Shown: positions 1 to 64,000 of the stretch, in pieces
How the letters are laid out: each line of letters opens with the position of its first letter
Numbering within the stretch: position 1 is the first letter of the stretch
Assembly: GCA_902777855.1 (NCBI GenBank)
Contig: CACYVN010000007.1
Location: 280,358 to 344,357 of the forward strand
Direction of reading: 5' to 3'
Source: an uncultured bacterium
Lineage (GTDB): Bacteria; Cyanobacteriota; Vampirovibrionia; Gastranaerophilales; Gastranaerophilaceae
Length of the DNA stretch: 64,000 nucleotides
The notes under the pieces: generated by a model
The model's database searches: none
Seen by the model: the letters and a program-made list of their open reading frames with translations, nothing else
What the model was told of the DNA's origin: nothing
Made by a program: the position numbers and the translations under genes

Positions 1-1
1 A

Positions 2-244
2 TGCTCATACGACCGGGAGAAGCTTGCAAGTACCCTTTCAAAAAAAATGGATTCTTCTTCAACTTTGATAATCGGAGATTATGATAAATTAACCGGAAAT
101 GTTGATTTACTTCTTGAAAAATACGGATTTGTCGAAAAAGTCTCAAATGTTTACGAAAAATTGCAAGATAATAAACAGCAGAATATATTTATTAGCTCAA
201 ATGCCAAATCAAACATTGATTATTATCCGTATTATTACAAATAA
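2..244 (+). CDS. C-terminal fragment of an unidentified protein (5' end outside window)
   Basis: The frame is open from the first complete codon at base 2 and stops at 242-244, so this is the last 80 residues of a gene that begins upstream. An internal ATG at 47 exists, but the open frame before it makes that start unlikely. The pattern DRE, then LIIGDYD, then an aromatic-rich end with VYEK loosely resembles the C-terminal strands of class I SAM-dependent methyltransferases such as CheR. That resemblance is weak and no catalytic motif lies in the visible part. The function is therefore left open. Confidence 0.55.
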   Translation, partial: CSYDREKLASTLSKKMDSSSTLIIGDYDKLTGNVDLLLEKYGFVEKVSNVYEKLQDNKQQNIFISSNAKSNIDYYPYYYK

Positions 245-251
245 TTATAAA

Positions 252-479
252 TTATTTTGTTCTCTTCTTCAAATCATAAAAAATAATTTTATATTCCAAA
301 ATCTCTGCAATATGCCTCACTTCGCTATATGGAATTGTTCCGTTTCTCAGTTTTTGGGATAAAGATGCAAGTGAATATTTTCTGCCTAATTTCTTTTCCA
401 ATTTTTGGGCAAGCAAAGTTAATGTTATATCTCTATCTGCAACCAGATTCTTAATTTCATTAAGGATTGGATTATTCAC
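252..479 (-). CDS. Small helix-turn-helix (Cro/C1-like) DNA-binding protein
   Basis: This is a 75-residue protein with a compact helical pattern: LTLLAQKLEKKLGRKYS, then SLASLSQKLRNGTIPYSEV, then HIAEILEY. That fits an XRE-type helix-turn-helix with the recognition helix around residues 36-46. It is a single-domain protein with no effector domain. The start is GTG at 479, supported by an AGGAGG ribosome-binding site about 5 nt upstream on the minus strand. It lies tail to tail with the preceding fragment, separated by 7 nt, so it is not in its operon. Its target is unknown. It could be a local regulator or an antitoxin-like protein, but no toxin partner is visible. Confidence 0.7.
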   Translation of the reverse strand: MNNPILNEIKNLVADRDITLTLLAQKLEKKLGRKYSLASLSQKLRNGTIPYSEVRHIAEILEYKIIFYDLKKRTK

Positions 480-658
480 GAGTCCTCCTGTTTTCTTAAT
501 GATAAATTATAAACTTGGATTATAGGGAATTTTCAATATTAATATTGACAAATTTATATTATTATTGAAGAATGTAAATAGTCAATAATATTGATATTAG
601 TACATATGTGAAGAAATAATTTATCCATCATAAGACTTTGAGTAAATATAAAAGTCAT

Positions 659-688
659 AAACCTGCGAGAGAAACTTGCAGGTTTTTC
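659..688 (+). terminator. Stem-loop with T tract
   Basis: AAACCTGC (659-666) pairs with GCAGGTTT (678-685) across an 11-nt loop, and a run of T follows. It could end a short plus-strand transcript. It lies 6 nt before a second, stronger hairpin. Confidence 0.5.
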
Positions 689-693
689 ATTAT

Positions 694-720
694 AAAAGCA
701 CCGATTTAATCGGTGCTTTT
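694..720 (-). terminator. Bidirectional intrinsic terminator
   Basis: A perfect 12-bp stem (694-705 with 709-720) has a 3-nt loop, with AAAA at the left base and TTTT at the right base, so it can work in either direction. It lies 26 nt past the stop of the minus-strand gene at 746-1147 and is the likely terminator of that gene. Confidence 0.75.
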
Positions 721-745
721 GAAAGATATTTATTTAAATTATTTA

Positions 746-1147
746 TTATTTACCGCCGCCGCCTGAGCCTCCATATGTAAATTCTACTTTGATGTTGTTT
801 GCAAGTAATTTCTGCCATGAATTTTCGTAGTTTTGGATTTCATTTAACTGTGTTTCAAGTGATTCTTTTTGAGCTTCAAGTTCTGATTCCCAGGCTGTTA
901 AACTTGCCATTTCAAATTCATGATCATTTTGAAATTCTATCAAGACTTCTGTATATTCATCTGTCCCGTACCCGATTTCAGGGTCGTAGTACAAGTTTTG
1001 CAACTTTTCGTTGTATGCCATTTGAGATGTTGAAGATTGTCTTGTTGCGGATAATTGCTGCATCTGAATATTTGATAATTGATTATTCAGACGACTCTTT
1101 TGTCGTGTAAAAAATAACAATTTTTCCTGTAAATTTGCTACTGACAT
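746..1147 (-). CDS. Coiled-coil small protein with glycine-rich tail (unknown function)
   Basis: The protein is about 133 residues and I do not recognise its family. The ATG at 1147 is preferred over an in-frame GTG at 1156, because an AGGTGA ribosome-binding site sits at ideal distance before the ATG and overlaps the GTG. The first 50 residues and residues 75-115 are polar heptad-like helices (for example LQEKLLFFTRQKSRL and LEAQKESLETQLNEI). The chain ends in GGSGGGGK after a short beta-like VEFTY. There is no signal peptide or membrane segment. The helix pair resembles small secretion-substrate or filament proteins, but this is only an impression. It is divergent from the Gly-rich gene at 1339, and both may share the region in between for regulation. 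Confidence 0.7.
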   Translation of the reverse strand: MSVANLQEKLLFFTRQKSRLNNQLSNIQMQQLSATRQSSTSQMAYNEKLQNLYYDPEIGYGTDEYTEVLIEFQNDHEFEMASLTAWESELEAQKESLETQLNEIQNYENSWQKLLANNIKVEFTYGGSGGGGK

Positions 1148-1338
1148 GGCTCTCACCTCGTTTTTTTTTATTCTCTCTTACACATGTAAAGTATTTTAAA
1201 AATCACTGATTTCACATGTTTTTAGTTTTGTTACATTTATTTACAAATAATTTTAAAGATTGTTTTAGTAATATCCGTTTATATTATTGACTTGGTGAAA
1301 AATATCATTAAAACCCGGACAGAAAGGCTTGTGTATTT

Positions 1339-1803
1339 ATGTCGATAAATTCAATCGGACAATTAGGCAGTTACGGAGGTGGTGGTTTTGGCAGTTCAGG
1401 CGGAATTTCCGAAGAAACAAGGCGTAAACTTATTGCATTGGGAATCGATCCAAGAACCGTCACTTCCGAAGCACAAGCACAAATTTTGATCAAAAATGCA
1501 ATACAAATGCGCAAGAATGCAAAAATTCCGTTGCCTGTCAATATTTGTCCGGGGCAACAGGAGCTTATATCAAAAGCTAAAACTTTAGCGGCAAAAACAG
1601 GACTTATAGTCTCAAATACAATTCCCTTAGAACAAATTTTAAAAGCAATATCAGATAAAATTGAAAAAGGGGGATATGAGGAGTTTAAATCTGAATTTGC
1701 ATCTTTGCAGGAGGCTTGTTGTAAAGTAAAACAAAACGAAGATGCTGTTTTTGCATCAATGAATTTAAATGCTGCTATTAATAAAATGATGTTAGGGTTA
1801 TAA
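1339..1803 (+). CDS. Glycine-rich N-terminus small protein (unknown function)
   Basis: This 154-residue protein starts with a Ser/Gly-rich segment (about residues 10-22, YGGGGFGSSGG) followed by a predicted helical body with two cysteines (CC) near residue 126. I see no signal peptide, membrane span or recognisable catalytic motif. An AGAAAGG purine stretch lies upstream of the ATG but is rather far (about 12 nt). It is transcribed divergently from the coiled-coil Gly-tailed gene at 746-1147, which also has a Gly-rich stretch. The two may be functionally linked, but this is inference. The family is not recognised. Confidence 0.7.
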   Translation: MSINSIGQLGSYGGGGFGSSGGISEETRRKLIALGIDPRTVTSEAQAQILIKNAIQMRKNAKIPLPVNICPGQQELISKAKTLAAKTGLIVSNTIPLEQILKAISDKIEKGGYEEFKSEFASLQEACCKVKQNEDAVFASMNLNAAINKMMLGL

Positions 1804-1814
1804 TTTTGAATTGT

Positions 1815-2236
1815 ACATAAACTATATTGTCGGTATGTTCATTCTTTCTCTTTTCTTGCGATGAAAAGAGAAAGAATGAACCAAGAAAGAGAAAATACGC
1901 TATTTTACTGCAATGCCTGACGGCATCGCTCCGCCCCCCAGATATAAGTCTATAACGTTCATACGTTTTTGTCCTAACGGACAAAAATCAATCAGGCGCC
2001 TAAAAACGGCGCCTTTGATAATATTCTTACAAGCGCGCGGCGTAGTTTTAGCCGCGCTAAGAGATTTTTGCCTGAAAGGCAAAAACACATATTACCGCTT
2101 TAGCGGTCTTTTGCCGCCGTAGGCGGTATTATAATCAGCGAAGTTTTCTTTTAAGTTTTCTTTTCTTTGGTTCATTTCTTTTCTTTTGCCTGCTAACAAA
2201 AGAAAAGAAATGAACTACTGATAATATAGTTTATTT
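1815..2236. mobile_element. MITE-like non-coding element with imperfect terminal inverted repeats and a chain of hairpins (copy 1)
   Basis: The left end (1817-1843) and right end (2209-2234) are inverted repeats sharing ATAAACTATATT, then a TCGGTA/TCAGTA core, then TTCATT. Inside are many short stem-loops in a row: a long pyrimidine/purine hairpin near 1838-1880, a GTCC/GGAC hairpin near 1971-1990, GGCGCC arms near 1996-2014, GCGCGGC arms near 2034-2058, GCC/GGC arms near 2066-2087, ACCGC/GCGGT near 2095-2108, and a long hairpin near 2169-2215. No gene is credible here. The same terminal sequence family bounds 13538-14042, so this looks like a dispersed family. The transposase is not in the window. 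Confidence 0.65.
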
Positions 2237-2296
2237 GTTATCTTAATTAACTTGATTTTTTAACTATAATTAATTAAAATGGTGTAAAGAGCGGAT

Positions 2297-3889
2297 ATGA
2301 AAAAGAATACAACCATTTTAGATAAACAAATAGATAAAGAACTCAAAACGGGGAATGTTAAATCCGCCATTGAGTTGTGCCAGATAGGTTTACAGAAAGA
2401 TCCGACAAATGCGCAGTTGCATCTGCGACTCGGTGATTTGTATCTGACATGGCATCTTGATATTTATTCTTCAAGTCAATATATTGATGAAGCAATAACT
2501 GAGTATCAGATGGCTCTTGAATCTATAGATTCCCCTGAATTATATTACAAAATCGGTGTTGCTCAGTATCACAAGGGGGACTTAGACAAAGCTGTAAACT
2601 ACTTTAATGCCGCAATAAAAAGAAACCAAAAATACGCAAGAGCATACTATATGCTCGCCGAAACATATACCAAAAAAGCAAGATTCACAGATGCTATTGA
2701 TAATGCAAAACTTGCCGTAAAATATGCTCCGTTTGCAAGCTCATGTGCACATACACTTTTAAAAAGTCTTTATCAGGTATCGTCATTCAGAGTTTTAAAA
2801 AACAAAATATTGTCTTTTTATGAAAATGTTATGGCAACATTGACTTTGCCTTTTGATATAGAAGCTATAAAGCGTGTCAAAGAATCATTGTCATATATAA
2901 AATTTTTACCGATTTTGTTTAAAGGTTATCTTGCTGTCCAGACAAAAGGAATCGATCAGGCACTTGACATATACATTGAAGCCATAGACAAAGCACCGGG
3001 GTTTGTACCGTTATATTGTCTTTTGGGCGATATTTATTCATCTTTGGGCAGATTTGACGATGCCATAACCGAGTACAAAATGGCAATTTGGCTTGATAGC
3101 TTAAACATTCCTGCATACCGTCATTTGTGCAGAGCCTATGAGGATTTGGGCGATTATGATAATGCGGTTGAAGTGTACGAAAAACTCATTCAGATTATGC
3201 CGAATATGCCTGAATTTCACTCAAATTTAGCAAATATTTTATATATAAAAGGAGATGTTGACGGTGCAGTTTCGCATTTTCAGACGGCGATTACCCTGAA
3301 TCCGAGTAAAGAATGGACAAGTGTTGTTAATCAGACTTTGGGGTTTGTTTTTCAGGAAACAAAAAACGACCTTGATGCTGCAATTACTTCTTATCAAAGT
3401 GCATATCTTATGACTCCTGAGGATATTGATATTTATATTAATTTGGGAAGTGCGTTTTATGACAAAGAGGATTTTGAAAACGCTCTGACGGTTTACCGCA
3501 ATGCTTTGGAGCTTGATCCTAAAAATGCCAAAATCCATTGTAATTTAGGATTTTTATACTGGGGACAGGGGCAAACGCAGGAAGCCATAAGAGAATACGA
3601 ACATGCAATTGAATATGACAATACTTATGCTATTGCTTATAATAATTTGGGGGTAATTTATCTTGATGATTTAGGCAGAGTTGCGCCAGCTATTGAGATG
3701 TTTAAAAAAGCTGTCGAGAATAATCCGAATTATGCACTTGCGCACTTTAATCTTGCCCGTTCGATTGCAATTACGGGTGATAAGATTGAGGCCGCCAAAC
3801 TGTATCAGATAGCGCAGGATGTGAATAAAATTACGGATGAAATCGATCCGCAGGATATAACGGATAAAATCAATGCATTGTTTGATTAA
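2297..3889 (+). CDS. Tetratricopeptide-repeat (TPR) protein
   Basis: The 530-residue protein is made almost wholly of TPR units. Typical signatures are ELYYKIGVAQYHKGDLDKAV, ARAYYMLAETYTKKARFTDA, VPLYCLLGDIYSSLGRFDDA, AYRHLCRAYEDLGDYDNAV and AYNNLGVIYLDDLGRVAPA, giving at least nine repeats. There is no signal peptide or membrane segment, so it is probably a cytoplasmic scaffold. The upstream region holds the MITE-like element, and the ribosome-binding site is weak (AAAGAGCG). A small exported protein follows 14 nt after the stop and is probably co-transcribed. TPR proteins bind partner proteins, and the partner here is unknown. Confidence 0.9.
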   Translation: MKKNTTILDKQIDKELKTGNVKSAIELCQIGLQKDPTNAQLHLRLGDLYLTWHLDIYSSSQYIDEAITEYQMALESIDSPELYYKIGVAQYHKGDLDKAVNYFNAAIKRNQKYARAYYMLAETYTKKARFTDAIDNAKLAVKYAPFASSCAHTLLKSLYQVSSFRVLKNKILSFYENVMATLTLPFDIEAIKRVKESLSYIKFLPILFKGYLAVQTKGIDQALDIYIEAIDKAPGFVPLYCLLGDIYSSLGRFDDAITEYKMAIWLDSLNIPAYRHLCRAYEDLGDYDNAVEVYEKLIQIMPNMPEFHSNLANILYIKGDVDGAVSHFQTAITLNPSKEWTSVVNQTLGFVFQETKNDLDAAITSYQSAYLMTPEDIDIYINLGSAFYDKEDFENALTVYRNALELDPKNAKIHCNLGFLYWGQGQTQEAIREYEHAIEYDNTYAIAYNNLGVIYLDDLGRVAPAIEMFKKAVENNPNYALAHFNLARSIAITGDKIEAAKLYQIAQDVNKITDEIDPQDITDKINALFD

Positions 3890-3903
3890 TAAGGAGTAAA
3901 AAA

Positions 3904-4188
3904 ATGAAAAAGATTGTTGTTTTGTTTATTGCAATTATGACATTAAGTTTGGGGTTACCGTCATTTGCCGGAACACACGGAACAAACGGTAAAGTCAGTG
4001 GCAGGTCTGTTGGAGCAAGTTTATTATCTTTAATAGTTTGGCCGGGGATAGGTCAGGCGGTTAATGACAATAGTTACGATAAAAATGTCACTCATGCGGT
4101 TTTGGGATTGACAGGTGTTTTCAGAATTTGGTCTTTCTATGACGCATTAGTTGACCGCAAAGGCGGAGTCTGGAAAAACAGAATTTAA
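3904..4188 (+). CDS. Small exported protein with one hydrophobic segment
   Basis: This 94-residue protein has a classical signal peptide (MKKIVVLFIAIMTLSLG, cleavage plausible after SFA near residue 22). The mature part is short, with a Gly/Ser stretch, a hydrophobic segment around residues 38-50 (SLLSLIVWPGIGQ) and another around 65-78. It follows an AAGGAG ribosome-binding site and sits 14 nt behind the TPR gene. A strong terminator at 4207-4246 closes the transcript. The mature part may stay membrane-associated. The function is unknown. Confidence 0.75.
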   Translation: MKKIVVLFIAIMTLSLGLPSFAGTHGTNGKVSGRSVGASLLSLIVWPGIGQAVNDNSYDKNVTHAVLGLTGVFRIWSFYDALVDRKGGVWKNRI

Positions 4189-4206
4189 TTATTTGACTTT
4201 TTATTG

Positions 4207-4246
4207 AAAACATAGGCGGGATAAATATCCCGCCTATGTTTTGTTG
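4207..4246 (+). terminator. Strong intrinsic terminator after 2297-4188
   Basis: A 12-bp stem (CATAGGCGGGAT at 4211-4222 with its exact complement at 4227-4238) has a short AAAT loop. It is preceded by AAAA and followed by a T-rich tract. Confidence 0.85.
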
Positions 4247-4286
4247 TCAGGGTTGGTTAACTTCTATTTTGTCATTGTGAGAATGC

Positions 4287-4312
4287 ATGTCAGGCTAAAG
4301 CTTAACTGACAT
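4287..4312. repeat. Dispersed palindrome, GTCAG...CTGAC family
   Basis: ATGTCAG (4287-4293) pairs with CTGACAT (4306-4312). Similar small palindromes lie at 8321-8338, 35954-35976 and 37657-37676, always between genes. Confidence 0.45.
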
Positions 4313-4321
4313 TTATTCAAA

Positions 4322-4350
4322 ATAAAAACGGTCGGGGGTTATTCCGACCG
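4322..4350 (-). terminator. Intrinsic terminator of the Q-rich gene
   Basis: Read on the minus strand, CGGTCGG (complement of 4344-4350) pairs with CCGACCG (complement of 4329-4335) and is followed by TTTTTATT. It lies 36 nt past the stop of the gene at 4386-5138. Confidence 0.75.
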
Positions 4351-4385
4351 AAGATATTAGGGTTAAATTATTTATAGAAAGGGGG

Positions 4386-5138
4386 TTAAACTAATTGTTG
4401 ATTATCTGCTTGTTGAGCCTTTGATTTATTTACGAATGCATCTATAACGGAACCGATAGCCCAGCCTGCGACTGCAAAAAGAGGGAGTTTTACAGCTACA
4501 CTTTTAAGGCTGAATGCGTTTTTGAGCCCGACACCTTTGCAAAGTTTTACTATTCCGCCTGCAAGAGCGGTAAGACCGCCTGCAAGAATACCTGTTCTTT
4601 TACCTGTATCAGATGCTTCGTATATATTGCCTTTTTCTGTGATTCTGATATTTGGATTTTCTGCCATAAGTTTTTCATAATATTCGCTTAATTGTTCCGG
4701 AGTTAATTGTGGTTGCTGAGCTTGTTGACCACTAAATGCCGGAGCATAAGGATTTTGTACATATTGTTGCGGATATTGTACTTGTTGCTGATATTGCGGT
4801 TGTGTTTGAGGATATTGAACCTGTTGTTGTGGGTACTGTACTTGTTGCTGAGGGTATTGTTGCCCCTGTGTACTTTGTTGTGTTTGCTGAGCTTGCAGTG
4901 CTTGTGTCGGTACTGCCATTGGTCCAAAAATACTTGCTCTTTGCTCATCCGTAATATTACCAGTTTTCAGACAATCCGGCATTAAAAAATCATTTGAATA
5001 ATCTTTTGGCATATTAAAAAGACTGCCTTGCATACCTGTATTGAAACCTGTATTAAATCCTGTGCCATAATTAGCCGGAGCTGTTGAAGTTGTCGAACTT
5101 GTTACATTCCCTACCTGTGTTAATAATTCATTACCCAT
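4386..5138 (-). CDS. Glutamine-rich low-complexity protein with C-terminal hydrophobic segments
   Basis: The 250-residue protein has a Ser/Thr/Gly N-terminus, a Gln/Tyr/Pro-rich tract at about residues 79-144 built from repeats of YPQQQVQ, a short helical part (TPEQLSEYYEKL), and two hydrophobic segments at about 183-199 and 215-234. The DNA of the tract is itself a tandem repeat of GTTG/ATTG-type triplets, so its length probably varies between strains. No signal peptide is seen. A prion-like or adhesive low-complexity linker tethered by the C-terminus is possible, but the function is unknown. It is a single gene with its own terminator. Confidence 0.75.
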   Translation of the reverse strand: MGNELLTQVGNVTSSTTSTAPANYGTGFNTGFNTGMQGSLFNMPKDYSNDFLMPDCLKTGNITDEQRASIFGPMAVPTQALQAQQTQQSTQGQQYPQQQVQYPQQQVQYPQTQPQYQQQVQYPQQYVQNPYAPAFSGQQAQQPQLTPEQLSEYYEKLMAENPNIRITEKGNIYEASDTGKRTGILAGGLTALAGGIVKLCKGVGLKNAFSLKSVAVKLPLFAVAGWAIGSVIDAFVNKSKAQQADNQQLV

Positions 5139-5262
5139 AACTAAAATAACCTTTCCTACAAAATAATTTAATAACCCTACTCTTATATAAAGTATTTTTA
5201 TTTTTCAAAATTGCTTTTTTATTAAAATTTGTTAACAAAATCCGAAAAATTCAATAAAATTG

Positions 5263-5268
5263 TATAAT
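5263..5268 (+). promoter_or_regulatory. -10 box (TATAAT) 6 nt before the start codon; leaderless candidate
   Basis: TATAAT ends at 5268 and the ATG of the transporter gene begins at 5275. A transcript starting 7 nt after the box would begin on the start codon. No ribosome-binding site is visible and no convincing -35 box. Confidence 0.5.
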
Positions 5269-5274
5269 TACCTT

Positions 5275-5829
5275 ATGGAAAAGTCGTTTTTTTCAATATT
5301 TAAAACATTTTTTAAAGTCGGAGCGATACTTTTAGGCGGAGGATATGTAATATTGCCGCTTTTGACCTCAGAACTTGTTGATAAAAAAGGATGGATAACA
5401 TCAGATGAACTTTGCGAGTATTATGCGATAAGTACAAGCCTGCCGGGGGTTATTGCAATAAATACTGCCGTATTTACGGGCAGAAAACTTCTCGGAACAA
5501 AAGGGGCTATTGCATCAATTTTAGGGGTTACTTTACCTTCATTTTTGGTAATAGTTTTGCTTGCTTCTGTATTGAGCGAACTTGTCCGATTTAACCATGT
5601 AAATTACATATTTTGGGGAGTCGGAATTGGGGTTATTGCGCTTTTATTCTTTGCAGTAAAAGAAATGTGGTCAAAATGTGTAACTGACAGATTTACTTCA
5701 GTTATTTATGTTTTGTGCCTAATCCTTGCGCTTTGTGGGAAAATTTCGCCTGCGATAATAGTGATATTTGCAATAATTACCGGACTTGCGGTTCAATTTA
5801 TAAAAAACAAGAGGAAAAGTAATGATTAA
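5275..5829 (+). CDS. Chromate-transporter (CHR) family protein, first half-size subunit
   Basis: The 184-residue integral membrane protein carries the CHR-domain signature FFKVGAILLGGGYVILPLL and the ISTSLPGVIAINTAVFTG loop, followed by several hydrophobic spans. In this family short CHR proteins come as pairs encoded side by side, in place of the long two-domain ChrA. The following gene overlaps by 8 nt and is the second half. Chromate efflux is the activity known for characterised members. Natural substrates of gut homologues are not established. The ATG at 5275 fits the usual N-terminus; a TTG at 5260 is in frame but lies inside the -10 box. Confidence 0.88.
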   Translation: MEKSFFSIFKTFFKVGAILLGGGYVILPLLTSELVDKKGWITSDELCEYYAISTSLPGVIAINTAVFTGRKLLGTKGAIASILGVTLPSFLVIVLLASVLSELVRFNHVNYIFWGVGIGVIALLFFAVKEMWSKCVTDRFTSVIYVLCLILALCGKISPAIIVIFAIITGLAVQFIKNKRKSND

Positions 5830-6364
5830 ACTCCTGTTACAATTATTTATTCAGTATTTTCATATCGGAGTATTTTCTTTTGGCGGAGGGTATGCAACGC
5901 TTCCGTTTTTGTATGAAATTGCGGAAAAATTCAAATGGTTTAGCGTAACTCAATTAACAGACATGATTGCAGTATCTTCAGTTACCCCCGGACCTGTCGG
6001 GATAAATATGGCAACATTTTCAGGATTTACAACGGCGGGGATAGTCGGTGCGATTTGTGCTACTTTCGCTATTGTTCTACCGTCTTTTATTTTTGTATCA
6101 ATTGTGTATAAAATCCTTGATAATTTTAAAGAAAATTCTTATGTCCAAAGTTGTGTAAAAACGCTAAAACCGGCAGGTTGCGCGCTTTTATCGGCAGTCG
6201 GAATAAAACTTTTATTCACTTCTAATCTGCATTTGCTTGGTTTTTTATGCCTTGTGCTATTTTTAATTACGGGGGTTGTCAAAAAGCGTGAGCCGCTTTT
6301 CTATTTGGGTGTTTCGGCATTATTTGGACTTGTAATTGGGCATCTGCATTGGATTGGTGTTTAA
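5822..6364 (+). CDS. Chromate-transporter (CHR) family protein, second half-size subunit
   Basis: The 180-residue membrane protein has the second CHR copy: FHIGVFSFGGGYATLPFL and the VSSVTPGPVGINMATFSG motif, which match the paired half of the family. The start overlaps the end of the first subunit by 8 nt, so translation is coupled and a heterodimer is likely. About five hydrophobic segments are visible. The substrate is inferred from family membership only. Confidence 0.88.
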   Translation: MIKLLLQLFIQYFHIGVFSFGGGYATLPFLYEIAEKFKWFSVTQLTDMIAVSSVTPGPVGINMATFSGFTTAGIVGAICATFAIVLPSFIFVSIVYKILDNFKENSYVQSCVKTLKPAGCALLSAVGIKLLFTSNLHLLGFLCLVLFLITGVVKKREPLFYLGVSALFGLVIGHLHWIGV

Positions 6365-6520
6365 TTAATTCTCTTGTTACAAATTATTAAGAAAGTCAAA
6401 AAGTTTTTATCGCTCGAAATTCAATATATACAATAGTTTTATATATTGTTACAAAATTCGTTGTATTCTTAAAAATCGTTTATTATATAATACTTTCAAG
6501 AGGAATATAAATTAACCGAC

Positions 6521-7609
6521 ATGGCTAAATTAAATATATTGCAATGGTTGTATAAACACTCTCCCGTTAATTTTTACAGTATAACAGATAACGGCGAAAC
6601 CATAATAAAATCAATAAATAATACTTTTGCAGGGTATAAATATGCTGCAATATTTTCTGATGAAAAATTAAATGCTTTGCGTAAAGTTATAAAAAATTTC
6701 AAAAGATTTTCGACAATATCGGTTCTTTTGTCCTATTTTATTTTGGTTTACGGTTTTGTATTCCCTCATTATGAACTTTTTAAATATAACTATGCCAAAG
6801 CAATAATAATAATTTTTGCGGTATTATTGCCGTTTATAATTTCGGGTTTGGTTTCCTTGTTGTTTGAGTACTATCTCAAAAAGAAATTCGGAAATTTTGA
6901 AAGAGCTCATTTCCCTACGTCTACTGTTATAGAAACTCAGTCTTACAGAGAATTTAAATTTGAAATTCTGAAAATATTTCTTCTTTTAATCGCCATTGGC
7001 GGGATATATTTGTGGATTGGGTCGCCTTACGAAACAACTTTAAATCTCATTAATAAAGGCAAATATTCCGATGCTGTCAAAATGACAACAATTTGGTCAA
7101 AAATTTTGCCCGTTGATGCTCAGTGGTATTCACTGCGAGGTTATGCAAAATTTTATGACGGTGATTATAAAGGTGCTATTGCTGATTATGACAAGGCTTA
7201 TCAGTTAAAAGACAATGAATATAAATGCATGAGTTTTGATAATAAAATTTATATCAAGTATATTCTTAACGATTATGAATCCGCAATTGACGATTTTGAC
7301 AGAGAAATTAAAAAAACCAAAGATGAAGGTGAGAGAAATTCTTTATTATGGGATAAGGCACAGTTTTTATATAATATAGACGAATATAAAAATGCACTAA
7401 AGATATATAATGATTTGATTGAAAAATCGGTTGAAGACAGAATTTATCTTGTGGAAAATCGATTATATTATGAGCGTGCTCAGGTTTATAAGAGTTTGGG
7501 ACTGAATAAAGAAGCTGATGCTGATGAACAAAAAGCTCAGGAACTTGATTTGGATATTGAATATCAGACTTCTATTCCGGAACCGACTTTGATTTTGGAA
7601 GAAATGTAA
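6521..7609 (+). CDS. Membrane-anchored TPR protein
   Basis: The 362-residue protein has three hydrophobic spans at about residues 65-81, 92-115 and 148-166, then a TPR-like region (WYSLRGYAKFYDGDYKGA, LLWDKAQFLYNIDEYKNAL, YERAQVYKSLGLNKEA). The TPR part probably faces one side of the membrane as a docking domain. A TATAAT box at 6486-6491 suggests a 23-nt leader containing AGAGGAA, but that ribosome-binding site is about 15 nt from the ATG, farther than usual. The partner is unknown. Confidence 0.8.
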   Translation: MAKLNILQWLYKHSPVNFYSITDNGETIIKSINNTFAGYKYAAIFSDEKLNALRKVIKNFKRFSTISVLLSYFILVYGFVFPHYELFKYNYAKAIIIIFAVLLPFIISGLVSLLFEYYLKKKFGNFERAHFPTSTVIETQSYREFKFEILKIFLLLIAIGGIYLWIGSPYETTLNLINKGKYSDAVKMTTIWSKILPVDAQWYSLRGYAKFYDGDYKGAIADYDKAYQLKDNEYKCMSFDNKIYIKYILNDYESAIDDFDREIKKTKDEGERNSLLWDKAQFLYNIDEYKNALKIYNDLIEKSVEDRIYLVENRLYYERAQVYKSLGLNKEADADEQKAQELDLDIEYQTSIPEPTLILEEM

Positions 7610-7649
7610 GTTTAATGTAAACAAATGATGATTTTTTCTGTGAAATTAT

Positions 7650-7655
7650 TATAAT
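7650..7655 (+). promoter_or_regulatory. -10 box (TATAAT) 6 nt before the start codon; leaderless candidate
   Basis: TATAAT ends at 7655 and the ATG lies at 7662. There is no purine-rich ribosome-binding site in the intervening 6 nt. Confidence 0.5.
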
Positions 7656-7661
7656 GTTTGT

Positions 7662-8309
7662 ATGAGAAAGTGCGTACTTTTTTTAATTATATTATCACTT
7701 GTTCTGATTCAGGGTAGTCCTGCAATTTGCAAGAATAAACTGCCTGTTGAAGGGAAAGGTTATGTCGGGACTCTGCCTGTTTTAACAAGAAATTATGCAT
7801 CAAACGAGGAAGCTATTGACAATACTCCCGCATCTGTTTCGCCCATTCCGTCAAAAGATTTTAACTCTGAAAGAGAGATTAAACCCGCACCGATAGAGGA
7901 TCCGTCCTTTGTGAATATTATTCTAAAAACAGATAAGACTTCAAAATACACAAATGATCTTATGGAGTTTATTCCTATTTTGGAAGAAATTTACGATATG
8001 CTTGATGAGAATAAAAATGTTCAGATTTTCAATGCAAAGGTTTATTATTTTAATAAAAGTGTGGATTATTTCAGGGATAAGTACGCAGGAAAACCCGAAA
8101 GTCAGTTCATTTCGTATAAAAGGCTGTTAGAACTTAATACTCATTCACGTTCGATTTCACTTTTAAGAACTGAGGCGGAAAAATATAATCCTTATCTTTC
8201 TTATGGCAGCGAAGGATACATTTATAATCCTAATAATCTGCGTGAACAGATGGGATATTTGAAAAACGAAATCAGACAAACAATTCTGCTTTTGAGAGAA
8301 TCGAATTAA
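7662..8309 (+). CDS. Exported protein of unknown function
   Basis: The 215-residue protein starts with a signal peptide (MRKCVLFLIILSLVLIQG, cleavage plausible near residue 22). A Pro/Ser-rich linker (residues 50-80) follows, then a helical domain with LEEIYDMLDENKNVQIFNAK and YLKNEIRQTILLLRES. No known catalytic motif is visible. It stands alone, with a palindrome at 8321-8338 after the stop. It is probably periplasmic. I do not recognise the family. Confidence 0.75.
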   Translation: MRKCVLFLIILSLVLIQGSPAICKNKLPVEGKGYVGTLPVLTRNYASNEEAIDNTPASVSPIPSKDFNSEREIKPAPIEDPSFVNIILKTDKTSKYTNDLMEFIPILEEIYDMLDENKNVQIFNAKVYYFNKSVDYFRDKYAGKPESQFISYKRLLELNTHSRSISLLRTEAEKYNPYLSYGSEGYIYNPNNLREQMGYLKNEIRQTILLLRESN

Positions 8310-8320
8310 TACTGTATAGT

Positions 8321-8338
8321 GTCAGGCAAATGCCTGAC
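8321..8338. repeat. Perfect palindrome GTCAGGCA/TGCCTGAC
   Basis: An 8-bp perfect stem with a 2-nt loop directly follows the 7662-8309 gene. It lacks a T tract, so it fits a REP-like palindrome better than a terminator. It belongs to the same small family as 4287, 35954 and 37657. Confidence 0.5.
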
Positions 8339-8392
8339 CTGTAAACTTTGTTGATTAAATATGCGGGGTGCAATTTTTTGCATCAAAATATT

Positions 8393-11300
8393 TTAATGTG
8401 TTATCCATTTAAAACTCTTGACGTAATTGCTTCCGTTAATATCGCCAAATATTTCGGCTTTGAATACACGCACCGCATTTTCTTTGTTAAAGTTCGGAAT
8501 TTTATTAATTTTACTTGTTGATTCAGGGTTAATTTCATTGATATTTATCCCCGGGATTCTGTTTAAGAGTCTGTTTAGAGACGCATTCCCGATTCTGCCC
8601 AACAAAGTAGAAAAATTCTTTGACAAACTTCCGTAAACCTCCATATCGGCAACCAGTGTTGCAAGGTTGTAGCTTCCGGTCATATACATATTAAGTTCTT
8701 TACCTTCAGAATATACATTGATGTCGTTTGCAACACCGTTTTCAACCTTTATATCTCCGCTTATTTGTGAGAAGTTGCCTGTCTTTAACGGGGTAATAAG
8801 GTCAATGATACCGTTCACGCTCACGCCCGTAATTCCTCCCGTAACAAGATTCGCTGCTTTCAAAAGGTATTCAAGGGAACCCAGTTTAGGCATTCTCCCG
8901 TCTTTAACTTTAAATTTGCCGTCCCCGCTCAGAGTATTTAAACATTCAACACTGTTTGTACCATTGCAGGACATTCTCATATCTCCAGTAACAAATCCGT
9001 ACATTTGCCCCGGCATATCAAAGAAGTTTTCGCTGATAATTTCCGCATCCGCATCCTTGATATTCATTGTGGCTTTTGCTTCCATTTTAGAAAGATCTGC
9101 CGTTATATCTCCGTCAACCGTTCCGTTTGCAAGGTCAAAATCATATTTATCTATATGCAGGATATGATTACTGTCCATTGTGACCTTTGCATTAAAATCG
9201 TTTGCTTCCGCCTTTTTAATACGAATTTTATCCGCTCTTATAAGCCCGTTTTTAATAATTACCTGGTCGGGATAAATTGTCATTGTGTTTGATGTTTCGT
9301 GGCGGTCTTTTAGTTTGTTCATATCATAATCGTTGAAAGCATTTGCGATTACATTAAGGTCTAATAAATCCGTTTTAATATTAAAATCTTCAATAATATA
9401 AGGCGGAGTTGTTTTATTAACTATTTTTGCATAAGTTGTAATATCGTTTGTGAAAATAACTCCTTTGGCATTAAGATTGATGTAGTCCTTTTGCATATCA
9501 ACATCAATATCACGTATGGTTGAATCCAAAATCGGAATATCAACGCTTGAAATATTTAGTGTCCCAAGTGTATATGGAGCAAGCGAAGTGCCGTTTACCA
9601 CCATATCTGTCATAAATATGCCCTGCTTGATAGTCGGCTTTTTAAGTATAATATTAAATATTTTTGCATCAGTCGGCTCGAAAGTTTTAATTTTGAGGTT
9701 TTCAAATTTCAAAATATTATTTTTTAAAAGTGATACGGCTCCTGACATTGTAAGTTGTTTCTGTTGTGATGTTTTCTTATTTTGTGAGGTTATTGTCTGA
9801 ATATAATCAAGTGCATTAATTTTTATTCTGTTTGGAGTCAGAATTGTATCAGCATGTATTGTTACAGGATTTGTCGCAATTCCGTCAAGGTCTGTTGTTC
9901 CTGATGGTGCTCCGGCTAAAGTTGCACCCATATAATAGATTGAAGAATTTTCTTTGACATTCAGAGTTGAATTTGCGTGAAGATTATCAATTGTTCCGTT
10001 TAATTTTGTACTGAAATTTGCATCTCCTTTTAGTTTAGCCGGATAAACGGATTTTTCATTTACAAATTTATCAAAAAATTCCTGATTTAATTTTCCTGAA
10101 ACATAAAGATTTAAATTCGGATTTTGCAAAATATTTGAAATATTACCGTTAAGATAAACCGGCATAGAGCTTACTTTTGTGTTTATTCGACCAAGATAAA
10201 GACTGTTTCCTCGCATATTTGCTTTGCCGGATAAGATATTAATTTTTGCATCAAGCGGTTCATAGCGGAAACTTATATTTTTAAGATCAGTATCTGAGTA
10301 TATTCCGCCATTCTTAATTGTACCTTTTATGTCAATATGTCCCTGAATATCTTTAATATTATCAATCTCATTCCGGTATTCTTCACTCAAACCGAGTTTG
10401 TCTTTCATATCATTTATTGATGCAATATTGAAATTATCAAAATCAAATACCGCATCTGTTATTTTCATAAAATTATAAATATCCGTTCCGGTAAATGACA
10501 AAGTAAACGGATTACCGTTGAATATGCCTTTTAAGCCTTTTGCATTCAAAACAGAATGACTGACATTAAAATTTCCACCGTTAGTTTTTATCGGATTTGA
10601 ACTGCTCATATTCGGTAGAATTTTCCCGTCAACTGTTATTTTGTCATAATCAAGTTTCGAAGCATCCGCAACTCCTTTATATTTTCCGGTAAATGCAACT
10701 TCAAGATTTCCGAGTTCTTTTTTGAACGGAACGAACATTTCAGGTTTCATTGCATCCCAAAGATTAATAAGTTTGAATTTGTCGGATGTAGCAACAAGAT
10801 TCATAGACATATTTTGTGCTGTTCCTTTTACATGAACTTTTGACTCATTCAGATAGCCCGTTATATCGTAATTGGCATCCTGCTTATCAAAATTAACTGT
10901 TCCGTTGATATTTCTGAATGGAATAAAAGTATTTTGAAGAACAGTTGTTGCACCATGCAGAACAACTTTTCCTTTTGCAAACAAATCTTCATTGAATTTG
11001 ATTTTGGTTACGTCTTCTCCGGCCTTTCCGTATATAGTCAGGTATAAATCTCCGATTCCGTCAGGCTTTGTGAACGGTTTTACAACTCTTTGAACCTCTG
11101 CCATATCAGGCGATGATTCAATAACCTTAATCATATCAGGAATTTTTTGCCCCTTTGTTTCTGCTAAAACTTCCATATCTCCAAAAACACTGCATTTGCC
11201 ATTAATTTTTGTCGGTCTGCCGTTTATTGTTCCGGAGTTTGTGTTAAATGTTACATCTCTGTCATTAAATAGAATTTCCCCCGATGCATTTTTAAGTTCA

Positions 11301-12889
11301 AGATTATGAATTTGGGTAAAATGTGCATTCCCGTTCCAGAATTTTAAATTCCCAAACAAATGCGGATCAATTTTTTTTCCTGCAGAACGCATATTTATTG
11401 AACCAAAGCCTGTAGCTTCCATGACCGGAACAGGTCCAAGTTTGAATTTCAGCATCTGGTGTAAAGGCATAAGAACTGTTCTTGCGGTTTCAAGACGAAC
11501 ATTACCCGTACTTTTTATGTCAAGTTCGGAGTATTTTGAACCGTCTATTTTAGCAAAACCTTTGACGGATACGGTTTCTTTTTTTGTTATCGGAACAAAA
11601 ACGTTAACTTTCATTATTTGTCCGACAAAATCCAAATCTGTTTTTCCGCCTTCCGGTCTTAAAAGATGTCTGTTTACAAGGTGCATATTGCGGAGTTTAA
11701 TTTTTCCGTAAACTTCTGGCATGTCACCGTTTCCGATTATATGCAGATGCCCTTCTCCTTTGCCCCAGAGAGTTGCTTCTTTGAATTTGTAAAAATCCAT
11801 TTCAGGTGGTAATTCTCTAAACCATGGCAGAATTTTTACAATATCCTGTAGTTTTGCGGGGCGGATTCCAACTTTCAAATCCAAGGCGGGGATTTTTTTA
11901 CCTGAAGAGGCTATTTTGCCGTTTACGCTGAATTTAAAATCTTTTGATTCAATTGCCGTATTTTTTAAATTAATACCGTTTGCAATAGTTTCAACATTAG
12001 TGTTTATAGCAAGTTTATCATGATAAATTACTCGCGATGGTTTATCAACGCCTATTACTTCTAACCCTGTTGTCCATAACGACATATTAACAAGTTTATG
12101 CCCATATTTTGTAATTTTTGTATCTGCATCAAAATTGAGGGTGCCTTTTAATTCCTGAATAATTCCTTTTGTTAATACAGGAGCGTAAGATGAAATGCTT
12201 GACAGGTCAAAATCCCTTATTTGACCTTTGATTTTTAGTTTGTCATCATTAAATCTGTCTAAGGGCAAATCGAGTTCAATGTCCGCAAAATAAGGAGTAA
12301 TACAGTCCTCGACTATAAAATTCCCTTTTGTCGCAAGTTGAATTTTGTCATCAAGTACAAATTTGGCATTTTTAAGGTATTCACCTTTGAGAGCAAGTTT
12401 TTTATTATTAAGTTTATCATTAAGATTGATTTTATATTCTCCAATGTCAAGATAAACCTTTGAAATTGTAAATTGACTGTTTGGAGTTTCAAATTTTATT
12501 GGGGTATCGCCAAGCAGAAATTTTTTGTCTTTTGAAAATACAAAATTTGCAACTTCTTTATCAGCAAAAATATGAGCAATTTCGATTTTTTTGAAAATCA
12601 GCGGAAATAGTTTGAGTTTTACTCTCGGATTATCAATTGAAAGAGCTTTTGAACCATCTTTATTGATTATAGAAATGTTATTACTTTTCACCCATACTGA
12701 CGGGAATCCACCCATAGAAAGTTTTGCTTTGCCGAGTTTGACTCTGTAACCGGAGGTTTGATAGATTTTTTGCTCAATCTCTGCCTGATGCCCCGTCAGA
12801 TTTACAGCTGCAGGAATACCCCAAATGTAGCCTGCACTTAAAATTAGTGCAAACCCCGTTAAGGTAATAATTTTCCACTTTGCTCTCAT
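8393..12889 (-). CDS. Very large AsmA/YhdP-like envelope protein
   Basis: The 1,498-residue protein has an N-terminal membrane anchor (about residues 6-28) followed at once by the AsmA-type start (TGYRVKLGKAKL, then LSIDNPRVKLKLFPLIF). The long beta-rich body has repeated DLxxI and GxGxLxxxGxA patterns, and the C-terminal part (GDGKFKVKDGRMPKLGSLE, then NLVTGG, then NINEINPES) matches the AsmA-like C-terminal region. Proteins of this superfamily (AsmA, TamB, YhdP) form long beta-grooves bridging inner and outer membranes and are implicated in phospholipid transport. The role here is inferred from fold and length. A second, shorter paralogue lies at 40348-42981. It is transcribed alone. Confidence 0.88.
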   Translation of the reverse strand: MRAKWKIITLTGFALILSAGYIWGIPAAVNLTGHQAEIEQKIYQTSGYRVKLGKAKLSMGGFPSVWVKSNNISIINKDGSKALSIDNPRVKLKLFPLIFKKIEIAHIFADKEVANFVFSKDKKFLLGDTPIKFETPNSQFTISKVYLDIGEYKINLNDKLNNKKLALKGEYLKNAKFVLDDKIQLATKGNFIVEDCITPYFADIELDLPLDRFNDDKLKIKGQIRDFDLSSISSYAPVLTKGIIQELKGTLNFDADTKITKYGHKLVNMSLWTTGLEVIGVDKPSRVIYHDKLAINTNVETIANGINLKNTAIESKDFKFSVNGKIASSGKKIPALDLKVGIRPAKLQDIVKILPWFRELPPEMDFYKFKEATLWGKGEGHLHIIGNGDMPEVYGKIKLRNMHLVNRHLLRPEGGKTDLDFVGQIMKVNVFVPITKKETVSVKGFAKIDGSKYSELDIKSTGNVRLETARTVLMPLHQMLKFKLGPVPVMEATGFGSINMRSAGKKIDPHLFGNLKFWNGNAHFTQIHNLELKNASGEILFNDRDVTFNTNSGTINGRPTKINGKCSVFGDMEVLAETKGQKIPDMIKVIESSPDMAEVQRVVKPFTKPDGIGDLYLTIYGKAGEDVTKIKFNEDLFAKGKVVLHGATTVLQNTFIPFRNINGTVNFDKQDANYDITGYLNESKVHVKGTAQNMSMNLVATSDKFKLINLWDAMKPEMFVPFKKELGNLEVAFTGKYKGVADASKLDYDKITVDGKILPNMSSSNPIKTNGGNFNVSHSVLNAKGLKGIFNGNPFTLSFTGTDIYNFMKITDAVFDFDNFNIASINDMKDKLGLSEEYRNEIDNIKDIQGHIDIKGTIKNGGIYSDTDLKNISFRYEPLDAKINILSGKANMRGNSLYLGRINTKVSSMPVYLNGNISNILQNPNLNLYVSGKLNQEFFDKFVNEKSVYPAKLKGDANFSTKLNGTIDNLHANSTLNVKENSSIYYMGATLAGAPSGTTDLDGIATNPVTIHADTILTPNRIKINALDYIQTITSQNKKTSQQKQLTMSGAVSLLKNNILKFENLKIKTFEPTDAKIFNIILKKPTIKQGIFMTDMVVNGTSLAPYTLGTLNISSVDIPILDSTIRDIDVDMQKDYINLNAKGVIFTNDITTYAKIVNKTTPPYIIEDFNIKTDLLDLNVIANAFNDYDMNKLKDRHETSNTMTIYPDQVIIKNGLIRADKIRIKKAEANDFNAKVTMDSNHILHIDKYDFDLANGTVDGDITADLSKMEAKATMNIKDADAEIISENFFDMPGQMYGFVTGDMRMSCNGTNSVECLNTLSGDGKFKVKDGRMPKLGSLEYLLKAANLVTGGITGVSVNGIIDLITPLKTGNFSQISGDIKVENGVANDINVYSEGKELNMYMTGSYNLATLVADMEVYGSLSKNFSTLLGRIGNASLNRLLNRIPGININEINPESTSKINKIPNFNKENAVRVFKAEIFGDINGSNYVKSFKWITH

Positions 12890-12938
12890 ACTATACTTAT
12901 TATAATATAATTCGCTTTTTTATGATACTCCTCCAAAT

Positions 12939-13517
12939 TTAGTATTTTTCACACAAAAGTTGAAAATATGACATTTTATGGTGACAATTCGGGCAGTAAT
13001 CCGGTGCGGAACCTCCTTCATGAATATAACCGCATTCTCTGCATATCCATTGTTGTTGATTTTCTTTTTTAAAAATTGTACCGTTTATTAAATTATCATA
13101 AAGAATTTGAAATCTTTTTGCGTGGTGTTTTTCTGAATTGATTACATGTTTAAAAGTTGAAGCAGCCGAATCAAATCCTTCTTGGAGTGCAATTTTTTCG
13201 GCATTTGCATAAAGTGTTGTATATTCTTCTGTCTCTCCGTTAATTGAACTCAAAAGATTTTCTTCTGTCGTACCTAATATAAAAGGATAACAGGAGTTTA
13301 CATTACCGTCAGGTGTTGTACCAATGTGTTTATAGAAAAGTTTTGCGTGTTCGTATTCATTGTGGGCAGTTTGTTCAAAAATTTCTGCTATCTGTTCATA
13401 GCCTTCTTTTTTTGCTACGGATGCAAACATTGTATATCTGTTACGAGCCATTGATTCGCCAGCAAAGGCATTAATAAGCTGTTGTTCAGTTCTCGAGCCT
13501 CTGAAATTTATTGACAT
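12939..13517 (-). CDS. rbr: Rubrerythrin
   Basis: The 192-residue protein has an N-terminal ferritin-like diiron domain with metal-ligand motifs (E21; EYEH at 54-57; a second SEKHH around residue 126) and a C-terminal rubredoxin-like iron site (CRECGYIH ... CPNC). Rubrerythrins reduce hydrogen peroxide in anaerobes and take electrons from rubredoxin-type carriers. The ATG at 13517 is chosen because GAAAGGAG lies just before it; a longer in-frame start at 13577 would run into the MITE-like element. The end of that element lies about 20 nt upstream of the start codon, so the promoter must lie within the element. Confidence 0.95.
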   Translation of the reverse strand: MSINFRGSRTEQQLINAFAGESMARNRYTMFASVAKKEGYEQIAEIFEQTAHNEYEHAKLFYKHIGTTPDGNVNSCYPFILGTTEENLLSSINGETEEYTTLYANAEKIALQEGFDSAASTFKHVINSEKHHAKRFQILYDNLINGTIFKKENQQQWICRECGYIHEGGSAPDYCPNCHHKMSYFQLLCEKY

Positions 13518-13537
13518 TATATTCTCCTTTCTGTCGT

Positions 13538-14042
13538 ACATAAAACATATTATCGGTATATAAATCTTGCTCCGCAAGGTCCTCCGGACGGGGGCACTTT
13601 TGATGGCAAAAGTGCCTCAAAACCAGCGACACGCTTCGTTCACTAATAATAACGCCCTCGCATAAAACGGATACGGCAAACGCCTTACATCTTCTGCTCG
13701 GGCTTGCACGGCTCAACAATCAAGCGGACTAACTCGGAACTAAAGTTCCTCAGACAAAGTCCGCTTTTGACTGATGTTTCGCCTGCAATTATTGTTCACT
13801 CCGCTATCGTCGCTTTTCAATTACAATGTTTTATGAACGGAGCAGCAGCCTGCGGGTTTCTGCTTGGTTACTCGCCATCGACAGCACTCCACGTTTTGCT
13901 TTTGTGGCTTTTGCCACAAGCAAAACTGTTCCGGCTTTGGCTCGTAATCCGCTTTCTGATCGCTTTCTTTGCCCGCTCAAAGAAAGCGATCATGACAATC
14001 AAAAAGAAAAGTGAACTATTATGCTGATAATATGTATTATGT
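13538..14042. mobile_element. MITE-like non-coding element (copy 2) between rbr and a thioredoxin-like gene
   Basis: The ends are inverted repeats related to those of copy 1: ACATAAAACATATTATCGGTAT on the left (split here as ACATAAAACATATT plus ATCGGTAT, 13538-13559), and ACATAATACATATT plus ATCAGCAT read inward from 14042. The interior has hairpins, for example GCACTTTTGATGGCAAAAGTGC-type arms near 13596-13617, a TTGTGGC/GCCACAA hairpin near 13904-13921 and CGCTTTCTTT with AAAGAAAGCG near 13960-13989. TA flanks both ends if the repeat is trimmed by one base, which would fit a TA target. Open frames inside it look random. Both neighbouring genes have their ribosome-binding site immediately outside the element. 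Confidence 0.65.
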
Positions 14043-14058
14043 AAACAGGAGGGAAACT

Positions 14059-14361
14059 ATGATTGTAGAATTAAATGAAGAAAATTTTAATAAAGAAATT
14101 GAATCAGGATTAAAACTCATTGAGTTTTATGCAACCTGGTGTACATACTGCGCAAAACAAAGAATTGAACTTCAGGAGCTTGAAGATTCGGATATAAGAA
14201 TCGGGATTGTTGATGGGGATGAAAGTCCAAATATTATAAAACGATACAAAATTAACGGTTATCCGACTTTTATTTTATTCAAAGACGGTGAAAAAATTGC
14301 ACAATTCTCCGGACTTCACAGAAAAAGCGAATTGCTAAGTAAAGTTATGAAATATGTTTAA
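14059..14361 (+). CDS. Thioredoxin-like protein with WCTYC active site
   Basis: The 100-residue thioredoxin fold protein has an active site [12 protein letters not shown] (CxxC with Thr-Tyr instead of the usual Gly-Pro) and the cis-proline region [13 protein letters not shown]. The start at 14059 follows an AGGAGGG ribosome-binding site; an upstream in-frame ATG at 14011 lies in the MITE-like element. It probably reduces disulfides in the cytoplasm, since no signal peptide is present. The TY dipeptide should shift its redox potential relative to classical thioredoxin. It is divergent from rbr, and a shared role in oxidative stress is plausible but inferred. The stop overlaps the end of the convergent RNase H gene by 4 nt. 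Confidence 0.88.
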
Positions 14362-14825
14362 AATTTATCTTCAAGCAAACTGTCGCCGTTTGCGGATTCA
14401 ACCGCCATCCGGTCGCAACGTTCATTAAACTCATGACCGGCATGTCCTTTTATCCAGATAAATTTGACATTGTGTGGTTCTTTCGCTTTCAAAAGCCGTT
14501 CCCACAGGTCACGGTTTTTAACAGGTTCCTTTTGGGCATTTTTCCAGCCCTTTTTTATCCAGCCGTCTATCCATTTTTGGTTGAACGCATCAACAAGATA
14601 TTTTGAATCCGAAGTCAGTTCAACATCGCATGGTTTTTTGAGTGCTTCAAGTCCGACAATTGCGGCAAGAAGTTCCATCCTGTTGTTGGTGGTATTTTTA
14701 AACCCTTGAGTGAGTTCTTTTTTATGAATATTCCCCGCTTCATCTTCTGCCATTAAAATTGTACCGTATCCGCCTTTACCTGGATTCCCTGAACATGCTC
14801 CGTCTGTATATATTTTTACTAACAT
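14358..14825 (-). CDS. rnhA: Ribonuclease HI
   Basis: The 155-residue protein has all four acidic catalytic residues of bacterial RNase HI: D8 in [15 protein letters not shown]51 in [10 protein letters not shown]73 in [10 protein letters not shown] and D138 in NERCDRMA, plus the histidine loop [13 protein letters not shown]. It cleaves RNA in RNA-DNA hybrids. The ATG at 14825 is chosen because GAGGGG lies 5 nt upstream and the upstream helicase ends only 2 nt before. The two genes thus form a tight operon for nucleic-acid maintenance. Confidence 0.95.
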
Positions 14826-14827
14826 TT

Positions 14828-16831
14828 TTACCCCTCTGTTATGTCCCAAACTTCCAAAATATCGTCAGGAATTTTATCAAGAAATCTTGACGGTTTTGAA
14901 AGTACCATTCCCATTGAATAATCGTACATATCGACAGGGTATGAAATGTACAGATTATTTTTTGCACGTGTGGTTGCAACGTACATCAGCCTTAGTTCCT
15001 CATCCATTTCTTCTTCGGAGTTAAATGAATAAGCACTCGGGAAACGTCCGTCAACCGCACCGATTATAAATACACTATCCCATTCAAGTCCTTTTGCACT
15101 GTGAATTGTCGAAATTGTTAATGCCTCATCATCAATGTTATTTTTATACATCCCTTCAACACTCGCATCAGGCGGGTCAAGCGCCATATCGCTCAAAAAA
15201 TCTTCCATGTTTTTATACTGTGTCGAAAGATACTGCAAATGCTCCAAATCCTTTTCCCGCTTATTAAAATCATCATATTTATCCTTCAAAATCGGGCGGT
15301 AATATCTTATGATTTCTTCCATAATCTCTGATGGTTTTTTAGTTGCAATTTGAGAACGTTCCTTATTCAAAACTTTCAGTAACGGCGAAAGACTTGTGAG
15401 TTTATTTGATGGTAAAAGTTTTATATCAGGGTCAAAATCTCCTTTTATGACAGGCAAAATAGTATTAACCGCCGCATTGCCGACTCCTCGTAACAACAGT
15501 AAAATTCTTGTAAAACTGATTACGTCATCAGGATTAACCAAGACTCTCAAATGCGAAAGCACATCTTTTATATGTGCTGTTTCCATAAATTTCGGACCGC
15601 CGAATTTTCTGAACGGAATAGCACGTTTAGATAGTTCGATTTCCAGAGAATAGGACATTCTTGCGTTTCTTGCAAGTACGCAAATATCAGATAAAGGTAC
15701 ATCCTCATCTAAAAGCTCTAAAATTCTTTGGCAAATAAAATCAGCTTCCATTTGGGTGTTTTTAGCGCAAATCAAAGCGGGTTTTACAGGTGATTCGATT
15801 TGCGAAAACAGTTCTTTATCGTATTTTTCTTTTGCCCTGCCGATAATCAAATTTGTCAGTTTTAATATATTTTGAGTGCTTCGGTAATTTTGTTCAAGTT
15901 TAATTATTTTAGTATCTTTAAACAGTTTCGGGAAGTCAAAAATATTTTTGTAATTCGCTCCTCTGAATGAATAAATACTTTGAGCATCATCTCCGACAGC
16001 CATAATATTTCCGTGAACGGATGATAAAAGTTTTACGATATCTGCCTGCAATGTGTTGGTATCCTGATACTCATCCACCATTATATATTTGTATTCACCG
16101 GAAATTTTTTGTCTTAAAGCATCGTTATTTTCAAGCAGAATTTTTAAATACACAAGCAAATCATCGTAGTCTAAAATGGAATTATCACGCTTATATGCAA
16201 CATAATTTTTATGAATTTCAATGATTTTGTCAATGCAGTGTTCAAATTGCGGAAATTCTTCTTCTATAATTTTTTTAGCCGGAATAACCTTATTGACACT
16301 TTTTGAATACATGTCAAGAATAGTTGATTTTTTCGGAAATCTTCTTTCTTTTTTCGGGAACATTTGGCCGACAATGTGGTTGATTATATCCTCACAGTCG
16401 CTTCTGTCCATAATGGTAAAATTGTTTTTAAGTTTGAGAGCCGATGCATATTTTCTCAGAATTATATTTGCAAATGAATGAAATGTACCTCCTGCAACTT
16501 TTTCGCAACGTTCATCCAGAACAAGCGAAGCACGAGAAAGCATTTCGTGAGCAGCTTTTTTGGTGAAAGTCAGAAGCAGAATATTATTTGGCGGAGTCCC
16601 GTCCTCAATAAGTCTTGCAACACGGTAGGTCAAAGTTTTTGTTTTGCCCGAGCCTGCGCCCGCAATTACAAGCAAAGTTCCGTCATTAAACATTACTGTT
16701 TCAAGCTGTTTTTCGTTCAAATCTTCAGCATAGTTGACTTTATAATTTTTAACTTCCGGGGTACGTTTTTTAAGCACATATTTTTTATGTACCGGTTTGG
16801 TTTCTTTAACTGTTGAAAGTTCTTTTGTCAT
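14828..16831 (-). CDS. UvrD/PcrA-type superfamily 1 DNA helicase
   Basis: The 667-residue protein has the SF1A motifs in order: Q-motif LNEKQLETV, Walker A AGAGSGKT (residues 57-64), motif Ia [12 protein letters not shown], motif [10 protein letters not shown], motif [16 protein letters not shown], motif [10 protein letters not shown], motif [16 protein letters not shown] and motif [19 protein letters not shown]. This is a 3'-5' translocating helicase for repair and replication conflicts. The start at 16831 has AGGGGA 5 nt upstream; an in-frame ATG 15 nt earlier is less well placed. A lysine-rich N-terminal extension (about residues 1-33) precedes the core. rnhA follows after 2 nt. Confidence 0.93.
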
Positions 16832-16958
16832 TATTTCCCCTGTCAAAAATCATTATAGTTTAATTTTATCGCTCTTTTCAACTTTATTTATGTAAATTTT
16901 TAATAAGCGGTATGCTTAACAGTCTTATATTTTTTGCAAAAAAGTAAATAATATTAAT

Positions 16959-17555
16959 ATGAAAAAGATTTTGACGGTTATTTTTGGAATTTTGTTTTTA
17001 TTTATTTTTCAGGTAAATGCTGATGCAATACTTCCTGCAGCATCGCCGAGTCCCGATACTAAACCTGTTTTGATAAAAACACAGGGTCTGAAAGTTTACA
17101 TTCCTCCCAAAGATATGCTTGCCACAACAATGAAGCATGCTTTTATGGACTGGCAGAGGCATACAAACGGGAATTTTACTTTTGAATTTGTCGGAACAAA
17201 AAGTACTGCCAATATGACTGTAATTTTTATTGAATCAGGAATGGGAAATATTTGTCATAATGACAAAGCTCTCGGCTGTTGTTCGTTTGTCCCTGCTTCT
17301 ACCGTACATGGTAACAAAAGAATTTTAGGTGTAAAAATTTATATTTCTGTTAATGGTTTAGACGGAAAACCTATGACGAAAAATCAGGTTTATACAATTA
17401 TGCTTCACGAAATCGGGCATGCATTAGGTCTTGAACATTCAGAGGATAAAAATAGTTTGATGTATAAGGGAACAAATTCTGATATGGCAGAAGTTCAGGA
17501 AATTCAGCCTGAAGATGTTAAAGCTCTCTATAAATTGTATCGAATAGAAAAATGA
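16959..17555 (+). CDS. Secreted matrixin-like zinc metalloprotease (paralogue 1)
   Basis: The 198-residue protein has a signal peptide (residues 1-22) and the metzincin zinc motif HEIGHALGLEH (H150, E151, H154, H160), followed by a Met-turn region SLMYKG. The length and layout fit short bacterial matrixin-type (peptidase M10-like) proteases. Four cysteines (C99, C107, C108 among them) suggest disulfides in the exported enzyme. The next gene starts inside its last codon (ATGA overlap), so the pair is translationally coupled. The target could be host or microbial protein and is unknown. Confidence 0.88.
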   Translation: MKKILTVIFGILFLFIFQVNADAILPAASPSPDTKPVLIKTQGLKVYIPPKDMLATTMKHAFMDWQRHTNGNFTFEFVGTKSTANMTVIFIESGMGNICHNDKALGCCSFVPASTVHGNKRILGVKIYISVNGLDGKPMTKNQVYTIMLHEIGHALGLEHSEDKNSLMYKGTNSDMAEVQEIQPEDVKALYKLYRIEK

Positions 17556-18100
17556 GAAAAATATTTTTGAGTTTTTTAATTTTATTAATATGCGGAGTTT
17601 GTCTATGTTCTGCATCCGGAGTATGGAAGTGGGAAAATCCCCGCAATATAGCAGTTTATATTCCGCAAAATGATGATAAAACTAATCTTATGAAAAAATC
17701 TTTTGACGAATGGCAAAAGAAAACGAAAGGTAATTTTGTCTTTAGAGCCGCAAAATCACCTGATACATCCGATATTAATGTAATATTTATAGAAAAAGAC
17801 TTAACAAATTACTGTGGGAGCCCTGAAGCTATGGGATGTTCACAAAATTATCGCAGTAATGGTGTTATGCATTCAACAATATATATTACAAAAAGACGCC
17901 CGAAAGGTCTTTTGCTCAGCAACACTCAGGTTTATGCAGTTATGCGTCATGAAATAGGTCATTCTTTGGGGCTTGTGCATTCCAAAAATTTCAATGACAT
18001 AATGTTTCCGATGACAAACCTTGGCATTTCTATACGACAGGATATAGACGATAACGATATTAGAGCCTTATATTCGATTTACGGTATTACTCAGAAATAG
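17552..18100 (+). CDS. Secreted matrixin-like zinc metalloprotease (paralogue 2)
   Basis: The 182-residue protein has a signal peptide ending near residue 22, possibly a lipoprotein type since LCSAS follows a hydrophobic stretch. It carries HEIGHSLGLVH (H133, E134, H137, H143) and a Met-turn IMFPM. It overlaps paralogue 1 by 4 nt. Sequence alignment by eye shows the same order of blocks: a VYIP strand, FxxWQ helix, NVIFIE strand, Cys pair and zinc helix. It ends 14 nt inside the convergent third paralogue. Confidence 0.87.
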   Translation: MRKIFLSFLILLICGVCLCSASGVWKWENPRNIAVYIPQNDDKTNLMKKSFDEWQKKTKGNFVFRAAKSPDTSDINVIFIEKDLTNYCGSPEAMGCSQNYRSNGVMHSTIYITKRRPKGLLLSNTQVYAVMRHEIGHSLGLVHSKNFNDIMFPMTNLGISIRQDIDDNDIRALYSIYGITQK

Positions 18101-18650
18101 GAACAATCGTTGCCGGAGTATTTTTGTCTATATATGTCCAGCCGTTAAGATGGAATAATCTTAAAATGTCAGTATTTATAATGTCCTGATTTTCAGTTAC
18201 CGGAGTACTCATAATTCCTAATTTTCTTGAAGAATCTCTTAACCCGAGTGCGTGTCCGATTTCGTGAAGCATAACGGTATAAATCAAATTGTTTGAATTT
18301 TGTGTCGGGGCAGGAGCAATTGTGATTTCTGCTTTTTTTATTGTTCCGCCTTTTATGGTCAGGGTATAAGAACCAATATCACCGTCTGTTCCGTCGGTTT
18401 TGTCCGCAAAATCAACCTCAATATCTGCAGGCGGAGTAAGAACATATTCAAATTTCAGTCTGCCGTTACATTTTTGCTCCCATTTTTCAAACGCTCTTTG
18501 CATCATAGCAGAGTAACTGTCTTCTGCAATATAAACTTTAATAATTTGTTTGCTCCAATTTGGACCGTAATTGCCAACCGCAAATGATTTTAAGCCAAAG
18601 AAAAATACTCCGACAAAAATTATTAATAAAGAAACTATAAATTTTTTCAT
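18087..18650 (-). CDS. Secreted matrixin-like metalloprotease with Asp as third zinc ligand (paralogue 3)
   Basis: The 187-residue protein has a signal peptide (MKKFIVSLLIIFVGVFFFG) and the zinc helix HEIGHALGLRD (H129, E130, H133, D139). The third ligand position holds Asp where the two neighbours have His; Asp is known at this position in snapalysin-type metzincins, so activity is still possible. A GIMSTPV Met-turn follows. Its start codon overlaps the stop of the upstream XRE regulator by 1 nt (TAATG), so the regulator and protease form an operon. It converges with paralogue 2. Confidence 0.85.
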   Translation of the reverse strand: MKKFIVSLLIIFVGVFFFGLKSFAVGNYGPNWSKQIIKVYIAEDSYSAMMQRAFEKWEQKCNGRLKFEYVLTPPADIEVDFADKTDGTDGDIGSYTLTIKGGTIKKAEITIAPAPTQNSNNLIYTVMLHEIGHALGLRDSSRKLGIMSTPVTENQDIINTDILRLFHLNGWTYIDKNTPATIVPISE

Positions 18651-18859
18651 TATTCTATACCTTTAAATAATTCTTTTATATCCACTTCAAGAACTTTTGC
18701 AATCATATAAAGATTGATGGCATTAGGAATTTGTCTGCCTTTTTCAATCAAACTGATTGAATTTGTACTTAAATTAACCAATTCTCCTAATTTTTCCTGA
18801 GAAAATTCTTTTCGGTTTCTTTCTGCTTTGATATTTAACCCTAATGCTCTTGTATTCAT
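18650..18859 (-). CDS. XRE-family transcriptional regulator
   Basis: About 69 residues (ATG at 18859; a TTG at 18883 is also in frame). It has a classical XRE helix-turn-helix: GLNIKAERNRKEFSQEKLG, then VNLSTNSISLIEKGRQIPN, then LYMIAKVLEVDIKELF. It probably binds its own upstream region, where an ATTAT...ATAAT near-palindrome sits at 18867-18888. It is fused by a TAATG overlap to metalloprotease paralogue 3, which it probably controls. No clear ribosome-binding site is seen for either start. Confidence 0.85.
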   Translation of the reverse strand: MNTRALGLNIKAERNRKEFSQEKLGELVNLSTNSISLIEKGRQIPNAINLYMIAKVLEVDIKELFKGIE

Positions 18860-18876
18860 ACTTTGATTATCAACTA

Positions 18877-18905
18877 TTGACAATAATAAGGCAATATGGT
18901 ATCTA
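18877..18905 (+). promoter_or_regulatory. Candidate promoter for the 51-aa ORF
   Basis: TTGACA (18877-18882) and TATCTA (18900-18905) are separated by 17 nt. Transcription would start near 18912. The -35 overlaps the near-palindrome in front of the divergent XRE gene, so the regulator could repress both directions. Confidence 0.45.
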
Positions 18906-18959
18906 TGTAAATATTACAATTATACTTGTAAAATTATAAATTTAATATGGAAGATAATC

Positions 18960-19115
18960 GTGAATAAATCAGATAAAATTTTTGACGAAATGAACAGTAT
19001 CGGAATGCTTTTGACATGTTTGCGTCAGGATATAGACTTGTGTTCCGGGGATAATATTGAAGATTGCACTCATCTGCTGAAACTTGCGGAAATTATTTCT
19101 GAAAAATATGAATAA
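18960..19115 (+). CDS. Small protein of 51 residues (unknown)
   Basis: A GTG start at 18960 has GGAAG 8 nt upstream and is followed by 50 sense codons and TAA. The sequence is amphipathic and helical (DKIFDEMNSIGMLLTCL, then HLLKLAEIISEKYE) with three cysteines. It lies divergent from the XRE gene behind a TTGACA promoter, a typical arrangement for a regulator-controlled small protein. I do not recognise it. Confidence 0.5.
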   Translation: MNKSDKIFDEMNSIGMLLTCLRQDIDLCSGDNIEDCTHLLKLAEIISEKYE

Positions 19116-19128
19116 CTGACATTTGATT

Positions 19129-19330
19129 TTGAAAAATTTATGTTGTTTGGCAAAGCCTGACTATTTTATATTACGGCGGTAACGGGAATTGTCTTGCAAT
19201 CCTCGCCTGGGACGGCTTCCGTGTCGGCAACCCTGTCAGCCGACCGCTTGAACATGTTGCCGACAACTTCAGCCTCTGCTCGGATTGCGCTGAACCCGAA
19301 AAAAGATTAAATCCCTCTGTTACACGCTAA
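19129..19330 (+). pseudogene. Unplaced coding-like fragment, higher GC than surroundings
   Basis: After an in-frame TGA near 19129, a frame stays open to TAA at 19328-19330 and reads, among others, GNCLAILAWDGFRVGNPV and SLCSDCAEPEKRL. The middle is clearly richer in G and C than the flanks. There is no plausible start codon or ribosome-binding site. It includes an 18-bp copy of the tRNA-Glu 3' end (19174-19191), so it may be the remnant of an earlier insertion. This is a low-confidence call; it could also be non-coding. Confidence 0.3.
19174..19191 (-). repeat. 18-bp extra copy of the tRNA-Glu 3' end (att remnant)
   Basis: CGGCGGTAACGGGAATTG is identical to the start of the attL sequence at 19370-19387. 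It corresponds to the T-loop and acceptor 3' strand of the tRNA. Confidence 0.6.
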
Positions 19331-19333
19331 ATA

Positions 19334-19365
19334 AAAACGAGAATACCAAATGGTATTCTCGTTTT
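19334..19365 (-). terminator. Original tRNA-Glu terminator, now separated from the tRNA
   Basis: A perfect 15-bp stem (19334-19348 with 19351-19365) has AAAA and TTTT at its bases. On the minus strand it directly follows the displaced tRNA 3' half at 19370-19410. Confidence 0.85.
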
Positions 19366-19369
19366 AATT

Positions 19370-19410
19370 CGGCGGTAACGGGAATTGAACCCGTGTTTGC
19401 AGAATGAGAA
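19370..19410 (-). repeat. attL: displaced 3' half of tRNA-Glu
   Basis: On the minus strand this reads the anticodon loop, anticodon 3' stem TCTGC, T arm (ACGGG/CCCGT) and acceptor 3' strand. TCTGC pairs perfectly with GCAGA in the 5' half that remains at 30756-30786. This side also keeps the terminator, so it is the original chromosomal 3' half. Confidence 0.85.
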
Positions 19411-19505
19411 ACCCCTTACAGTACCATTTTTAGAGAAAATATCACGTTAAACCGTAATAAAATCGTTGTTATGTAAAATCATATTTCTACTCGTAAATAT
19501 AAAAC

Positions 19506-19526
19506 GGGTACATATAGGGTACACGA
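19506..19526 (+). promoter_or_regulatory. Arm-type integrase site, left
   Basis: Two GGGTACA copies spaced 11 nt apart lie in a 21-bp block that matches 30670-30690 at 20 of 21 positions, in the same orientation. Confidence 0.6.
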
Positions 19527-19593
19527 TTTTAGACATGAAATTAACATATATAACAGCATTATTATACTACATCATTATACAGGATTTTCATGC

Positions 19594-19599
19594 TATAAT
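19594..19599 (+). promoter_or_regulatory. -10 box (TATAAT) 6 nt before the start codon; leaderless candidate
   Basis: TATAAT ends at 19599 and the ATG of the nuclease-methyltransferase is at 19606. No ribosome-binding site lies between them. Confidence 0.5.
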
Positions 19600-19605
19600 C
19601 GGTTT

Positions 19606-22600
19606 ATGGTTGAGAAGTATCTAGGTGCAGTAATTCAGAAATATAAGACTGGAAAGACCACAGAACATAGTTTTAGGGGTGATTTACAGGACTTTGTTGA
19701 AAGAACCGTTATAGGTGTTCAAGCAATCAATGAACCCAGACGGCAGAAATGCGGTGCACCAGATTACATCATACAGAAGAAAAATATACCTATCGGCTAT
19801 ATTGAAGCCAAAGACATAGATAAAAGCCTTGATACTATTGATAAGACGGAACAACTTGACAGATACAAGGCAAGTTTAGACAATCTTATCTTAACCAATT
19901 ATTTAGAGTTCTGGTTTTATAAGAACGGTGAACACGTTGACACTATAAAGGTGGCGGAACTTTCAAGCGGTAAGATTAAAACCTATGACAAAGAATATCA
20001 GCGACTTATAAACGCAATACGGAACTTCTGCGACTATCAAGGTCAGACGATTAAATCACCTAAGCAACTGGCTAACTTAATGGCTCAAAAGGCTGTTATG
20101 ATTAGAGATGTTATTATTAATGCTCTTGAATTAGACTCAGAGAGTTCATTAGTAAGCCAGAGAAACGCATTTAAGCAGATATTATTACACGATTTAACTA
20201 ATCATACATTCGCTGATATGTACGCTCAGACGATTGCTTATGGCTTATTTGTAGCAAGGTTGAATGATACAACCTTAGAGGATTTTTCAAGACAAGAAGC
20301 CAGAGAACTTATCTCTAAGAATAACCCATTTTTAAGGCAGTTATTTGACTATATCTCAGGTGCTAACCTTGATGACAGCCTTGTCTGGATTGTTGATGAC
20401 CTTGTAGAGATATTTAGGGCGGTTGACCTCAATAAGCTGCTTAGGAATTATGGCAGAACTACCCAGATGTCAGACCCTTTTCTACACTTCTATGAAACGT
20501 TCTTAGAGAGTTATGACAAGGTTAATAAGGAAAAGAGGGGGGTATATTATACACCTCAGCCAGTAGTAAGGTTTATTGTCTCGGCAGTTGATAAGATATT
20601 AAAGAATGAATTTAAGTTGTCTCATGGGCTTGCTGATGACTCAACAATCAAGCATACAAGAACCCTTTATTATGAAAGTAAAAAGGTAAGGGGTAAGGTC
20701 GTTGACATGCCTGTAACAACTGAGGAAGATATATACAAGGTGCAAATACTTGACCCTGCGACTGGTACAGGTACATTCTTAGCTGAGACAATACGGAAGA
20801 TATACTCATACTTTGTAAATCAACAGGGGATATGGTCTCAATACGTTGATAAGGCACTTATACCACGTCTTAACGGCTTTGAAATTATGATGACACCTTA
20901 TGTTATGTGTCATTTGAAACTGGATTTATTATTACAGGACACAGGATATAAGACTACAAGCCAGACAAACAGGTTTAATGTATATTTAACCAATGCACTT
21001 GAAAAAGACGAGACTACTAAATATCCGCTATTTGACTGGTTATCTGAGGAAGCAAGATATGCGGGGATTATTAAATCCGATAAACCTATTATGGTAGTCT
21101 TAGGAAATCCCCCATATAGTGTCAGCAGTTGTAATAAGAGTGATTACATTGACGAGATAATGGAAGTGTATAAACAAGACCTTAACGAAAGAAATATACA
21201 GCCGTTATCAGATGATTATATCAAATTTATCCGTATGGGTGAAACATACATAGAGAAGAATAAAGAGGGTGTACTGGCTTATATATCTAATAACAGTTTT
21301 ATAGACGGTGTAATACACCGTCAGATGAGAAAGCACCTTATGGAAACCTTTGACAAGATTTATATACTTGACTTGCATGGTAATGCTAATAAGAAAGAAA
21401 CCACCAAAGACGGCTCAAAAGATGAGAATGTATTTGACATTCAGCAGGGTGTAAGTATCAATATCTTTGTTAAGACTGGCATGAAACAGCCTAATGAACT
21501 GGCTAAGGTTTATCATGCTGAATTGTTAGGGGTAAGAGAGAATAAGTTTGAGTATCTGAATAATAATGAGTTTGACACCGTTGAATACAAAGAACTTGAA
21601 CCAGTTAAACCGTACTACTTCTTTGTACCAAAAGACTTTGATGTTCAAGCAGACTATGACAAAGGTATTAACATAAATGAATTGTTTATTGAGAATGCTA
21701 GCGGTGTAAAAACACATCATGATAATGAACTTGTATCAATTCAACAATTTGATGTTGATACAAACAAGGAATATCAATATAGACCTTTTGATAAGAGATT
21801 TATAAACTATGATTTATCAAAAGTGGAAAGACCTAGATATTCATTGATGAAACACTTTATTATTGGTGATAATCTAGGACTGATTACAGTACGGCAATAT
21901 GCTGAAAATATTGACTTTAATCATGTATTCTTAACAAATAGTATTGCAGATATAAGAATGACCATGAGTAATAAAGGTAGTTGTTATGTTTACCCATTGT
22001 ATTTATATGATGACGACTCAGCCCAAACATCATTCTTTGATGTGAACCGTAAGCCAAACTTGAACATGGATATAGTAAAGAGTCTTGAAACAACTTTAGG
22101 ACTGTCATTTACACCAGAGAAAGAAAATACAGAGGGTACATTTGCACCGATTGACATATTAGATTACATTTATGGTGTTCTGCACTCTAACAAGTATAGA
22201 ACTAAGTATAAAGAGTTCTTGAAAATAGACTTTCCACGTATTCCATACCCTGCAAATAAAGATTACTTCTTTAAGATTGCTAAACTGGGTAAGGAACTCC
22301 GGGAGATACATTTAATGGAGTCTAAACAGGTAACTGAATATATAACATCATACAGTGTTAGCGGTGATAATGAAGTCATCAAACCAGAATACAAAGACAA
22401 TAAAGTCTATATTAACCGCACTCAATACTTTGATAACGTGCCAGAAGTAGCATGGAACTTCTACATAGGCGGTTATCAGCCTGCACAAAAGTGGCTCAAA
22501 GACCGTAAAGGCAGGATATTAAGTTATGATGAAATCCTGCACTATCAGAAAATCATCAAAGCACTTGTATTAACTAATGATATAATGCAACAGATTGATG

Positions 22601-22617
22601 AAGTCATTGAGGTGTAG
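19606..22617 (+). CDS. Nuclease-N6-adenine methyltransferase fusion (Type IIG / ISP-like restriction-modification enzyme)
   Basis: The 1,003-residue protein has a PD-(D/E)xK-like nuclease at the N-terminus (APDYIIQ with D53, YIEAKD with E67 and K69). A helical linker follows, then an amino-methyltransferase core with YYTPQPVVRFIV (motif X-like, from residue 314), motif I DPATGTGTF (from 383) and motif IV NPPY (501-504). The C-terminal 450 residues would hold target recognition. The order matches single-chain restriction-modification enzymes. It lacks the helicase motor of long Type ISP enzymes such as LlaGI, so Type IIG-like action is more likely. It is followed 1 nt later by an Mrr-like nuclease gene, so both are co-transcribed. 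Confidence 0.85.
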   Translation: MVEKYLGAVIQKYKTGKTTEHSFRGDLQDFVERTVIGVQAINEPRRQKCGAPDYIIQKKNIPIGYIEAKDIDKSLDTIDKTEQLDRYKASLDNLILTNYLEFWFYKNGEHVDTIKVAELSSGKIKTYDKEYQRLINAIRNFCDYQGQTIKSPKQLANLMAQKAVMIRDVIINALELDSESSLVSQRNAFKQILLHDLTNHTFADMYAQTIAYGLFVARLNDTTLEDFSRQEARELISKNNPFLRQLFDYISGANLDDSLVWIVDDLVEIFRAVDLNKLLRNYGRTTQMSDPFLHFYETFLESYDKVNKEKRGVYYTPQPVVRFIVSAVDKILKNEFKLSHGLADDSTIKHTRTLYYESKKVRGKVVDMPVTTEEDIYKVQILDPATGTGTFLAETIRKIYSYFVNQQGIWSQYVDKALIPRLNGFEIMMTPYVMCHLKLDLLLQDTGYKTTSQTNRFNVYLTNALEKDETTKYPLFDWLSEEARYAGIIKSDKPIMVVLGNPPYSVSSCNKSDYIDEIMEVYKQDLNERNIQPLSDDYIKFIRMGETYIEKNKEGVLAYISNNSFIDGVIHRQMRKHLMETFDKIYILDLHGNANKKETTKDGSKDENVFDIQQGVSINIFVKTGMKQPNELAKVYHAELLGVRENKFEYLNNNEFDTVEYKELEPVKPYYFFVPKDFDVQADYDKGININELFIENASGVKTHHDNELVSIQQFDVDTNKEYQYRPFDKRFINYDLSKVERPRYSLMKHFIIGDNLGLITVRQYAENIDFNHVFLTNSIADIRMTMSNKGSCYVYPLYLYDDDSAQTSFFDVNRKPNLNMDIVKSLETTLGLSFTPEKENTEGTFAPIDILDYIYGVLHSNKYRTKYKEFLKIDFPRIPYPANKDYFFKIAKLGKELREIHLMESKQVTEYITSYSVSGDNEVIKPEYKDNKVYINRTQYFDNVPEVAWNFYIGGYQPAQKWLKDRKGRILSYDEILHYQKIIKALVLTNDIMQQIDEVIEV

Positions 22618-22618
22618 T

Positions 22619-23704
22619 ATGTTTCTTAATAAAATAGTTGATTGGCAAGGGTTTGAGCAATTTGTAACTGATTTATACAAAGATGACGGTAATGTAAAAG
22701 TAGAACATAATGTTACTCTTAAAGGTAAATCAAATGCCAACAGACAAATTGATGTATTAATAACAAGAAAATCAAAGCTACATAGCTATCAGACTATGGT
22801 TGAATGCAAATACTGGAATAAGAAAGTTGAACGCAACACAGTTGATATAGTATATGCAGGAATGGACGACCTTAATATTGAAAAGGGAGTTATATTTACA
22901 ACAACAGGATATGAAAAAGGTGCCATAGAGTATGCTAAATCTAAGAATATAGATATTTTCTTAGTAAGAGATTTAACACCAGAGGAATGGGGATTACCAG
23001 GTCAAATTATACAATTCTACTTACATCTTATAACAGCCAGTATGGATAATTTTAAGTTTATTAATACTGTATGTGTTCCTGTGGTTGAAGAATACCCTAA
23101 AACATTGAATATACATATTGAATTATCTAAAGATATGATATTCCCAGATGAATATCAGTTATATTCAATAAAGAATGGAAATAAAGGTGATAATCTTATT
23201 AAATATATATTATCTGCACGTCATAGCTTATTATCAGAGATGACAAAAGATACGTTTATATTAAATAATGGTGAGGAATGTATTCAAGAGGTTAAAGCAA
23301 CTGCAATATTAGATTTTTCCAAGTTTGAATACAGACAATTACGCAATCAATACGGTGCAATTAATCTTTCTCAAATAATGTTTGATATAACAGCACACTT
23401 ATCACAATCTGCAATTAAAATTGACAGAGCTGAAAGTTACAATATAGCATTGGCTATACAAAATTACATAGACAATCAAATTAATCTTGTATATCAAAAA
23501 CAAGGTCAAGAGGGTTTAACTTTAACAGATAATATCTATGATAAGATTGTTAAGCAAGCAACATCTAATAAAGATGTTTTACAGAATGGTTCTATATTCA
23601 AGGTTATGTGTGAATACTGGGTTACACCAGATAATAAGAAAAATAAGACCGTTATTGAAAAGAAAATTGATAAACCTATCTTATTAGAAGTAAAAACAGT
23701 TTAG
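22619..23704 (+). CDS. Mrr-like restriction endonuclease
   Basis: The 361-residue protein has the Mrr_cat pattern: DWQGFEQFVTDLY, QIDVLI (D45) and VECKYW (E62, K64), then GVIFTTTGYEKGAIEYA. Together these make a PD-(D/E)xK nuclease in the first 140 residues. The rest (about 220 residues) is unassigned. The ATG at 22619 has AGGTG before it and follows the methyltransferase stop by 1 nt. Classical Mrr enzymes cut methylated DNA, so pairing with a methylase is odd unless its target differs. The gene may form a two-protein defence unit with its neighbour. Confidence 0.82.
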   Translation: MFLNKIVDWQGFEQFVTDLYKDDGNVKVEHNVTLKGKSNANRQIDVLITRKSKLHSYQTMVECKYWNKKVERNTVDIVYAGMDDLNIEKGVIFTTTGYEKGAIEYAKSKNIDIFLVRDLTPEEWGLPGQIIQFYLHLITASMDNFKFINTVCVPVVEEYPKTLNIHIELSKDMIFPDEYQLYSIKNGNKGDNLIKYILSARHSLLSEMTKDTFILNNGEECIQEVKATAILDFSKFEYRQLRNQYGAINLSQIMFDITAHLSQSAIKIDRAESYNIALAIQNYIDNQINLVYQKQGQEGLTLTDNIYDKIVKQATSNKDVLQNGSIFKVMCEYWVTPDNKKNKTVIEKKIDKPILLEVKTV

Positions 23705-23852
23705 TTATTGCCTGCCAGAGACTACCAATTACCTAATAGCTAGCATAATGCAACATAAATGGTCTCTATATCAATTTTATAGGCTTAGGCTTATTATATT
23801 GACCAAATAGAGATACATCAAAGTATTATTAATTATTAATCTAAAAGAAAAG

Positions 23853-24182
23853 CTACTTTATTTTCTGTAATTCCTTAACAATGTTGAATAAGGTATTTAA
23901 TTCTTCTCCAGTCTTTGACTGTAATAATGAGATATAATCCTTATCCGCTGCTTTTTCTTCAACATCAAGAAATACGAACAATTTATATATAGGAATATTT
24001 AAGGCAGTTGCAATAAGTGGTATCTTATTCAAAGTTATAGGATTATGACCATTCTCCCAGTAACTAACTGTCTTTGTTGCAACTCCTACGCTCTCCGCTA
24101 AATCTTCCTGTGATATATTCGCTTGTTGTCTTAATTCTTTCAGACGTTTACCGAACTGTTTGTAAAAATCCTTTGTTCTCAT
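23853..24182 (-). CDS. XRE-family regulator
   Basis: The 109-residue protein has an N-terminal XRE helix-turn-helix: FGKRLKELRQQANISQEDLA, then SVGVATKTVSYWENGHNPI. A short helical C-terminal part follows (TGEELNTLFNIVKELQK). It is convergent with the nuclease operon and divergent from the SLOG-like gene, so it may control the latter. No ribosome-binding site is obvious. Confidence 0.85.
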   Translation of the reverse strand: MRTKDFYKQFGKRLKELRQQANISQEDLAESVGVATKTVSYWENGHNPITLNKIPLIATALNIPIYKLFVFLDVEEKAADKDYISLLQSKTGEELNTLFNIVKELQKIK

Positions 24183-24281
24183 AATAGTCTAGGATATTAC
24201 ATATTTAAGCATTATATAATCCAACAGTTTAGCACGTCTGCTTGTTCATGTTATGATTACCATATCAAACAAGGATATATT

Positions 24282-24725
24282 ATGAACGGCAAAAGTTGTT
24301 TCTTAATTGGCAACAGACACACACCTAGCAATATAAGAGAACCGCTTGCGGAAGCGGTTGAAACGCATATTACTGAATATGGTGTTACGACCTTTACAGT
24401 CGGAAAGTATGGCAACTTTGACAGTATGGCAATAGGGGTACTCAGAGAAGCTAAGAAGCGACATAATGATATAGAACTATATTTACTAGCCCCTTACGCA
24501 TTAACCCAGAAAACAGACAAGCCAGAGAGCTTTGACGGTACAATTTATCCAGACGGATTAGAGAAAGTACCGTTAAGACTTGCCATTCCACAGGCTAACA
24601 GGTATATGGTGCAGAACTCCAATTATTTAATAACATACTGTCATCACATAGGAAACACTAGAAACATTGTTGAGTACGCCCAGAAACGAGAGAAAAAGGG
24701 CTTGATAAAGGTAACTTTGCTATAA
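24282..24725 (+). CDS. SLOG-like (DUF1273-type) protein
   Basis: The 147-residue protein starts with the Rossmann-like pattern CFLIGNRHTP and has later strands TTFTVGKYGNFDSMA and YLITYCHHIGNTRNIVEYA. The GNRxxP and TYCHxxGNT elements match the SLOG superfamily, a nucleotide-binding fold found near defence and stress genes. The ligand is not known. An AAGGA ribosome-binding site lies just upstream. It sits between an XRE gene and the operator-controlled small gene at 24899. Confidence 0.7.
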   Translation: MNGKSCFLIGNRHTPSNIREPLAEAVETHITEYGVTTFTVGKYGNFDSMAIGVLREAKKRHNDIELYLLAPYALTQKTDKPESFDGTIYPDGLEKVPLRLAIPQANRYMVQNSNYLITYCHHIGNTRNIVEYAQKREKKGLIKVTLL

Positions 24726-24732
24726 GTTTGAT

Positions 24733-24852
24733 ACATTCCCATAAAAGTATAGATTTCTGATACTAATTTTTACAGGGCGGAAAGTATTGATTTTCTGTAC
24801 TTAATATTTCGCAGCACATTCCCATTAATACACTTGACATTTTTGGGAATGT
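24733..24852 (+). promoter_or_regulatory. Operator array with TTGACA promoter
   Basis: ACATTCCCA occurs at 24733-24741 and 24816-24824, and its inverse TGGGAATGT at 24844-24852. The last two flank a TTGACA box at 24834-24839, and AT-rich -10 candidates follow near 24857-24867. The arrangement fits a repressor dimer covering the -35 of the gene at 24899. Confidence 0.55.
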
Positions 24853-24898
24853 ATGCAATAATATAATTGTTGGAACACATAACATAGGAGATAACAAG

Positions 24899-25183
24899 AT
24901 GACATTAGCATTAGACACAATTAACAATCAGATTAAAGAAGTTAAAGGGCTTTATCTATTAAAGGCTGAACTTCAAGCAGAGATTGAAAAAATCGAAACA
25001 GCATTAAAAACTCAACTTCAAGAAAACAATCAAGAGTTAGTTATTACCGACAATGGAAGTGTAAGTTACAAAGAAGTTATATCTAAAACACTTAATACAA
25101 CTGAACTTAAGAAATCTGAATTTGCTTTTATTTATAACCAATTCTTACAAGAAAAATCAACAATGAGATTTAAGGTGGCTTAA
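24899..25183 (+). CDS. Small coiled-coil protein (unknown)
   Basis: The 94-residue protein starts with a heptad helix (KAELQAEIEKIETAL) and has a short beta part (ELVITDNGSVSY) and a helix. The ribosome-binding site is TAGGAGA, 7 nt upstream. It follows the ACATTCCCA operator and precedes the resolvase by 28 nt, so they are probably one operon. No family is recognised. Confidence 0.65.
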   Translation: MTLALDTINNQIKEVKGLYLLKAELQAEIEKIETALKTQLQENNQELVITDNGSVSYKEVISKTLNTTELKKSEFAFIYNQFLQEKSTMRFKVA

Positions 25184-25211
25184 CTGCCACCTTTTGAAAG
25201 AGAGGTAATAT

Positions 25212-25844
25212 ATGGCAAATGATGTTATATGGGCTTATCTTCGCTGTTCAAGTCGTTCGCAGAACGAGGCAAGGCAAGTAAATGAAGTAAAAGCAAAATA
25301 TCCGACACTTGATGATGACCACATCATAATAGAAAAAGCAAGCGGAAAAAACTTCATAGACCGCAAGGAATATAATAAACTACGGAAAGAGTTGCAACGA
25401 GGGCATTTACTCGTAATATGTAGCCTTGACCGTTTAGGTCGTGATATGGTGGCAACTGGGAAAGAATGGGAGTATCTAACATCACATGGAATTGATATTG
25501 ATGTATTAGATATGCCAATACTTAACACTCGTGATAACAAAGCAGGTTTGACAGGTGAGTTTATCAATAAGTTACTTGTGCAGGTGCTTTGTTATGTCGG
25601 AGAAAAAGAGAGAATTAGTATTAAAGAACGACAAAGGCAAGGAATTGATAATGCTCTTAAAAACGGTACAAGAGAGGGCAAGAAAGCGTACGGCAGACCG
25701 AAAATGGAAGAATTGCCGAAAGATTTTGTTAAATATTATAGCAAAGGTACATATACAGCGACTGAAATAATGAAGTTATGCGGTATAACCAAAAGCACAT
25801 ATTACAGGTATGTGCAAAAGTTGAAAGAGGCAAACAATGAATGA
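25212..25844 (+). CDS. Small serine recombinase (resolvase/invertase type)
   Basis: The 210-residue protein has the resolvase catalytic domain: AYLRCSSRSQNEARQ (catalytic Ser in the YxRCSS context), SLDRLGRD and EKERISIKERQRQG. The C-terminal helix-turn-helix is TATEIMKLCGITKSTYYRYV. The length is normal for Tn3-type resolvases. It probably resolves element multimers. The stop overlaps the next small gene by 8 nt. Confidence 0.92.
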   Translation: MANDVIWAYLRCSSRSQNEARQVNEVKAKYPTLDDDHIIIEKASGKNFIDRKEYNKLRKELQRGHLLVICSLDRLGRDMVATGKEWEYLTSHGIDIDVLDMPILNTRDNKAGLTGEFINKLLVQVLCYVGEKERISIKERQRQGIDNALKNGTREGKKAYGRPKMEELPKDFVKYYSKGTYTATEIMKLCGITKSTYYRYVQKLKEANNE

Positions 25845-26088
25845 TAAGCAGGTGCAGGATTTGATACGTGGGCAGTTTATGAATGCCATGATATTTCGTA
25901 TCATGGACAATGCGAGAGCAAATAGGTGCAGGGTTCAGCAGGGACAACAGGTTCAGTATGTTCATCAAGTGCCATTAATCGTGGATATTGTGTGCGGTGC
26001 AGTTGTTCTCTTTTGGGTGGTAGTGCTAGGCGGTACATTATTATTGTCAATTCTCGGACTTATAATGCTAGCCTTTAATATTAATTAA
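25837..26088 (+). CDS. Small membrane protein (unknown)
   Basis: The 83-residue protein has an N-terminal polar half with a Gln-rich part and a long hydrophobic span at about residues 48-80 (LIVDIVCGAVVLFWVVVLGG and beyond). It overlaps the resolvase gene by 8 nt, so it is translationally coupled. The function is not recognised. Confidence 0.55.
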   Translation: MNDKQVQDLIRGQFMNAMIFRIMDNARANRCRVQQGQQVQYVHQVPLIVDIVCGAVVLFWVVVLGGTLLLSILGLIMLAFNIN

Positions 26089-26344
26089 GGCTGTGGACGG
26101 CACTAGCAAAGGTTTTGCAGGTGCGTTGAAAAGTTGGTAGGCAAATAACCATGAAAACGACACTTTACACTCAAAGTCCTCTATCCCTGTCATAGTGTGC
26201 TTTGTGGATATACAAGAACCTTTTTATATCTTTACAAAGATATGGCTATATGCCCACCATGCCTGTTATTAGGCATTAATTGGCATAATTAATCCTCAGA
26301 TATGCGTATTGCTTTACTTCTTACATACGACCATATATGACATA

Positions 26345-26527
26345 TTAGTCATTATCAATTAACTTATTTGATATATTCTTCTGATACTTTTGGTCGCACT
26401 TCTTCAACAATTCCTTAGCCTTTTCTTTGTGGTCCGGGACGTTTGCAGGTGCAACTTTCTTATTATGTTTCGCCATATAGTCATTAATGACTTCATAGGC
26501 AATCTGTTTAACGATTTCTCTATCCAT
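26345..26527 (-). CDS. Small charged protein (unknown)
   Basis: This 60-residue Lys-rich protein (MDREIVKQIAYEVINDY, then KEKAKELLKKCDQKY) looks wholly helical. A GGAG element precedes the start. It may be the last gene of the minus-strand group starting at 28103. It could be a spurious ORF. Confidence 0.45.
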   Translation of the reverse strand: MDREIVKQIAYEVINDYMAKHNKKVAPANVPDHKEKAKELLKKCDQKYQKNISNKLIDND

Positions 26528-26595
26528 TTATATTTATTCTCCATTAGTTACATTAAAATCTAAAATTAGACAACGCAGGAAGCTCATAGAGAGGA

Positions 26596-26620
26596 CTTTG
26601 ATACGTGTTAGGTATCAAAG
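26596..26620. repeat. Hairpin CTTTGATAC/GTATCAAAG
   Basis: A 9-bp perfect stem with a 7-nt loop lies between the two small minus-strand genes. There is no T tract. Confidence 0.5.
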
Positions 26621-26642
26621 TAACCCTCATTTCGCCTCTTTC

Positions 26643-26846
26643 TTACTCCCCAAAATCTTTTGGGATACCATGTTTATGTCTTAAATGTGATGAATTAAGT
26701 ATCCTAATCCACTCTACTTTACTTTGATTTAGTTTATAAATAAACTGTGGTCTAGGAATACGTTTATCTGAAAGTTTCTCTTGAAAGAACTTTTCAAATA
26801 GTTCATCACTTTTAAAATCATAACTTCTAATATCATAGCTTTTCAT
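26643..26846 (-). CDS. Small protein coupled to the putative Rep gene
   Basis: The 67-residue protein starts on the base after the TAA of the upstream 418-aa gene, so translation is coupled. Its sequence (SYDFKSDELFEKFFQEKL, then HLRHKHGIPKDFGE) matches no family I know. It may be a partner of the putative replication protein. Confidence 0.6.
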   Translation of the reverse strand: MKSYDIRSYDFKSDELFEKFFQEKLSDKRIPRPQFIYKLNQSKVEWIRILNSSHLRHKHGIPKDFGE

Positions 26847-28103
26847 TTATGCATTCTCCTTGCCCTTATTAGTGGGCGTTATTTGTAAGAACGTATGCAG
26901 TTCCGTTCTGTGCTGTAACAAATACTTCACATCTGCACTTGTGAAGTCTTGCGTACTTGGGGCAACTTGTAAGAGTCCATACTCTTGCCCTACCTTACGC
27001 AACAAGGTTAAAATCTTTGCTATTTCACCGTTACGGTGTTCTATTAATAGTCTTGACAGTTCTAAATGACGACAAAATAAGGTTTCCAAAGATATAGTTA
27101 TTTTTTCATAGCATGCCGGGCAATTTATAATCCACCAGAGGTAATCAATAAATGTAGCAATAAATGGTGCTTGCTTCGTTCCGGGAATTTTGGCATAGTA
27201 GCCCATGTTCCGTTTGATTTGTTGGCGGATATGTTTTGTCATTAAGCGTGATGAAAATACAAGGTTTTCGTCATCATCAATATTAAAATCATCTATTAAA
27301 CCAATTCTAATTAGTTCATTAAAGGAATTTAGAACTATATCTTGTTTCTTGGCTTTCCGACCAGTAAAGGTCAAGTCTTTATAGAATGCTTTGAAACTGC
27401 ACCAGTATGGTTGCTCTAATTCAGAATTATCAATAATAGCGGAACTATGGCTCATTATCTGTAATACCTTTTCAAGCACTACACGTGCATTTATAGGTAT
27501 GACAGATTTTGCCATTATACCGCATACCGCCTGCGGTATTCTGTATTTGTCTGATAACTCGTTAATCTGGTAATAATAACCATTATTCTGGTATAGGTCA
27601 TCATCTATTGATAATATTTTTTCAATATCATTAGATGTAATAGGCGGTAGGCTGCCTATTTTGTATTCAGACCACTTTGGACAGAATTTAGGTAATGTCG
27701 TCTTGGTGAAAGTTAGAGCATAACATGGATATGCTCTTATGCGTGAACTTGCCAAATTATCCGCTAAATACTTTACATCGTATTCATCAAAACGGTAAAA
27801 TACAACGTACTGATAAAAATAAGGTTCATAAGCCCAAAGTGTCTTAGGGTTTAGTAATTTAAAACTCAGCTCATCACAAACAATACATACACATTGTTCT
27901 TTTGGGTACATCTCACCAATGTACTGTGAGCTATAATCAAGGTTATACAACAAATCTTCCGTACTCACATTTTCTTTAACAGTTGTGTACTCATCATTGT
28001 ATATCTGAGATACATCATAACAGAAGCCGGGCTGCCTACCCTTATTCAGTTTCTTTTCGTTTTGAACTTGAAGTTCTTGTCTATTCAATTTTTTCTTTGC
28101 CAT
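26847..28103 (-). CDS. 418-aa protein, candidate replication initiator of the element
   Basis: The protein has no recognised catalytic motif. The N-terminal part is Lys-rich, the middle has aromatic-rich strands, and residues 190-320 look like tandem winged-helix-type segments (YRIPQAVCGIMAKSVIP, then FKAFYKDLTFTGRKAKKQD, then SFNELIRIGLIDDF). It has the size and layout of plasmid/phage replication proteins and lies just downstream of a region rich in GTTAC repeats and hairpins (28308-28738). The role is inferred from context. It could equally be a regulator. Confidence 0.5.
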   Translation of the reverse strand: MAKKKLNRQELQVQNEKKLNKGRQPGFCYDVSQIYNDEYTTVKENVSTEDLLYNLDYSSQYIGEMYPKEQCVCIVCDELSFKLLNPKTLWAYEPYFYQYVVFYRFDEYDVKYLADNLASSRIRAYPCYALTFTKTTLPKFCPKWSEYKIGSLPPITSNDIEKILSIDDDLYQNNGYYYQINELSDKYRIPQAVCGIMAKSVIPINARVVLEKVLQIMSHSSAIIDNSELEQPYWCSFKAFYKDLTFTGRKAKKQDIVLNSFNELIRIGLIDDFNIDDDENLVFSSRLMTKHIRQQIKRNMGYYAKIPGTKQAPFIATFIDYLWWIINCPACYEKITISLETLFCRHLELSRLLIEHRNGEIAKILTLLRKVGQEYGLLQVAPSTQDFTSADVKYLLQHRTELHTFLQITPTNKGKENA

Positions 28104-28743
28104 AGGGTTCTACTCCATATAAAAATCAACAATCTAAAACAAAATATAATAACTATGTTTTGTTTCTTGTACTAAAATCTAATAATCAATCTGATATAAA
28201 ATATAACAATTGCGATATGCGTTCGATATGAAAAAATAAATGCAACTACGTAAATTGTAGCTGCATTGATTATTGATTATGGAAATGCCCCTTGGGCTAT
28301 TAAATTGTCTTTGGCAGAGGTTAGGTCGGATGACCTAACTTGCCCAACGTTCTATATTAAAATATAATAATAATTCTTGTTGTTTAGAATATATTTGTTG
28401 CACACGACAAAATATATCTTTGGCAAGGGAAGTCGGCTAACTTGCCCAACGTTCTTAGATGACTGTGGGGAGATTGTTTGATTATTAAATACAAAAGTAA
28501 CTGATAGACTAACTATATAAATAGATAGAGTAGTTTTATAATACTTGAAATACAGTAATAACAGTAAACTCGGTAATTTTAAGATTGCAGTATTGTAACT
28601 ATTTTTCTACTAATTGTTACCAATTTTTTGTGGGATGTAACCAAAATCTTGCAGGGTTGTTGTTACAGTTCTACTAATTGTTACCCAAAATTTGCAACAT
28701 TGTTACCAGAAACAACAGAATTATTGCAGGAATGTAACTGTTT
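28104..28743. other. Non-coding region with hairpin repeats and GTTAC/GTAAC repeats (candidate origin)
   Basis: Two related blocks at 28308-28353 and 28417-28455 start TCTTTGGCA and end CTTGCCCAACGTTCT, and can fold into stem-loops; block 1 also holds a GGTTAGGTC/GACCTAAC hairpin. Then eight GTTAC or GTAAC pentamers occur at 28497, 28595, 28616, 28637, 28662, 28680, 28702 and 28734. A 17-bp direct repeat (28605-28621 and 28669-28685) includes two of them. The layout fits an iteron-type origin or a repressor-binding region upstream of the 418-aa gene. Confidence 0.5.
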
Positions 28744-29160
28744 TTAACCTTGTTTCTTGAAATCAATAAACCTCGCATAAGAAACAATGTCAGCAACATC
28801 TTCTTTAGAATAACCCAGTCCTGCAATGAATGTAGTTAATTTATCGTAATTGTTGGTATCATCAACAATGATTTTAGAACGTTTAAGTTTATCATCTGTA
28901 ACCTGTTTCATCTGCTCAAAGAGTGTAGGAAACGGTATTTCAAGTGCCTCACATATTCTTAATAACGTTTCAATTCTAGGCATAGATACAGCATTTTCTA
29001 AATCGGATATGACAGCAGTTCCAACACCTGTCATGATATTTAAGTCCTTTATTAATATCCCCCTTTCTTTCCTACGGTTATGAATGAATGGGGCAATTTG
29101 TTCAAGTATATTCTTTTCATACTTCTTAACTTGTTCTTTAATCTTATCCGCTTGTTTCAT
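28744..29160 (-). CDS. XRE-family repressor (integrase switch)
   Basis: The 138-residue protein has an XRE domain around residues 22-80 (IHNRRKERGILIKDLNIMTG, then AVISDLENAVSMPRIETLLR). The C-terminal part is acidic/helical and contains GYSKEDVADIVSYA. An AAGGAG ribosome-binding site precedes it. It is divergent from the excisionase-integrase pair with back-to-back promoters, the normal layout of an immunity or lysogeny repressor. Confidence 0.85.
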   Translation of the reverse strand: MKQADKIKEQVKKYEKNILEQIAPFIHNRRKERGILIKDLNIMTGVGTAVISDLENAVSMPRIETLLRICEALEIPFPTLFEQMKQVTDDKLKRSKIIVDDTNNYDKLTTFIAGLGYSKEDVADIVSYARFIDFKKQG

Positions 29161-29180
29161 AACTATCTCCTTGTGTACTT

Positions 29181-29209
29181 ATATTACTTTACTTTTCTTA
29201 TATTGTCAA
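29181..29209 (-). promoter_or_regulatory. Promoter of the XRE repressor
   Basis: On the minus strand TTGACA (complement of 29204-29209) and TAATAT (complement of 29181-29186) are 17 nt apart. Nearby GAAACG and GAAATC half-sites (29215-29232) may be operators. Confidence 0.7.
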
Positions 29210-29271
29210 TATCAGAAACGCATTCTGAAATCAATAATATTATCATTTACAGAAACGATTTCGCTAAATGC

Positions 29272-29300
29272 TTGACAAGGTATTGGATATATGATATTAT
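29272..29300 (+). promoter_or_regulatory. Promoter of the excisionase-integrase operon
   Basis: TTGACA (29272-29277) and TATTAT (29295-29300) are separated by 17 nt. GAAACG-type half-sites lie on both sides (around 29252-29263 and 29309-29320). Confidence 0.75.
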
Positions 29301-29351
29301 GATAATACGAAACAATATCGCATAATCATAATTTATAAAGGAGAATATATT

Positions 29352-29579
29352 ATGGAAAACATTGTTCCAATTAAAAGAGAAGTACATACAAGCATATCGG
29401 CTATTAGTTCACCCTTTGGAACTATAAGCATGAAAGCATGTGCAGATTATCTAGGAGTGGCACTAAGTACATTATATACTTGGCGGAAAAAGGGAGATAT
29501 TCCTGCTGACTGCTTTAAAGAGGTTGGTGGCACTATATTTGTTCTGGCTAGAAATATGCGTAGGTTCTTTGAAAGTTAG
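29352..29579 (+). CDS. Excisionase-like helix-turn-helix protein
   Basis: The 75-residue protein has a MerR/excisionase-type winged helix: MKACADYLGVALSTLYTW, then RKKGDIPADCFKEVGGTIFV. AAAGGAG precedes the start. It precedes the integrase by 11 nt and shares its promoter. A role as directionality factor is inferred from context. Confidence 0.8.
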   Translation: MENIVPIKREVHTSISAISSPFGTISMKACADYLGVALSTLYTWRKKGDIPADCFKEVGGTIFVLARNMRRFFES

Positions 29580-29590
29580 TAGGTGTTACT

Positions 29591-30646
29591 ATGGGCAAAA
29601 GTACCAAGAAGCATTATATAAATGGCATAGCACAAGTAGGCGACACGTTCTACATCAGACCTAAAGTTCACGGTAAAGTTCGTAACATAGTTGCTCAAGG
29701 TGCTAAAAATAGAGCAGAAGCAAACGTAATCTATGAAGCAGAAAAGTATAAAATGCGACAGGAAGAAGTAGGACTTGCCAAAGTTGAAAAGCCTGTACCA
29801 TTAAAAGACCTATGTGATATATATAAGGCTTATAATGCCCAGAACAATAGACAACGTGAACCAAAAGAAAAGATTGAAGCCGTTAGGCAGTTCTGGGGGC
29901 TAAATAAAGATGCTGCCAAACTAAAACAAAGTGATATTATAAAGTTTCGTTCTTGGCTAATGAAAGAAAAGAAGCTATCTAATAGCACTATAAACAGGTA
30001 TGTTGCTTTTCTGTCTAAAGCATTTAACCTTGCCATTGAAGATGATTTGTTAATTAAGAACCCATGCAGTCATCTAGATAAATTGGAAGAACCAGATGAA
30101 AATGTTAAATACTTAACAAAAGAAGAAACCGACAAAGTGCTTGAATTACTTGAAACAGAAGAATTTATTAAGTTCAAGCCTTTGGTATTAATGTGCTTCA
30201 ATACAGGATTTAGGATTAGCAATGTCAATTACATGCGTTGGGAATGGATTAATATAGATAAGAAATTAATTAGGATTAAACCTAAAGATAACAAAGGGAA
30301 ACAGGATATTAAGCACCGCATAAACGATGATGTATATAGTATCCTAATGGAATTAGGGGTAAAGGATAGCGGTTACTTGTTTGCAAGAGAAGAAACAGGA
30401 ATGCCTTATGCAAACCCTAGTAGGGATATAATTAATAAGATATTTAATAAGGCAGGTATAGAAGCAAATGGCTTTCATATTATCCGTCATAGTGTTGGTA
30501 CAACACTTGGAGAAGGTACAACACCTACTAAAATTATGGGGTTTCTTCATCATAAAGATATTCGGACTAGCATGAAGTATGTTCATAATACTGATGACGA
30601 ATTTACAAAAGAACACAGCATTATAAAGAATTTTCTAAAACGATAA
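29591..30646 (+). CDS. Tyrosine recombinase (integrase)
   Basis: The 351-residue protein has an N-terminal SAM-like core-binding domain (about residues 70-165) and a catalytic domain with FNTGFRIS (R208), K232, HIIRH (H296, R299), FLHHKD (H320/H321) and MKYVH (catalytic Y330). It inserts the element into tRNA-Glu, whose copy at 30715-30786 lies just beyond the stop. Arm-type repeats flank this gene and the other element end. The length is typical for integrases of genomic islands. Confidence 0.95.
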   Translation: MGKSTKKHYINGIAQVGDTFYIRPKVHGKVRNIVAQGAKNRAEANVIYEAEKYKMRQEEVGLAKVEKPVPLKDLCDIYKAYNAQNNRQREPKEKIEAVRQFWGLNKDAAKLKQSDIIKFRSWLMKEKKLSNSTINRYVAFLSKAFNLAIEDDLLIKNPCSHLDKLEEPDENVKYLTKEETDKVLELLETEEFIKFKPLVLMCFNTGFRISNVNYMRWEWINIDKKLIRIKPKDNKGKQDIKHRINDDVYSILMELGVKDSGYLFAREETGMPYANPSRDIINKIFNKAGIEANGFHIIRHSVGTTLGEGTTPTKIMGFLHHKDIRTSMKYVHNTDDEFTKEHSIIKNFLKR

Positions 30647-30669
30647 ATTATTTTACGAGAAGTTAATTA

Positions 30670-30690
30670 GGGTACATATCGGGTACACGA
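30670..30690 (+). promoter_or_regulatory. Arm-type integrase site, right
   Basis: This is a 21-bp block with two GGGTACA copies, 20 of 21 identical to 19506-19526 and in the same orientation, 24 nt from attR. Confidence 0.6.
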
Positions 30691-30714
30691 CAAATAAGAA
30701 AGGCTGAAATTAAA

Positions 30715-30755
30715 CGGCGGTAAGGGGAATTGAACCCCTGTTTGGAGAATGAGAA
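30715..30755 (-). repeat. attR: element-supplied 3' half of tRNA-Glu
   Basis: It differs from attL at two T-stem positions that compensate each other (G-C for C-G) and at one anticodon-stem position. The crossover lies in the shared anticodon-loop stretch around GAATGAGAA. Confidence 0.8.
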
Positions 30756-30786
30756 TCTGCCGTCCTGACCACTAGACGATACCGCT
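30715..30786 (-). tRNA. tRNA-Glu(CUC), chimeric after integration
   Basis: Read on the minus strand, an acceptor, a U8, a D arm with GTCTAGTGGTCAGGAC, an anticodon loop TTCTCAT (anticodon CTC), and a T arm AGGGG/CCCCT with TTCAATT loop can be placed. CCA is not encoded. The anticodon stem GCAGA with TCTCC has a C-C mismatch at the 28-42 pair, and the first acceptor pair is A-C. The promoter on the minus strand is TTGAGA (30822-30827) and TATAAT (30799-30804), 17 nt apart. The 3' half comes from the element; the original 3' half lies at 19370. Confidence 0.85.
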
Positions 30787-30798
30787 GAGTGTGATTTT

Positions 30799-30827
30799 AT
30801 TATAGTGCAAAAAATATTATATCTCAA
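30799..30827 (-). promoter_or_regulatory. Promoter of tRNA-Glu
   Basis: TTGAGA and TATAAT on the minus strand are 17 nt apart, with the -10 ending 12 nt before the mature 5' end. Confidence 0.7.
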
Positions 30828-30907
30828 TCCGTTTGTAAAAATTTATTTAACATGAAAGGAACTAAAAAATTTATGTATTATCATGTTAAAACAGATGAGG
30901 AGAAATC

Positions 30908-32299
30908 ATGCCCGCAGTAAAATCAAAAAGAAAAGAAGTTGATGAAAATTTAATTCCGCAGAATATAGAAGCCGAAGAAGCAATTTTGGGTGCAGTTCTT
31001 GTTAATCCGACATGCCTTGCAAAGGTTTCGGATTCACTTGATGCGGGGTGTTTTTATAAACCTGCTCACAGATATATCTATGAAGCAATGATTGAGTTAT
31101 TTAACAATAACGACAATATAGATATTGTTTCGGTATCGGATGTTCTCAGCTACAACGGCAAACTTGATGCGGTTGGCGGTCGTGCATATATAAATGATTT
31201 GGCTGAAAATACAATTACCACCACAAATGTTGCATATTATGCCAAAATTATAAAAGAAAAAGCCACAAAACGTGCACTAATCAGTGCAGGTGCGGAAATT
31301 GTAAGCAAGGGATATGACCTTGAACCGAGTGATGCATCAATAGAGCAGGCTGAAAAATTAATCTATGATATCAGTGCAAACAAAACGACTTCAGACCTTG
31401 TTCCTGTCAAAGATTTGGTTTTGAACGCTTATGATAAAATTGAATACCGTTATAATCATAAAGACGAATTAACAGGTGTTCGTACTGGATTTGATAAACT
31501 TGATATGACTTTAAATGGTCTGAATAAATCTGATTTAATAATTCTTGCGGCTCGTCCTGCGATGGGGAAAACTGCTTTGGCACTGAACATTGCGCAGAAC
31601 GTTGCAATTAATGAAAAAGTACCTGTTTGTATCTTTTCGCTTGAAATGTCAGCCGGACAGTTGGTACAGAGAATGTTGTGTTCACATGCCGAAGTTGATG
31701 CCCAAAGAATAAAAACAGGTCAAATGCAGCAAAAAGACTGGGAAAAACTCACTATGGCGATGGATGATTTTTCACAGGCAAGAATTTATATAGACGATTC
31801 AGGCGGCTGTACTCTGACTGATGTTCGCACAAAATTGCGTCGTCTGAAATCTCAGGTAAAAGATTTGGGACTTGTTGTGATAGACTATCTTCAACTTATG
31901 GAAAGCTCGGGAAAAGAGGACAGATTACAACAGATTTCTGCAATTTCGAGAGGTTTGAAAATTTTGGCAAAAGAGCTTGATGTTCCTGTTCTTGCTCTGT
32001 CACAGTTATCCCGTCAGGTTGAAAGCAGAAATGATAAACGTCCGATGTTATCAGACCTTAGAGAATCCGGTTCTATTGAGCAGGATGCTGATATTGTAAT
32101 GTTTATTTATCGTGCTGATTATTATGCAAAAGCAGAAGAATCAGAGGAAGAAGAAGCAATTAAGGCTAATTCAAAAGGGCTTTCGGACATCATTATTGCT
32201 AAACACAGAAACGGTCCTGTTGATACTATTAAATTATTATTCCAGTCAAATATTACAAAATTCAAAAATCCGCTTAATGATTCTTTTGATGCGTTTTAA
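30908..32299 (+). CDS. dnaB: Replicative DNA helicase DnaB
   Basis: The 463-residue protein has the N-terminal DnaB domain (NIEAEEAILGAVL, then FYKPAHRYIYEAM) and a RecA-like domain with Walker A RPAMGKT (216-222), VVIDYLQLM (Walker B), LAKELDVPVLALSQLSRQVE, and a DLRESGSIEQDADIVMF motif. It is the hexameric fork helicase. The length is normal and no intein is present. GAGGAGA precedes the start. It stands alone on the plus strand, divergent from the tRNA-Glu. Confidence 0.97.
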   Translation: MPAVKSKRKEVDENLIPQNIEAEEAILGAVLVNPTCLAKVSDSLDAGCFYKPAHRYIYEAMIELFNNNDNIDIVSVSDVLSYNGKLDAVGGRAYINDLAENTITTTNVAYYAKIIKEKATKRALISAGAEIVSKGYDLEPSDASIEQAEKLIYDISANKTTSDLVPVKDLVLNAYDKIEYRYNHKDELTGVRTGFDKLDMTLNGLNKSDLIILAARPAMGKTALALNIAQNVAINEKVPVCIFSLEMSAGQLVQRMLCSHAEVDAQRIKTGQMQQKDWEKLTMAMDDFSQARIYIDDSGGCTLTDVRTKLRRLKSQVKDLGLVVIDYLQLMESSGKEDRLQQISAISRGLKILAKELDVPVLALSQLSRQVESRNDKRPMLSDLRESGSIEQDADIVMFIYRADYYAKAEESEEEEAIKANSKGLSDIIIAKHRNGPVDTIKLLFQSNITKFKNPLNDSFDAF

Positions 32300-32617
32300 T
32301 TAAAGGGTTGTAAAGCTACTGTGATATCGCCATAAAATTTAATTAATATTTCTTAACAATATATAAAAATTATAGCAATTTTCGATAATGAAAATTTTTT
32401 ATATAAATGTAAGGGATATTAAGTCAAAAGATTTTGGGAAAAATAAATAACTCACGAAAGAATAAATTGAGTTAAACTTTCAGGGAAAATTTAGGGGAAA
32501 TTAAATCGAATCATCCATCATAATCAATCTTCTTGGGTGCTGAATATATTTCAGTGCCTTTTTTCTTTATATTTTTAAGATTTTATGTTATGGTGTAAAC
32601 AGCAAAGGGAGTTTATT
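32300..32617. other. AT-rich spacer between dnaB and the phosphatase gene
   Basis: I see no gene here. It is mostly AT-rich DNA, with one terminator-like hairpin at 32536-32564. Confidence 0.5.
32536..32564 (+). terminator. Candidate terminator
   Basis: GGTGCTGAA (32536-32544) pairs with TTCAGTGCC (32550-32558), including two G-U pairs, and a T6 tract follows. It is 237 nt after the dnaB stop. Confidence 0.6.
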
Positions 32618-33607
32618 ATGATTCACGAATTTTTATCGGATCCGAACTGGTTGAGTCCGCAAATAGATTATCTTTTGTGGCTTCAGAATATCAGAGAACA
32701 TTTAGGTCCGGTATTTGATAATATATTTTTACACATAACAATGTTTGGGGAAATTCTTATTCCGACACTTGTTATAAGTATAATTTACTGGTGTATTGAT
32801 GCGGAAGCGGGGTTATATCTGTTCGGACTAAATTCACTGGGGTTATTATTTATGCAATTGTTTAAAACCTCTGCGTGTGTGTATAGACCATGGATATTGA
32901 GTGACAAAATAAAACCTGTGGCATCTGCTCTTGCAATGGCACACGGATATTCGTTCCCGAGCGGGCATTGTATGATTTCTGCAACAAGCTGGGGCGGGGT
33001 TGCGTTCTTACTTAGAAAAAGGAAAATTTTTGCAACTTTGATTGTGCTCTTAATACTTACAATAGCGTTTTCAAGAACATATCTCGGAGTGCATACTCCT
33101 CAGGATATCGTTATCGGACTTTTATCCGGACTTATTTTTGTGTTTGTTATGTACTACGTTTTAAAGTGGTGTAAAAAAGATAAAAACAGATATTTGTATT
33201 TGCTTGGAATTTTTGATTTGGCAATTTTGGCAACAGTATTGTATGTAATTTTCAAAAGTTATCCGTTGGATTATGTTAATGGTAAATTACTTGTAAATCC
33301 GTATCATGCAAGATATGTCGCAATATTGTTCTGCGGCTGGGTTATGGGGTTAATAAACGGAGTATTATTATGCAAAAGATTCTTCCCGTTTGATGCCAAA
33401 AGCGGGAGTATTAAAGTAAGAATTATAAGAGGGATAATAGGTGCGTGCATTTTTATTTGTGTTTTTCATCCTGTGAATAACTATTTTATAATACACGAAT
33501 CCCGTTTCAGAATAGGATTACCATCAATGTTTGCGGTGGGATTTTTCATTACTGCAATTTATCCGCTGATATTTTCTAAAGTTGAAAAATTATTAAAATG
33601 TAAATAA
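32618..33607 (+). CDS. PAP2-family membrane phosphatase
   Basis: The 329-residue protein has the three PAP2 motifs: K83 ... RP (90-91), PSGH (114-117) and SRTYLGVHTPQD (152-163). It also has eight or so hydrophobic spans, more than a minimal PAP2 protein. It likely dephosphorylates a lipid or undecaprenyl-type substrate on the outer face of the membrane. The ATG at 32618 is chosen because AAGGGAG lies just before it; an in-frame ATG at 32585 lacks a ribosome-binding site. The gene is monocistronic. Confidence 0.9.
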   Translation: MIHEFLSDPNWLSPQIDYLLWLQNIREHLGPVFDNIFLHITMFGEILIPTLVISIIYWCIDAEAGLYLFGLNSLGLLFMQLFKTSACVYRPWILSDKIKPVASALAMAHGYSFPSGHCMISATSWGGVAFLLRKRKIFATLIVLLILTIAFSRTYLGVHTPQDIVIGLLSGLIFVFVMYYVLKWCKKDKNRYLYLLGIFDLAILATVLYVIFKSYPLDYVNGKLLVNPYHARYVAILFCGWVMGLINGVLLCKRFFPFDAKSGSIKVRIIRGIIGACIFICVFHPVNNYFIIHESRFRIGLPSMFAVGFFITAIYPLIFSKVEKLLKCK

Positions 33608-33751
33608 ACTTTATTTTTAGATAGTTTATGTAAAATTATATAATAGATTGTTTACAGATATTAATTGTAAATACTGTGTAATAAATTTGCACATGCCCTA
33701 AACGACCGTTACAATGGTAATGATAGGAACAGTAACAGGGGTGAATTTTTA

Positions 33752-34933
33752 ATGCCGAAGTTAGCAAGGGATTACAGTTATTCAAGTTATACAAATTCTT
33801 ATACTTCAGACATAATCAGAAATGACAGACCTGCAAAAGGGAAAATATATCATTATCCGTCAGTTGAAGAACGCAGGAATAAGGCAAAAAGAAAAAAGAA
33901 AAATCCGTTGAGATTTTTATTATCAAGCGCTATTTTACTTGGCATTTTGATGATTTTTATGCCTTATTCTTTCAGCACTGTAAAGCAATCTGTTTTTACT
34001 CCGGTTCCGTATAAGAATATTTCATCCGATTTGCATAATGTTGCATTTCCGACAACAAATTATCTGTCAAATAACTGGTATCTCGGAGAACGTAAATTTT
34101 CTTATCATACCGATTCAAAAGATGCACAGATGCTTTCTGTAAGAGAAGGTGTAAATATGCCGGCTTTAAAAGGCGAACTTTTAAAACTGATGAATGAGTA
34201 TCCTATGGTTACTCCTGCTATTTACGTGTGGGATTATGAAACACAAAATTATGTTGATATTAATGCATCAAAAATTTTCCCTGTTGCAAGTATTATTAAA
34301 ATACCAGTTTTAATAGATTTGTTTAAGTCCGTTGAAAATGGTGAAATTGCTCTTGATGACACAATCCCTCTTACCGAATATTATAGGACTGAGGGTTCCG
34401 GAAATTTGCAATATATGGCGGGAAATACTTCGTTTACGGTTGATAAACTGGCAGAAGTTATGATAACAGAATCCGATAATTCTGCGACAAATATGCTTAT
34501 GTCAAAAATCGGCGGAATGAATACGGTTAATCAGTCTATAAGAGACTGGGGTTTAAAAAATACCGAAATACAGGCTTGGCTTCCTGATATGAAAGGTACA
34601 AATCATTCAACCGCAAAAGAAATGGCGCAAATGCTTTATAATATTGATTTGAATGAACAATTTTTAACAAATGCATCAAGAAATAAAATATACGGCTATA
34701 TGAGTCATGTTCACAATGACAGACTTATTGCAGCAGGGCTTGGCAAGGGCTCTACTTTCTATCACAAAACAGGGGATATAGGTACAATGCTCGGAGATGC
34801 AGGAATTGTTGTAACTCCGTCAGGTAAAAGATATATTGTTGTAATTTTGGCAAAACGTCCTCATAATTCGTTTTCCGGGAAAGAGTTTATTGTAAAAGCA
34901 TCTGAAATTATTTATAATTATATGGTGAGATAG
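33752..34933 (+). CDS. Membrane-anchored class A beta-lactamase-fold protein
   Basis: The 393-residue protein has a cytoplasmic Lys-rich tail, one membrane span (about 55-70) and an outside domain with SIIK (S180, K183), SDN (241-243) and KTG (339-341). These are the three active-site motifs of serine beta-lactamases and penicillin-binding proteins. The omega-loop motif ExxLN needed for deacylation in class A enzymes is not visible in the expected place (IQAWLPDMKG there). It may be a slow or non-hydrolytic enzyme, or act on cell-wall peptides. Resistance cannot be inferred from this. It is followed 2 nt later by ldpA. Confidence 0.85.
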   Translation: MPKLARDYSYSSYTNSYTSDIIRNDRPAKGKIYHYPSVEERRNKAKRKKKNPLRFLLSSAILLGILMIFMPYSFSTVKQSVFTPVPYKNISSDLHNVAFPTTNYLSNNWYLGERKFSYHTDSKDAQMLSVREGVNMPALKGELLKLMNEYPMVTPAIYVWDYETQNYVDINASKIFPVASIIKIPVLIDLFKSVENGEIALDDTIPLTEYYRTEGSGNLQYMAGNTSFTVDKLAEVMITESDNSATNMLMSKIGGMNTVNQSIRDWGLKNTEIQAWLPDMKGTNHSTAKEMAQMLYNIDLNEQFLTNASRNKIYGYMSHVHNDRLIAAGLGKGSTFYHKTGDIGTMLGDAGIVVTPSGKRYIVVILAKRPHNSFSGKEFIVKASEIIYNYMVR

Positions 34934-34935
34934 CA

Positions 34936-35880
34936 GTGTTAAAAGATTTACTGGAAGAAAAACATTGTTTTAAACTTGTGTGTGGCGCAGGGAATGAAGA
35001 TGTTGAAAGCATACGCAGACTGGTATATCTCTATGCGCTTGCAGGATGCCGTTTTTTTGATATTTGTGCAAGTGATAGCGTTGTGGATGCTGTCATTGAG
35101 ACGTTGCACAGTGTAAATATTTATGATGCATATTTGTGTGTTAGTGTAGGGATAAAAGGGGATCCGCATTGTAATAAAGCCGTTATTGATTACAACAAAT
35201 GTATAAATTGCGGTTCGTGCGAATCAGTTTGTCCTCAGAGTGCAATACATTATGCAAAAGTAAAAAAAGAAAAATGTATCGGTTGTTCAAGATGCTGGAA
35301 GGTGTGTCCCCGAAGCGCAATTTCTTTTTCTGCAGAAGAAAAAAATCTTGACGAAATTTTGCCGCAGCTAATTAAAAAAGGAATAGATTGTATAGAATTT
35401 CATGTTGACGGTCAGGATGAAAACGAAATTTTTGCGAAATGGAAATATATTGCAGATAATTTTGACGGAATGCTCAGTATTTGTATAAGCAGAGGCAAAC
35501 TTGGAGATGAAGCGCTTGTTGAACGGATACAAAAAATGATTGAAGGAAGAAAACCTTATTCAACAATCATTCAGGCTGACGGATTTCCTATGAGCGGAGG
35601 GGAAGATGATTACAAAACTACCTTGCAGGCCGTTGCAACAGCTGAAATTGTCCAAAATGCAAAATTACCTGTTTATCTCATTTTATCAGGCGGTACAAAT
35701 TCAAAGACAACGGAGCTTGCCAATATGTGTTCCATAAATTATCACGCAGTAGCAATCGGTTCTTATGCAAGAAAAATTGTTAAACAATACATTGACCGTT
35801 CTGACTTTTGGACAAATCCGAATGTTGTTGAAAATGCTCTTAATATTATAAAACCGCTTGTTGATAGTGTTATTTTATAG
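34936..35880 (+). CDS. ldpA: LdpA-like iron-sulfur protein
   Basis: The 314-residue protein starts FKLVCGAGNEDVESIRRL, matching the LdpA opening. It has two 4Fe-4S sites with CINCGSCESVC (C89, C92, C95, C99) and CIGCSRCWKVC (C114, C117, C120, C124), then an alpha/beta domain with IEFHVDGQ, QADGFPMSGG and LILSGGTN. In Synechococcus LdpA is a redox-sensing component of circadian input. No kai gene is in this window. It is translated from GTG at 34936, 2 nt after the preceding gene, so the two are coupled. Retention outside phototrophs suggests an older redox role. Confidence 0.85.
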   Translation: MLKDLLEEKHCFKLVCGAGNEDVESIRRLVYLYALAGCRFFDICASDSVVDAVIETLHSVNIYDAYLCVSVGIKGDPHCNKAVIDYNKCINCGSCESVCPQSAIHYAKVKKEKCIGCSRCWKVCPRSAISFSAEEKNLDEILPQLIKKGIDCIEFHVDGQDENEIFAKWKYIADNFDGMLSICISRGKLGDEALVERIQKMIEGRKPYSTIIQADGFPMSGGEDDYKTTLQAVATAEIVQNAKLPVYLILSGGTNSKTTELANMCSINYHAVAIGSYARKIVKQYIDRSDFWTNPNVVENALNIIKPLVDSVIL

Positions 35881-35953
35881 TCCAAAATATTACTAATCAT
35901 TAATCCACTTAACAAAAAAACTCCGGTGTGTTAATATGTGGATAAATAATTTT

Positions 35954-35976
35954 GTAGGTCAGGCTATAGACTGACA
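35954..35976. repeat. Dispersed palindrome, GTCAG...CTGAC family
   Basis: GTCAG (35958-35962) pairs with CTGAC (35971-35975) across an 8-nt loop. It lies 44 nt before the ATG of the exported-protein gene at 36020. Confidence 0.4.
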
Positions 35977-36019
35977 AGATATATAAGTTGGTTTTTTGTC
36001 CGACAAAAGGAGAGTTAAA

Positions 36020-36697
36020 ATGAAAAAAATTTTTGCAATAATTTTGGGATTGTTATTTACAATGCAAATGACAATGGCTGCGCCGTTTAGCGGTAATGCT
36101 AAGACAAAGCGTATTCCAGCGGGAACGATTTTATCTTTAAAAATGCTTAATACTCTTGATACATCGTATAGTCCTGAAGGTGGCGAATTTAAGGCTATGC
36201 TTATAACAGATCAAAAGGCAGAAGATAATAACGATGTAATTTTACCGATGGGGTCTGTTGTACGAGGCTCAATAAGAGGTATAGCTTCTGCAAAAAGGCT
36301 TTCTAAAGGTGCCGTTTTGTATCTTGATTTTGACCATGTTGTTACTCCAAACGGCAGACAAATACCTTTGAGTCTTAATATTACGGGAAGAACCGATACA
36401 ACTTATGATGGCGGAATTACTACAACAAGGGGCTATAAAGATGCATTTCGGCAAACTTGCCAAAAATCAGGTGACATTACCAAAAAATCAATTGCCTGGG
36501 GCGAAAATGTAACTGATAGCGGGTTTAAATATGTAATTGTACCGTTTGCCGCATTAGGTGGTGTATTTGGTACTGCGGGATATTTTGTTTATGACAGTGT
36601 TGCAGATGCAATAAGAAAAGGTAAAGATGTTCAGATTTATCAAAACGAAATTCTCAATGTTGAGCTCCTTGAGCCTGTTGATGTTCCGGTAATTTAG
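36020..36697 (+). CDS. Exported protein with beta-rich body (unknown)
   Basis: The 225-residue protein has a signal peptide (residues 1-20). The beta-rich body has IPAGTILSLKMLNTLDTSYS and LPMGSVVRGSIRGI, an arrangement like the beta-barrel of VirB10/TrbI proteins, although the rest is too short for them. A hydrophobic span lies around residues 170-190. The start at 36020 follows AAAGGAGAG. The TPR gene at 36701 starts 3 nt after the stop, so they are coupled. Confidence 0.7.
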   Translation: MKKIFAIILGLLFTMQMTMAAPFSGNAKTKRIPAGTILSLKMLNTLDTSYSPEGGEFKAMLITDQKAEDNNDVILPMGSVVRGSIRGIASAKRLSKGAVLYLDFDHVVTPNGRQIPLSLNITGRTDTTYDGGITTTRGYKDAFRQTCQKSGDITKKSIAWGENVTDSGFKYVIVPFAALGGVFGTAGYFVYDSVADAIRKGKDVQIYQNEILNVELLEPVDVPVI

Positions 36698-36700
36698 TTT

Positions 36701-37627
36701 ATGTCAAAAATAGATAAAATAGAAGAATTGCAAAATTTATTGAGAGAAGATTCTCAAAATTTCCAGGCTCGCAGACAGCTTGCGGTGCTTTTAACCGATT
36801 GCGGTTTTAATGAAGAAGCACTCAAAAATTTAATCTGGCTTTCCAAGACTTTTAGTAATGACAGCGGAATTTTTTATAATTTGGGAATAGTTTATGAAAA
36901 ACTTAAAAATTTAAAAAAAGCCAAAGAAAGTTATCAAAAAGCCGTTGAAATTGAACCTGAAGCAATTGATGCAATATATAATTTGGGTTTAGTATGTACT
37001 GATTTAAAAGATTTTGATATAGCAATAAAATGTTTTGAAAAAGTTATATCAAAAGATATTGACGACTCAAATTCTTATTTTAATCTCGGACTTGTGTATT
37101 TCAAAATGCAGAATTATATTCAGGCGATGGAGTATTTTCAAAAAACTGTCGATTTGAATTATGACGATATTTATGCGCATTTTTATTTAGGTAACATTTT
37201 TAAAGAAATTGGTGACAGTGACGGCGCAAGAAGTGAATTTAACAAAGTGCTTGAAATATCGCCGGATTATAGCTGGGCATATTATAACCTTGCCGTTATT
37301 GACTATGAAAACGGTGACAGTCAAAATGCTTTGTATAATCTTTCCAAAACAGTTGAACTAAATCCTGCAGATGTTGATGCTTACAAGATTTATGTAAAAA
37401 TTCTTGCAAAAACCGGAGATTATGATAAAGCTGAAGAAATTATAACTACTGCGCTGGAAAACTGCGGCGAAAACGGTGATTTGTATTATCTTGCCGGCAG
37501 ATTATCAGGTTTGCAGGGAGATAACATTAAATATCGTTTAAATTTACAAAGTGCGTTAAAAAACTATAAAACACTGTCAATTTCCGTTCCGGCACTAAAA
37601 ACCGAACTTTCAAAAATTTCAGTCTGA
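36701..37627 (+). CDS. TPR protein
   Basis: The 308-residue protein has about six TPR units (for example GIFYNLGIVYEKLKNLKKAK, NSYFNLGLVYFKMQNYIQAM, WAYYNLAVIDYENGDSQNAL). There is no signal peptide. Starting 3 nt after the exported-protein gene, it may be its cytoplasmic partner. Confidence 0.9.
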   Translation: MSKIDKIEELQNLLREDSQNFQARRQLAVLLTDCGFNEEALKNLIWLSKTFSNDSGIFYNLGIVYEKLKNLKKAKESYQKAVEIEPEAIDAIYNLGLVCTDLKDFDIAIKCFEKVISKDIDDSNSYFNLGLVYFKMQNYIQAMEYFQKTVDLNYDDIYAHFYLGNIFKEIGDSDGARSEFNKVLEISPDYSWAYYNLAVIDYENGDSQNALYNLSKTVELNPADVDAYKIYVKILAKTGDYDKAEEIITTALENCGENGDLYYLAGRLSGLQGDNIKYRLNLQSALKNYKTLSISVPALKTELSKISV

Positions 37628-37656
37628 TTTTTTTCGTGTTAAAATCAAATATGTAG

Positions 37657-37676
37657 GTTGGGCATACTTGCCCGAC
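37657..37676. repeat. Palindrome GTTGGGCA/TGCCCGAC in front of proS
   Basis: The 8-bp stem includes one G-T pair and has a 4-nt loop, 21 nt before the proS start. It may lie in the proS leader. Confidence 0.45.
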
Positions 37677-37697
37677 ATAAAAAAGAGGATTTTAACT

Positions 37698-39443
37698 ATG
37701 AAAATGTCAAATATGTTTGTGCAAACAATGAGAGAGTTTCCGTCAGATGCGGAAGTAGTTTCACACAAAATGCTTGCAAGAGCAGGTTATATAAAAAAAC
37801 TCACAAGCGGTGTTTATACATTTTTACCGTTGATGTGGCGGGTTTTGAAAAAAGTTGAAAATATTATTCGTGATGAGATGGATAAAGCGGGTGCGCAGGA
37901 ACTTTTGATGCCGTTTGTTCAGCCAAAAGAACTCTGGGAAGAATCAGGCAGATGGAATGCATACGGCGGTGAACTTATGCGTCTTAAAGACCGCCATGGC
38001 AGAGAAATGTGTCTTGGTCCTACGCACGAAGAAATTATCACCTCTGTTGCAAGAGATGTACTAAAATCTTATAAGCAACTGCCTGTGAATTTGTATCAAA
38101 TTCAGTCAAAATTCAGAGATGAACGCCGTCCCCGTTTCGGACTTTTGAGAGGCCGTGAATTTATAATGAAAGATGCTTATTCATTCTCAACTTCGCAGGA
38201 GGATTTGGAACGTGAATATCAAAACATGTGGCAGGCTTACACAAATATATTCAAAAGATGCGGTTTGGATACAAAAGCGGTTCAGTCTGATTCGGGCGCA
38301 ATCGGCGGAAGCGTATCGCACGAATTTATGGTTATAACCGACACTGATGCAGGTGAAAATGATGTTTTCTATTGTGATGATTGTGATTACAGTGCAAATT
38401 CAAATCATGCGGTTTCAAATTTGCCTGATGCCGTAACAGACGGCGGTTTTGGTGAAAGTAAAATCGTTGATACTCCGAATGTCGGCTCAATAGAAGATTT
38501 GAGCAAGTTTTTAAACTGTCCTCAGACGGTCATTTGCAAATCGCTTGTTTATATTGTTGACAAAGCGCCTGTTGTTGCACTTATTCGTGGCGATAAGGCG
38601 GTTGAAGAAACCAAACTGATGAACGCAGTCGGCGGACTTGATATAAGAATTGCAACATCAGGTGAAATTGAAGAAATGATGAAAGAAAACGGGTTCAATG
38701 CGGTTGCAGGGTTTATCGGACCGAAAGGCTTGAAAAAATACGGCGAGTATGAGGTAAAAATAGTTGCGGATAAAACTGTCGCAAACCTTAAAAACTTTGT
38801 AGTAGGGATTAATCAAACGGATAAACACTTGGTTGGTGCAAACTGGGGTGTTGATGTTGATTTGCCTGAAATAGTAGAAGATATAAGGCTTGTCGAAGCG
38901 GGTGATTTTTGTCCTGAATGCGGAAAGCCGTTAAAAGTTACAAGAGGTATTGAGGTTGGTAATATTTTCCAACTCGGAACGAAGTATTCAAAACCGATGA
39001 ATGCGGTTTACCTTGATGCAAACGGCAAAACTCAGCCTTATATAATGGGATGTTACGGAATCGGTGTTACAAGAACGGCTGCGGCTGCGGTTGAAGCTCA
39101 CCATGATGAATGGGGAATTAAGTGGCCTCTTGCGATTGCACCGTATCATGTTGTAGTAGTACCTGTCAGCACTCAGGATGATGAGCAGATGAAGGTTGCA
39201 AATGAGATTTATACAAAACTCTTGAATGCAGGCGTTGAGGCGGTATTAGATGACAGAAATGAACGTCCGGGGGTAAAATTCAAGGACGCTGATTTAATCG
39301 GATTTCCGTATAGAATTACGGTCGGCAAGACTATTTCTGAAGGGAATGTCGAATTTGTCGAGCGTTCAAACGGCGAAAAACTTGTTATAACTGTGCAAGA
39401 CGCAGTGGATAGAATTATTAAGGCAGTTAAAGAAATAAAATAA
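37698..39443 (+). CDS. proS: Prolyl-tRNA synthetase
   Basis: The 581-residue class II synthetase of bacterial type has TSGVYTFLPLMWRVLKK (motif 1 region), GPTHEEIITS (motif 2 region), KFRDERRPRFGLLRGREFIM, a YbaK-like editing insertion (about residues 225-400, with VICKSLVYIV and LIRGDKAVEETKL) and the C-terminal anticodon-binding domain. The start at 37698 follows AGAGGA; the in-frame ATG at 37668 lies in the leader hairpin. A permease gene follows 3 nt later. Confidence 0.96.
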   Translation: MKMSNMFVQTMREFPSDAEVVSHKMLARAGYIKKLTSGVYTFLPLMWRVLKKVENIIRDEMDKAGAQELLMPFVQPKELWEESGRWNAYGGELMRLKDRHGREMCLGPTHEEIITSVARDVLKSYKQLPVNLYQIQSKFRDERRPRFGLLRGREFIMKDAYSFSTSQEDLEREYQNMWQAYTNIFKRCGLDTKAVQSDSGAIGGSVSHEFMVITDTDAGENDVFYCDDCDYSANSNHAVSNLPDAVTDGGFGESKIVDTPNVGSIEDLSKFLNCPQTVICKSLVYIVDKAPVVALIRGDKAVEETKLMNAVGGLDIRIATSGEIEEMMKENGFNAVAGFIGPKGLKKYGEYEVKIVADKTVANLKNFVVGINQTDKHLVGANWGVDVDLPEIVEDIRLVEAGDFCPECGKPLKVTRGIEVGNIFQLGTKYSKPMNAVYLDANGKTQPYIMGCYGIGVTRTAAAAVEAHHDEWGIKWPLAIAPYHVVVVPVSTQDDEQMKVANEIYTKLLNAGVEAVLDDRNERPGVKFKDADLIGFPYRITVGKTISEGNVEFVERSNGEKLVITVQDAVDRIIKAVKEIK

Positions 39444-39446
39444 TTT

Positions 39447-40271
39447 ATGTTTAATTGGCGGAAATTTTTAGGTTATTTCATACTCATACTTATTGCATTC
39501 AGTATGCTTTATCCGTTTTTTGCCATGTTGAATTTATCTTTTGTCCCGAACGGCGAAATATTTAATCAGGGCGGTAAACTTTTCTATTCACCTTTGACAA
39601 CCGAAAACTACAAAAATGTATTTGAAAAAATTCCGTTGTGGCAATATTTTGCAAACAGTCTTTTTGTGGCACTTGTTACAACTGTAGGGCAGGTTGTTAT
39701 CAGTGCATTTGCAGGGTATGCGTTTGCAAGACTGCATTTCAAATTTCGTGACGGTTTGTTTTTAATCGTTTTAATTACAATGCTTGCCCCTCCGCAGGTG
39801 AATATAATTCCGTTGTTTTTCTTAATGAGGCAGCTTGGCTGGATAAACACATATCAGGCGCTTATTGTTCCCGGGCTTTTCGGGGGTTTTGGGATATTTA
39901 TGATGCGTCAGTATTTCTTGGGGTTGCCAAAAGACCTTGAAGAATCTGCGCGAATTGACGGGTGCAATATTTTTCAGATGTTTTGCAAAGTAGTTTTGCC
40001 GCTTGCAATTCCTGTTATTTCGACTCTTGCGATTTTCACGTTTGTATCGAGTTGGAACAGTTTTATGTGGCCGTTGATTGTTACAAATACCGAAAGTATG
40101 CGTACTTTGCCTGTTGGGTTGGCGATTTTTAAAGGAAGTTTCCGAGAAATCACTTTGTGGGGCGATTTGCTTGCGTGTTCTGTTATTTGCACTCTGCCTG
40201 TTGTCGGGGTATTTTTGCTTGGCAAAAAATATTTTATCAACGACATTATGCAGGGCGGAGTGAAAGAGTAA
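39447..40271 (+). CDS. Carbohydrate-type ABC transporter permease (MalG/UgpE family)
   Basis: The 274-residue protein has six membrane spans, a TM-loop segment YFANSLFVALVTTVGQVV, and the EAA loop EESARIDGCNIFQMFCKVVLP, matching the second permease of CUT1 sugar importers. The binding protein, partner permease and ATPase are not adjacent, so it is an orphan here and must join subunits encoded elsewhere. It is translated 3 nt after proS. Confidence 0.92.
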   Translation: MFNWRKFLGYFILILIAFSMLYPFFAMLNLSFVPNGEIFNQGGKLFYSPLTTENYKNVFEKIPLWQYFANSLFVALVTTVGQVVISAFAGYAFARLHFKFRDGLFLIVLITMLAPPQVNIIPLFFLMRQLGWINTYQALIVPGLFGGFGIFMMRQYFLGLPKDLEESARIDGCNIFQMFCKVVLPLAIPVISTLAIFTFVSSWNSFMWPLIVTNTESMRTLPVGLAIFKGSFREITLWGDLLACSVICTLPVVGVFLLGKKYFINDIMQGGVKE

Positions 40272-40335
40272 TAAAATATTCCCTCTTTCTTGAAAGAGGG
40301 TTAGGGTAGGTGCCTATTTTAAAATATTTTTGTGC

Positions 40336-40341
40336 TAAAAT
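40336..40341 (+). promoter_or_regulatory. -10-like box (TAAAAT) 6 nt before the GTG start; leaderless candidate
   Basis: TAAAAT ends at 40341 and GTG lies at 40348, the same spacing as in three other genes in this window. Confidence 0.4.
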
Positions 40342-40347
40342 ATTCTC

Positions 40348-42981
40348 GTGAAATTTCTCAAAATATTTTCAAAAATTTTACTGATTTTAGTGGCGGGTTT
40401 TGCGCTTGGTTGTTATGCGTTTTTTTTATTTGTTTTGCCAAATATTATTGCTTCGCCTGAGAATGTTCAAAATTATGAAACTTTTATCTCAAAAAGAATC
40501 GGAGTGCCTGTTTCTATTAAAAATCTGAAGGTTAACACTTATCCTGATTTATCTTTTGAGGTTTATTCTGACAGCATTTTTATTGTTCCGCAAAATAATA
40601 CCGAGCTTTTTCATTCTGACAAGCTCAAATATTGTGCTAATATTTTCAATCTCAAACACGGTCATTTGAGTGCAAAATACCTTTATGCCGATATGGAAGC
40701 ACTGAAAAAATATCTAAAACTCTCTCCAGGTAAGAACAAAAAATCTTTTGATTTTTCTTTTTTCCCGCAGACAAATATCAGGAATGCGCAGATTAAATTT
40801 AACGATAAAAACTATATGGATGTCGATTATATCAGGTCAAAAAAGCATAAGGGCAAGATTGTCACACGTATTCTTGCACATATTTACAGCAGGTATTCAA
40901 AAGAACCTATCACAATCGGTGAAAACGGTTTAATTACTTTCAAAGACCATTTGTGTTTTGAGGAATTTTCGGTAAAATTTCCTAAAGCTTCAATTTATTT
41001 GACCGGCAGCCACAAGGGTATGCGGATTTTTGGCGAAAATTTGCCGGCTAATGAATTAGAGAGCAGTTTTTTGTATTTTTATAAGCTGAAAAATCCGGAT
41101 AAACGCAATTTTCTTGAGAATTTTTCCGATTTCAAAGGCACAATGGATGTTGATTTGTTTCTTGATAAAAAAGGTCTGACAGGTAAATGTATCACTCACA
41201 ATCTTGGGGCGAAATTTTCTAATCTGAAAGTTGATGTTTTGTTGCCAAAGACTGTTTTTGATTTTCGTGGCAGAGAGGTTAGTGCCGCAACAAGCGGAAC
41301 TTTCGGTACCGAGCCTGTGCAGACTGATTTCCATCTGACAGGCATGATGACAAACGATTTGCACGTGACGGGTAATGTTTCGTCTGTTTTTCAGGACAGA
41401 TTGACTAAAAAATATTTCCCTGCGGTTGAGATTTCGGGTAAAACTCCGGCGCTTGTCAAGTATCATACGCACAATCAGGCGGTAGATGTTTATTATGTTC
41501 TCACAGTCAATAAAGGAGCTAATCTTTTGTCGCAGTGGGGCAATCTTGATAATACCGACAAAGACCGTATAATTTCGATGCACACTTTTAAAAACGGCGA
41601 TCCGATGGAGATAGAAAGCTGGGATTACAGTGCGGACGGTGTGAAAATCTTGTCAGGTGACGGTCATTTTGAAAAAATCAACGGCAGATACACTTTGGCG
41701 GATTTGAGTGTCAAAACCAACGGTAAAATCAGTGTGGATTATATAAAATCTTTCTTGCGTGATTATGTTGAAAAAGGTGAATTTGATGCGGATTTGCGCC
41801 TTAGTTTTATTAAAAAAAGTTTGCTGGGCAGTGTCAATTTGTACAACATTGCGCACAAAGATTTTTTGTTTTTAAAAAATACCGGAATAAAAATTTTGCC
41901 TGACGAGATAAAAGCAATGAGTGAGGGCAGTTTTTACGGTTCGCCGATGAAGATGGCTGTGCGTGCCGCAAATCGTTTCAGTGACAACGTTTTGATTCAT
42001 TCTATTGATATAAGGCTAAAAGAATTTTTCATACGCAAAGGCAAGATTGCGGATATGAACAGTTCGTTTAAAGACGGCAAATCTGCCAAAAAGCCTAAAA
42101 TAAGGCAGACCGGTAAAAAACTTCAATACACCGTAGAACAGGGCAGAGTCATTGTTGACAGAATTTATGCAAATTCTTTTGATGTCCGCAATGTCAATAT
42201 TCAGGGTTCGCTCAAAAATAATATTGCATCGTTTATAATTCCGAAAGCCGATTATGCAAAGGGCATGTTGAGCGCAAAAGGTGTTTACAATCTGTCTGAT
42301 TACAGTTCAAATATCTGGTTTTATGCATCGGATATTGATTCAAACATTGTTTTGACAGAGTTTTTCCATTTGCCTAACCAGATTGAGGGTACTGCTTATG
42401 CGACTTTGCACGCTATAATAAAGAACAAACTCAGTGATGTCAAGGCGGATGCCACTTTTGCCATCAGTGACGGTTATATGCCAAAGATTGCCGAGCGTGA
42501 AATTTTTATCGGCAGAAAGCGTGCGGACGGCACCAAAAAAGGTCATAAATATATGCTGTCAAAGATTGTCAATCTTGATTTTTCAAACCCTCAGGATTAT
42601 ATGGCAAATATTTACGGCTCATTTAAGCTTGACAATGACAATTTGAAAGATTTGCATATGTTCACAAAAAGTGAGTGGCTGGGGCTATATTTTGAGGGTA
42701 TGTATAACATTCCGTCAGAGTGCGGTAACATTTATGTCTGGGGCAAACGCAACAAGACACATGCAAAGGGTATAAGGATTTTCAAGATTCCGGTCAATCT
42801 GATATACCGTGTTGTGTTCAGGCCGGAGCACAGTGTCACTCAGTATGAGAATAAGATTAAGCTCATTCCGCCGATAAATGAGGGGATAGCTGATGATATT
42901 TCGGTATTCAGAGTAAAGGTTTTGGGGTATTTTAACCGCAAAGGCGGGCTGAAGTTAGAGTTTAAGGATTTGCGGGAGTAG
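40348..42981 (+). CDS. AsmA-like envelope protein (second, shorter paralogue)
   Basis: The 877-residue protein has an N-terminal anchor (about residues 8-32) and the AsmA opening (FISKRIGVPVSIKNLKV). A long beta-rich region follows, with a C-terminal part containing FKIPVNLIYRVVFRPEH. Like 8393-12889, it may help carry lipids across the periplasm; the specific role is unknown. The start codon is GTG. Palindromes follow the stop (42992-43050). Confidence 0.82.
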   Translation: MKFLKIFSKILLILVAGFALGCYAFFLFVLPNIIASPENVQNYETFISKRIGVPVSIKNLKVNTYPDLSFEVYSDSIFIVPQNNTELFHSDKLKYCANIFNLKHGHLSAKYLYADMEALKKYLKLSPGKNKKSFDFSFFPQTNIRNAQIKFNDKNYMDVDYIRSKKHKGKIVTRILAHIYSRYSKEPITIGENGLITFKDHLCFEEFSVKFPKASIYLTGSHKGMRIFGENLPANELESSFLYFYKLKNPDKRNFLENFSDFKGTMDVDLFLDKKGLTGKCITHNLGAKFSNLKVDVLLPKTVFDFRGREVSAATSGTFGTEPVQTDFHLTGMMTNDLHVTGNVSSVFQDRLTKKYFPAVEISGKTPALVKYHTHNQAVDVYYVLTVNKGANLLSQWGNLDNTDKDRIISMHTFKNGDPMEIESWDYSADGVKILSGDGHFEKINGRYTLADLSVKTNGKISVDYIKSFLRDYVEKGEFDADLRLSFIKKSLLGSVNLYNIAHKDFLFLKNTGIKILPDEIKAMSEGSFYGSPMKMAVRAANRFSDNVLIHSIDIRLKEFFIRKGKIADMNSSFKDGKSAKKPKIRQTGKKLQYTVEQGRVIVDRIYANSFDVRNVNIQGSLKNNIASFIIPKADYAKGMLSAKGVYNLSDYSSNIWFYASDIDSNIVLTEFFHLPNQIEGTAYATLHAIIKNKLSDVKADATFAISDGYMPKIAEREIFIGRKRADGTKKGHKYMLSKIVNLDFSNPQDYMANIYGSFKLDNDNLKDLHMFTKSEWLGLYFEGMYNIPSECGNIYVWGKRNKTHAKGIRIFKIPVNLIYRVVFRPEHSVTQYENKIKLIPPINEGIADDISVFRVKVLGYFNRKGGLKLEFKDLRE

Positions 42982-43018
42982 AAAAATGCTTGGTGCAATT
43001 TTTGCACCAAAAGAAACT

Positions 43019-43050
43019 GGATTGCCGCGCCCTATCGGGCTCGCAATGAC
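43019..43050. repeat. REP-like palindrome (GGATTGCC...GCAATGAC family)
   Basis: It starts GGATTGCCGCGCCC and ends GGGCTCGCAATGAC, forming a stem-loop. The same family recurs inside the adjacent giant gene (44175-44310). Confidence 0.7.
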
Positions 43051-43277
43051 ATGCAAAATGTCAATGCTTCGTGCAATTTTTTGCATCAAAAACAACTGAT
43101 TTTTTGCACCAAAATAACACCCCTCAAACCCGCGCTGTGAGAACGTTTTGAATTGTAAACAAATGTTACCATTCTGTTTAATTAATTATAAAGTATTATT
43201 AAGGTCTGAAACCCGCTTATATATGGTTTATATACAAAATACCTACTTGACAAAAAAGTGTATTTTTGTTAAGCGTG

Positions 43278-43306
43278 TTGAACTTTTCCATGACTTGTTC
43301 TATAGT
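43278..43306 (+). promoter_or_regulatory. Promoter of the giant surface-protein gene
   Basis: TTGAAC (43278-43283) and TATAGT (43301-43306) are 17 nt apart, placing transcription start near 43313, about 83 nt before the ATG. Confidence 0.65.
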
Positions 43307-43322
43307 AACATTAAGAACAAGT
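43293..43322. promoter_or_regulatory. 9-bp perfect inverted repeat over the -10 box and start site
   Basis: ACTTGTTCT (43293-43301) pairs with AGAACAAGT (43314-43322), with a 12-nt centre. Placed over the -10, it could be an operator. Confidence 0.55.
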
Positions 43323-43395
43323 GTGAATGTGACTATATATTCAGCAATTGTTCTTACGCGCGGAAGTATATAAGAATATTGAATTACTAATTAGT

Positions 43396-46300
43396 ATGAG
43401 CAAAGACGATAAAAGACGAAATACTTGTAAAGATATTTCTAAAGATATCCTTAGCGATAAGGATACGGTTTTCGTGCCTTGCTCTGATTTATCCCGAAAG
43501 AAAAAGCCGAAAGTTTCTTCGTCCATTAAACAAAAGGCAGAACGTCATTCAGAGGCTCTGCCGAAGATTCAACGCTCCGCTCTGAATGACGGCAGAGCCG
43601 AAGAATCTAAATCGGGCAAGCCGTCTATTATGCAAAAGGCATTGAAGGTAGCGGCGATGTTTGCGTTGGCTGTAGGTACCGGAGCAATGAGTGCTGACAG
43701 TCAGGCGCAGGCGATGAGCAATGTTGCCAATGTACGCAGTGGTGCTGATATCGAGATGCAGGTTTTGCAGGAGCAGGACAAACGTCGCAGGTTCTTGTCG
43801 AACAAGAGTGGCACGAAGTTTACCAACCGGATTGTGCGCACCAATACGTTGCGGATAAATCCTGAGGTATTGAACGCTGTTCAAAACAGTATAGGTCAAA
43901 AAGACGGCATAATGCGTGATTTGGCTTTGCGTGCAAGCGAAGCAACCCTTGCGGAGTCAAATCCGTACCTGTACGGTTCAACTGTGGTTGAGGAATCTAT
44001 CTCCCCTTGGGGAGAAAAGAATTTCGATGCGAGCGAAGCGAGTGTCAGAAATTCAAGAGAGGGTAATGTTTCAGACCCTCTCCTGTCAACTTCGTTGACA
44101 TCCTCCCCCGAGGGAGGTAGAGGTGTCGTAGTCGGCATCAACAGTATAGAAACGATTGAAGTTGAAAGTAATATGTCATTGCGAGGAGTTGACGAAGTCA
44201 ACGACGCGGCAATCCATAATACTTATGACAGCCAAACTCAAACGGCTGGATTGCTTCACTCCGTTCGCAATGACATGAATGGTTATGCGGATACTGTCAT
44301 TGCGAGCGAAATTTTGCCCCCTGTAGAGGGGGAAATGGGTGATAGCCCAAAGGGGGGCAATAACACTCAACCCCCTACCCCGACTATGTCGGTACTTCCC
44401 CCTGCAAGCATGGGGCAGAGGTTATGGTGGCGTGGTGTTGCGACAGGTTTTGCGGCACCGGGGCCGAGTCCGACAGGGCATGTAAAATGGACTGAATCAG
44501 GCAGCAGTGCTGTTCCGTTCACGTTCAATTCAAAGACCGGTGTAGGTACAGGTACTATTCCTGTAACGATTAGTGGTGTTGTCCATTATTACACTTACAC
44601 TTATACAAGACCAAAAGGTGCTTTGGATGAAGGTACGGGTACAGGGGTAAAATATTATAAATGGGGTGATGATGGTTCAGGTAACAAGATACTTGTTGAT
44701 GCAACATCATCTGATTACGATATCATAGCGCATTATCACACCACAGCGGACGGATATACAGAAACCTCAACACGACTTGAAGACCCGACAGACAGTACAA
44801 CTTATAATAACAAAACATTTAATGGGGCGTATGTTTCCGGTTCCTACAAAAAAGGCGGTGCGTTGAGTTTCACAACTGCGGGAGATAGAGGTAACATCAT
44901 TGCAGACTTTGTCGGGAACTATATTAGTTCTACAGATGGCAGCAACTACGGCGGTGCGATTGCTAACTATATTAATAGTGCAGGTGCAAGTGCGACAATT
45001 GGTGATATCACGGGTGACTTCATCGGGAACTATATAACAGGTACAAGTAGCTACAACTACGGCGGTGCGATTTCTAACTATGCAAATAGTACAAATTCAA
45101 CTGTCACAATTGGAGATATCACGGGTGACTTCATCGGGAACCATATAACAGGTACTTACCGAAACTACGGCGGTGCGATTTCTAACCATCTAGAAAGTCC
45201 TGGAACTGCCACAATCGGGAATATCACGGGTGACTTCATCGGGAACTATATTAGTTCAACAGGTAGTTACAACTACGGCGGTGCGATTTCTAACTATGCA
45301 CAATTTACAGGTGCAACTGCCATAATTGGTGATATAAATGGCGACTTCATCGGGAACTATATAACAGGTACAAGTAGCTACAACTACGGCGGAGCGATTT
45401 CTAACTATGCAAATAGTGCAACTGCCACAATTGGAGATATCACAGGTGACTTCATCGGGAACTATATAAGTTCTACTGGAAACAACAACTACGGCGGTGC
45501 GATTTCTAACTATGCTAACAGTGGCGCAACTGCGACAATCTCAAGTATCACAGGTGACTTCATCGGGAACTATATTAGTGGTACAGGTGGCACCAACTAC
45601 GGCGGAGCGATTTCTAACTATGCATCTTCAGTTACTGCCATAATTGGGAATATCACCGGTGACTTCATCGGGAACTATATAAGTTCAAGTAGTAATACTA
45701 ACTACGGCGGTGCAATTTCTAACTATGCAAGTAGTTCAGCAACTGCGACAATCGGAGATATCACAGGTGACTTCATCGGGAACTATATTAATGCAAAGGG
45801 CTATAATACCCGTGGTGGTGCGATAGTTAACCAAAGGGCAGGGGCAAAGATTACATCACTCACCGGTGACTTCATAGGTAACTACATCAAACAGAATTAT
45901 ACATCGAATATTTCTAATACTTATGAAGGCACAATGGGCGGTGCGTTGTCCAATTATATTTACAATCAAACCGGCACGGCTGAATATGGCGATATAAAAG
46001 GTGATTTTATTGGCAACTATATCGATTCTGCTACAAACCAAAATTACGGCGGTGCGATTTCTAACTATGCATCAGGTACGAACGTAAGTGCCACAATCGG
46101 TGCTATCACAGGTGACTTCATCAATAACCATATAATAGGTACTGACCAAAACTACGGTGGTGCTATAGCAAATTATACGCAGAATCTTGGTGTTTCAAAA
46201 ATCGGTCAGATAACAGGTGATTTTATCAATAACTCAGTCACATCAACAGCAGGCAGTGCAATAGGTGGTGCTGTCTATAACAGCAGTGCTGTTATTGATA

Positions 46301-49300
46301 ACGTTGCTGACCGTCAGACATTTAATATAACAAAATACATTGCAATCAACGGTACAACAGGAGAAACGGTTGAATATTGGAATAATTCAAGTAAAACCAG
46401 TATGGATAATTATCTTGCACAAGGCAAAAAACTCGTTGTATCGTATAGCACTTCACTTCAGACGAATCGGTCAGAATCTCAATGGCAAACAATACTGGAT
46501 AATATAACAAGCGGCACTTACCTCACCTCTGACCCGACTAATGCACTCACACCTGAAAAAATTTGGACTCCTGAGTTTTCATCAGAAAATGCTATGAGTG
46601 TTAATGGTGATTTCACTAACAACTCTGTATCAGGTACGACAGAAGCCAAAGGCGGTGCGGTATTTAACGGTATGGTTATCAATAATGATGATAAATACTC
46701 TGTAACTGTTTATAAATATGTCGCAACAAGAGCCGAAACTGGCGAAACTATCACTTATTGGCTAGGCTCAGCGAAAAACAATATAGACTATAACCTGTCA
46801 AAAGGCAAAAAACTTGTTGTGATAAATTCAACCTCCGAGCAGCCAAATAGAACAGAATCTCAATGGACAACAATACTCAATAACATCGCCCAAGGATATT
46901 ATACAACTACTGACCCTGAAAGCGGCTTGACACCTGATGATTATTGGACAGAAGAATACGGCGGCTCTACAATCGCACTCTCAGGTGATTTTACAAACAA
47001 CAGCGCAACCGCAACCACAGGCGAAGCCCAAGGCGGTGCGATCCATAATGGAGGCGTAATCACTTCAATCACCGGTGACTTTATAAACAACAAAGCGACA
47101 TCAGAAAGCGGTACTGCATACGGCGGTGCGATCCATAATGGAGGCGTAATCACTTCAATCACCGGTGACTTTATAAACAACAAAGCGACATCAGAAAGCG
47201 GTACTGCATACGGTGGTGCTATCTACAACAGTGGTAACATGACCGTTACGGATTCAAATTTCTACAATAATAGTGCCCAACGTGGTGGTGCGATTTATAA
47301 TGGTGCAGGGAATTTGAATGTCTTTGCCAATACACAGGATGTTGCGTTCCAAAATAATACTTCAAGCGATATTGCCTCTGCCATAATGGTTTATGGTGCT
47401 GTCAATGTTGAAGGTAAAAACGGTCATGATATAGTATTCAAAAGCAATACCGCGGATGCTGCTTATGGTATTATGTATAACGGCGGAGTGGCAAGTATTA
47501 TTAACGGTCAGGTGTACAACAATAATACTGCTAAATGGGGCATAATACAGGATCAAGGTACTTCGCTTGCGCTTGTTGATACAAATTTTGGCTATAACAC
47601 ACAAAGTGATACAACATACGGTACTTCGGCGATTGCTTCAACCGGAACAAAAGTTGCAATTATAGCAGACAGTCGTGATGTTTCTTTCTATGGCAACAAA
47701 TCTCAAAATTATTATGATATTGGCAGTTCCGGGATATTAAACCTCAATGCTACAAGCGGTAAAACGTTGAGTTTTGGTGGTTCTGTTGAAAGTAGCGGAA
47801 CAGTAAACATCAATAGTACGGGCAACACTTATACAAAACTCGGTACGGATTACACTACATCCGAAGTTGCTATCACCCAAACCGGCGGGGAGTATGTCTT
47901 TGGCAATGCTCTGACAGGCGGAACGGTTAATCTTTATAACGGTGCAAATGTACGATTTGGCAATGTTCGTCAAACAGACGGCACAGTTTCTTATGGTACG
48001 TTTAACGGCTCTTTAACCAACGATGCAAACGGTGGGTATATCAATTTTGCTAATGGTTATGCCGAGGGTGGCGCAATACAACTTTATGGGCTTACTCTTG
48101 GTAGCGATATCAAAGCGGGTATGGATTATAACTTAGCCGCAAACACATCTGATGAATTTTGGCATCAGGGCGGTGCGTATCCTTCTCACAAAATTCTGAT
48201 TGACTATATCAACGCATTTAATCCAAACGCAAGTGAAACGGTTGGTACAACATACACCAAAAATATTGCGGATGATTACAAATCGTACCTTGCCTTATCA
48301 GACACTTTAAAAATCAACAGTGCGTATGAATGGGATGGGTACAGTGCAAGTTACGACAGTGCAACGGGCAACCTGACCTTGACCAAAGTCGCAACGGGCA
48401 CGGAAAACCTGTTCGGGTTCCTGCACAACAACGCTACCGCAACCACTTACACTATGAACCGTGATGAGCAGGCGCTTGTTGATATCGGCACAATGGCGGG
48501 TACCACAAAGACCGTCAATGCGCGCGGATACAACATCATCGGCAACCAGAACGCAGGCATTACGCTTGGCGAAGGTCAGACCTTAACCATCAACAACGCC
48601 AACGTCGAAGGGTTTTATAAAGATGGCAGTGCAGGATTTGCTCTTTTGAACGGTGGAAATTTAGATATTACCAATTCCACATTCCGCAATAATGTTGTTA
48701 CCGGTGATGGGGTTATATATGTTACAAACGGTTCTATCGCCAATATCATTGATTCAAGTTTTTATAATAACGGTTCACTTGGTACAAATTATCAGGGCGG
48801 GGTGTTCGCAACTGAATCCAGCTCTTTTTTAAACATCTTTGCTCAAACAAAAGATTCAATCTTTGACGGTAACTTTGGCAGTGAAGGTTCGGTTGTAAGA
48901 AATTATGGCACATTAAATATTGAAGGTCAAAACGGACACAAGGTAATATTTAGCAACAACAATGCTAATATTGACGGCACGTTATACAACGGCGGCGGCA
49001 ATATAAGTATTAAAAACGCAGAGTTTTTATACAACACATCCCGTGATACGGGCAATATTTATTCAAATGTCAATGTTGGCACAATCACGGTTGCTGACAC
49101 GTTGTTCAAGGGCAACACAGGATATTATGGCAGTGCAATTGACCTGCGTGGCGGCGGCGAAACTTTGACCGTTACAAATTCCACCTTTGAACACAACAGT
49201 ACAACAAACTATGGTGGTGCTATTTATAACGCAGGCACGGCAACAATTACTGGTTCAACATTTAACTACAACACTGCAGCTGAGGTTGGTGGAGCTATAT

Positions 49301-52300
49301 ATCATACCGGTGTTGCGCTCACTATTCGTGATAGTATATTTGAAAACAATACTTCTTCTGGTAGTGCCGGGGCATTGTTCACCAATGCAGGTACGATTAA
49401 TATTTATAATACTGTATTCCGCAACAATTCCGCATCCGGTCAGACCGGCGGATATTACAATAACGGTGCTACTGTTGAGAATTTGATAGCGGATTTTTAT
49501 AATAACAGTGGTGCTGCGGGTTCAGCAATACAGCACTGGAGGGGGTATATCGGCAACCTGCAAGGCACTTTTGATTCCAATCACGGTGGTGATATTGGTG
49601 CGATTTATGCCGGTATTGGTACGATAGATAGTATTTCCAATTCTGTTTTTTCTAATAACATTGCAAACGCAGTCGGTGGAGCGATTTATGTAGGTAGTAC
49701 TGAAGGTGCTACAATCAATACTATTGCTGATACTGTATTTTTAAACAACTCCGCACAACAGGGCGGTGCAATATATAATTCTGCAGGTGGTACAATCACC
49801 TCAATCGGTTCTGCAGGTGGGGTGACCTTCCAAGGTAACTATGCAAAATCTGACAGTAGCGGTGCTCTTGGTGGCGCTATCTATAATGCCGGCACAATTG
49901 GCGACATCACAGGTACATTTGAAGGTAACTATGTTGAATCTGAAAGCGGTCAAGCCCAAGGCGGTGCTATCTATAACGCACTTACCATTGGTAAATACGA
50001 TACAAACGGTGACCCTGTCGAAGGCAAAGGGATAATAAATTCCACGTTTAAAGGAAACTATATAAGTGGCTCATCTACAATATATGGTGGTGTCATCTAC
50101 AATGATACGAATGCAAAGATTAGCGCAATTACGGGTTCTGTGTTTGAAGGCAACTATGCTAAATCAACAAATGGTCCGGCATTGGGCGGGGTAGCGCAAA
50201 ACTACGGTGAAATCAATTCTTCCGGTAACACTTATACCGGCAACTATGTTTCATCTGATACAAATTGGTCAGGCGGTGGTGTTATCCGCAACTCTGGCAT
50301 ATTCGTATCAGATTCAGATACCTATACCGGAAACTATGTTTCAACAGTTCAAGTTTCTCAGGGCGGAGCTATCTACAATGACAGCAGTATAAGTATTTCA
50401 AACGGTAATTTCTCAGGTAACTATACCGAAGGCTATCATGCAGAAGGTGGTGCTGTCTGGAGTTATGGTTCCGGAGCGAATTCAATCACCAATACTGATT
50501 TTACAAACAACTATGCACAGGCTACAGGCGGCAATGCAAAAGGCGGTGCGATTACTGTAAGTCCGGATAATACAATAACCTCTATCACGGGTAACTTCAC
50601 CGGTAACTACGCAAAATCCGAAACCGGCAGAGCCTACGGTGGCGCTATATATAACGAAGGAACAATAAACAGTATTTCCGGGACTTTCAAAGATAACTAT
50701 GCGAAATCAGGAACAAGTTCTGCTGAGGGTGGTGTAATTCGTAATGTAGGTACTATTGGTTCTATCACTGGTACATTTATAAATAACTATGTAATATCTG
50801 ATGTGCATAATACTGCATATGGTGGTGTAATATATAACACTGGTACAATTGACAGTATCTCCGGTACTTTTAAGAATAATTATGCAGATTATGATGGTGG
50901 TGTAATTTGGAACCCGACAGGTGGCAGAATTAAATCAATAGCAGATTCTATTTTTGAAAATAATTCGACAAAAATGGATATTGGAGGCGGTGGTGCGATT
51001 TACAACTATGGAGGTACAATCGATTCAATAAGCAATGTTATTTTCAAAGGTAATGTTGCAGGTAATGATGCTGTTATTGCAAATAATGTCAATGGTACAA
51101 TTACTGAAATCAAAAATTCAACCTTTATAGATAATACTGCAGGCGGATATACTGCAGGTGTGGCTAACCACTCGGGTGTTGTTGGCTTTGTTGCTGATGG
51201 TGGTGATGTTGTATTCAAAAACAACAAATTAGGTAATGCTTATAAAGATATTTACAACTCGGGTACAATCCATCTCAATGCAAACACAGGTAACTCTATA
51301 TCCTTTGGCGGAGATATTGTGAGTGGTAGTTCCGGTACTTTAAATATCAATAATGGCTACAACAGTAGTGCAACAGGCGGGGATTACGTGTTCTACAACA
51401 CTGTTTCAGGTCAGACCATGAACCTTTATGATGGCGCAAGAGTCCTGATGCGTAATCTGAAACAGGCTGATAACACAACAAGTTACGGTCATTTAAACCT
51501 CACAGGCTTCACCTCTACCGGTACGGGCAATGTTCTTGATACCCAAAACGGTACGACTGAAAATGGCGGTATAAGTCTTGGTGCGGTTACTTTAAATAAC
51601 GATACGAATTTAAGACTTGATGTCAATACAAGCGAAGGACAATATGGTGACAAGTTCACTGGTACATGGTCTGGCGGAAGCGGAAGTTTCTTGGTTGATT
51701 CAATTACATTTAATGATAATCTGAATTATACTTCTGCGCTTATTGCCGATGACAATTTAAAAAGCCATATTGCAATGGCTACGACTTATCATGTTTATAA
51801 CGGGATTTACAAAGATAACTATACAGTAACATATAGCAACGGTTATTTGAATTTCATCCCAACTACAGGAACATACAACCTTGCCGGATTCCTCAAGACT
51901 GACACATCAGGCACGACGTATACGCTTGATAGTGACGAACCTATACTTGTCGACATCGGTAACATGGCGGGTAGCGGTAACACCAAAACCGTTAATGCAG
52001 GCAACTACGTTATTAGTGGTAATGAAAAAGCCGGTGTGACTGTTGGTGAAGGTCAAACCTTGAACATCAACGGCGGTACTTGGGATGGGTTTAAGAGCAA
52101 CTCCGGTGGTGCGATTTATAACAACGGCTCAAGTGCAAAGATAGAAAATATCACAAATTCCACCTTTGCCAACAACAGTGCACAGGGCGGTGGTGCGATT
52201 ATTAACTCCTACGGCACAATCTCAAACATCACAAATACCACCTTCACCAACAACAGTGCAAACGCCGGTGGTGCGATTATTATCCTCAGAGGCACGATTG

Positions 52301-55300
52301 GGAATATCACAAATTCCACCTTCACCAATAACAGTGCGATCAGCGAAGGTGGTGCGATTGAGATCTTCAAAGGCACGATTGGGAATATCACAAATTCCAC
52401 CTTCGCCAATAACAGTGTGTCAGGCAAAGGTGGTGCGTTATATAATAAAGATGGCACTATTACCATCAACGCCACAGGTGGAGATGTAACCTTCAACAAC
52501 AACACTGCAGGTACAAACGGCGGTGCTATCTACATTGAAGATGGATCTTTGACCATCAATGCAACGGGTGGGGATGTAAAATTCACCAACAACACTGCAG
52601 GAAGTAATGGCGGTGCGATTTATAACGCTGGTACATTAAGTATTACAACTGCCAATGACCATAAAGTTACCTTTGAGAATAACACTGCACAACAAGGTGC
52701 AGGCATCTATAACACAGGTACTATCACTACAATAGGCAGTGCTGATAATCATGTGCTTTTCAAAGGTAATTATTCAGGGGGTAATGGTTCGGGTCTTAAT
52801 AATCAACTTGGTTCCATTACAACTGTATATGCTGATTTTGTAAGCAATCATACAAATGCTTACGGTGGTGCTATGCGTTCAAGTGGCACACTTGGTACAT
52901 TGATTGCAAACTTTACTGACAATTATGCAACTGCTGATAGGAATGTGACTTCCGGTGCGTTGCATTTGGCTGGTTCAACAGGAACTGTCGGAACTATTAT
53001 CGCTGATTTTACTCGAAATTATGTTAATGCAGGTAGTAGTAGTGGGGCATATGCTTATGGCGGTGCATGGGTTAATAACGGTCAGCATATCGGCTCTGTA
53101 TCAGGAAAATATACAGACAATTATGCAAAATCAGAAAGCGGAACTGCATATGGCGGTGCGATTTATAATCAGAGTGCTGGTACGGTTGATAATATAGGTG
53201 ATCAGGCAACTACCACATTCACAGGAAACTATGCTATCACAAGTGGCACAAACGCTCACGGTGGCGGATTATACAACGGCGGCAAGATTGGCGATATCGT
53301 AGCGGATTTTGACGGAAACTATGCTATCACAAGTGGCACAAATGCTTACGGTGGCGGATTATACAACGGCGGCAAGATTGGTGATATTGTAGCGGATTTC
53401 ACGGGCAACTATGCTAAATCAACGGGAGAATTTAAAGCAGGTGCAGGCGATGCGGTTATATCAGGCGACACAGATGACAACAAAGGCAGTGGCAGAGCTT
53501 ATGGTGGTGCAATCTTTAACCTCGCACGGGTTACAAAAGACGGTGACGGCAACATCACGGGCGTGGTCGAGCATACGGGCGAAATCAACTCCATTCAGGG
53601 CGATTTTAAAGACAACTATGTATACTCCGAAAACGGCTACGCACTCGGCGGCGCTATCTACAACGAATACGGCACGATAGGCTCGATTGGTACCTCAACA
53701 AACAAATCCCTGTTCCAAAATAACAGTGCGGAAGCTAAAAAAGCAATCTATGGCGGCATTTTAGTCAACCAGTTTGGTACAATCGGTGATATATATGCTG
53801 ATTTCACGGGTAACACGGTTTATGTTCACGACGCTAATGCGAGTAGTGGAACCGGTGCGGAAGGTATTATTTACAATAATGCATCAATGGGCAATCTCAC
53901 CGGTGACTTCTCAAATAACACCGTTACAAGTGATGGTTACGGCTACGGTGTAATTGTCAACAAATCCGAAAAAACCGGTGTTGAGGCAAATATCGGGGTT
54001 ATCACAGGCAACTTTACAAACAACGTAATTCGTAGCGGATATTACGGCTATGGCGGTGCGATTATGAACTATGCCGTTTCTAACATGGAAAAAACCGCTA
54101 TCGAAGGTATTGTCGGTAACTTTACCGATAACGGAATGGTTGTTGAACAAAACGTTGGCAGTTATTCTGTCAATAACGGTTACGGCGGTGCGATTACCAA
54201 CGAACCTTATACAAACAATACCGCTGAAATCGGATATATTCACGGTGATTTTACAAGAAACTATGTTATCGCTCCGAACCGTGCACAGGGTGGTGCAATC
54301 AATAACGCTGATGTAAAACGCTCAGCACCGACCGTTGGTCTGATTGGTGAAATTATAGGTGACTTCACCGGTAACTATGTTCAGGGTGGCGGTGAAGCGC
54401 TCGGTGGTGCGATTTCTAACAAAGCCACAATCACCACTATCGGAGCAACAGATGACCACTCACAATTTAGTGGTAACAAAGCAACCTCAACCGATGGTGT
54501 TGCTCATGGTGGTGCGATTTATAATGAAGGCTCTATAACCAACATTTACGCAGATTTTGAAAATAACACCGCAAACGCTACGGGCACTCATCTTGGTTTG
54601 GGTGGTGCTATTTATAATAGCGGTACGATTACCACAATCGGCAGTGCTGAACATAAAGCAACTTTTGAGGGTAACAGCGCATCGGGTAAGACAGGCGGTG
54701 GTGCTATTGCTGTCGCCGCTAACGGTGAGATTTCACACATCTATGCCGATTTTATCGGGAATACCCTGACTTCTGCGGAATCTACGGTTGGCGGTGGTGC
54801 GATTTGGCGTGGTAGTGGAACTTCAATAATCGGTGATATTACGGGTAATTTCATAAATAACTCGATTACGAGCTACAGCAATGCGTATGGTGGTGCGCTT
54901 GAAGGTAGTGGTAGTATTACTTCGATTACGGGTAACTTTATCGATAACAGCGCAACTTCAACAAACGGATTTGTTCAGGGTGGCGCGATCAATCAAAATA
55001 GCGGCTCTATCGGTACTATTGGTACAGATGGCGGCGGTTACAAGTTCCAAAATAACACAGCTATCGCAAAAGGTTATGCTGTAGGTGGTGCTATCTACAA
55101 CCAAGGAACTATAACAAACATTTATGCCGACTTTGAAAACAACAGTTCTATATCGGAAAACAGCAGAGCACATGGCGGTGCGATCTATAACACCGGCACA
55201 ATGACAAATATTCAAGCAGATTTCACGGGCAACTATGTCAAATCAGTAAGCGGTCAAGCCCTTGGTGGTGCGATTTATAATAAAGGTTATGTTACTATCA

Positions 55301-58300
55301 GTGCTGTTGATAAAGATGTCACATTCAGCGGAAACTACGCTAACACCGAGGATAATTTAAACGATATTCACAATGAAGGCACTTTGACTCTGCGTGCGGC
55401 GCATGGCAGAACGATGAGTTTTGACGGTACGATTACCGATGCAGACACCCCGACAGGCACAATGAACATCGGTGATAGCGGGTACACGGGCAGAATCAAC
55501 TTTAACAACGACGTTACGCAGAGTGCAATCGTCTTTAACGGCGGCACGATGCACCTTGATAAGAATAATTCGCTGCATGTCGGCACCTTCACGGTTAACG
55601 GCTGCACGCTCGACCTTATCACAGGTGCAATAGAAACCCAAAACCTCGGCGCTTTGACACTCAATAGTGACCTCAAACTTGCTTTGGATGCTGATATTAC
55701 AGGTGGTGCGATTGGTACAGGCAGTTCAATTGGTGATAATCTTACCGCATCTACTGTCACGGGTTCGGGATCTGTGGTTGTTGATTCCGTCAGATTGTAT
55801 TCTGATATGACAGGTCTTGATACAGTAAAAATCAAGATTGTGGATGATGTTCTTAAAGCCAAAACGGGCGCAAATGTCACATCCGTAACCAATGCAGACG
55901 GCGATAAACTGTATAACTATACCATTGGGTATTCAAACGAAACCGACGGCGGGTATTTGACAATTGATTATAAATACGGATTGTATGATGCGGTTCACGA
56001 CACAGGCACAAGAACGTATAACATGCTATTTGACGAAATTGTCAGCCGGGATCTCGGCGGTATGGAAGGCGACGAACTGACCATTGAAGGGAACAATTTA
56101 TCCGTCAATGGCGGAGATTATGGCGGAATTACCGTCACAGACGGTCAAACTTTAACAGTTCAAAATGTCGGCTCACTTGACGGTACAGGTGCAGTTGTAA
56201 AATCGATTAACGGCTTCAGCACAACAGGCAACGGCGGATTTATCTCTAATGCAGGAACTTTGAACATCACAGACTCGGTATTGACCGGTAATAGTGCAAC
56301 AGGCAACGGCGGTGCAATATATAATAACGCAGGCACGATTACCATTAACGCAATCGGCGCTGATACATACTTCTACAACAACACCGCAGGCACGACTTAT
56401 AACGATATCTACAACTCCGGCACATCAACAGACAACCAAGGCGTTTTGAACCTCAATGCCGCAGCAGGGCAAAAAATCATCTTTAACGGTTCTGTTGCAG
56501 GTCAAGAAATCATGAACGGCGATAACGTTGTTGGTAACTACGGTATATTGAATATCAACAACGATTCGACAAACAAAGGCGGCGAATACATCTTTAACAG
56601 CGGACTTTATGGTACGTTGGAAATTCATAACGGTGCGATTATCAGACTCGGCAGTGCTGAACAACAAGACGGTTCTACAACCTACGGTGTGCTTCATCTG
56701 ACAGGTTTCCATCCTGTTACTGACGAAGGACTTACTCCGGATGAAGCTATCGTTACACTTGATTTGAGAAATAACCACATAGACACGCACCACTTCGGGC
56801 ATGTTATTCAGGGTGCTTCCGTTAACCATTTGCTTGATATTGATTTGGATAACCTGATAGGCGATAATTTTACTGCTGATTCTACTACCGCAATCACCGG
56901 CGACATCTTGGTTGGCGCACTCAACCTTATATCAGGTACCGGCGAAGAAGAAAAAATTGTCAAACTGTCTAAAAACTCGTTCAGATTTGCGTTCAGCTTG
57001 ACACCTGATATTTTGGATAAAGATGGTGATGTATATAAAAATATTACTTATGCAACTGGTGTTGATTATAAAGTCAAAACTCTTGATTATGACTACCTGA
57101 GCGGGAACTTGGTATTCAACGCAAAAGAATTTAATCCAAACGGCGGTACTTTAGACAAAGTTTACGCAACAAGCAGAGATTACCTGAAACTTGCAACAGG
57201 TGCTCATCATCAATATTCAAGCAGTGAGATTGTAGAAACAAGAGATGATGATCACCCTTATATTGTCGTTATCAATGGTCATGTTTATTATTTCAAACCG
57301 AATGAATCATCAGAAAAATTGAATAATTCAATCATTGACCTTGCTGCAACCGGTTCTACTGCGATTAAAGAAGTACGTTCAACGGATAACTATATATTTG
57401 AAAAAGACGGTCATTATTATACATATACTACAACCTTCCTGCCAAAATCAGTTTGGGAACACGATAAATATACCTCCGGACCTAATGCAGGTAAAGAAAC
57501 AGGAACCGAGACCAATTATAATTATCGCAATCCATTGGATGAACATCAATACCACAATATTAAAATGCGTACTGAATATATGAACGCAATCGATACGACT
57601 ACTTGGAATTCGTCAAATGCTACAACTGCCAAAAATTATTCTTGGGCGAATAATAATATTCCTCTTGCAAGTAATTACAAACCGAAAAATGATGATTATG
57701 GTAATTTGATCGGCGTAAGCGGTATGCTTCGTTTTAACCTTCCGCACAATGGTAATGGTACTGAAACAAAATATTATCTGTATGAATATACGATACCGAG
57801 CGATTATACAAGAAAAGATGCCGATGCCGATAGAATAGAAAGTTTGAGTGATAATATTACAAATCAGTATTTCTACCAGTTGTCTAACACCGGTTCAAAT
57901 GGTGGTGCAATATCTAACTCTGCTGCTGAAAATTATCATATCAATGTAGACTTTATCGGAAATAAAGGAAATAGTAAAACCGGTGATCATAATGGCGGTG
58001 GTGCTATTTTCAATACAAAAACCGGTAAATTGAGATTTGTCTCAGGTACATTTATAAATAACACTGCAATTCATGGCGGTGTTGTATTTAACGATGGCGA
58101 TCAGACCACGCACGGTGAGATAAAGGCATTGGTTGGTGATTTTATTGGGAATTCCTCCAATAAATCCGGCGGTGTGCTTAGAAATTATTACGGTAATATA
58201 GGCCTGATTCAGGGTAAATTCATTGGTAACAGAGCCGGTACTGGCGGCGATGGTTGGGGTGGCGTTATCTCTAATAAATTGGATAAAGGTGATACCAATG

Positions 58301-61300
58301 TAGAAAGAGCCACTATAGAAATTGTTTTGGGTGACTTTATCGGTAACTCGGCAAGTAAAGGTGGCGGCGCTATTGATATGAACGGCATGTTAGGTACCGT
58401 AATCGGTGACTTTATTGGTAATAGTGCACCGGGATATGACGGCGGCGGTGCAGTTCGTCTTGATGGCGGTTTTATCGGTGCTATCACAGGCGATTTTATA
58501 GGTAACTCAGGATATAAAGGCGGCGCAGTAGCTTCTCAATCAGGTACGGTAAGCACAATATATGGTGATTTCATCGGAAACAAGGCAACATCAGATAGTG
58601 GCGGTGCAATTTATAATGACAAGGGTACTTTTGACGCTATTTACGGTAAATTTATAAACAATACTGTAACTGCAAGCGGTAAAAACGGCGGTGCGATTTA
58701 TAATCAAGGCACAATAAACAGATTATCGGCTGATTTTATTGCAAATAGTACAACAGGTCAGGGTGGTGCGATTTATAATGATTCGGGTAAACAAATAAGT
58801 TTATATGCGGATGATATCGGTAATATTCTCTTTACAAACAACACTGCAGGCACGGGCGAAAATAAAACTTACAATGATATTTACAACGTAGGTAAGGTAT
58901 ATCTCAACGCCGGAACTTTCGTTGAAAGCGAAACAACAAAACGACGTACTATAACCTTTAACGGTACGATTACCGGTAATAGCGGTAACATTTATATCAA
59001 CAATGATTCCGAAGTCAAAGGCGGTAAGTATATCTTTAACAATGAAGTAAGTAATAACAAGGTTTACCTTTACAAAGGTGCGGATATCGAACTAAATTAT
59101 GCCGAACAGGAGGATGCAAACAGTACAAAAACCTACGGCTCACTATCTTTGGCAGGTTTGGAGGTTGATTCTGTTGCGGGTACAAAAATTACTTCCCAAA
59201 ATAGCCACATTGAAGCTAACACTCTCGGTGCGGTTAAATTGGGCAGCAATGTTACCCTCGCTATTGATGCAGCTCTGAACGGTGCAACTCAGGCTGACCG
59301 GGCAGATAACTACAGTGCAACATCAATTACAAGCGGCTCAACCAAGTTTGTAATTGATAACATCATTGTTAATGCAGATTCAACAAAGAATTACACCAAA
59401 GCAACCGTCGCAAACAATACATTGAAATCACGCTTTGACACAAAAGACTCGGCAATTCTTACCGCAACCAATGCAACAGATGTAACAGGCACATATATAG
59501 CAAAATACATTGCAGACGGCGGATATTTGGTATTCTCAAATGAAAGTGCAAAAAATCTTGTCACTGTCGCACGTAACGAATACGGATTTGAAGATGCAAC
59601 AAGAACTTATACTCTCGGCCCGAATGATGAAGATATCGCAACAGACCTTGCAAACTATGGCGACACTTCTAAGGGTACAACATCTATTGCTGCAATATCA
59701 GATGCCGGTGCAAATGTTACCATTGACGGTACAACAACCCACCGCTACGGTATCAACGGCGGCTCTAAAGGCGGAATAACCGTTGCAAGCGGTCAAACCT
59801 TAACTGTTCAAAACGTTGGCTCACTTGACAGTGAGGGCGCAATCGTTAAATCAATCAACGGCTTCAGCAGTACAAACGGCGGATTTGTTGACAACTCAGG
59901 TACTTTGAATATTACCGATTCTGTATTCAGCGGCAACAGCGCTACAAATAGGGGCGGTGCAATTTACAACACTGCAAACGCTTCAATCAACGCTATCGGT
60001 GCAGATACATATTTCTATAACAACACCGCAGGTACGGCTTACAACGATATCTACAATACAGGCACAATTGCACTCAATGCCGCAACAGATAAAAACATCG
60101 TATTTAACGGCTCATTTACAGGTAATAACGGAACGTTGAATATTAATCAGGATTCAACAAACAAAGGCGGAAAGTATATCTTTAATAACACCGTATCTGA
60201 TAATACATTGAACCTTTACAATGGTGCGAATATCAAACTCGGCACAGCCGTTCAGGCAAATTCTACAACTTCTAACGGCAGATTAAATATAGTTGCTCTG
60301 ACTAATGATGCAAACGGTGGCATTATTAATACTCAAAACGGCAACATTGAATACGGAAGTGCTGGCAGGCACTATTTTGGGGATGCTACATTAGGTAGTG
60401 ATTTGACTCTCAAAATTGATGCGGATTTGTCAGCAGCAAATAAAGATAATCGTGCTGATACCTTCAATGCAGCTTCTGTTGCTGATGGTACAACAAAATT
60501 TGTTGTTGATTCGATACTTGTAAGTGCTGATTCCAATACTCAATATACAAAAGCACTTTTGGGTGCTTCCAATAACATAAAATCACGTATGGGTCTGAGC
60601 TCGGAAATTCTTGATGTAACATCAGGAACGGGTGTTACAAATACATATCAGGCTAAATATGATTCCGGTACCGGATATTTGATATTCAACAACGCCATGA
60701 CAACAAATATTGTTGATCAAACCCGTAACGAGTATGGTTTCTATAATGATGCAAGAACATATAACTTGACCGCAGACGAAGATGTCGCAACAGACCTTGC
60801 AAACTATGGCGACACTTCTAAGGGTACAACATCTATTGGTGCATTGCAGGGAACATCGCTCACTATCGCAGGTGATGGGGTTCATTCTATTAACGGTTCA
60901 AAGACTGTTGAAGAAGTTACAACAAGTTATGGCGGAATAAGTGTTAGCAACGGTCAAACTTTGACAGTCCGTGATGTCGGTTCTGTTACTTATCAAACTT
61001 CCGGTGGCAAGAATGTTTATACATTTGATGATGACGGAAAAGTTAACAATATAACCGTGAATAGTTCAATAAACGGATTTAACACTAACTTTATGACTTT
61101 AGGTGCAGGTGCCAACGCACTTGTTGATAATGTAGTTTTCTATAACAATTCAAAAACCGACAGTGGTAGTGCGATTAAAAATAATCAGGGTACAATAACA
61201 TCAATTGATGCTGATTTTATCGGCAATGTTGTAAATTATAACGGCGGTGTATGGGGCAAGGTTTATGGCGGTGCGATTTATAACTCTACTGGCGCAGATT

Positions 61301-64000
61301 CAGTTGCCAGAATAGACAGTATTACAGGTAACTTTATTAATAACATTGCTAATAGAACCGGTGATGGACCGGCCGGCGGCGGTGCAATATTGAACTATGG
61401 TGAAATAGGTTCAATAAGCGGTGATTTTGTTTCTAACACTTCAAAGAATAATGGTGGTGCAATATACAACGGAAAATATGAATATTCATCCGGAAATTAT
61501 GCTGTTGGAAGTATAGAATCAGTATCCGGAAGATTCATTAATAACCATGCCGAAGGCTCCGGTGGTGCTATCATGAACCAAGCTGGTGAAATTACAATAG
61601 TTGATGCGGAATTTACCGGCAATACTGCCAATAGTTCAGGTGGTGCTATTTACAATAATGGCGGTGGCATGATACTAAACATAAATGCCGTCAACGGTAA
61701 TGTTACTTTCACGAACAACACTGCAGGTACGGGCGAAAATATAACTTACAATGATATTTATAACGCAAGTACCGTTAATCTTAATGCAGGCACTTATGTT
61801 GAAAGCGAACAGACAAAACAACGTTCAATAGTATTTAACGGTAAGATTAATGGCAATAATAACGGCATATTGAATTTGGGCAGCCATGCAACAATAAACG
61901 GCGGAATTTATCAGTTTAATAACGAGGTTAATAATCATTCGTTTAATCTGTATAATAATGCAGTTATAAAACTTGGCTCTCATGTTCAGGAAGATTCAAG
62001 TACTTCTTATGGGAAAATTTCTTCGAGCCATTTTACAAATGACACAACCGGCGGTACAATTGATACCCAGAACAATAATATTGACTCAAACAGCCTTGGT
62101 ACAGTCACTTTGAACAGTGATTTGACTTATAAAATTGATGTTTCTTTGAGTGATTTGCAATCAGATTTGTTAAGCGCAAATTCTTTGACTGCAACAACTA
62201 ATAATATTGTTATAGATAATATCAAAATTCTAACTGACGGAGTTGGTGAAACAAGAATTACAAATAACAAACTGTGGAATAATACGAAACTTTCTGATGA
62301 TATTTTGGCATCTGATTATCTGACATCCGAAACGGGTGTACGTTATAAAATTGGTACCAAAAAAGTTACAACCGGAACAACAGGTTTGTATTTAACTGCA
62401 GATTATTACCGTTTATATGATGCGGTACATTCAACCGCAAATAGCAGAACTTATACAATCCCGACTACATTCTTGGATGCAAATAATCAGGAAGTTGTTG
62501 ACCGCAACCTTGGCGTTATGGGCGGTACAGGTGCAAGTTTAACAATTGACGGCGGTTCAACCAATAAGTACGGTATCAACGGCTATGACGAAAGCACAGA
62601 TACTCACTACAGCGGTATAACCGTCCAGGATGGTCAAAGTTTGACCGTTCAAAATGTCGGTTCAATGAGCGGCTCAACTGTTGAAAAATCCGTAACAGGC
62701 TTTGTAAGTGAAAATGGCGGATTTATCAACAACAGCGGAACAACAGCTCTGACAAGTTCGGTATTCAGTGGTAACAATGCAATAAACGGTGGTGTTCTCT
62801 ATAACAATACAGGAACATCTACTTTGACAGGTTCTACGTTCAGCGGTAACACTGCAACAACTGCCGGTGGCGCAATATACAACAATACAGGCGCAACACT
62901 TGTTTTGAGCGGAACAAATACATTTACAAATAACACTGCAAATTCTGTTGCAAATGATATTTACAACCTCGGAACTATAACACTTTCAGATTCTTCAACA
63001 ACAAACATCGGAAGTGGAATTTCCGGTTTAAACGGCGCAATAAATATGGGTGATGAGGCTGTATTGAATGTTAATGCTCTGATTGGCGGAAATACAATTT
63101 CATTGAGCAATTCTACTATCAACATCGGTACTGGTACACTCAATTTAACAGGTTTGGCTAACGATGCAAACGGCGGTTTGATTGATGCCCAAAATAGCCA
63201 CATTGATACTGATAACAATTTCGGTGCGGTTACTTTGGGCAGCAATTTGACCTACAGAATGGATGTTAACGCAACCGCATTGACATCAGACCTGCTGAGT
63301 GCAACATCGTTAGCTGAAACCACAAATATTATCAATATTGACAATATCAACTTTATAGGTGATATGTCAAACAAAGACAAGATAAGAATTGCCAACAATG
63401 TATTAATGAATAATGTTGAACTTGACAGTTCGCTGACTTCAACATACTACATTGCAAACAGTATTCGTTATAAACTTGACACCGTAAAGGTTACAACCGG
63501 TGAACCTGATGTTCAGGGCTTGTATTTGACTTCAAGTTATTACAGACTGGCTGATGCTGTCAAAGCAACTGCAAATGACAGAAGTTATACAATCACTCCT
63601 GACAGTGGTAAAACTTATGAAACCGTTGATAGGGATTTGAGCACAATGGGCGGCACAGGTGCAAGTCTTACTGTTGACGGCGGTACTAATAAATATGGTA
63701 TAAATGTTGACGGCAAAACAGGTATAACCGTTGCAGGCGGTCAAACACTTACATTACAAAATATCGGTACATACACTCAGATAAAAGATACAAATAATAA
63801 AGTTATTGATATTTCATTCTCTGAAAGTGACAATGCAATATTTGGTCAAACAGGCGCCAGCTTTATTAACAATATTGGTACTTTGAATGTATCTGATGTT
63901 GTATTCGCAAATAATTTAAGTGCTTCAATGCCGTTCATTTACACCAGTACAGACGGTACAGCAGATATTGATAATGTCGTAATGGTAAATAATATCAATT
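43396..64000 (+). CDS. Giant Pmp-like beta-helix surface protein, 5' part (at least 6,868 residues, open at the window end)
   Basis: The frame is open without a stop from ATG 43396 to the end of the window. After about 75 charged residues, a hydrophobic stretch (residues 83-97, with MFALAVGTGAMSA) looks like an export signal with a long N-terminal extension. Residues 50-330 are encoded partly by REP-like palindromes. From residue 500 on the chain repeats GGAI/GGAV with YN or SN and FxxN or FIGNY motifs, the signature of chlamydial polymorphic membrane proteins. Seven module heads of the type RTY...MGGTGASL...GITV..GQTLTVQNVGS recur at about 48394, 51868, 55981, 59572, 60721, 62407 and 63541. 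Two non-repeat insertions stand out (46319-46970 and about 57000-57890). There is no stop and no C-terminal beta-barrel in view. It was probably displayed on the outer surface as an adhesin; no function is proven. Confidence 0.85.
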   Translation, partial: MSKDDKRRNTCKDISKDILSDKDTVFVPCSDLSRKKKPKVSSSIKQKAERHSEALPKIQRSALNDGRAEESKSGKPSIMQKALKVAAMFALAVGTGAMSADSQAQAMSNVANVRSGADIEMQVLQEQDKRRRFLSNKSGTKFTNRIVRTNTLRINPEVLNAVQNSIGQKDGIMRDLALRASEATLAESNPYLYGSTVVEESISPWGEKNFDASEASVRNSREGNVSDPLLSTSLTSSPEGGRGVVVGINSIETIEVESNMSLRGVDEVNDAAIHNTYDSQTQTAGLLHSVRNDMNGYADTVIASEILPPVEGEMGDSPKGGNNTQPPTPTMSVLPPASMGQRLWWRGVATGFAAPGPSPTGHVKWTESGSSAVPFTFNSKTGVGTGTIPVTISGVVHYYTYTYTRPKGALDEGTGTGVKYYKWGDDGSGNKILVDATSSDYDIIAHYHTTADGYTETSTRLEDPTDSTTYNNKTFNGAYVSGSYKKGGALSFTTAGDRGNIIADFVGNYISSTDGSNYGGAIANYINSAGASATIGDITGDFIGNYITGTSSYNYGGAISNYANSTNSTVTIGDITGDFIGNHITGTYRNYGGAISNHLESPGTATIGNITGDFIGNYISSTGSYNYGGAISNYAQFTGATAIIGDINGDFIGNYITGTSSYNYGGAISNYANSATATIGDITGDFIGNYISSTGNNNYGGAISNYANSGATATISSITGDFIGNYISGTGGTNYGGAISNYASSVTAIIGNITGDFIGNYISSSSNTNYGGAISNYASSSATATIGDITGDFIGNYINAKGYNTRGGAIVNQRAGAKITSLTGDFIGNYIKQNYTSNISNTYEGTMGGALSNYIYNQTGTAEYGDIKGDFIGNYIDSATNQNYGGAISNYASGTNVSATIGAITGDFINNHIIGTDQNYGGAIANYTQNLGVSKIGQITGDFINNSVTSTAGSAIGGAVYNSSAVIDNVADRQTFNITKYIAINGTTGETVEYWNNSSKTSMDNYLAQGKKLVVSYSTSLQTNRSESQWQTILDNITSGTYLTSDPTNALTPEKIWTPEFSSENAMSVNGDFTNNSVSGTTEAKGGAVFNGMVINNDDKYSVTVYKYVATRAETGETITYWLGSAKNNIDYNLSKGKKLVVINSTSEQPNRTESQWTTILNNIAQGYYTTTDPESGLTPDDYWTEEYGGSTIALSGDFTNNSATATTGEAQGGAIHNGGVITSITGDFINNKATSESGTAYGGAIHNGGVITSITGDFINNKATSESGTAYGGAIYNSGNMTVTDSNFYNNSAQRGGAIYNGAGNLNVFANTQDVAFQNNTSSDIASAIMVYGAVNVEGKNGHDIVFKSNTADAAYGIMYNGGVASIINGQVYNNNTAKWGIIQDQGTSLALVDTNFGYNTQSDTTYGTSAIASTGTKVAIIADSRDVSFYGNKSQNYYDIGSSGILNLNATSGKTLSFGGSVESSGTVNINSTGNTYTKLGTDYTTSEVAITQTGGEYVFGNALTGGTVNLYNGANVRFGNVRQTDGTVSYGTFNGSLTNDANGGYINFANGYAEGGAIQLYGLTLGSDIKAGMDYNLAANTSDEFWHQGGAYPSHKILIDYINAFNPNASETVGTTYTKNIADDYKSYLALSDTLKINSAYEWDGYSASYDSATGNLTLTKVATGTENLFGFLHNNATATTYTMNRDEQALVDIGTMAGTTKTVNARGYNIIGNQNAGITLGEGQTLTINNANVEGFYKDGSAGFALLNGGNLDITNSTFRNNVVTGDGVIYVTNGSIANIIDSSFYNNGSLGTNYQGGVFATESSSFLNIFAQTKDSIFDGNFGSEGSVVRNYGTLNIEGQNGHKVIFSNNNANIDGTLYNGGGNISIKNAEFLYNTSRDTGNIYSNVNVGTITVADTLFKGNTGYYGSAIDLRGGGETLTVTNSTFEHNSTTNYGGAIYNAGTATITGSTFNYNTAAEVGGAIYHTGVALTIRDSIFENNTSSGSAGALFTNAGTINIYNTVFRNNSASGQTGGYYNNGATVENLIADFYNNSGAAGSAIQHWRGYIGNLQGTFDSNHGGDIGAIYAGIGTIDSISNSVFSNNIANAVGGAIYVGSTEGATINTIADTVFLNNSAQQGGAIYNSAGGTITSIGSAGGVTFQGNYAKSDSSGALGGAIYNAGTIGDITGTFEGNYVESESGQAQGGAIYNALTIGKYDTNGDPVEGKGIINSTFKGNYISGSSTIYGGVIYNDTNAKISAITGSVFEGNYAKSTNGPALGGVAQNYGEINSSGNTYTGNYVSSDTNWSGGGVIRNSGIFVSDSDTYTGNYVSTVQVSQGGAIYNDSSISISNGNFSGNYTEGYHAEGGAVWSYGSGANSITNTDFTNNYAQATGGNAKGGAITVSPDNTITSITGNFTGNYAKSETGRAYGGAIYNEGTINSISGTFKDNYAKSGTSSAEGGVIRNVGTIGSITGTFINNYVISDVHNTAYGGVIYNTGTIDSISGTFKNNYADYDGGVIWNPTGGRIKSIADSIFENNSTKMDIGGGGAIYNYGGTIDSISNVIFKGNVAGNDAVIANNVNGTITEIKNSTFIDNTAGGYTAGVANHSGVVGFVADGGDVVFKNNKLGNAYKDIYNSGTIHLNANTGNSISFGGDIVSGSSGTLNINNGYNSSATGGDYVFYNTVSGQTMNLYDGARVLMRNLKQADNTTSYGHLNLTGFTSTGTGNVLDTQNGTTENGGISLGAVTLNNDTNLRLDVNTSEGQYGDKFTGTWSGGSGSFLVDSITFNDNLNYTSALIADDNLKSHIAMATTYHVYNGIYKDNYTVTYSNGYLNFIPTTGTYNLAGFLKTDTSGTTYTLDSDEPILVDIGNMAGSGNTKTVNAGNYVISGNEKAGVTVGEGQTLNINGGTWDGFKSNSGGAIYNNGSSAKIENITNSTFANNSAQGGGAIINSYGTISNITNTTFTNNSANAGGAIIILRGTIGNITNSTFTNNSAISEGGAIEIFKGTIGNITNSTFANNSVSGKGGALYNKDGTITINATGGDVTFNNNTAGTNGGAIYIEDGSLTINATGGDVKFTNNTAGSNGGAIYNAGTLSITTANDHKVTFENNTAQQGAGIYNTGTITTIGSADNHVLFKGNYSGGNGSGLNNQLGSITTVYADFVSNHTNAYGGAMRSSGTLGTLIANFTDNYATADRNVTSGALHLAGSTGTVGTIIADFTRNYVNAGSSSGAYAYGGAWVNNGQHIGSVSGKYTDNYAKSESGTAYGGAIYNQSAGTVDNIGDQATTTFTGNYAITSGTNAHGGGLYNGGKIGDIVADFDGNYAITSGTNAYGGGLYNGGKIGDIVADFTGNYAKSTGEFKAGAGDAVISGDTDDNKGSGRAYGGAIFNLARVTKDGDGNITGVVEHTGEINSIQGDFKDNYVYSENGYALGGAIYNEYGTIGSIGTSTNKSLFQNNSAEAKKAIYGGILVNQFGTIGDIYADFTGNTVYVHDANASSGTGAEGIIYNNASMGNLTGDFSNNTVTSDGYGYGVIVNKSEKTGVEANIGVITGNFTNNVIRSGYYGYGGAIMNYAVSNMEKTAIEGIVGNFTDNGMVVEQNVGSYSVNNGYGGAITNEPYTNNTAEIGYIHGDFTRNYVIAPNRAQGGAINNADVKRSAPTVGLIGEIIGDFTGNYVQGGGEALGGAISNKATITTIGATDDHSQFSGNKATSTDGVAHGGAIYNEGSITNIYADFENNTANATGTHLGLGGAIYNSGTITTIGSAEHKATFEGNSASGKTGGGAIAVAANGEISHIYADFIGNTLTSAESTVGGGAIWRGSGTSIIGDITGNFINNSITSYSNAYGGALEGSGSITSITGNFIDNSATSTNGFVQGGAINQNSGSIGTIGTDGGGYKFQNNTAIAKGYAVGGAIYNQGTITNIYADFENNSSISENSRAHGGAIYNTGTMTNIQADFTGNYVKSVSGQALGGAIYNKGYVTISAVDKDVTFSGNYANTEDNLNDIHNEGTLTLRAAHGRTMSFDGTITDADTPTGTMNIGDSGYTGRINFNNDVTQSAIVFNGGTMHLDKNNSLHVGTFTVNGCTLDLITGAIETQNLGALTLNSDLKLALDADITGGAIGTGSSIGDNLTASTVTGSGSVVVDSVRLYSDMTGLDTVKIKIVDDVLKAKTGANVTSVTNADGDKLYNYTIGYSNETDGGYLTIDYKYGLYDAVHDTGTRTYNMLFDEIVSRDLGGMEGDELTIEGNNLSVNGGDYGGITVTDGQTLTVQNVGSLDGTGAVVKSINGFSTTGNGGFISNAGTLNITDSVLTGNSATGNGGAIYNNAGTITINAIGADTYFYNNTAGTTYNDIYNSGTSTDNQGVLNLNAAAGQKIIFNGSVAGQEIMNGDNVVGNYGILNINNDSTNKGGEYIFNSGLYGTLEIHNGAIIRLGSAEQQDGSTTYGVLHLTGFHPVTDEGLTPDEAIVTLDLRNNHIDTHHFGHVIQGASVNHLLDIDLDNLIGDNFTADSTTAITGDILVGALNLISGTGEEEKIVKLSKNSFRFAFSLTPDILDKDGDVYKNITYATGVDYKVKTLDYDYLSGNLVFNAKEFNPNGGTLDKVYATSRDYLKLATGAHHQYSSSEIVETRDDDHPYIVVINGHVYYFKPNESSEKLNNSIIDLAATGSTAIKEVRSTDNYIFEKDGHYYTYTTTFLPKSVWEHDKYTSGPNAGKETGTETNYNYRNPLDEHQYHNIKMRTEYMNAIDTTTWNSSNATTAKNYSWANNNIPLASNYKPKNDDYGNLIGVSGMLRFNLPHNGNGTETKYYLYEYTIPSDYTRKDADADRIESLSDNITNQYFYQLSNTGSNGGAISNSAAENYHINVDFIGNKGNSKTGDHNGGGAIFNTKTGKLRFVSGTFINNTAIHGGVVFNDGDQTTHGEIKALVGDFIGNSSNKSGGVLRNYYGNIGLIQGKFIGNRAGTGGDGWGGVISNKLDKGDTNVERATIEIVLGDFIGNSASKGGGAIDMNGMLGTVIGDFIGNSAPGYDGGGAVRLDGGFIGAITGDFIGNSGYKGGAVASQSGTVSTIYGDFIGNKATSDSGGAIYNDKGTFDAIYGKFINNTVTASGKNGGAIYNQGTINRLSADFIANSTTGQGGAIYNDSGKQISLYADDIGNILFTNNTAGTGENKTYNDIYNVGKVYLNAGTFVESETTKRRTITFNGTITGNSGNIYINNDSEVKGGKYIFNNEVSNNKVYLYKGADIELNYAEQEDANSTKTYGSLSLAGLEVDSVAGTKITSQNSHIEANTLGAVKLGSNVTLAIDAALNGATQADRADNYSATSITSGSTKFVIDNIIVNADSTKNYTKATVANNTLKSRFDTKDSAILTATNATDVTGTYIAKYIADGGYLVFSNESAKNLVTVARNEYGFEDATRTYTLGPNDEDIATDLANYGDTSKGTTSIAAISDAGANVTIDGTTTHRYGINGGSKGGITVASGQTLTVQNVGSLDSEGAIVKSINGFSSTNGGFVDNSGTLNITDSVFSGNSATNRGGAIYNTANASINAIGADTYFYNNTAGTAYNDIYNTGTIALNAATDKNIVFNGSFTGNNGTLNINQDSTNKGGKYIFNNTVSDNTLNLYNGANIKLGTAVQANSTTSNGRLNIVALTNDANGGIINTQNGNIEYGSAGRHYFGDATLGSDLTLKIDADLSAANKDNRADTFNAASVADGTTKFVVDSILVSADSNTQYTKALLGASNNIKSRMGLSSEILDVTSGTGVTNTYQAKYDSGTGYLIFNNAMTTNIVDQTRNEYGFYNDARTYNLTADEDVATDLANYGDTSKGTTSIGALQGTSLTIAGDGVHSINGSKTVEEVTTSYGGISVSNGQTLTVRDVGSVTYQTSGGKNVYTFDDDGKVNNITVNSSINGFNTNFMTLGAGANALVDNVVFYNNSKTDSGSAIKNNQGTITSIDADFIGNVVNYNGGVWGKVYGGAIYNSTGADSVARIDSITGNFINNIANRTGDGPAGGGAILNYGEIGSISGDFVSNTSKNNGGAIYNGKYEYSSGNYAVGSIESVSGRFINNHAEGSGGAIMNQAGEITIVDAEFTGNTANSSGGAIYNNGGGMILNINAVNGNVTFTNNTAGTGENITYNDIYNASTVNLNAGTYVESEQTKQRSIVFNGKINGNNNGILNLGSHATINGGIYQFNNEVNNHSFNLYNNAVIKLGSHVQEDSSTSYGKISSSHFTNDTTGGTIDTQNNNIDSNSLGTVTLNSDLTYKIDVSLSDLQSDLLSANSLTATTNNIVIDNIKILTDGVGETRITNNKLWNNTKLSDDILASDYLTSETGVRYKIGTKKVTTGTTGLYLTADYYRLYDAVHSTANSRTYTIPTTFLDANNQEVVDRNLGVMGGTGASLTIDGGSTNKYGINGYDESTDTHYSGITVQDGQSLTVQNVGSMSGSTVEKSVTGFVSENGGFINNSGTTALTSSVFSGNNAINGGVLYNNTGTSTLTGSTFSGNTATTAGGAIYNNTGATLVLSGTNTFTNNTANSVANDIYNLGTITLSDSSTTNIGSGISGLNGAINMGDEAVLNVNALIGGNTISLSNSTINIGTGTLNLTGLANDANGGLIDAQNSHIDTDNNFGAVTLGSNLTYRMDVNATALTSDLLSATSLAETTNIINIDNINFIGDMSNKDKIRIANNVLMNNVELDSSLTSTYYIANSIRYKLDTVKVTTGEPDVQGLYLTSSYYRLADAVKATANDRSYTITPDSGKTYETVDRDLSTMGGTGASLTVDGGTNKYGINVDGKTGITVAGGQTLTLQNIGTYTQIKDTNNKVIDISFSESDNAIFGQTGASFINNIGTLNVSDVVFANNLSASMPFIYTSTDGTADIDNVVMVNNIN
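43543..43606. repeat. In-frame palindrome 1 (CGTCATTCAGAG arms)
   Basis: CGTCATTCAGAG (43543-43554) is the exact inverse of 43580-43591. GGCTCTGCC and its inverse GGCAGAGCC follow each arm, each with a GAAGA(A)TTC-like tail. Confidence 0.7.
44001..44117. repeat. In-frame palindrome 2 (four small hairpins)
   Basis: Stems: CTCCCC/GGGGAG (44001-44014), GAGAGGGT/ACCCTCTC (44057-44082), TGTCAAC/GTTGACA (44084-44100) and CCTCCC/GGGAGG (44102-44117). Confidence 0.65.
44175..44274. repeat. In-frame REP-like pair (GTCATTGCGAG...GCAATGAC)
   Basis: GTCATTGCGAGG (44175-44186), GTTGAC/GTCAAC (44188-44102+100, i.e. 44188-44193 with 44197-44202), GGCAATCC (44208-44215) and an inverted copy GGATTGC...TCGCAATGAC (44248-44274) form an opposed pair. 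The 43019-43050 intergenic palindrome is the same family. Confidence 0.7.
44296..44362. repeat. In-frame palindrome 3 (GTCATTGCGAGCG plus CCCCCT/AGGGGG)
   Basis: It starts with a third GTCATTGCGAGCG copy, then CCCCCTgtagAGGGGG and a second G-rich arm. The reading frame continues through it. Confidence 0.55.
44905..46230 (+). repeat. About 13 tandem 105-111 bp (35-37 residue) repeats in the giant gene
   Basis: GACTTCATCGGGAACTAT-type units start at 44905, 45016, 45127, 45232, 45343, 45448, 45556, 45661, 45772, 45868, 46003, 46111 and 46219. Each encodes DFIGNYI, then NYGGAISNYA and ATIGDIT. Units remain very similar in DNA, so recombination could change copy number. Confidence 0.85.
47032..47211 (+). 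repeat. Perfect 90-bp tandem duplication
   Basis: 47032-47121 and 47122-47211 are identical. Each encodes one 30-residue coil starting GGAIHNGGVITSITG. Confidence 0.9.
53224..53403 (+). repeat. Near-perfect 90-bp tandem duplication
   Basis: GGAAACTATGCTATCACAAG starts at 53224 and 53314. The two units differ mostly at a few silent sites. Confidence 0.85.
59636..60838 (+). repeat. 54-bp identical repeats in two module heads
   Basis: 59636-59689 and 60785-60838 are identical (offset 1,149 bp, 383 codons). They encode ATDLANYGDTSKGTTSI. Confidence 0.85.

What the first reader, a model, noticed from the sequence alone, without database searches (positions are those of the whole stretch)
43396..64000. 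A single giant reading frame of at least 6,868 residues, Pmp-like, still open at the window end
Seen: no in-frame stop over 20.6 kb. Known: GGA[ILV] and FxxN repeats define chlamydial polymorphic membrane proteins. Inference: a giant adhesin in a gut cyanobacterial relative, far larger than chlamydial Pmps. Ordinary ORF callers could drop it because it has no stop in the window.
Basis: partly seen in the sequence, partly recalled or inferred. Interest (0 to 1): 0.8.

Follow-up and report, generated by a model that had tools for sequence, protein, structure and literature searches.

The report
Giant tandem-unit autotransporter surface protein
A gut bacterium related to cyanobacteria carries an unbroken gene for a surface protein of at least 8,438 amino acids, built like many copies of a pertactin-type exported protein in a row, most likely on one outer-membrane pore; proteins of this type normally have only one such unit.

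Summary
The frame is real: from ATG 43396 it has no stop to the window end (6,868 codons) and stays open to the contig end (8,438 codons). Pmp motifs GGA[ILV] and FxxN are far above chance, but it is not a chlamydial Pmp: the Pmp middle domain is absent and such motifs are known outside Chlamydia. A ~290-residue module recurs 10 times on this contig (8 in the window). AlphaFold models from window sequence alone match autotransporter passengers; the module matches their C-terminal, autochaperone-bearing ends (EspC, EspP, pertactin, Z about 14). Complete homologues (991 to 6,178 aa) show the plan: signal peptide, beta-helix units each ending in this module, then a TIGR01414 barrel, usually with a lysine-rich tail. 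The probable 3' end of this gene is on contig C15 (four modules, barrel, tail); the join is likely, not shown. Best reading: a type Va autotransporter whose passenger is a chain of about 14 pertactin-like units, each with its own autochaperone-like folding nucleus. The barrel family is almost confined to one family of the phylum. New variant of a known kind; the adhesin role is inferred.

The parts
43396..64000 (+). Giant open reading frame, 6,868 codons in the window, 8,438 to the contig end (C7:349066), no stop
43633..43719 (+). Probable signal-peptide core behind an ~80-residue N-terminal extension (KALKVAAMFALAVGTGAMSADSQAQA)
   Evidence: hydropathy peak at residue 85; complete homologues start with clear signal-peptide-like sequences; no dedicated predictor was run
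43543..43606 (.). Palindromic repeat-like DNA read in frame within the N-terminal extension
   Evidence: inverted repeats I1/I2
44173..44306 (.). Interspersed palindromic repeat (TCATTGCGAG ... GCGGCAATCC ... TCGCAATGACAT) read in frame; an intergenic copy lies at 43019-43049
44383..47715 (+). Unit 1 beta-helix (19 GGA[ILV], 23 FxxN)
   Evidence: tandem DNA repeats in it
47716..48675 (+). Module 1: autochaperone-like part (47716-48384) plus N-cap of next unit (48400-48675)
51247..52152 (+). Module 2: autochaperone-like part (51247-51861) plus N-cap
55363..56172 (+). Module 3: autochaperone-like part (55363-55971) plus N-cap
56434..57207 (+). Module 4: autochaperone-like part (56434-57123), no recognisable N-cap
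58876..59820 (+). Module 5: autochaperone-like part (58876-59541) plus N-cap
60046..60981 (+). Module 6: autochaperone-like part (60046-60693) plus N-cap
61753..62661 (+). Module 7: autochaperone-like part (61753-62409) plus N-cap; modelled alone (aa 6110-6430)
62956..63768 (+). Module 8: autochaperone-like part (62956-63540) plus N-cap
60946..62685 (+). Unit 7 stretch (aa 5851-6430) folded by AlphaFold2: beta-helix plus module, mean pLDDT 85.9, pTM 0.85

Best explanation
This is a giant type Va (classical) autotransporter of the outer membrane. A signal peptide would send the chain through Sec, and a C-terminal autotransporter barrel (on contig C15, very probably the end of the same gene) would anchor it and let the passenger out. 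The passenger is not one long beta-helix. It is a chain of about 14 passenger units: an N-cap, a beta-helix of 75 to 1,100 residues carrying the Pmp-type GGA[ILV]/FxxN rungs (sparse or absent in the C15 units), and a ~210-residue end piece with the fold of the autochaperone-bearing end of pertactin or EspP. Inferred mechanism: the barrel-proximal end piece folds first outside the cell, as in known autotransporters; each further end piece restarts folding for its own unit, so a passenger of 8,000-11,000 residues can be drawn out step by step. The product would be a stalk of roughly 130-180 nm (inferred from about 30 residues and 0.48 nm per rung) showing variable loops, most likely for adhesion or cell-cell contact. 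Shown: frame, modules, predicted fold, module order and the barrel in homologues. Inferred: the C7-C15 join, export, stepwise folding, adhesion.
For: Frame open 8,438 codons. Ten full modules on C7 and four on C15. Two models from window sequence only: unit 7 matches pertactin best (VIA Z 19.8 and 19.0, rmsd 3.6 and 3.1 A, 379 and 347 residues); [quoted passage not shown] IcsA autochaperone 3ml3 8.4), while most unrelated beta-helices score Z 6-8. In most complete homologues the last strong copy stops at the same point and leads into the barrel, whereas C7 and C15 internal copies run on into an N-cap. A 991-aa homologue has a single copy before its barrel. The barrel matches TIGR01414 in 22 of 25 members, best E 1.2e-14. 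Single-contig homologues of 6,178, 5,242, 5,227, 4,825, 4,810 and 4,808 aa with barrels. Internal copies of C7 form their own branch and most terminal copies form another.
Against: The barrel is not on the window's contig. C15_end and C7_start share a unique 86-bp overlap, which together with a C7_end-C15_start join would close a 382-kb circle. Foldseek E-values are weak (best 6e-3 and 2e-2) and the modules have no Pfam autochaperone match, so relation to known autochaperones rests on predicted fold and position only. In G009 and G050 the final copy is missed or weak. The close relative G016 has this gene in broken frames. No expression or surface data.
Confidence: 0.72

Rival explanations
1. 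It is a true member of the chlamydial Pmp family, enlarged in a gut cyanobacterial relative.
For: PF02415 and TIGR01376 above cut-off; GGA/FxxN pairing with 24-38 residue spacing as in Pmp rungs; homologues carry a barrel.
Against: No PF07548 middle domain in the parts scanned; PF03797 in only 1 of 25 barrels; C15 has no GGA[ILV] at all; the motif is a recurrent beta-helix rung type in bacteria, archaea and a protist (PMC10715098).
Confidence: 0.05
2. The window gene and the C15 barrel gene are two different genes; the window gene ends elsewhere (on a masked or missing contig) with its own barrel, or is a 3'-truncated relic.
For: 86-bp unique overlap of C15_end with C7_start; contigs C26-C31 (2.0-2.5 kb) read only N and could hold missing parts.
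Against: The genome has one barrel match and one full N-terminus match. At the unmasked contig edges examined, the only other long repeat-rich open frames of this kind, C13_end and C19_start, pair with each other by content. C7 ends in a helix after an N-cap and C15 starts 45 residues before a module, so a join fits the unit order. The first C15 copy is sister to a C7 copy. G002 and G004 show the same split: N-terminal part running off one contig, barrel part entering another.
Confidence: 0.22
3. Assembly artefact: repeats mis-joined into one frame that does not exist.
For: Metagenome-type assembly broken in repeats; tandem DNA repeats in unit 1; a frame change in the lysine-rich tail of C15.
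Against: A chance open frame is excluded; homologues of 4,800-6,178 aa are complete on single contigs in other genomes; synonymous-type substitution pattern against relatives. Exact copy number could still be wrong.
Confidence: 0.05

Closest known systems
Classical autotransporters (type Va) with beta-helical passenger: pertactin, EspP, EspC, Hbp, IcsA
   Same: Beta-helix passenger; an end piece with the autochaperone-bearing fold just before a C-terminal TIGR01414-type barrel; signal peptide
   Different: About 14 copies of the end piece instead of one; passenger 8,000 residues or more; Pmp-type rungs; a lysine-rich tail of about 20-470 residues after the barrel in most homologues
Chlamydial polymorphic membrane proteins (Pmp)
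   Same: GGA[ILV]/FxxN rungs in a beta-helix; autotransporter plan
   Different: No PF07548 middle domain found; barrel not recognised by PF03797; far larger; repeated end pieces (PMC10715098, PMC11166332)
Giant non-autotransporter surface proteins, e.g. SiiE of Salmonella, the 7,651-residue Mobiluncus adhesin, Apilactobacillus Giant1-5
   Same: Very long surface proteins, mostly repetitive (PMC6272769, PMC10619420, PMC12863079)
   Different: Immunoglobulin-like repeats in the first two, and other secretion routes, not a beta-helix chain on its own barrel

Membership tests
Type Va autotransporter | N-terminal Sec signal peptide | tested here: inconclusive
   Hydrophobic core at residues ~85-99 followed by AQA, but behind an 80-residue extension; clear in complete homologues; no predictor run
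Type Va autotransporter | Beta-helical passenger | tested here: met
   Model pLDDT 85.9, best match pertactin Z 19.8 and 19.0
Type Va autotransporter | Autochaperone-type end of the passenger before the barrel | tested here: met
   Module alone matches C-terminal passenger ends of EspC, EspP, pertactin, SepA, Hbp, Hap, Ag43, IcsA; a copy lies just before the barrel in C15 and most complete homologues. Fold and position only, no function test
Type Va autotransporter | C-terminal beta-barrel in the same polypeptide | tested here: inconclusive
   Present in the C15 frame and in complete homologues (TIGR01414 in 22 of 25); the window frame itself ends at the contig edge before any barrel
Chlamydial Pmp | GGA[ILV] and FxxN repeats (PF02415, TIGR01376) | tested here: met
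Chlamydial Pmp | Pmp middle domain PF07548 | tested here: not met
   No match in the window and C7 parts (E up to 0.01), in C15 or in homologues G050 and G018 (E up to 0.1)
Chlamydial Pmp | PF03797 autotransporter domain | tested here: not met
   Own genome none at E up to 1; 1 of 25 related barrels
Two-partner secretion (type Vb) exoprotein | N-terminal TPS (haemagglutination activity) domain | tested here: not met
   First 1,000 residues match no Pfam family at E up to 0.01

The most novel reading that the evidence does not exclude
A type Va passenger made of ten to fourteen or more tandem passenger units, each closed by its own autochaperone-like nucleus, is a modular way to secrete and fold proteins of about 1 MDa through one barrel, and is a family-wide invention of gut Cyanobacteriota relatives, with a lysine-rich periplasmic tail as a second new part.
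Probability: 0.55. Interest if true: 0.75.

Novelty: new variant of a known kind. Interest (0 to 1): 0.6.

Why it matters
Autochaperones are described as a single element near the barrel that is needed for secretion and folding of the passenger (PMC5767081). A protein with many such ends in line would allow a direct test of whether they act as local folding nuclei or ratchets, and how long a passenger one barrel can export. It also points to a large, poorly annotated surface protein family in gut and rumen relatives of cyanobacteria: 141 of 386 genomes sampled across the phylum carry the barrel, 140 of them in one family, often several copies per genome. No held paper mentions autotransporters together with Gastranaerophilales, and the only one pairing them with Melainabacteria has one passing mention of each.

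Tried and rejected
PF03797 search of the own genome: nothing; the barrel was found by following repeat similarity to C15. Sequence searches of barrel and module profiles against the PDB: only chance-level hits. Pfam on the modules: only scattered chance hits. Foldseek against viral structures: nothing significant. Neighbour-gene linkage as proof of the C7-C15 join: permease and nucleotidase share a contig in G009, G046, G023 and G060 at 5-49 kb, but no other neighbours are shared and this many could be chance, so given little weight.

Full report
Observation. The frame starts at ATG 43396 (TTG 43348 is possible) and has no stop to base 64000. The genome search places the window at C7:280358-344357 of a 1.94-Mb, 31-contig, 99.5% complete genome. 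C7 ends at 349066 and the frame is still open, so 8,438 codons are seen (876 kDa). The chance of such a run at this composition is about 10^-198 for the window part alone, and the other five frames are full of stops. Comparison with relatives shows substitutions concentrated at third codon positions, strongly in the barrel and more weakly in the N-terminal part.

What the sequence is made of. Pmp-type motifs are dense: 81 GGA[ILV] and 145 FxxN on C7 against shuffled means of 2.3 and 31. PF02415 and TIGR01376 score above their cut-offs. GGA motifs are mostly spaced 24-38 residues, and FxxN precedes GGA by 8-15 residues, as expected of beta-helix rungs. It has no meaningful Pfam or PDB match by sequence.

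Fold. Two AlphaFold2 models were made from window sequence only, using the protein's own repeats as the alignment. The unit aa 5851-6430 gave mean pLDDT 85.9 and pTM 0.85. VIA-align ranks pertactin first (2iou_G Z 19.8, rmsd 3.6 A, 379 residues; 1dab Z 19.0, 3.1 A, 347 residues), then other beta-helices. The module alone (aa 6110-6430, pLDDT 82.9) gives classical autotransporter passengers in the first 11 places, with model residues 1 or 2 to about 228 on the C-terminal end of each passenger: EspC 14.2, EspP 14.0, pertactin 13.8, SepA 13.8, Hbp 12.8, Hap 12.5, Ag43 12.1, IcsA 11.7, Ssp 10.9. The isolated IcsA autochaperone region (3ml3) scores 8.4, and most other beta-helices fall to 6-8. Foldseek's own E-values were weak, so this is a fold-level match, not proven homology. 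Published autochaperone positions (PMC5767081) lie inside the matched ends for IcsA and EspP.

Order of parts. Splitting the module profile at the structural boundary gives an autochaperone-like part (209 positions) and an N-cap part (83 positions). On C7 and C15 every full internal copy but one (module 4) is followed by an N-cap; the copy before the barrel on C15 is not. Most complete homologues show the same: the last strong copy ends at that point and the barrel follows; G009 and G050 are exceptions where the last copy is missed or weak. A 991-residue homologue (G018, on L177) has one copy and one barrel, the ordinary autotransporter plan. So the giant reads as repeated passenger units in front of one barrel. 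In a tree of 54 copies, seven of nine terminal copies form one group (support 0.94) and the other two pair; most C7 copies form their own branch, as expected from duplication within this gene.

The missing end. C15 opens inside a 3,094-residue frame: repeats, four modules, a barrel (L036:7106-7891) and a lysine-rich tail. The barrel matches TIGR01414 in 22 of 25 relatives, its own copy at E 2e-10. This is probably the end of the window gene. The genome has one such barrel and one such N-terminus. At the unmasked contig edges examined, the only other long repeat-rich open frames of this kind, C13_end and C19_start, belong together. The parts fit the unit order across the gap, and G002 and G004 show the same split. 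Against this, C15_end and C7_start share a unique 86-bp overlap, which would close a circle with the proposed join. Six small contigs are masked. I put the join at about 0.75. If right, the protein exceeds 11,500 residues.

Relatives. Barrel relatives occur in 44 of 46 genomes of the genus, up to 13 matches each, and in 141 of 386 genomes sampled over the phylum, 140 in the same family and one elsewhere in the order. Complete frames of 4,808-6,178 residues on single contigs show that the size class is not an assembly accident. The window's frame is the longest seen among the listed matches. The N-terminal part is narrower: 6 of 46 genomes of the genus have any match, three of them besides the window's own (G002, G016, G004) the clear ones. 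G004 corresponds to the rumen MAG RUG12020, judged from an identical contig number, length and match. A LdpA homologue upstream supports a cyanobacterial relative; the exact taxon was not tested.

Tail. Classical autotransporters end at the last barrel strand (general knowledge). Here most of 39 distinct relatives carry a lysine-rich tail of about 20-470 residues, 22 of them with a [KR]x[VI]IKx[LI]-type motif. It should lie in the periplasm; a wall or periplasmic anchor is a guess.

What it is not. It is not filed as a chlamydial Pmp: PF07548 and PF03797 were not met, and the motifs are known outside Chlamydia (PMC10715098). It is not type Vb, since no TPS domain was found. Papers held here describe single autochaperones; none found describes repeated ones, with the caveat that subscription papers are missing and that abstracts and counts, not full texts, were checked for most.

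Verdict. The frame is real, the Pmp label is a resemblance of rungs, and the more interesting fact is the repeated autochaperone-like unit. Export, stepwise folding and adhesion are inferences that need experiments.

Noticed in passing
window 43543-43606 and 44173-44306: Interspersed palindromic repeats are read in frame inside the N-terminal extension, recalling Rickettsia palindromic elements; residues ~193-310 also match many short places with little open frame in G000, G004 and G016.
   Followed up: partly
L168:4114-16000 (C13 end) and L169:2-4039 (C19 start): A second family of large repeat proteins in three tandem copies (1,255, 1,523 and a third broken across two contigs), with shared C-termini (AGAxFxNxD...LLYLNxLL) and no barrel seen.
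   Followed up: no
L036:7892-9286: Lysine/proline-rich tail after the barrel with repeated TRTKM motifs; it changes frame near 9270, while in relative G002 it runs intact to a stop.
   Followed up: partly
L036:9954-27000 versus L132, L133, L136, L138: The segment next to the barrel is inverted or rearranged between close relatives, suggesting a recombination-prone site beside the giant gene.
   Followed up: no
L131:12880-13070 and L107:1-86: A dispersed repeat beside tRNA-Ser, plus an 86-bp unique overlap between C15 end and C7 start, in conflict with a simple C7-C15 join.
   Followed up: partly
L134:1-10662 (G016:C22): In close relative G016 the orthologous gene is split into several frames, so it is decayed or misassembled there.
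   Followed up: no
window 34936-35880: Homologue of LdpA, a cyanobacterial circadian-clock iron-sulphur protein, in what is probably a non-photosynthetic gut genome.
   Followed up: no
L120 (C21 start) and L148 (C9 end): A very acidic repeat frame (VENTPEVEDIEEPEE...) at the edge of C21; C9's end shares 59 bp with it.
   Followed up: no
window 8393-12889: A 1,498-residue frame on the minus strand with only weak similarity (21% over 700 residues) in G060.
   Followed up: no
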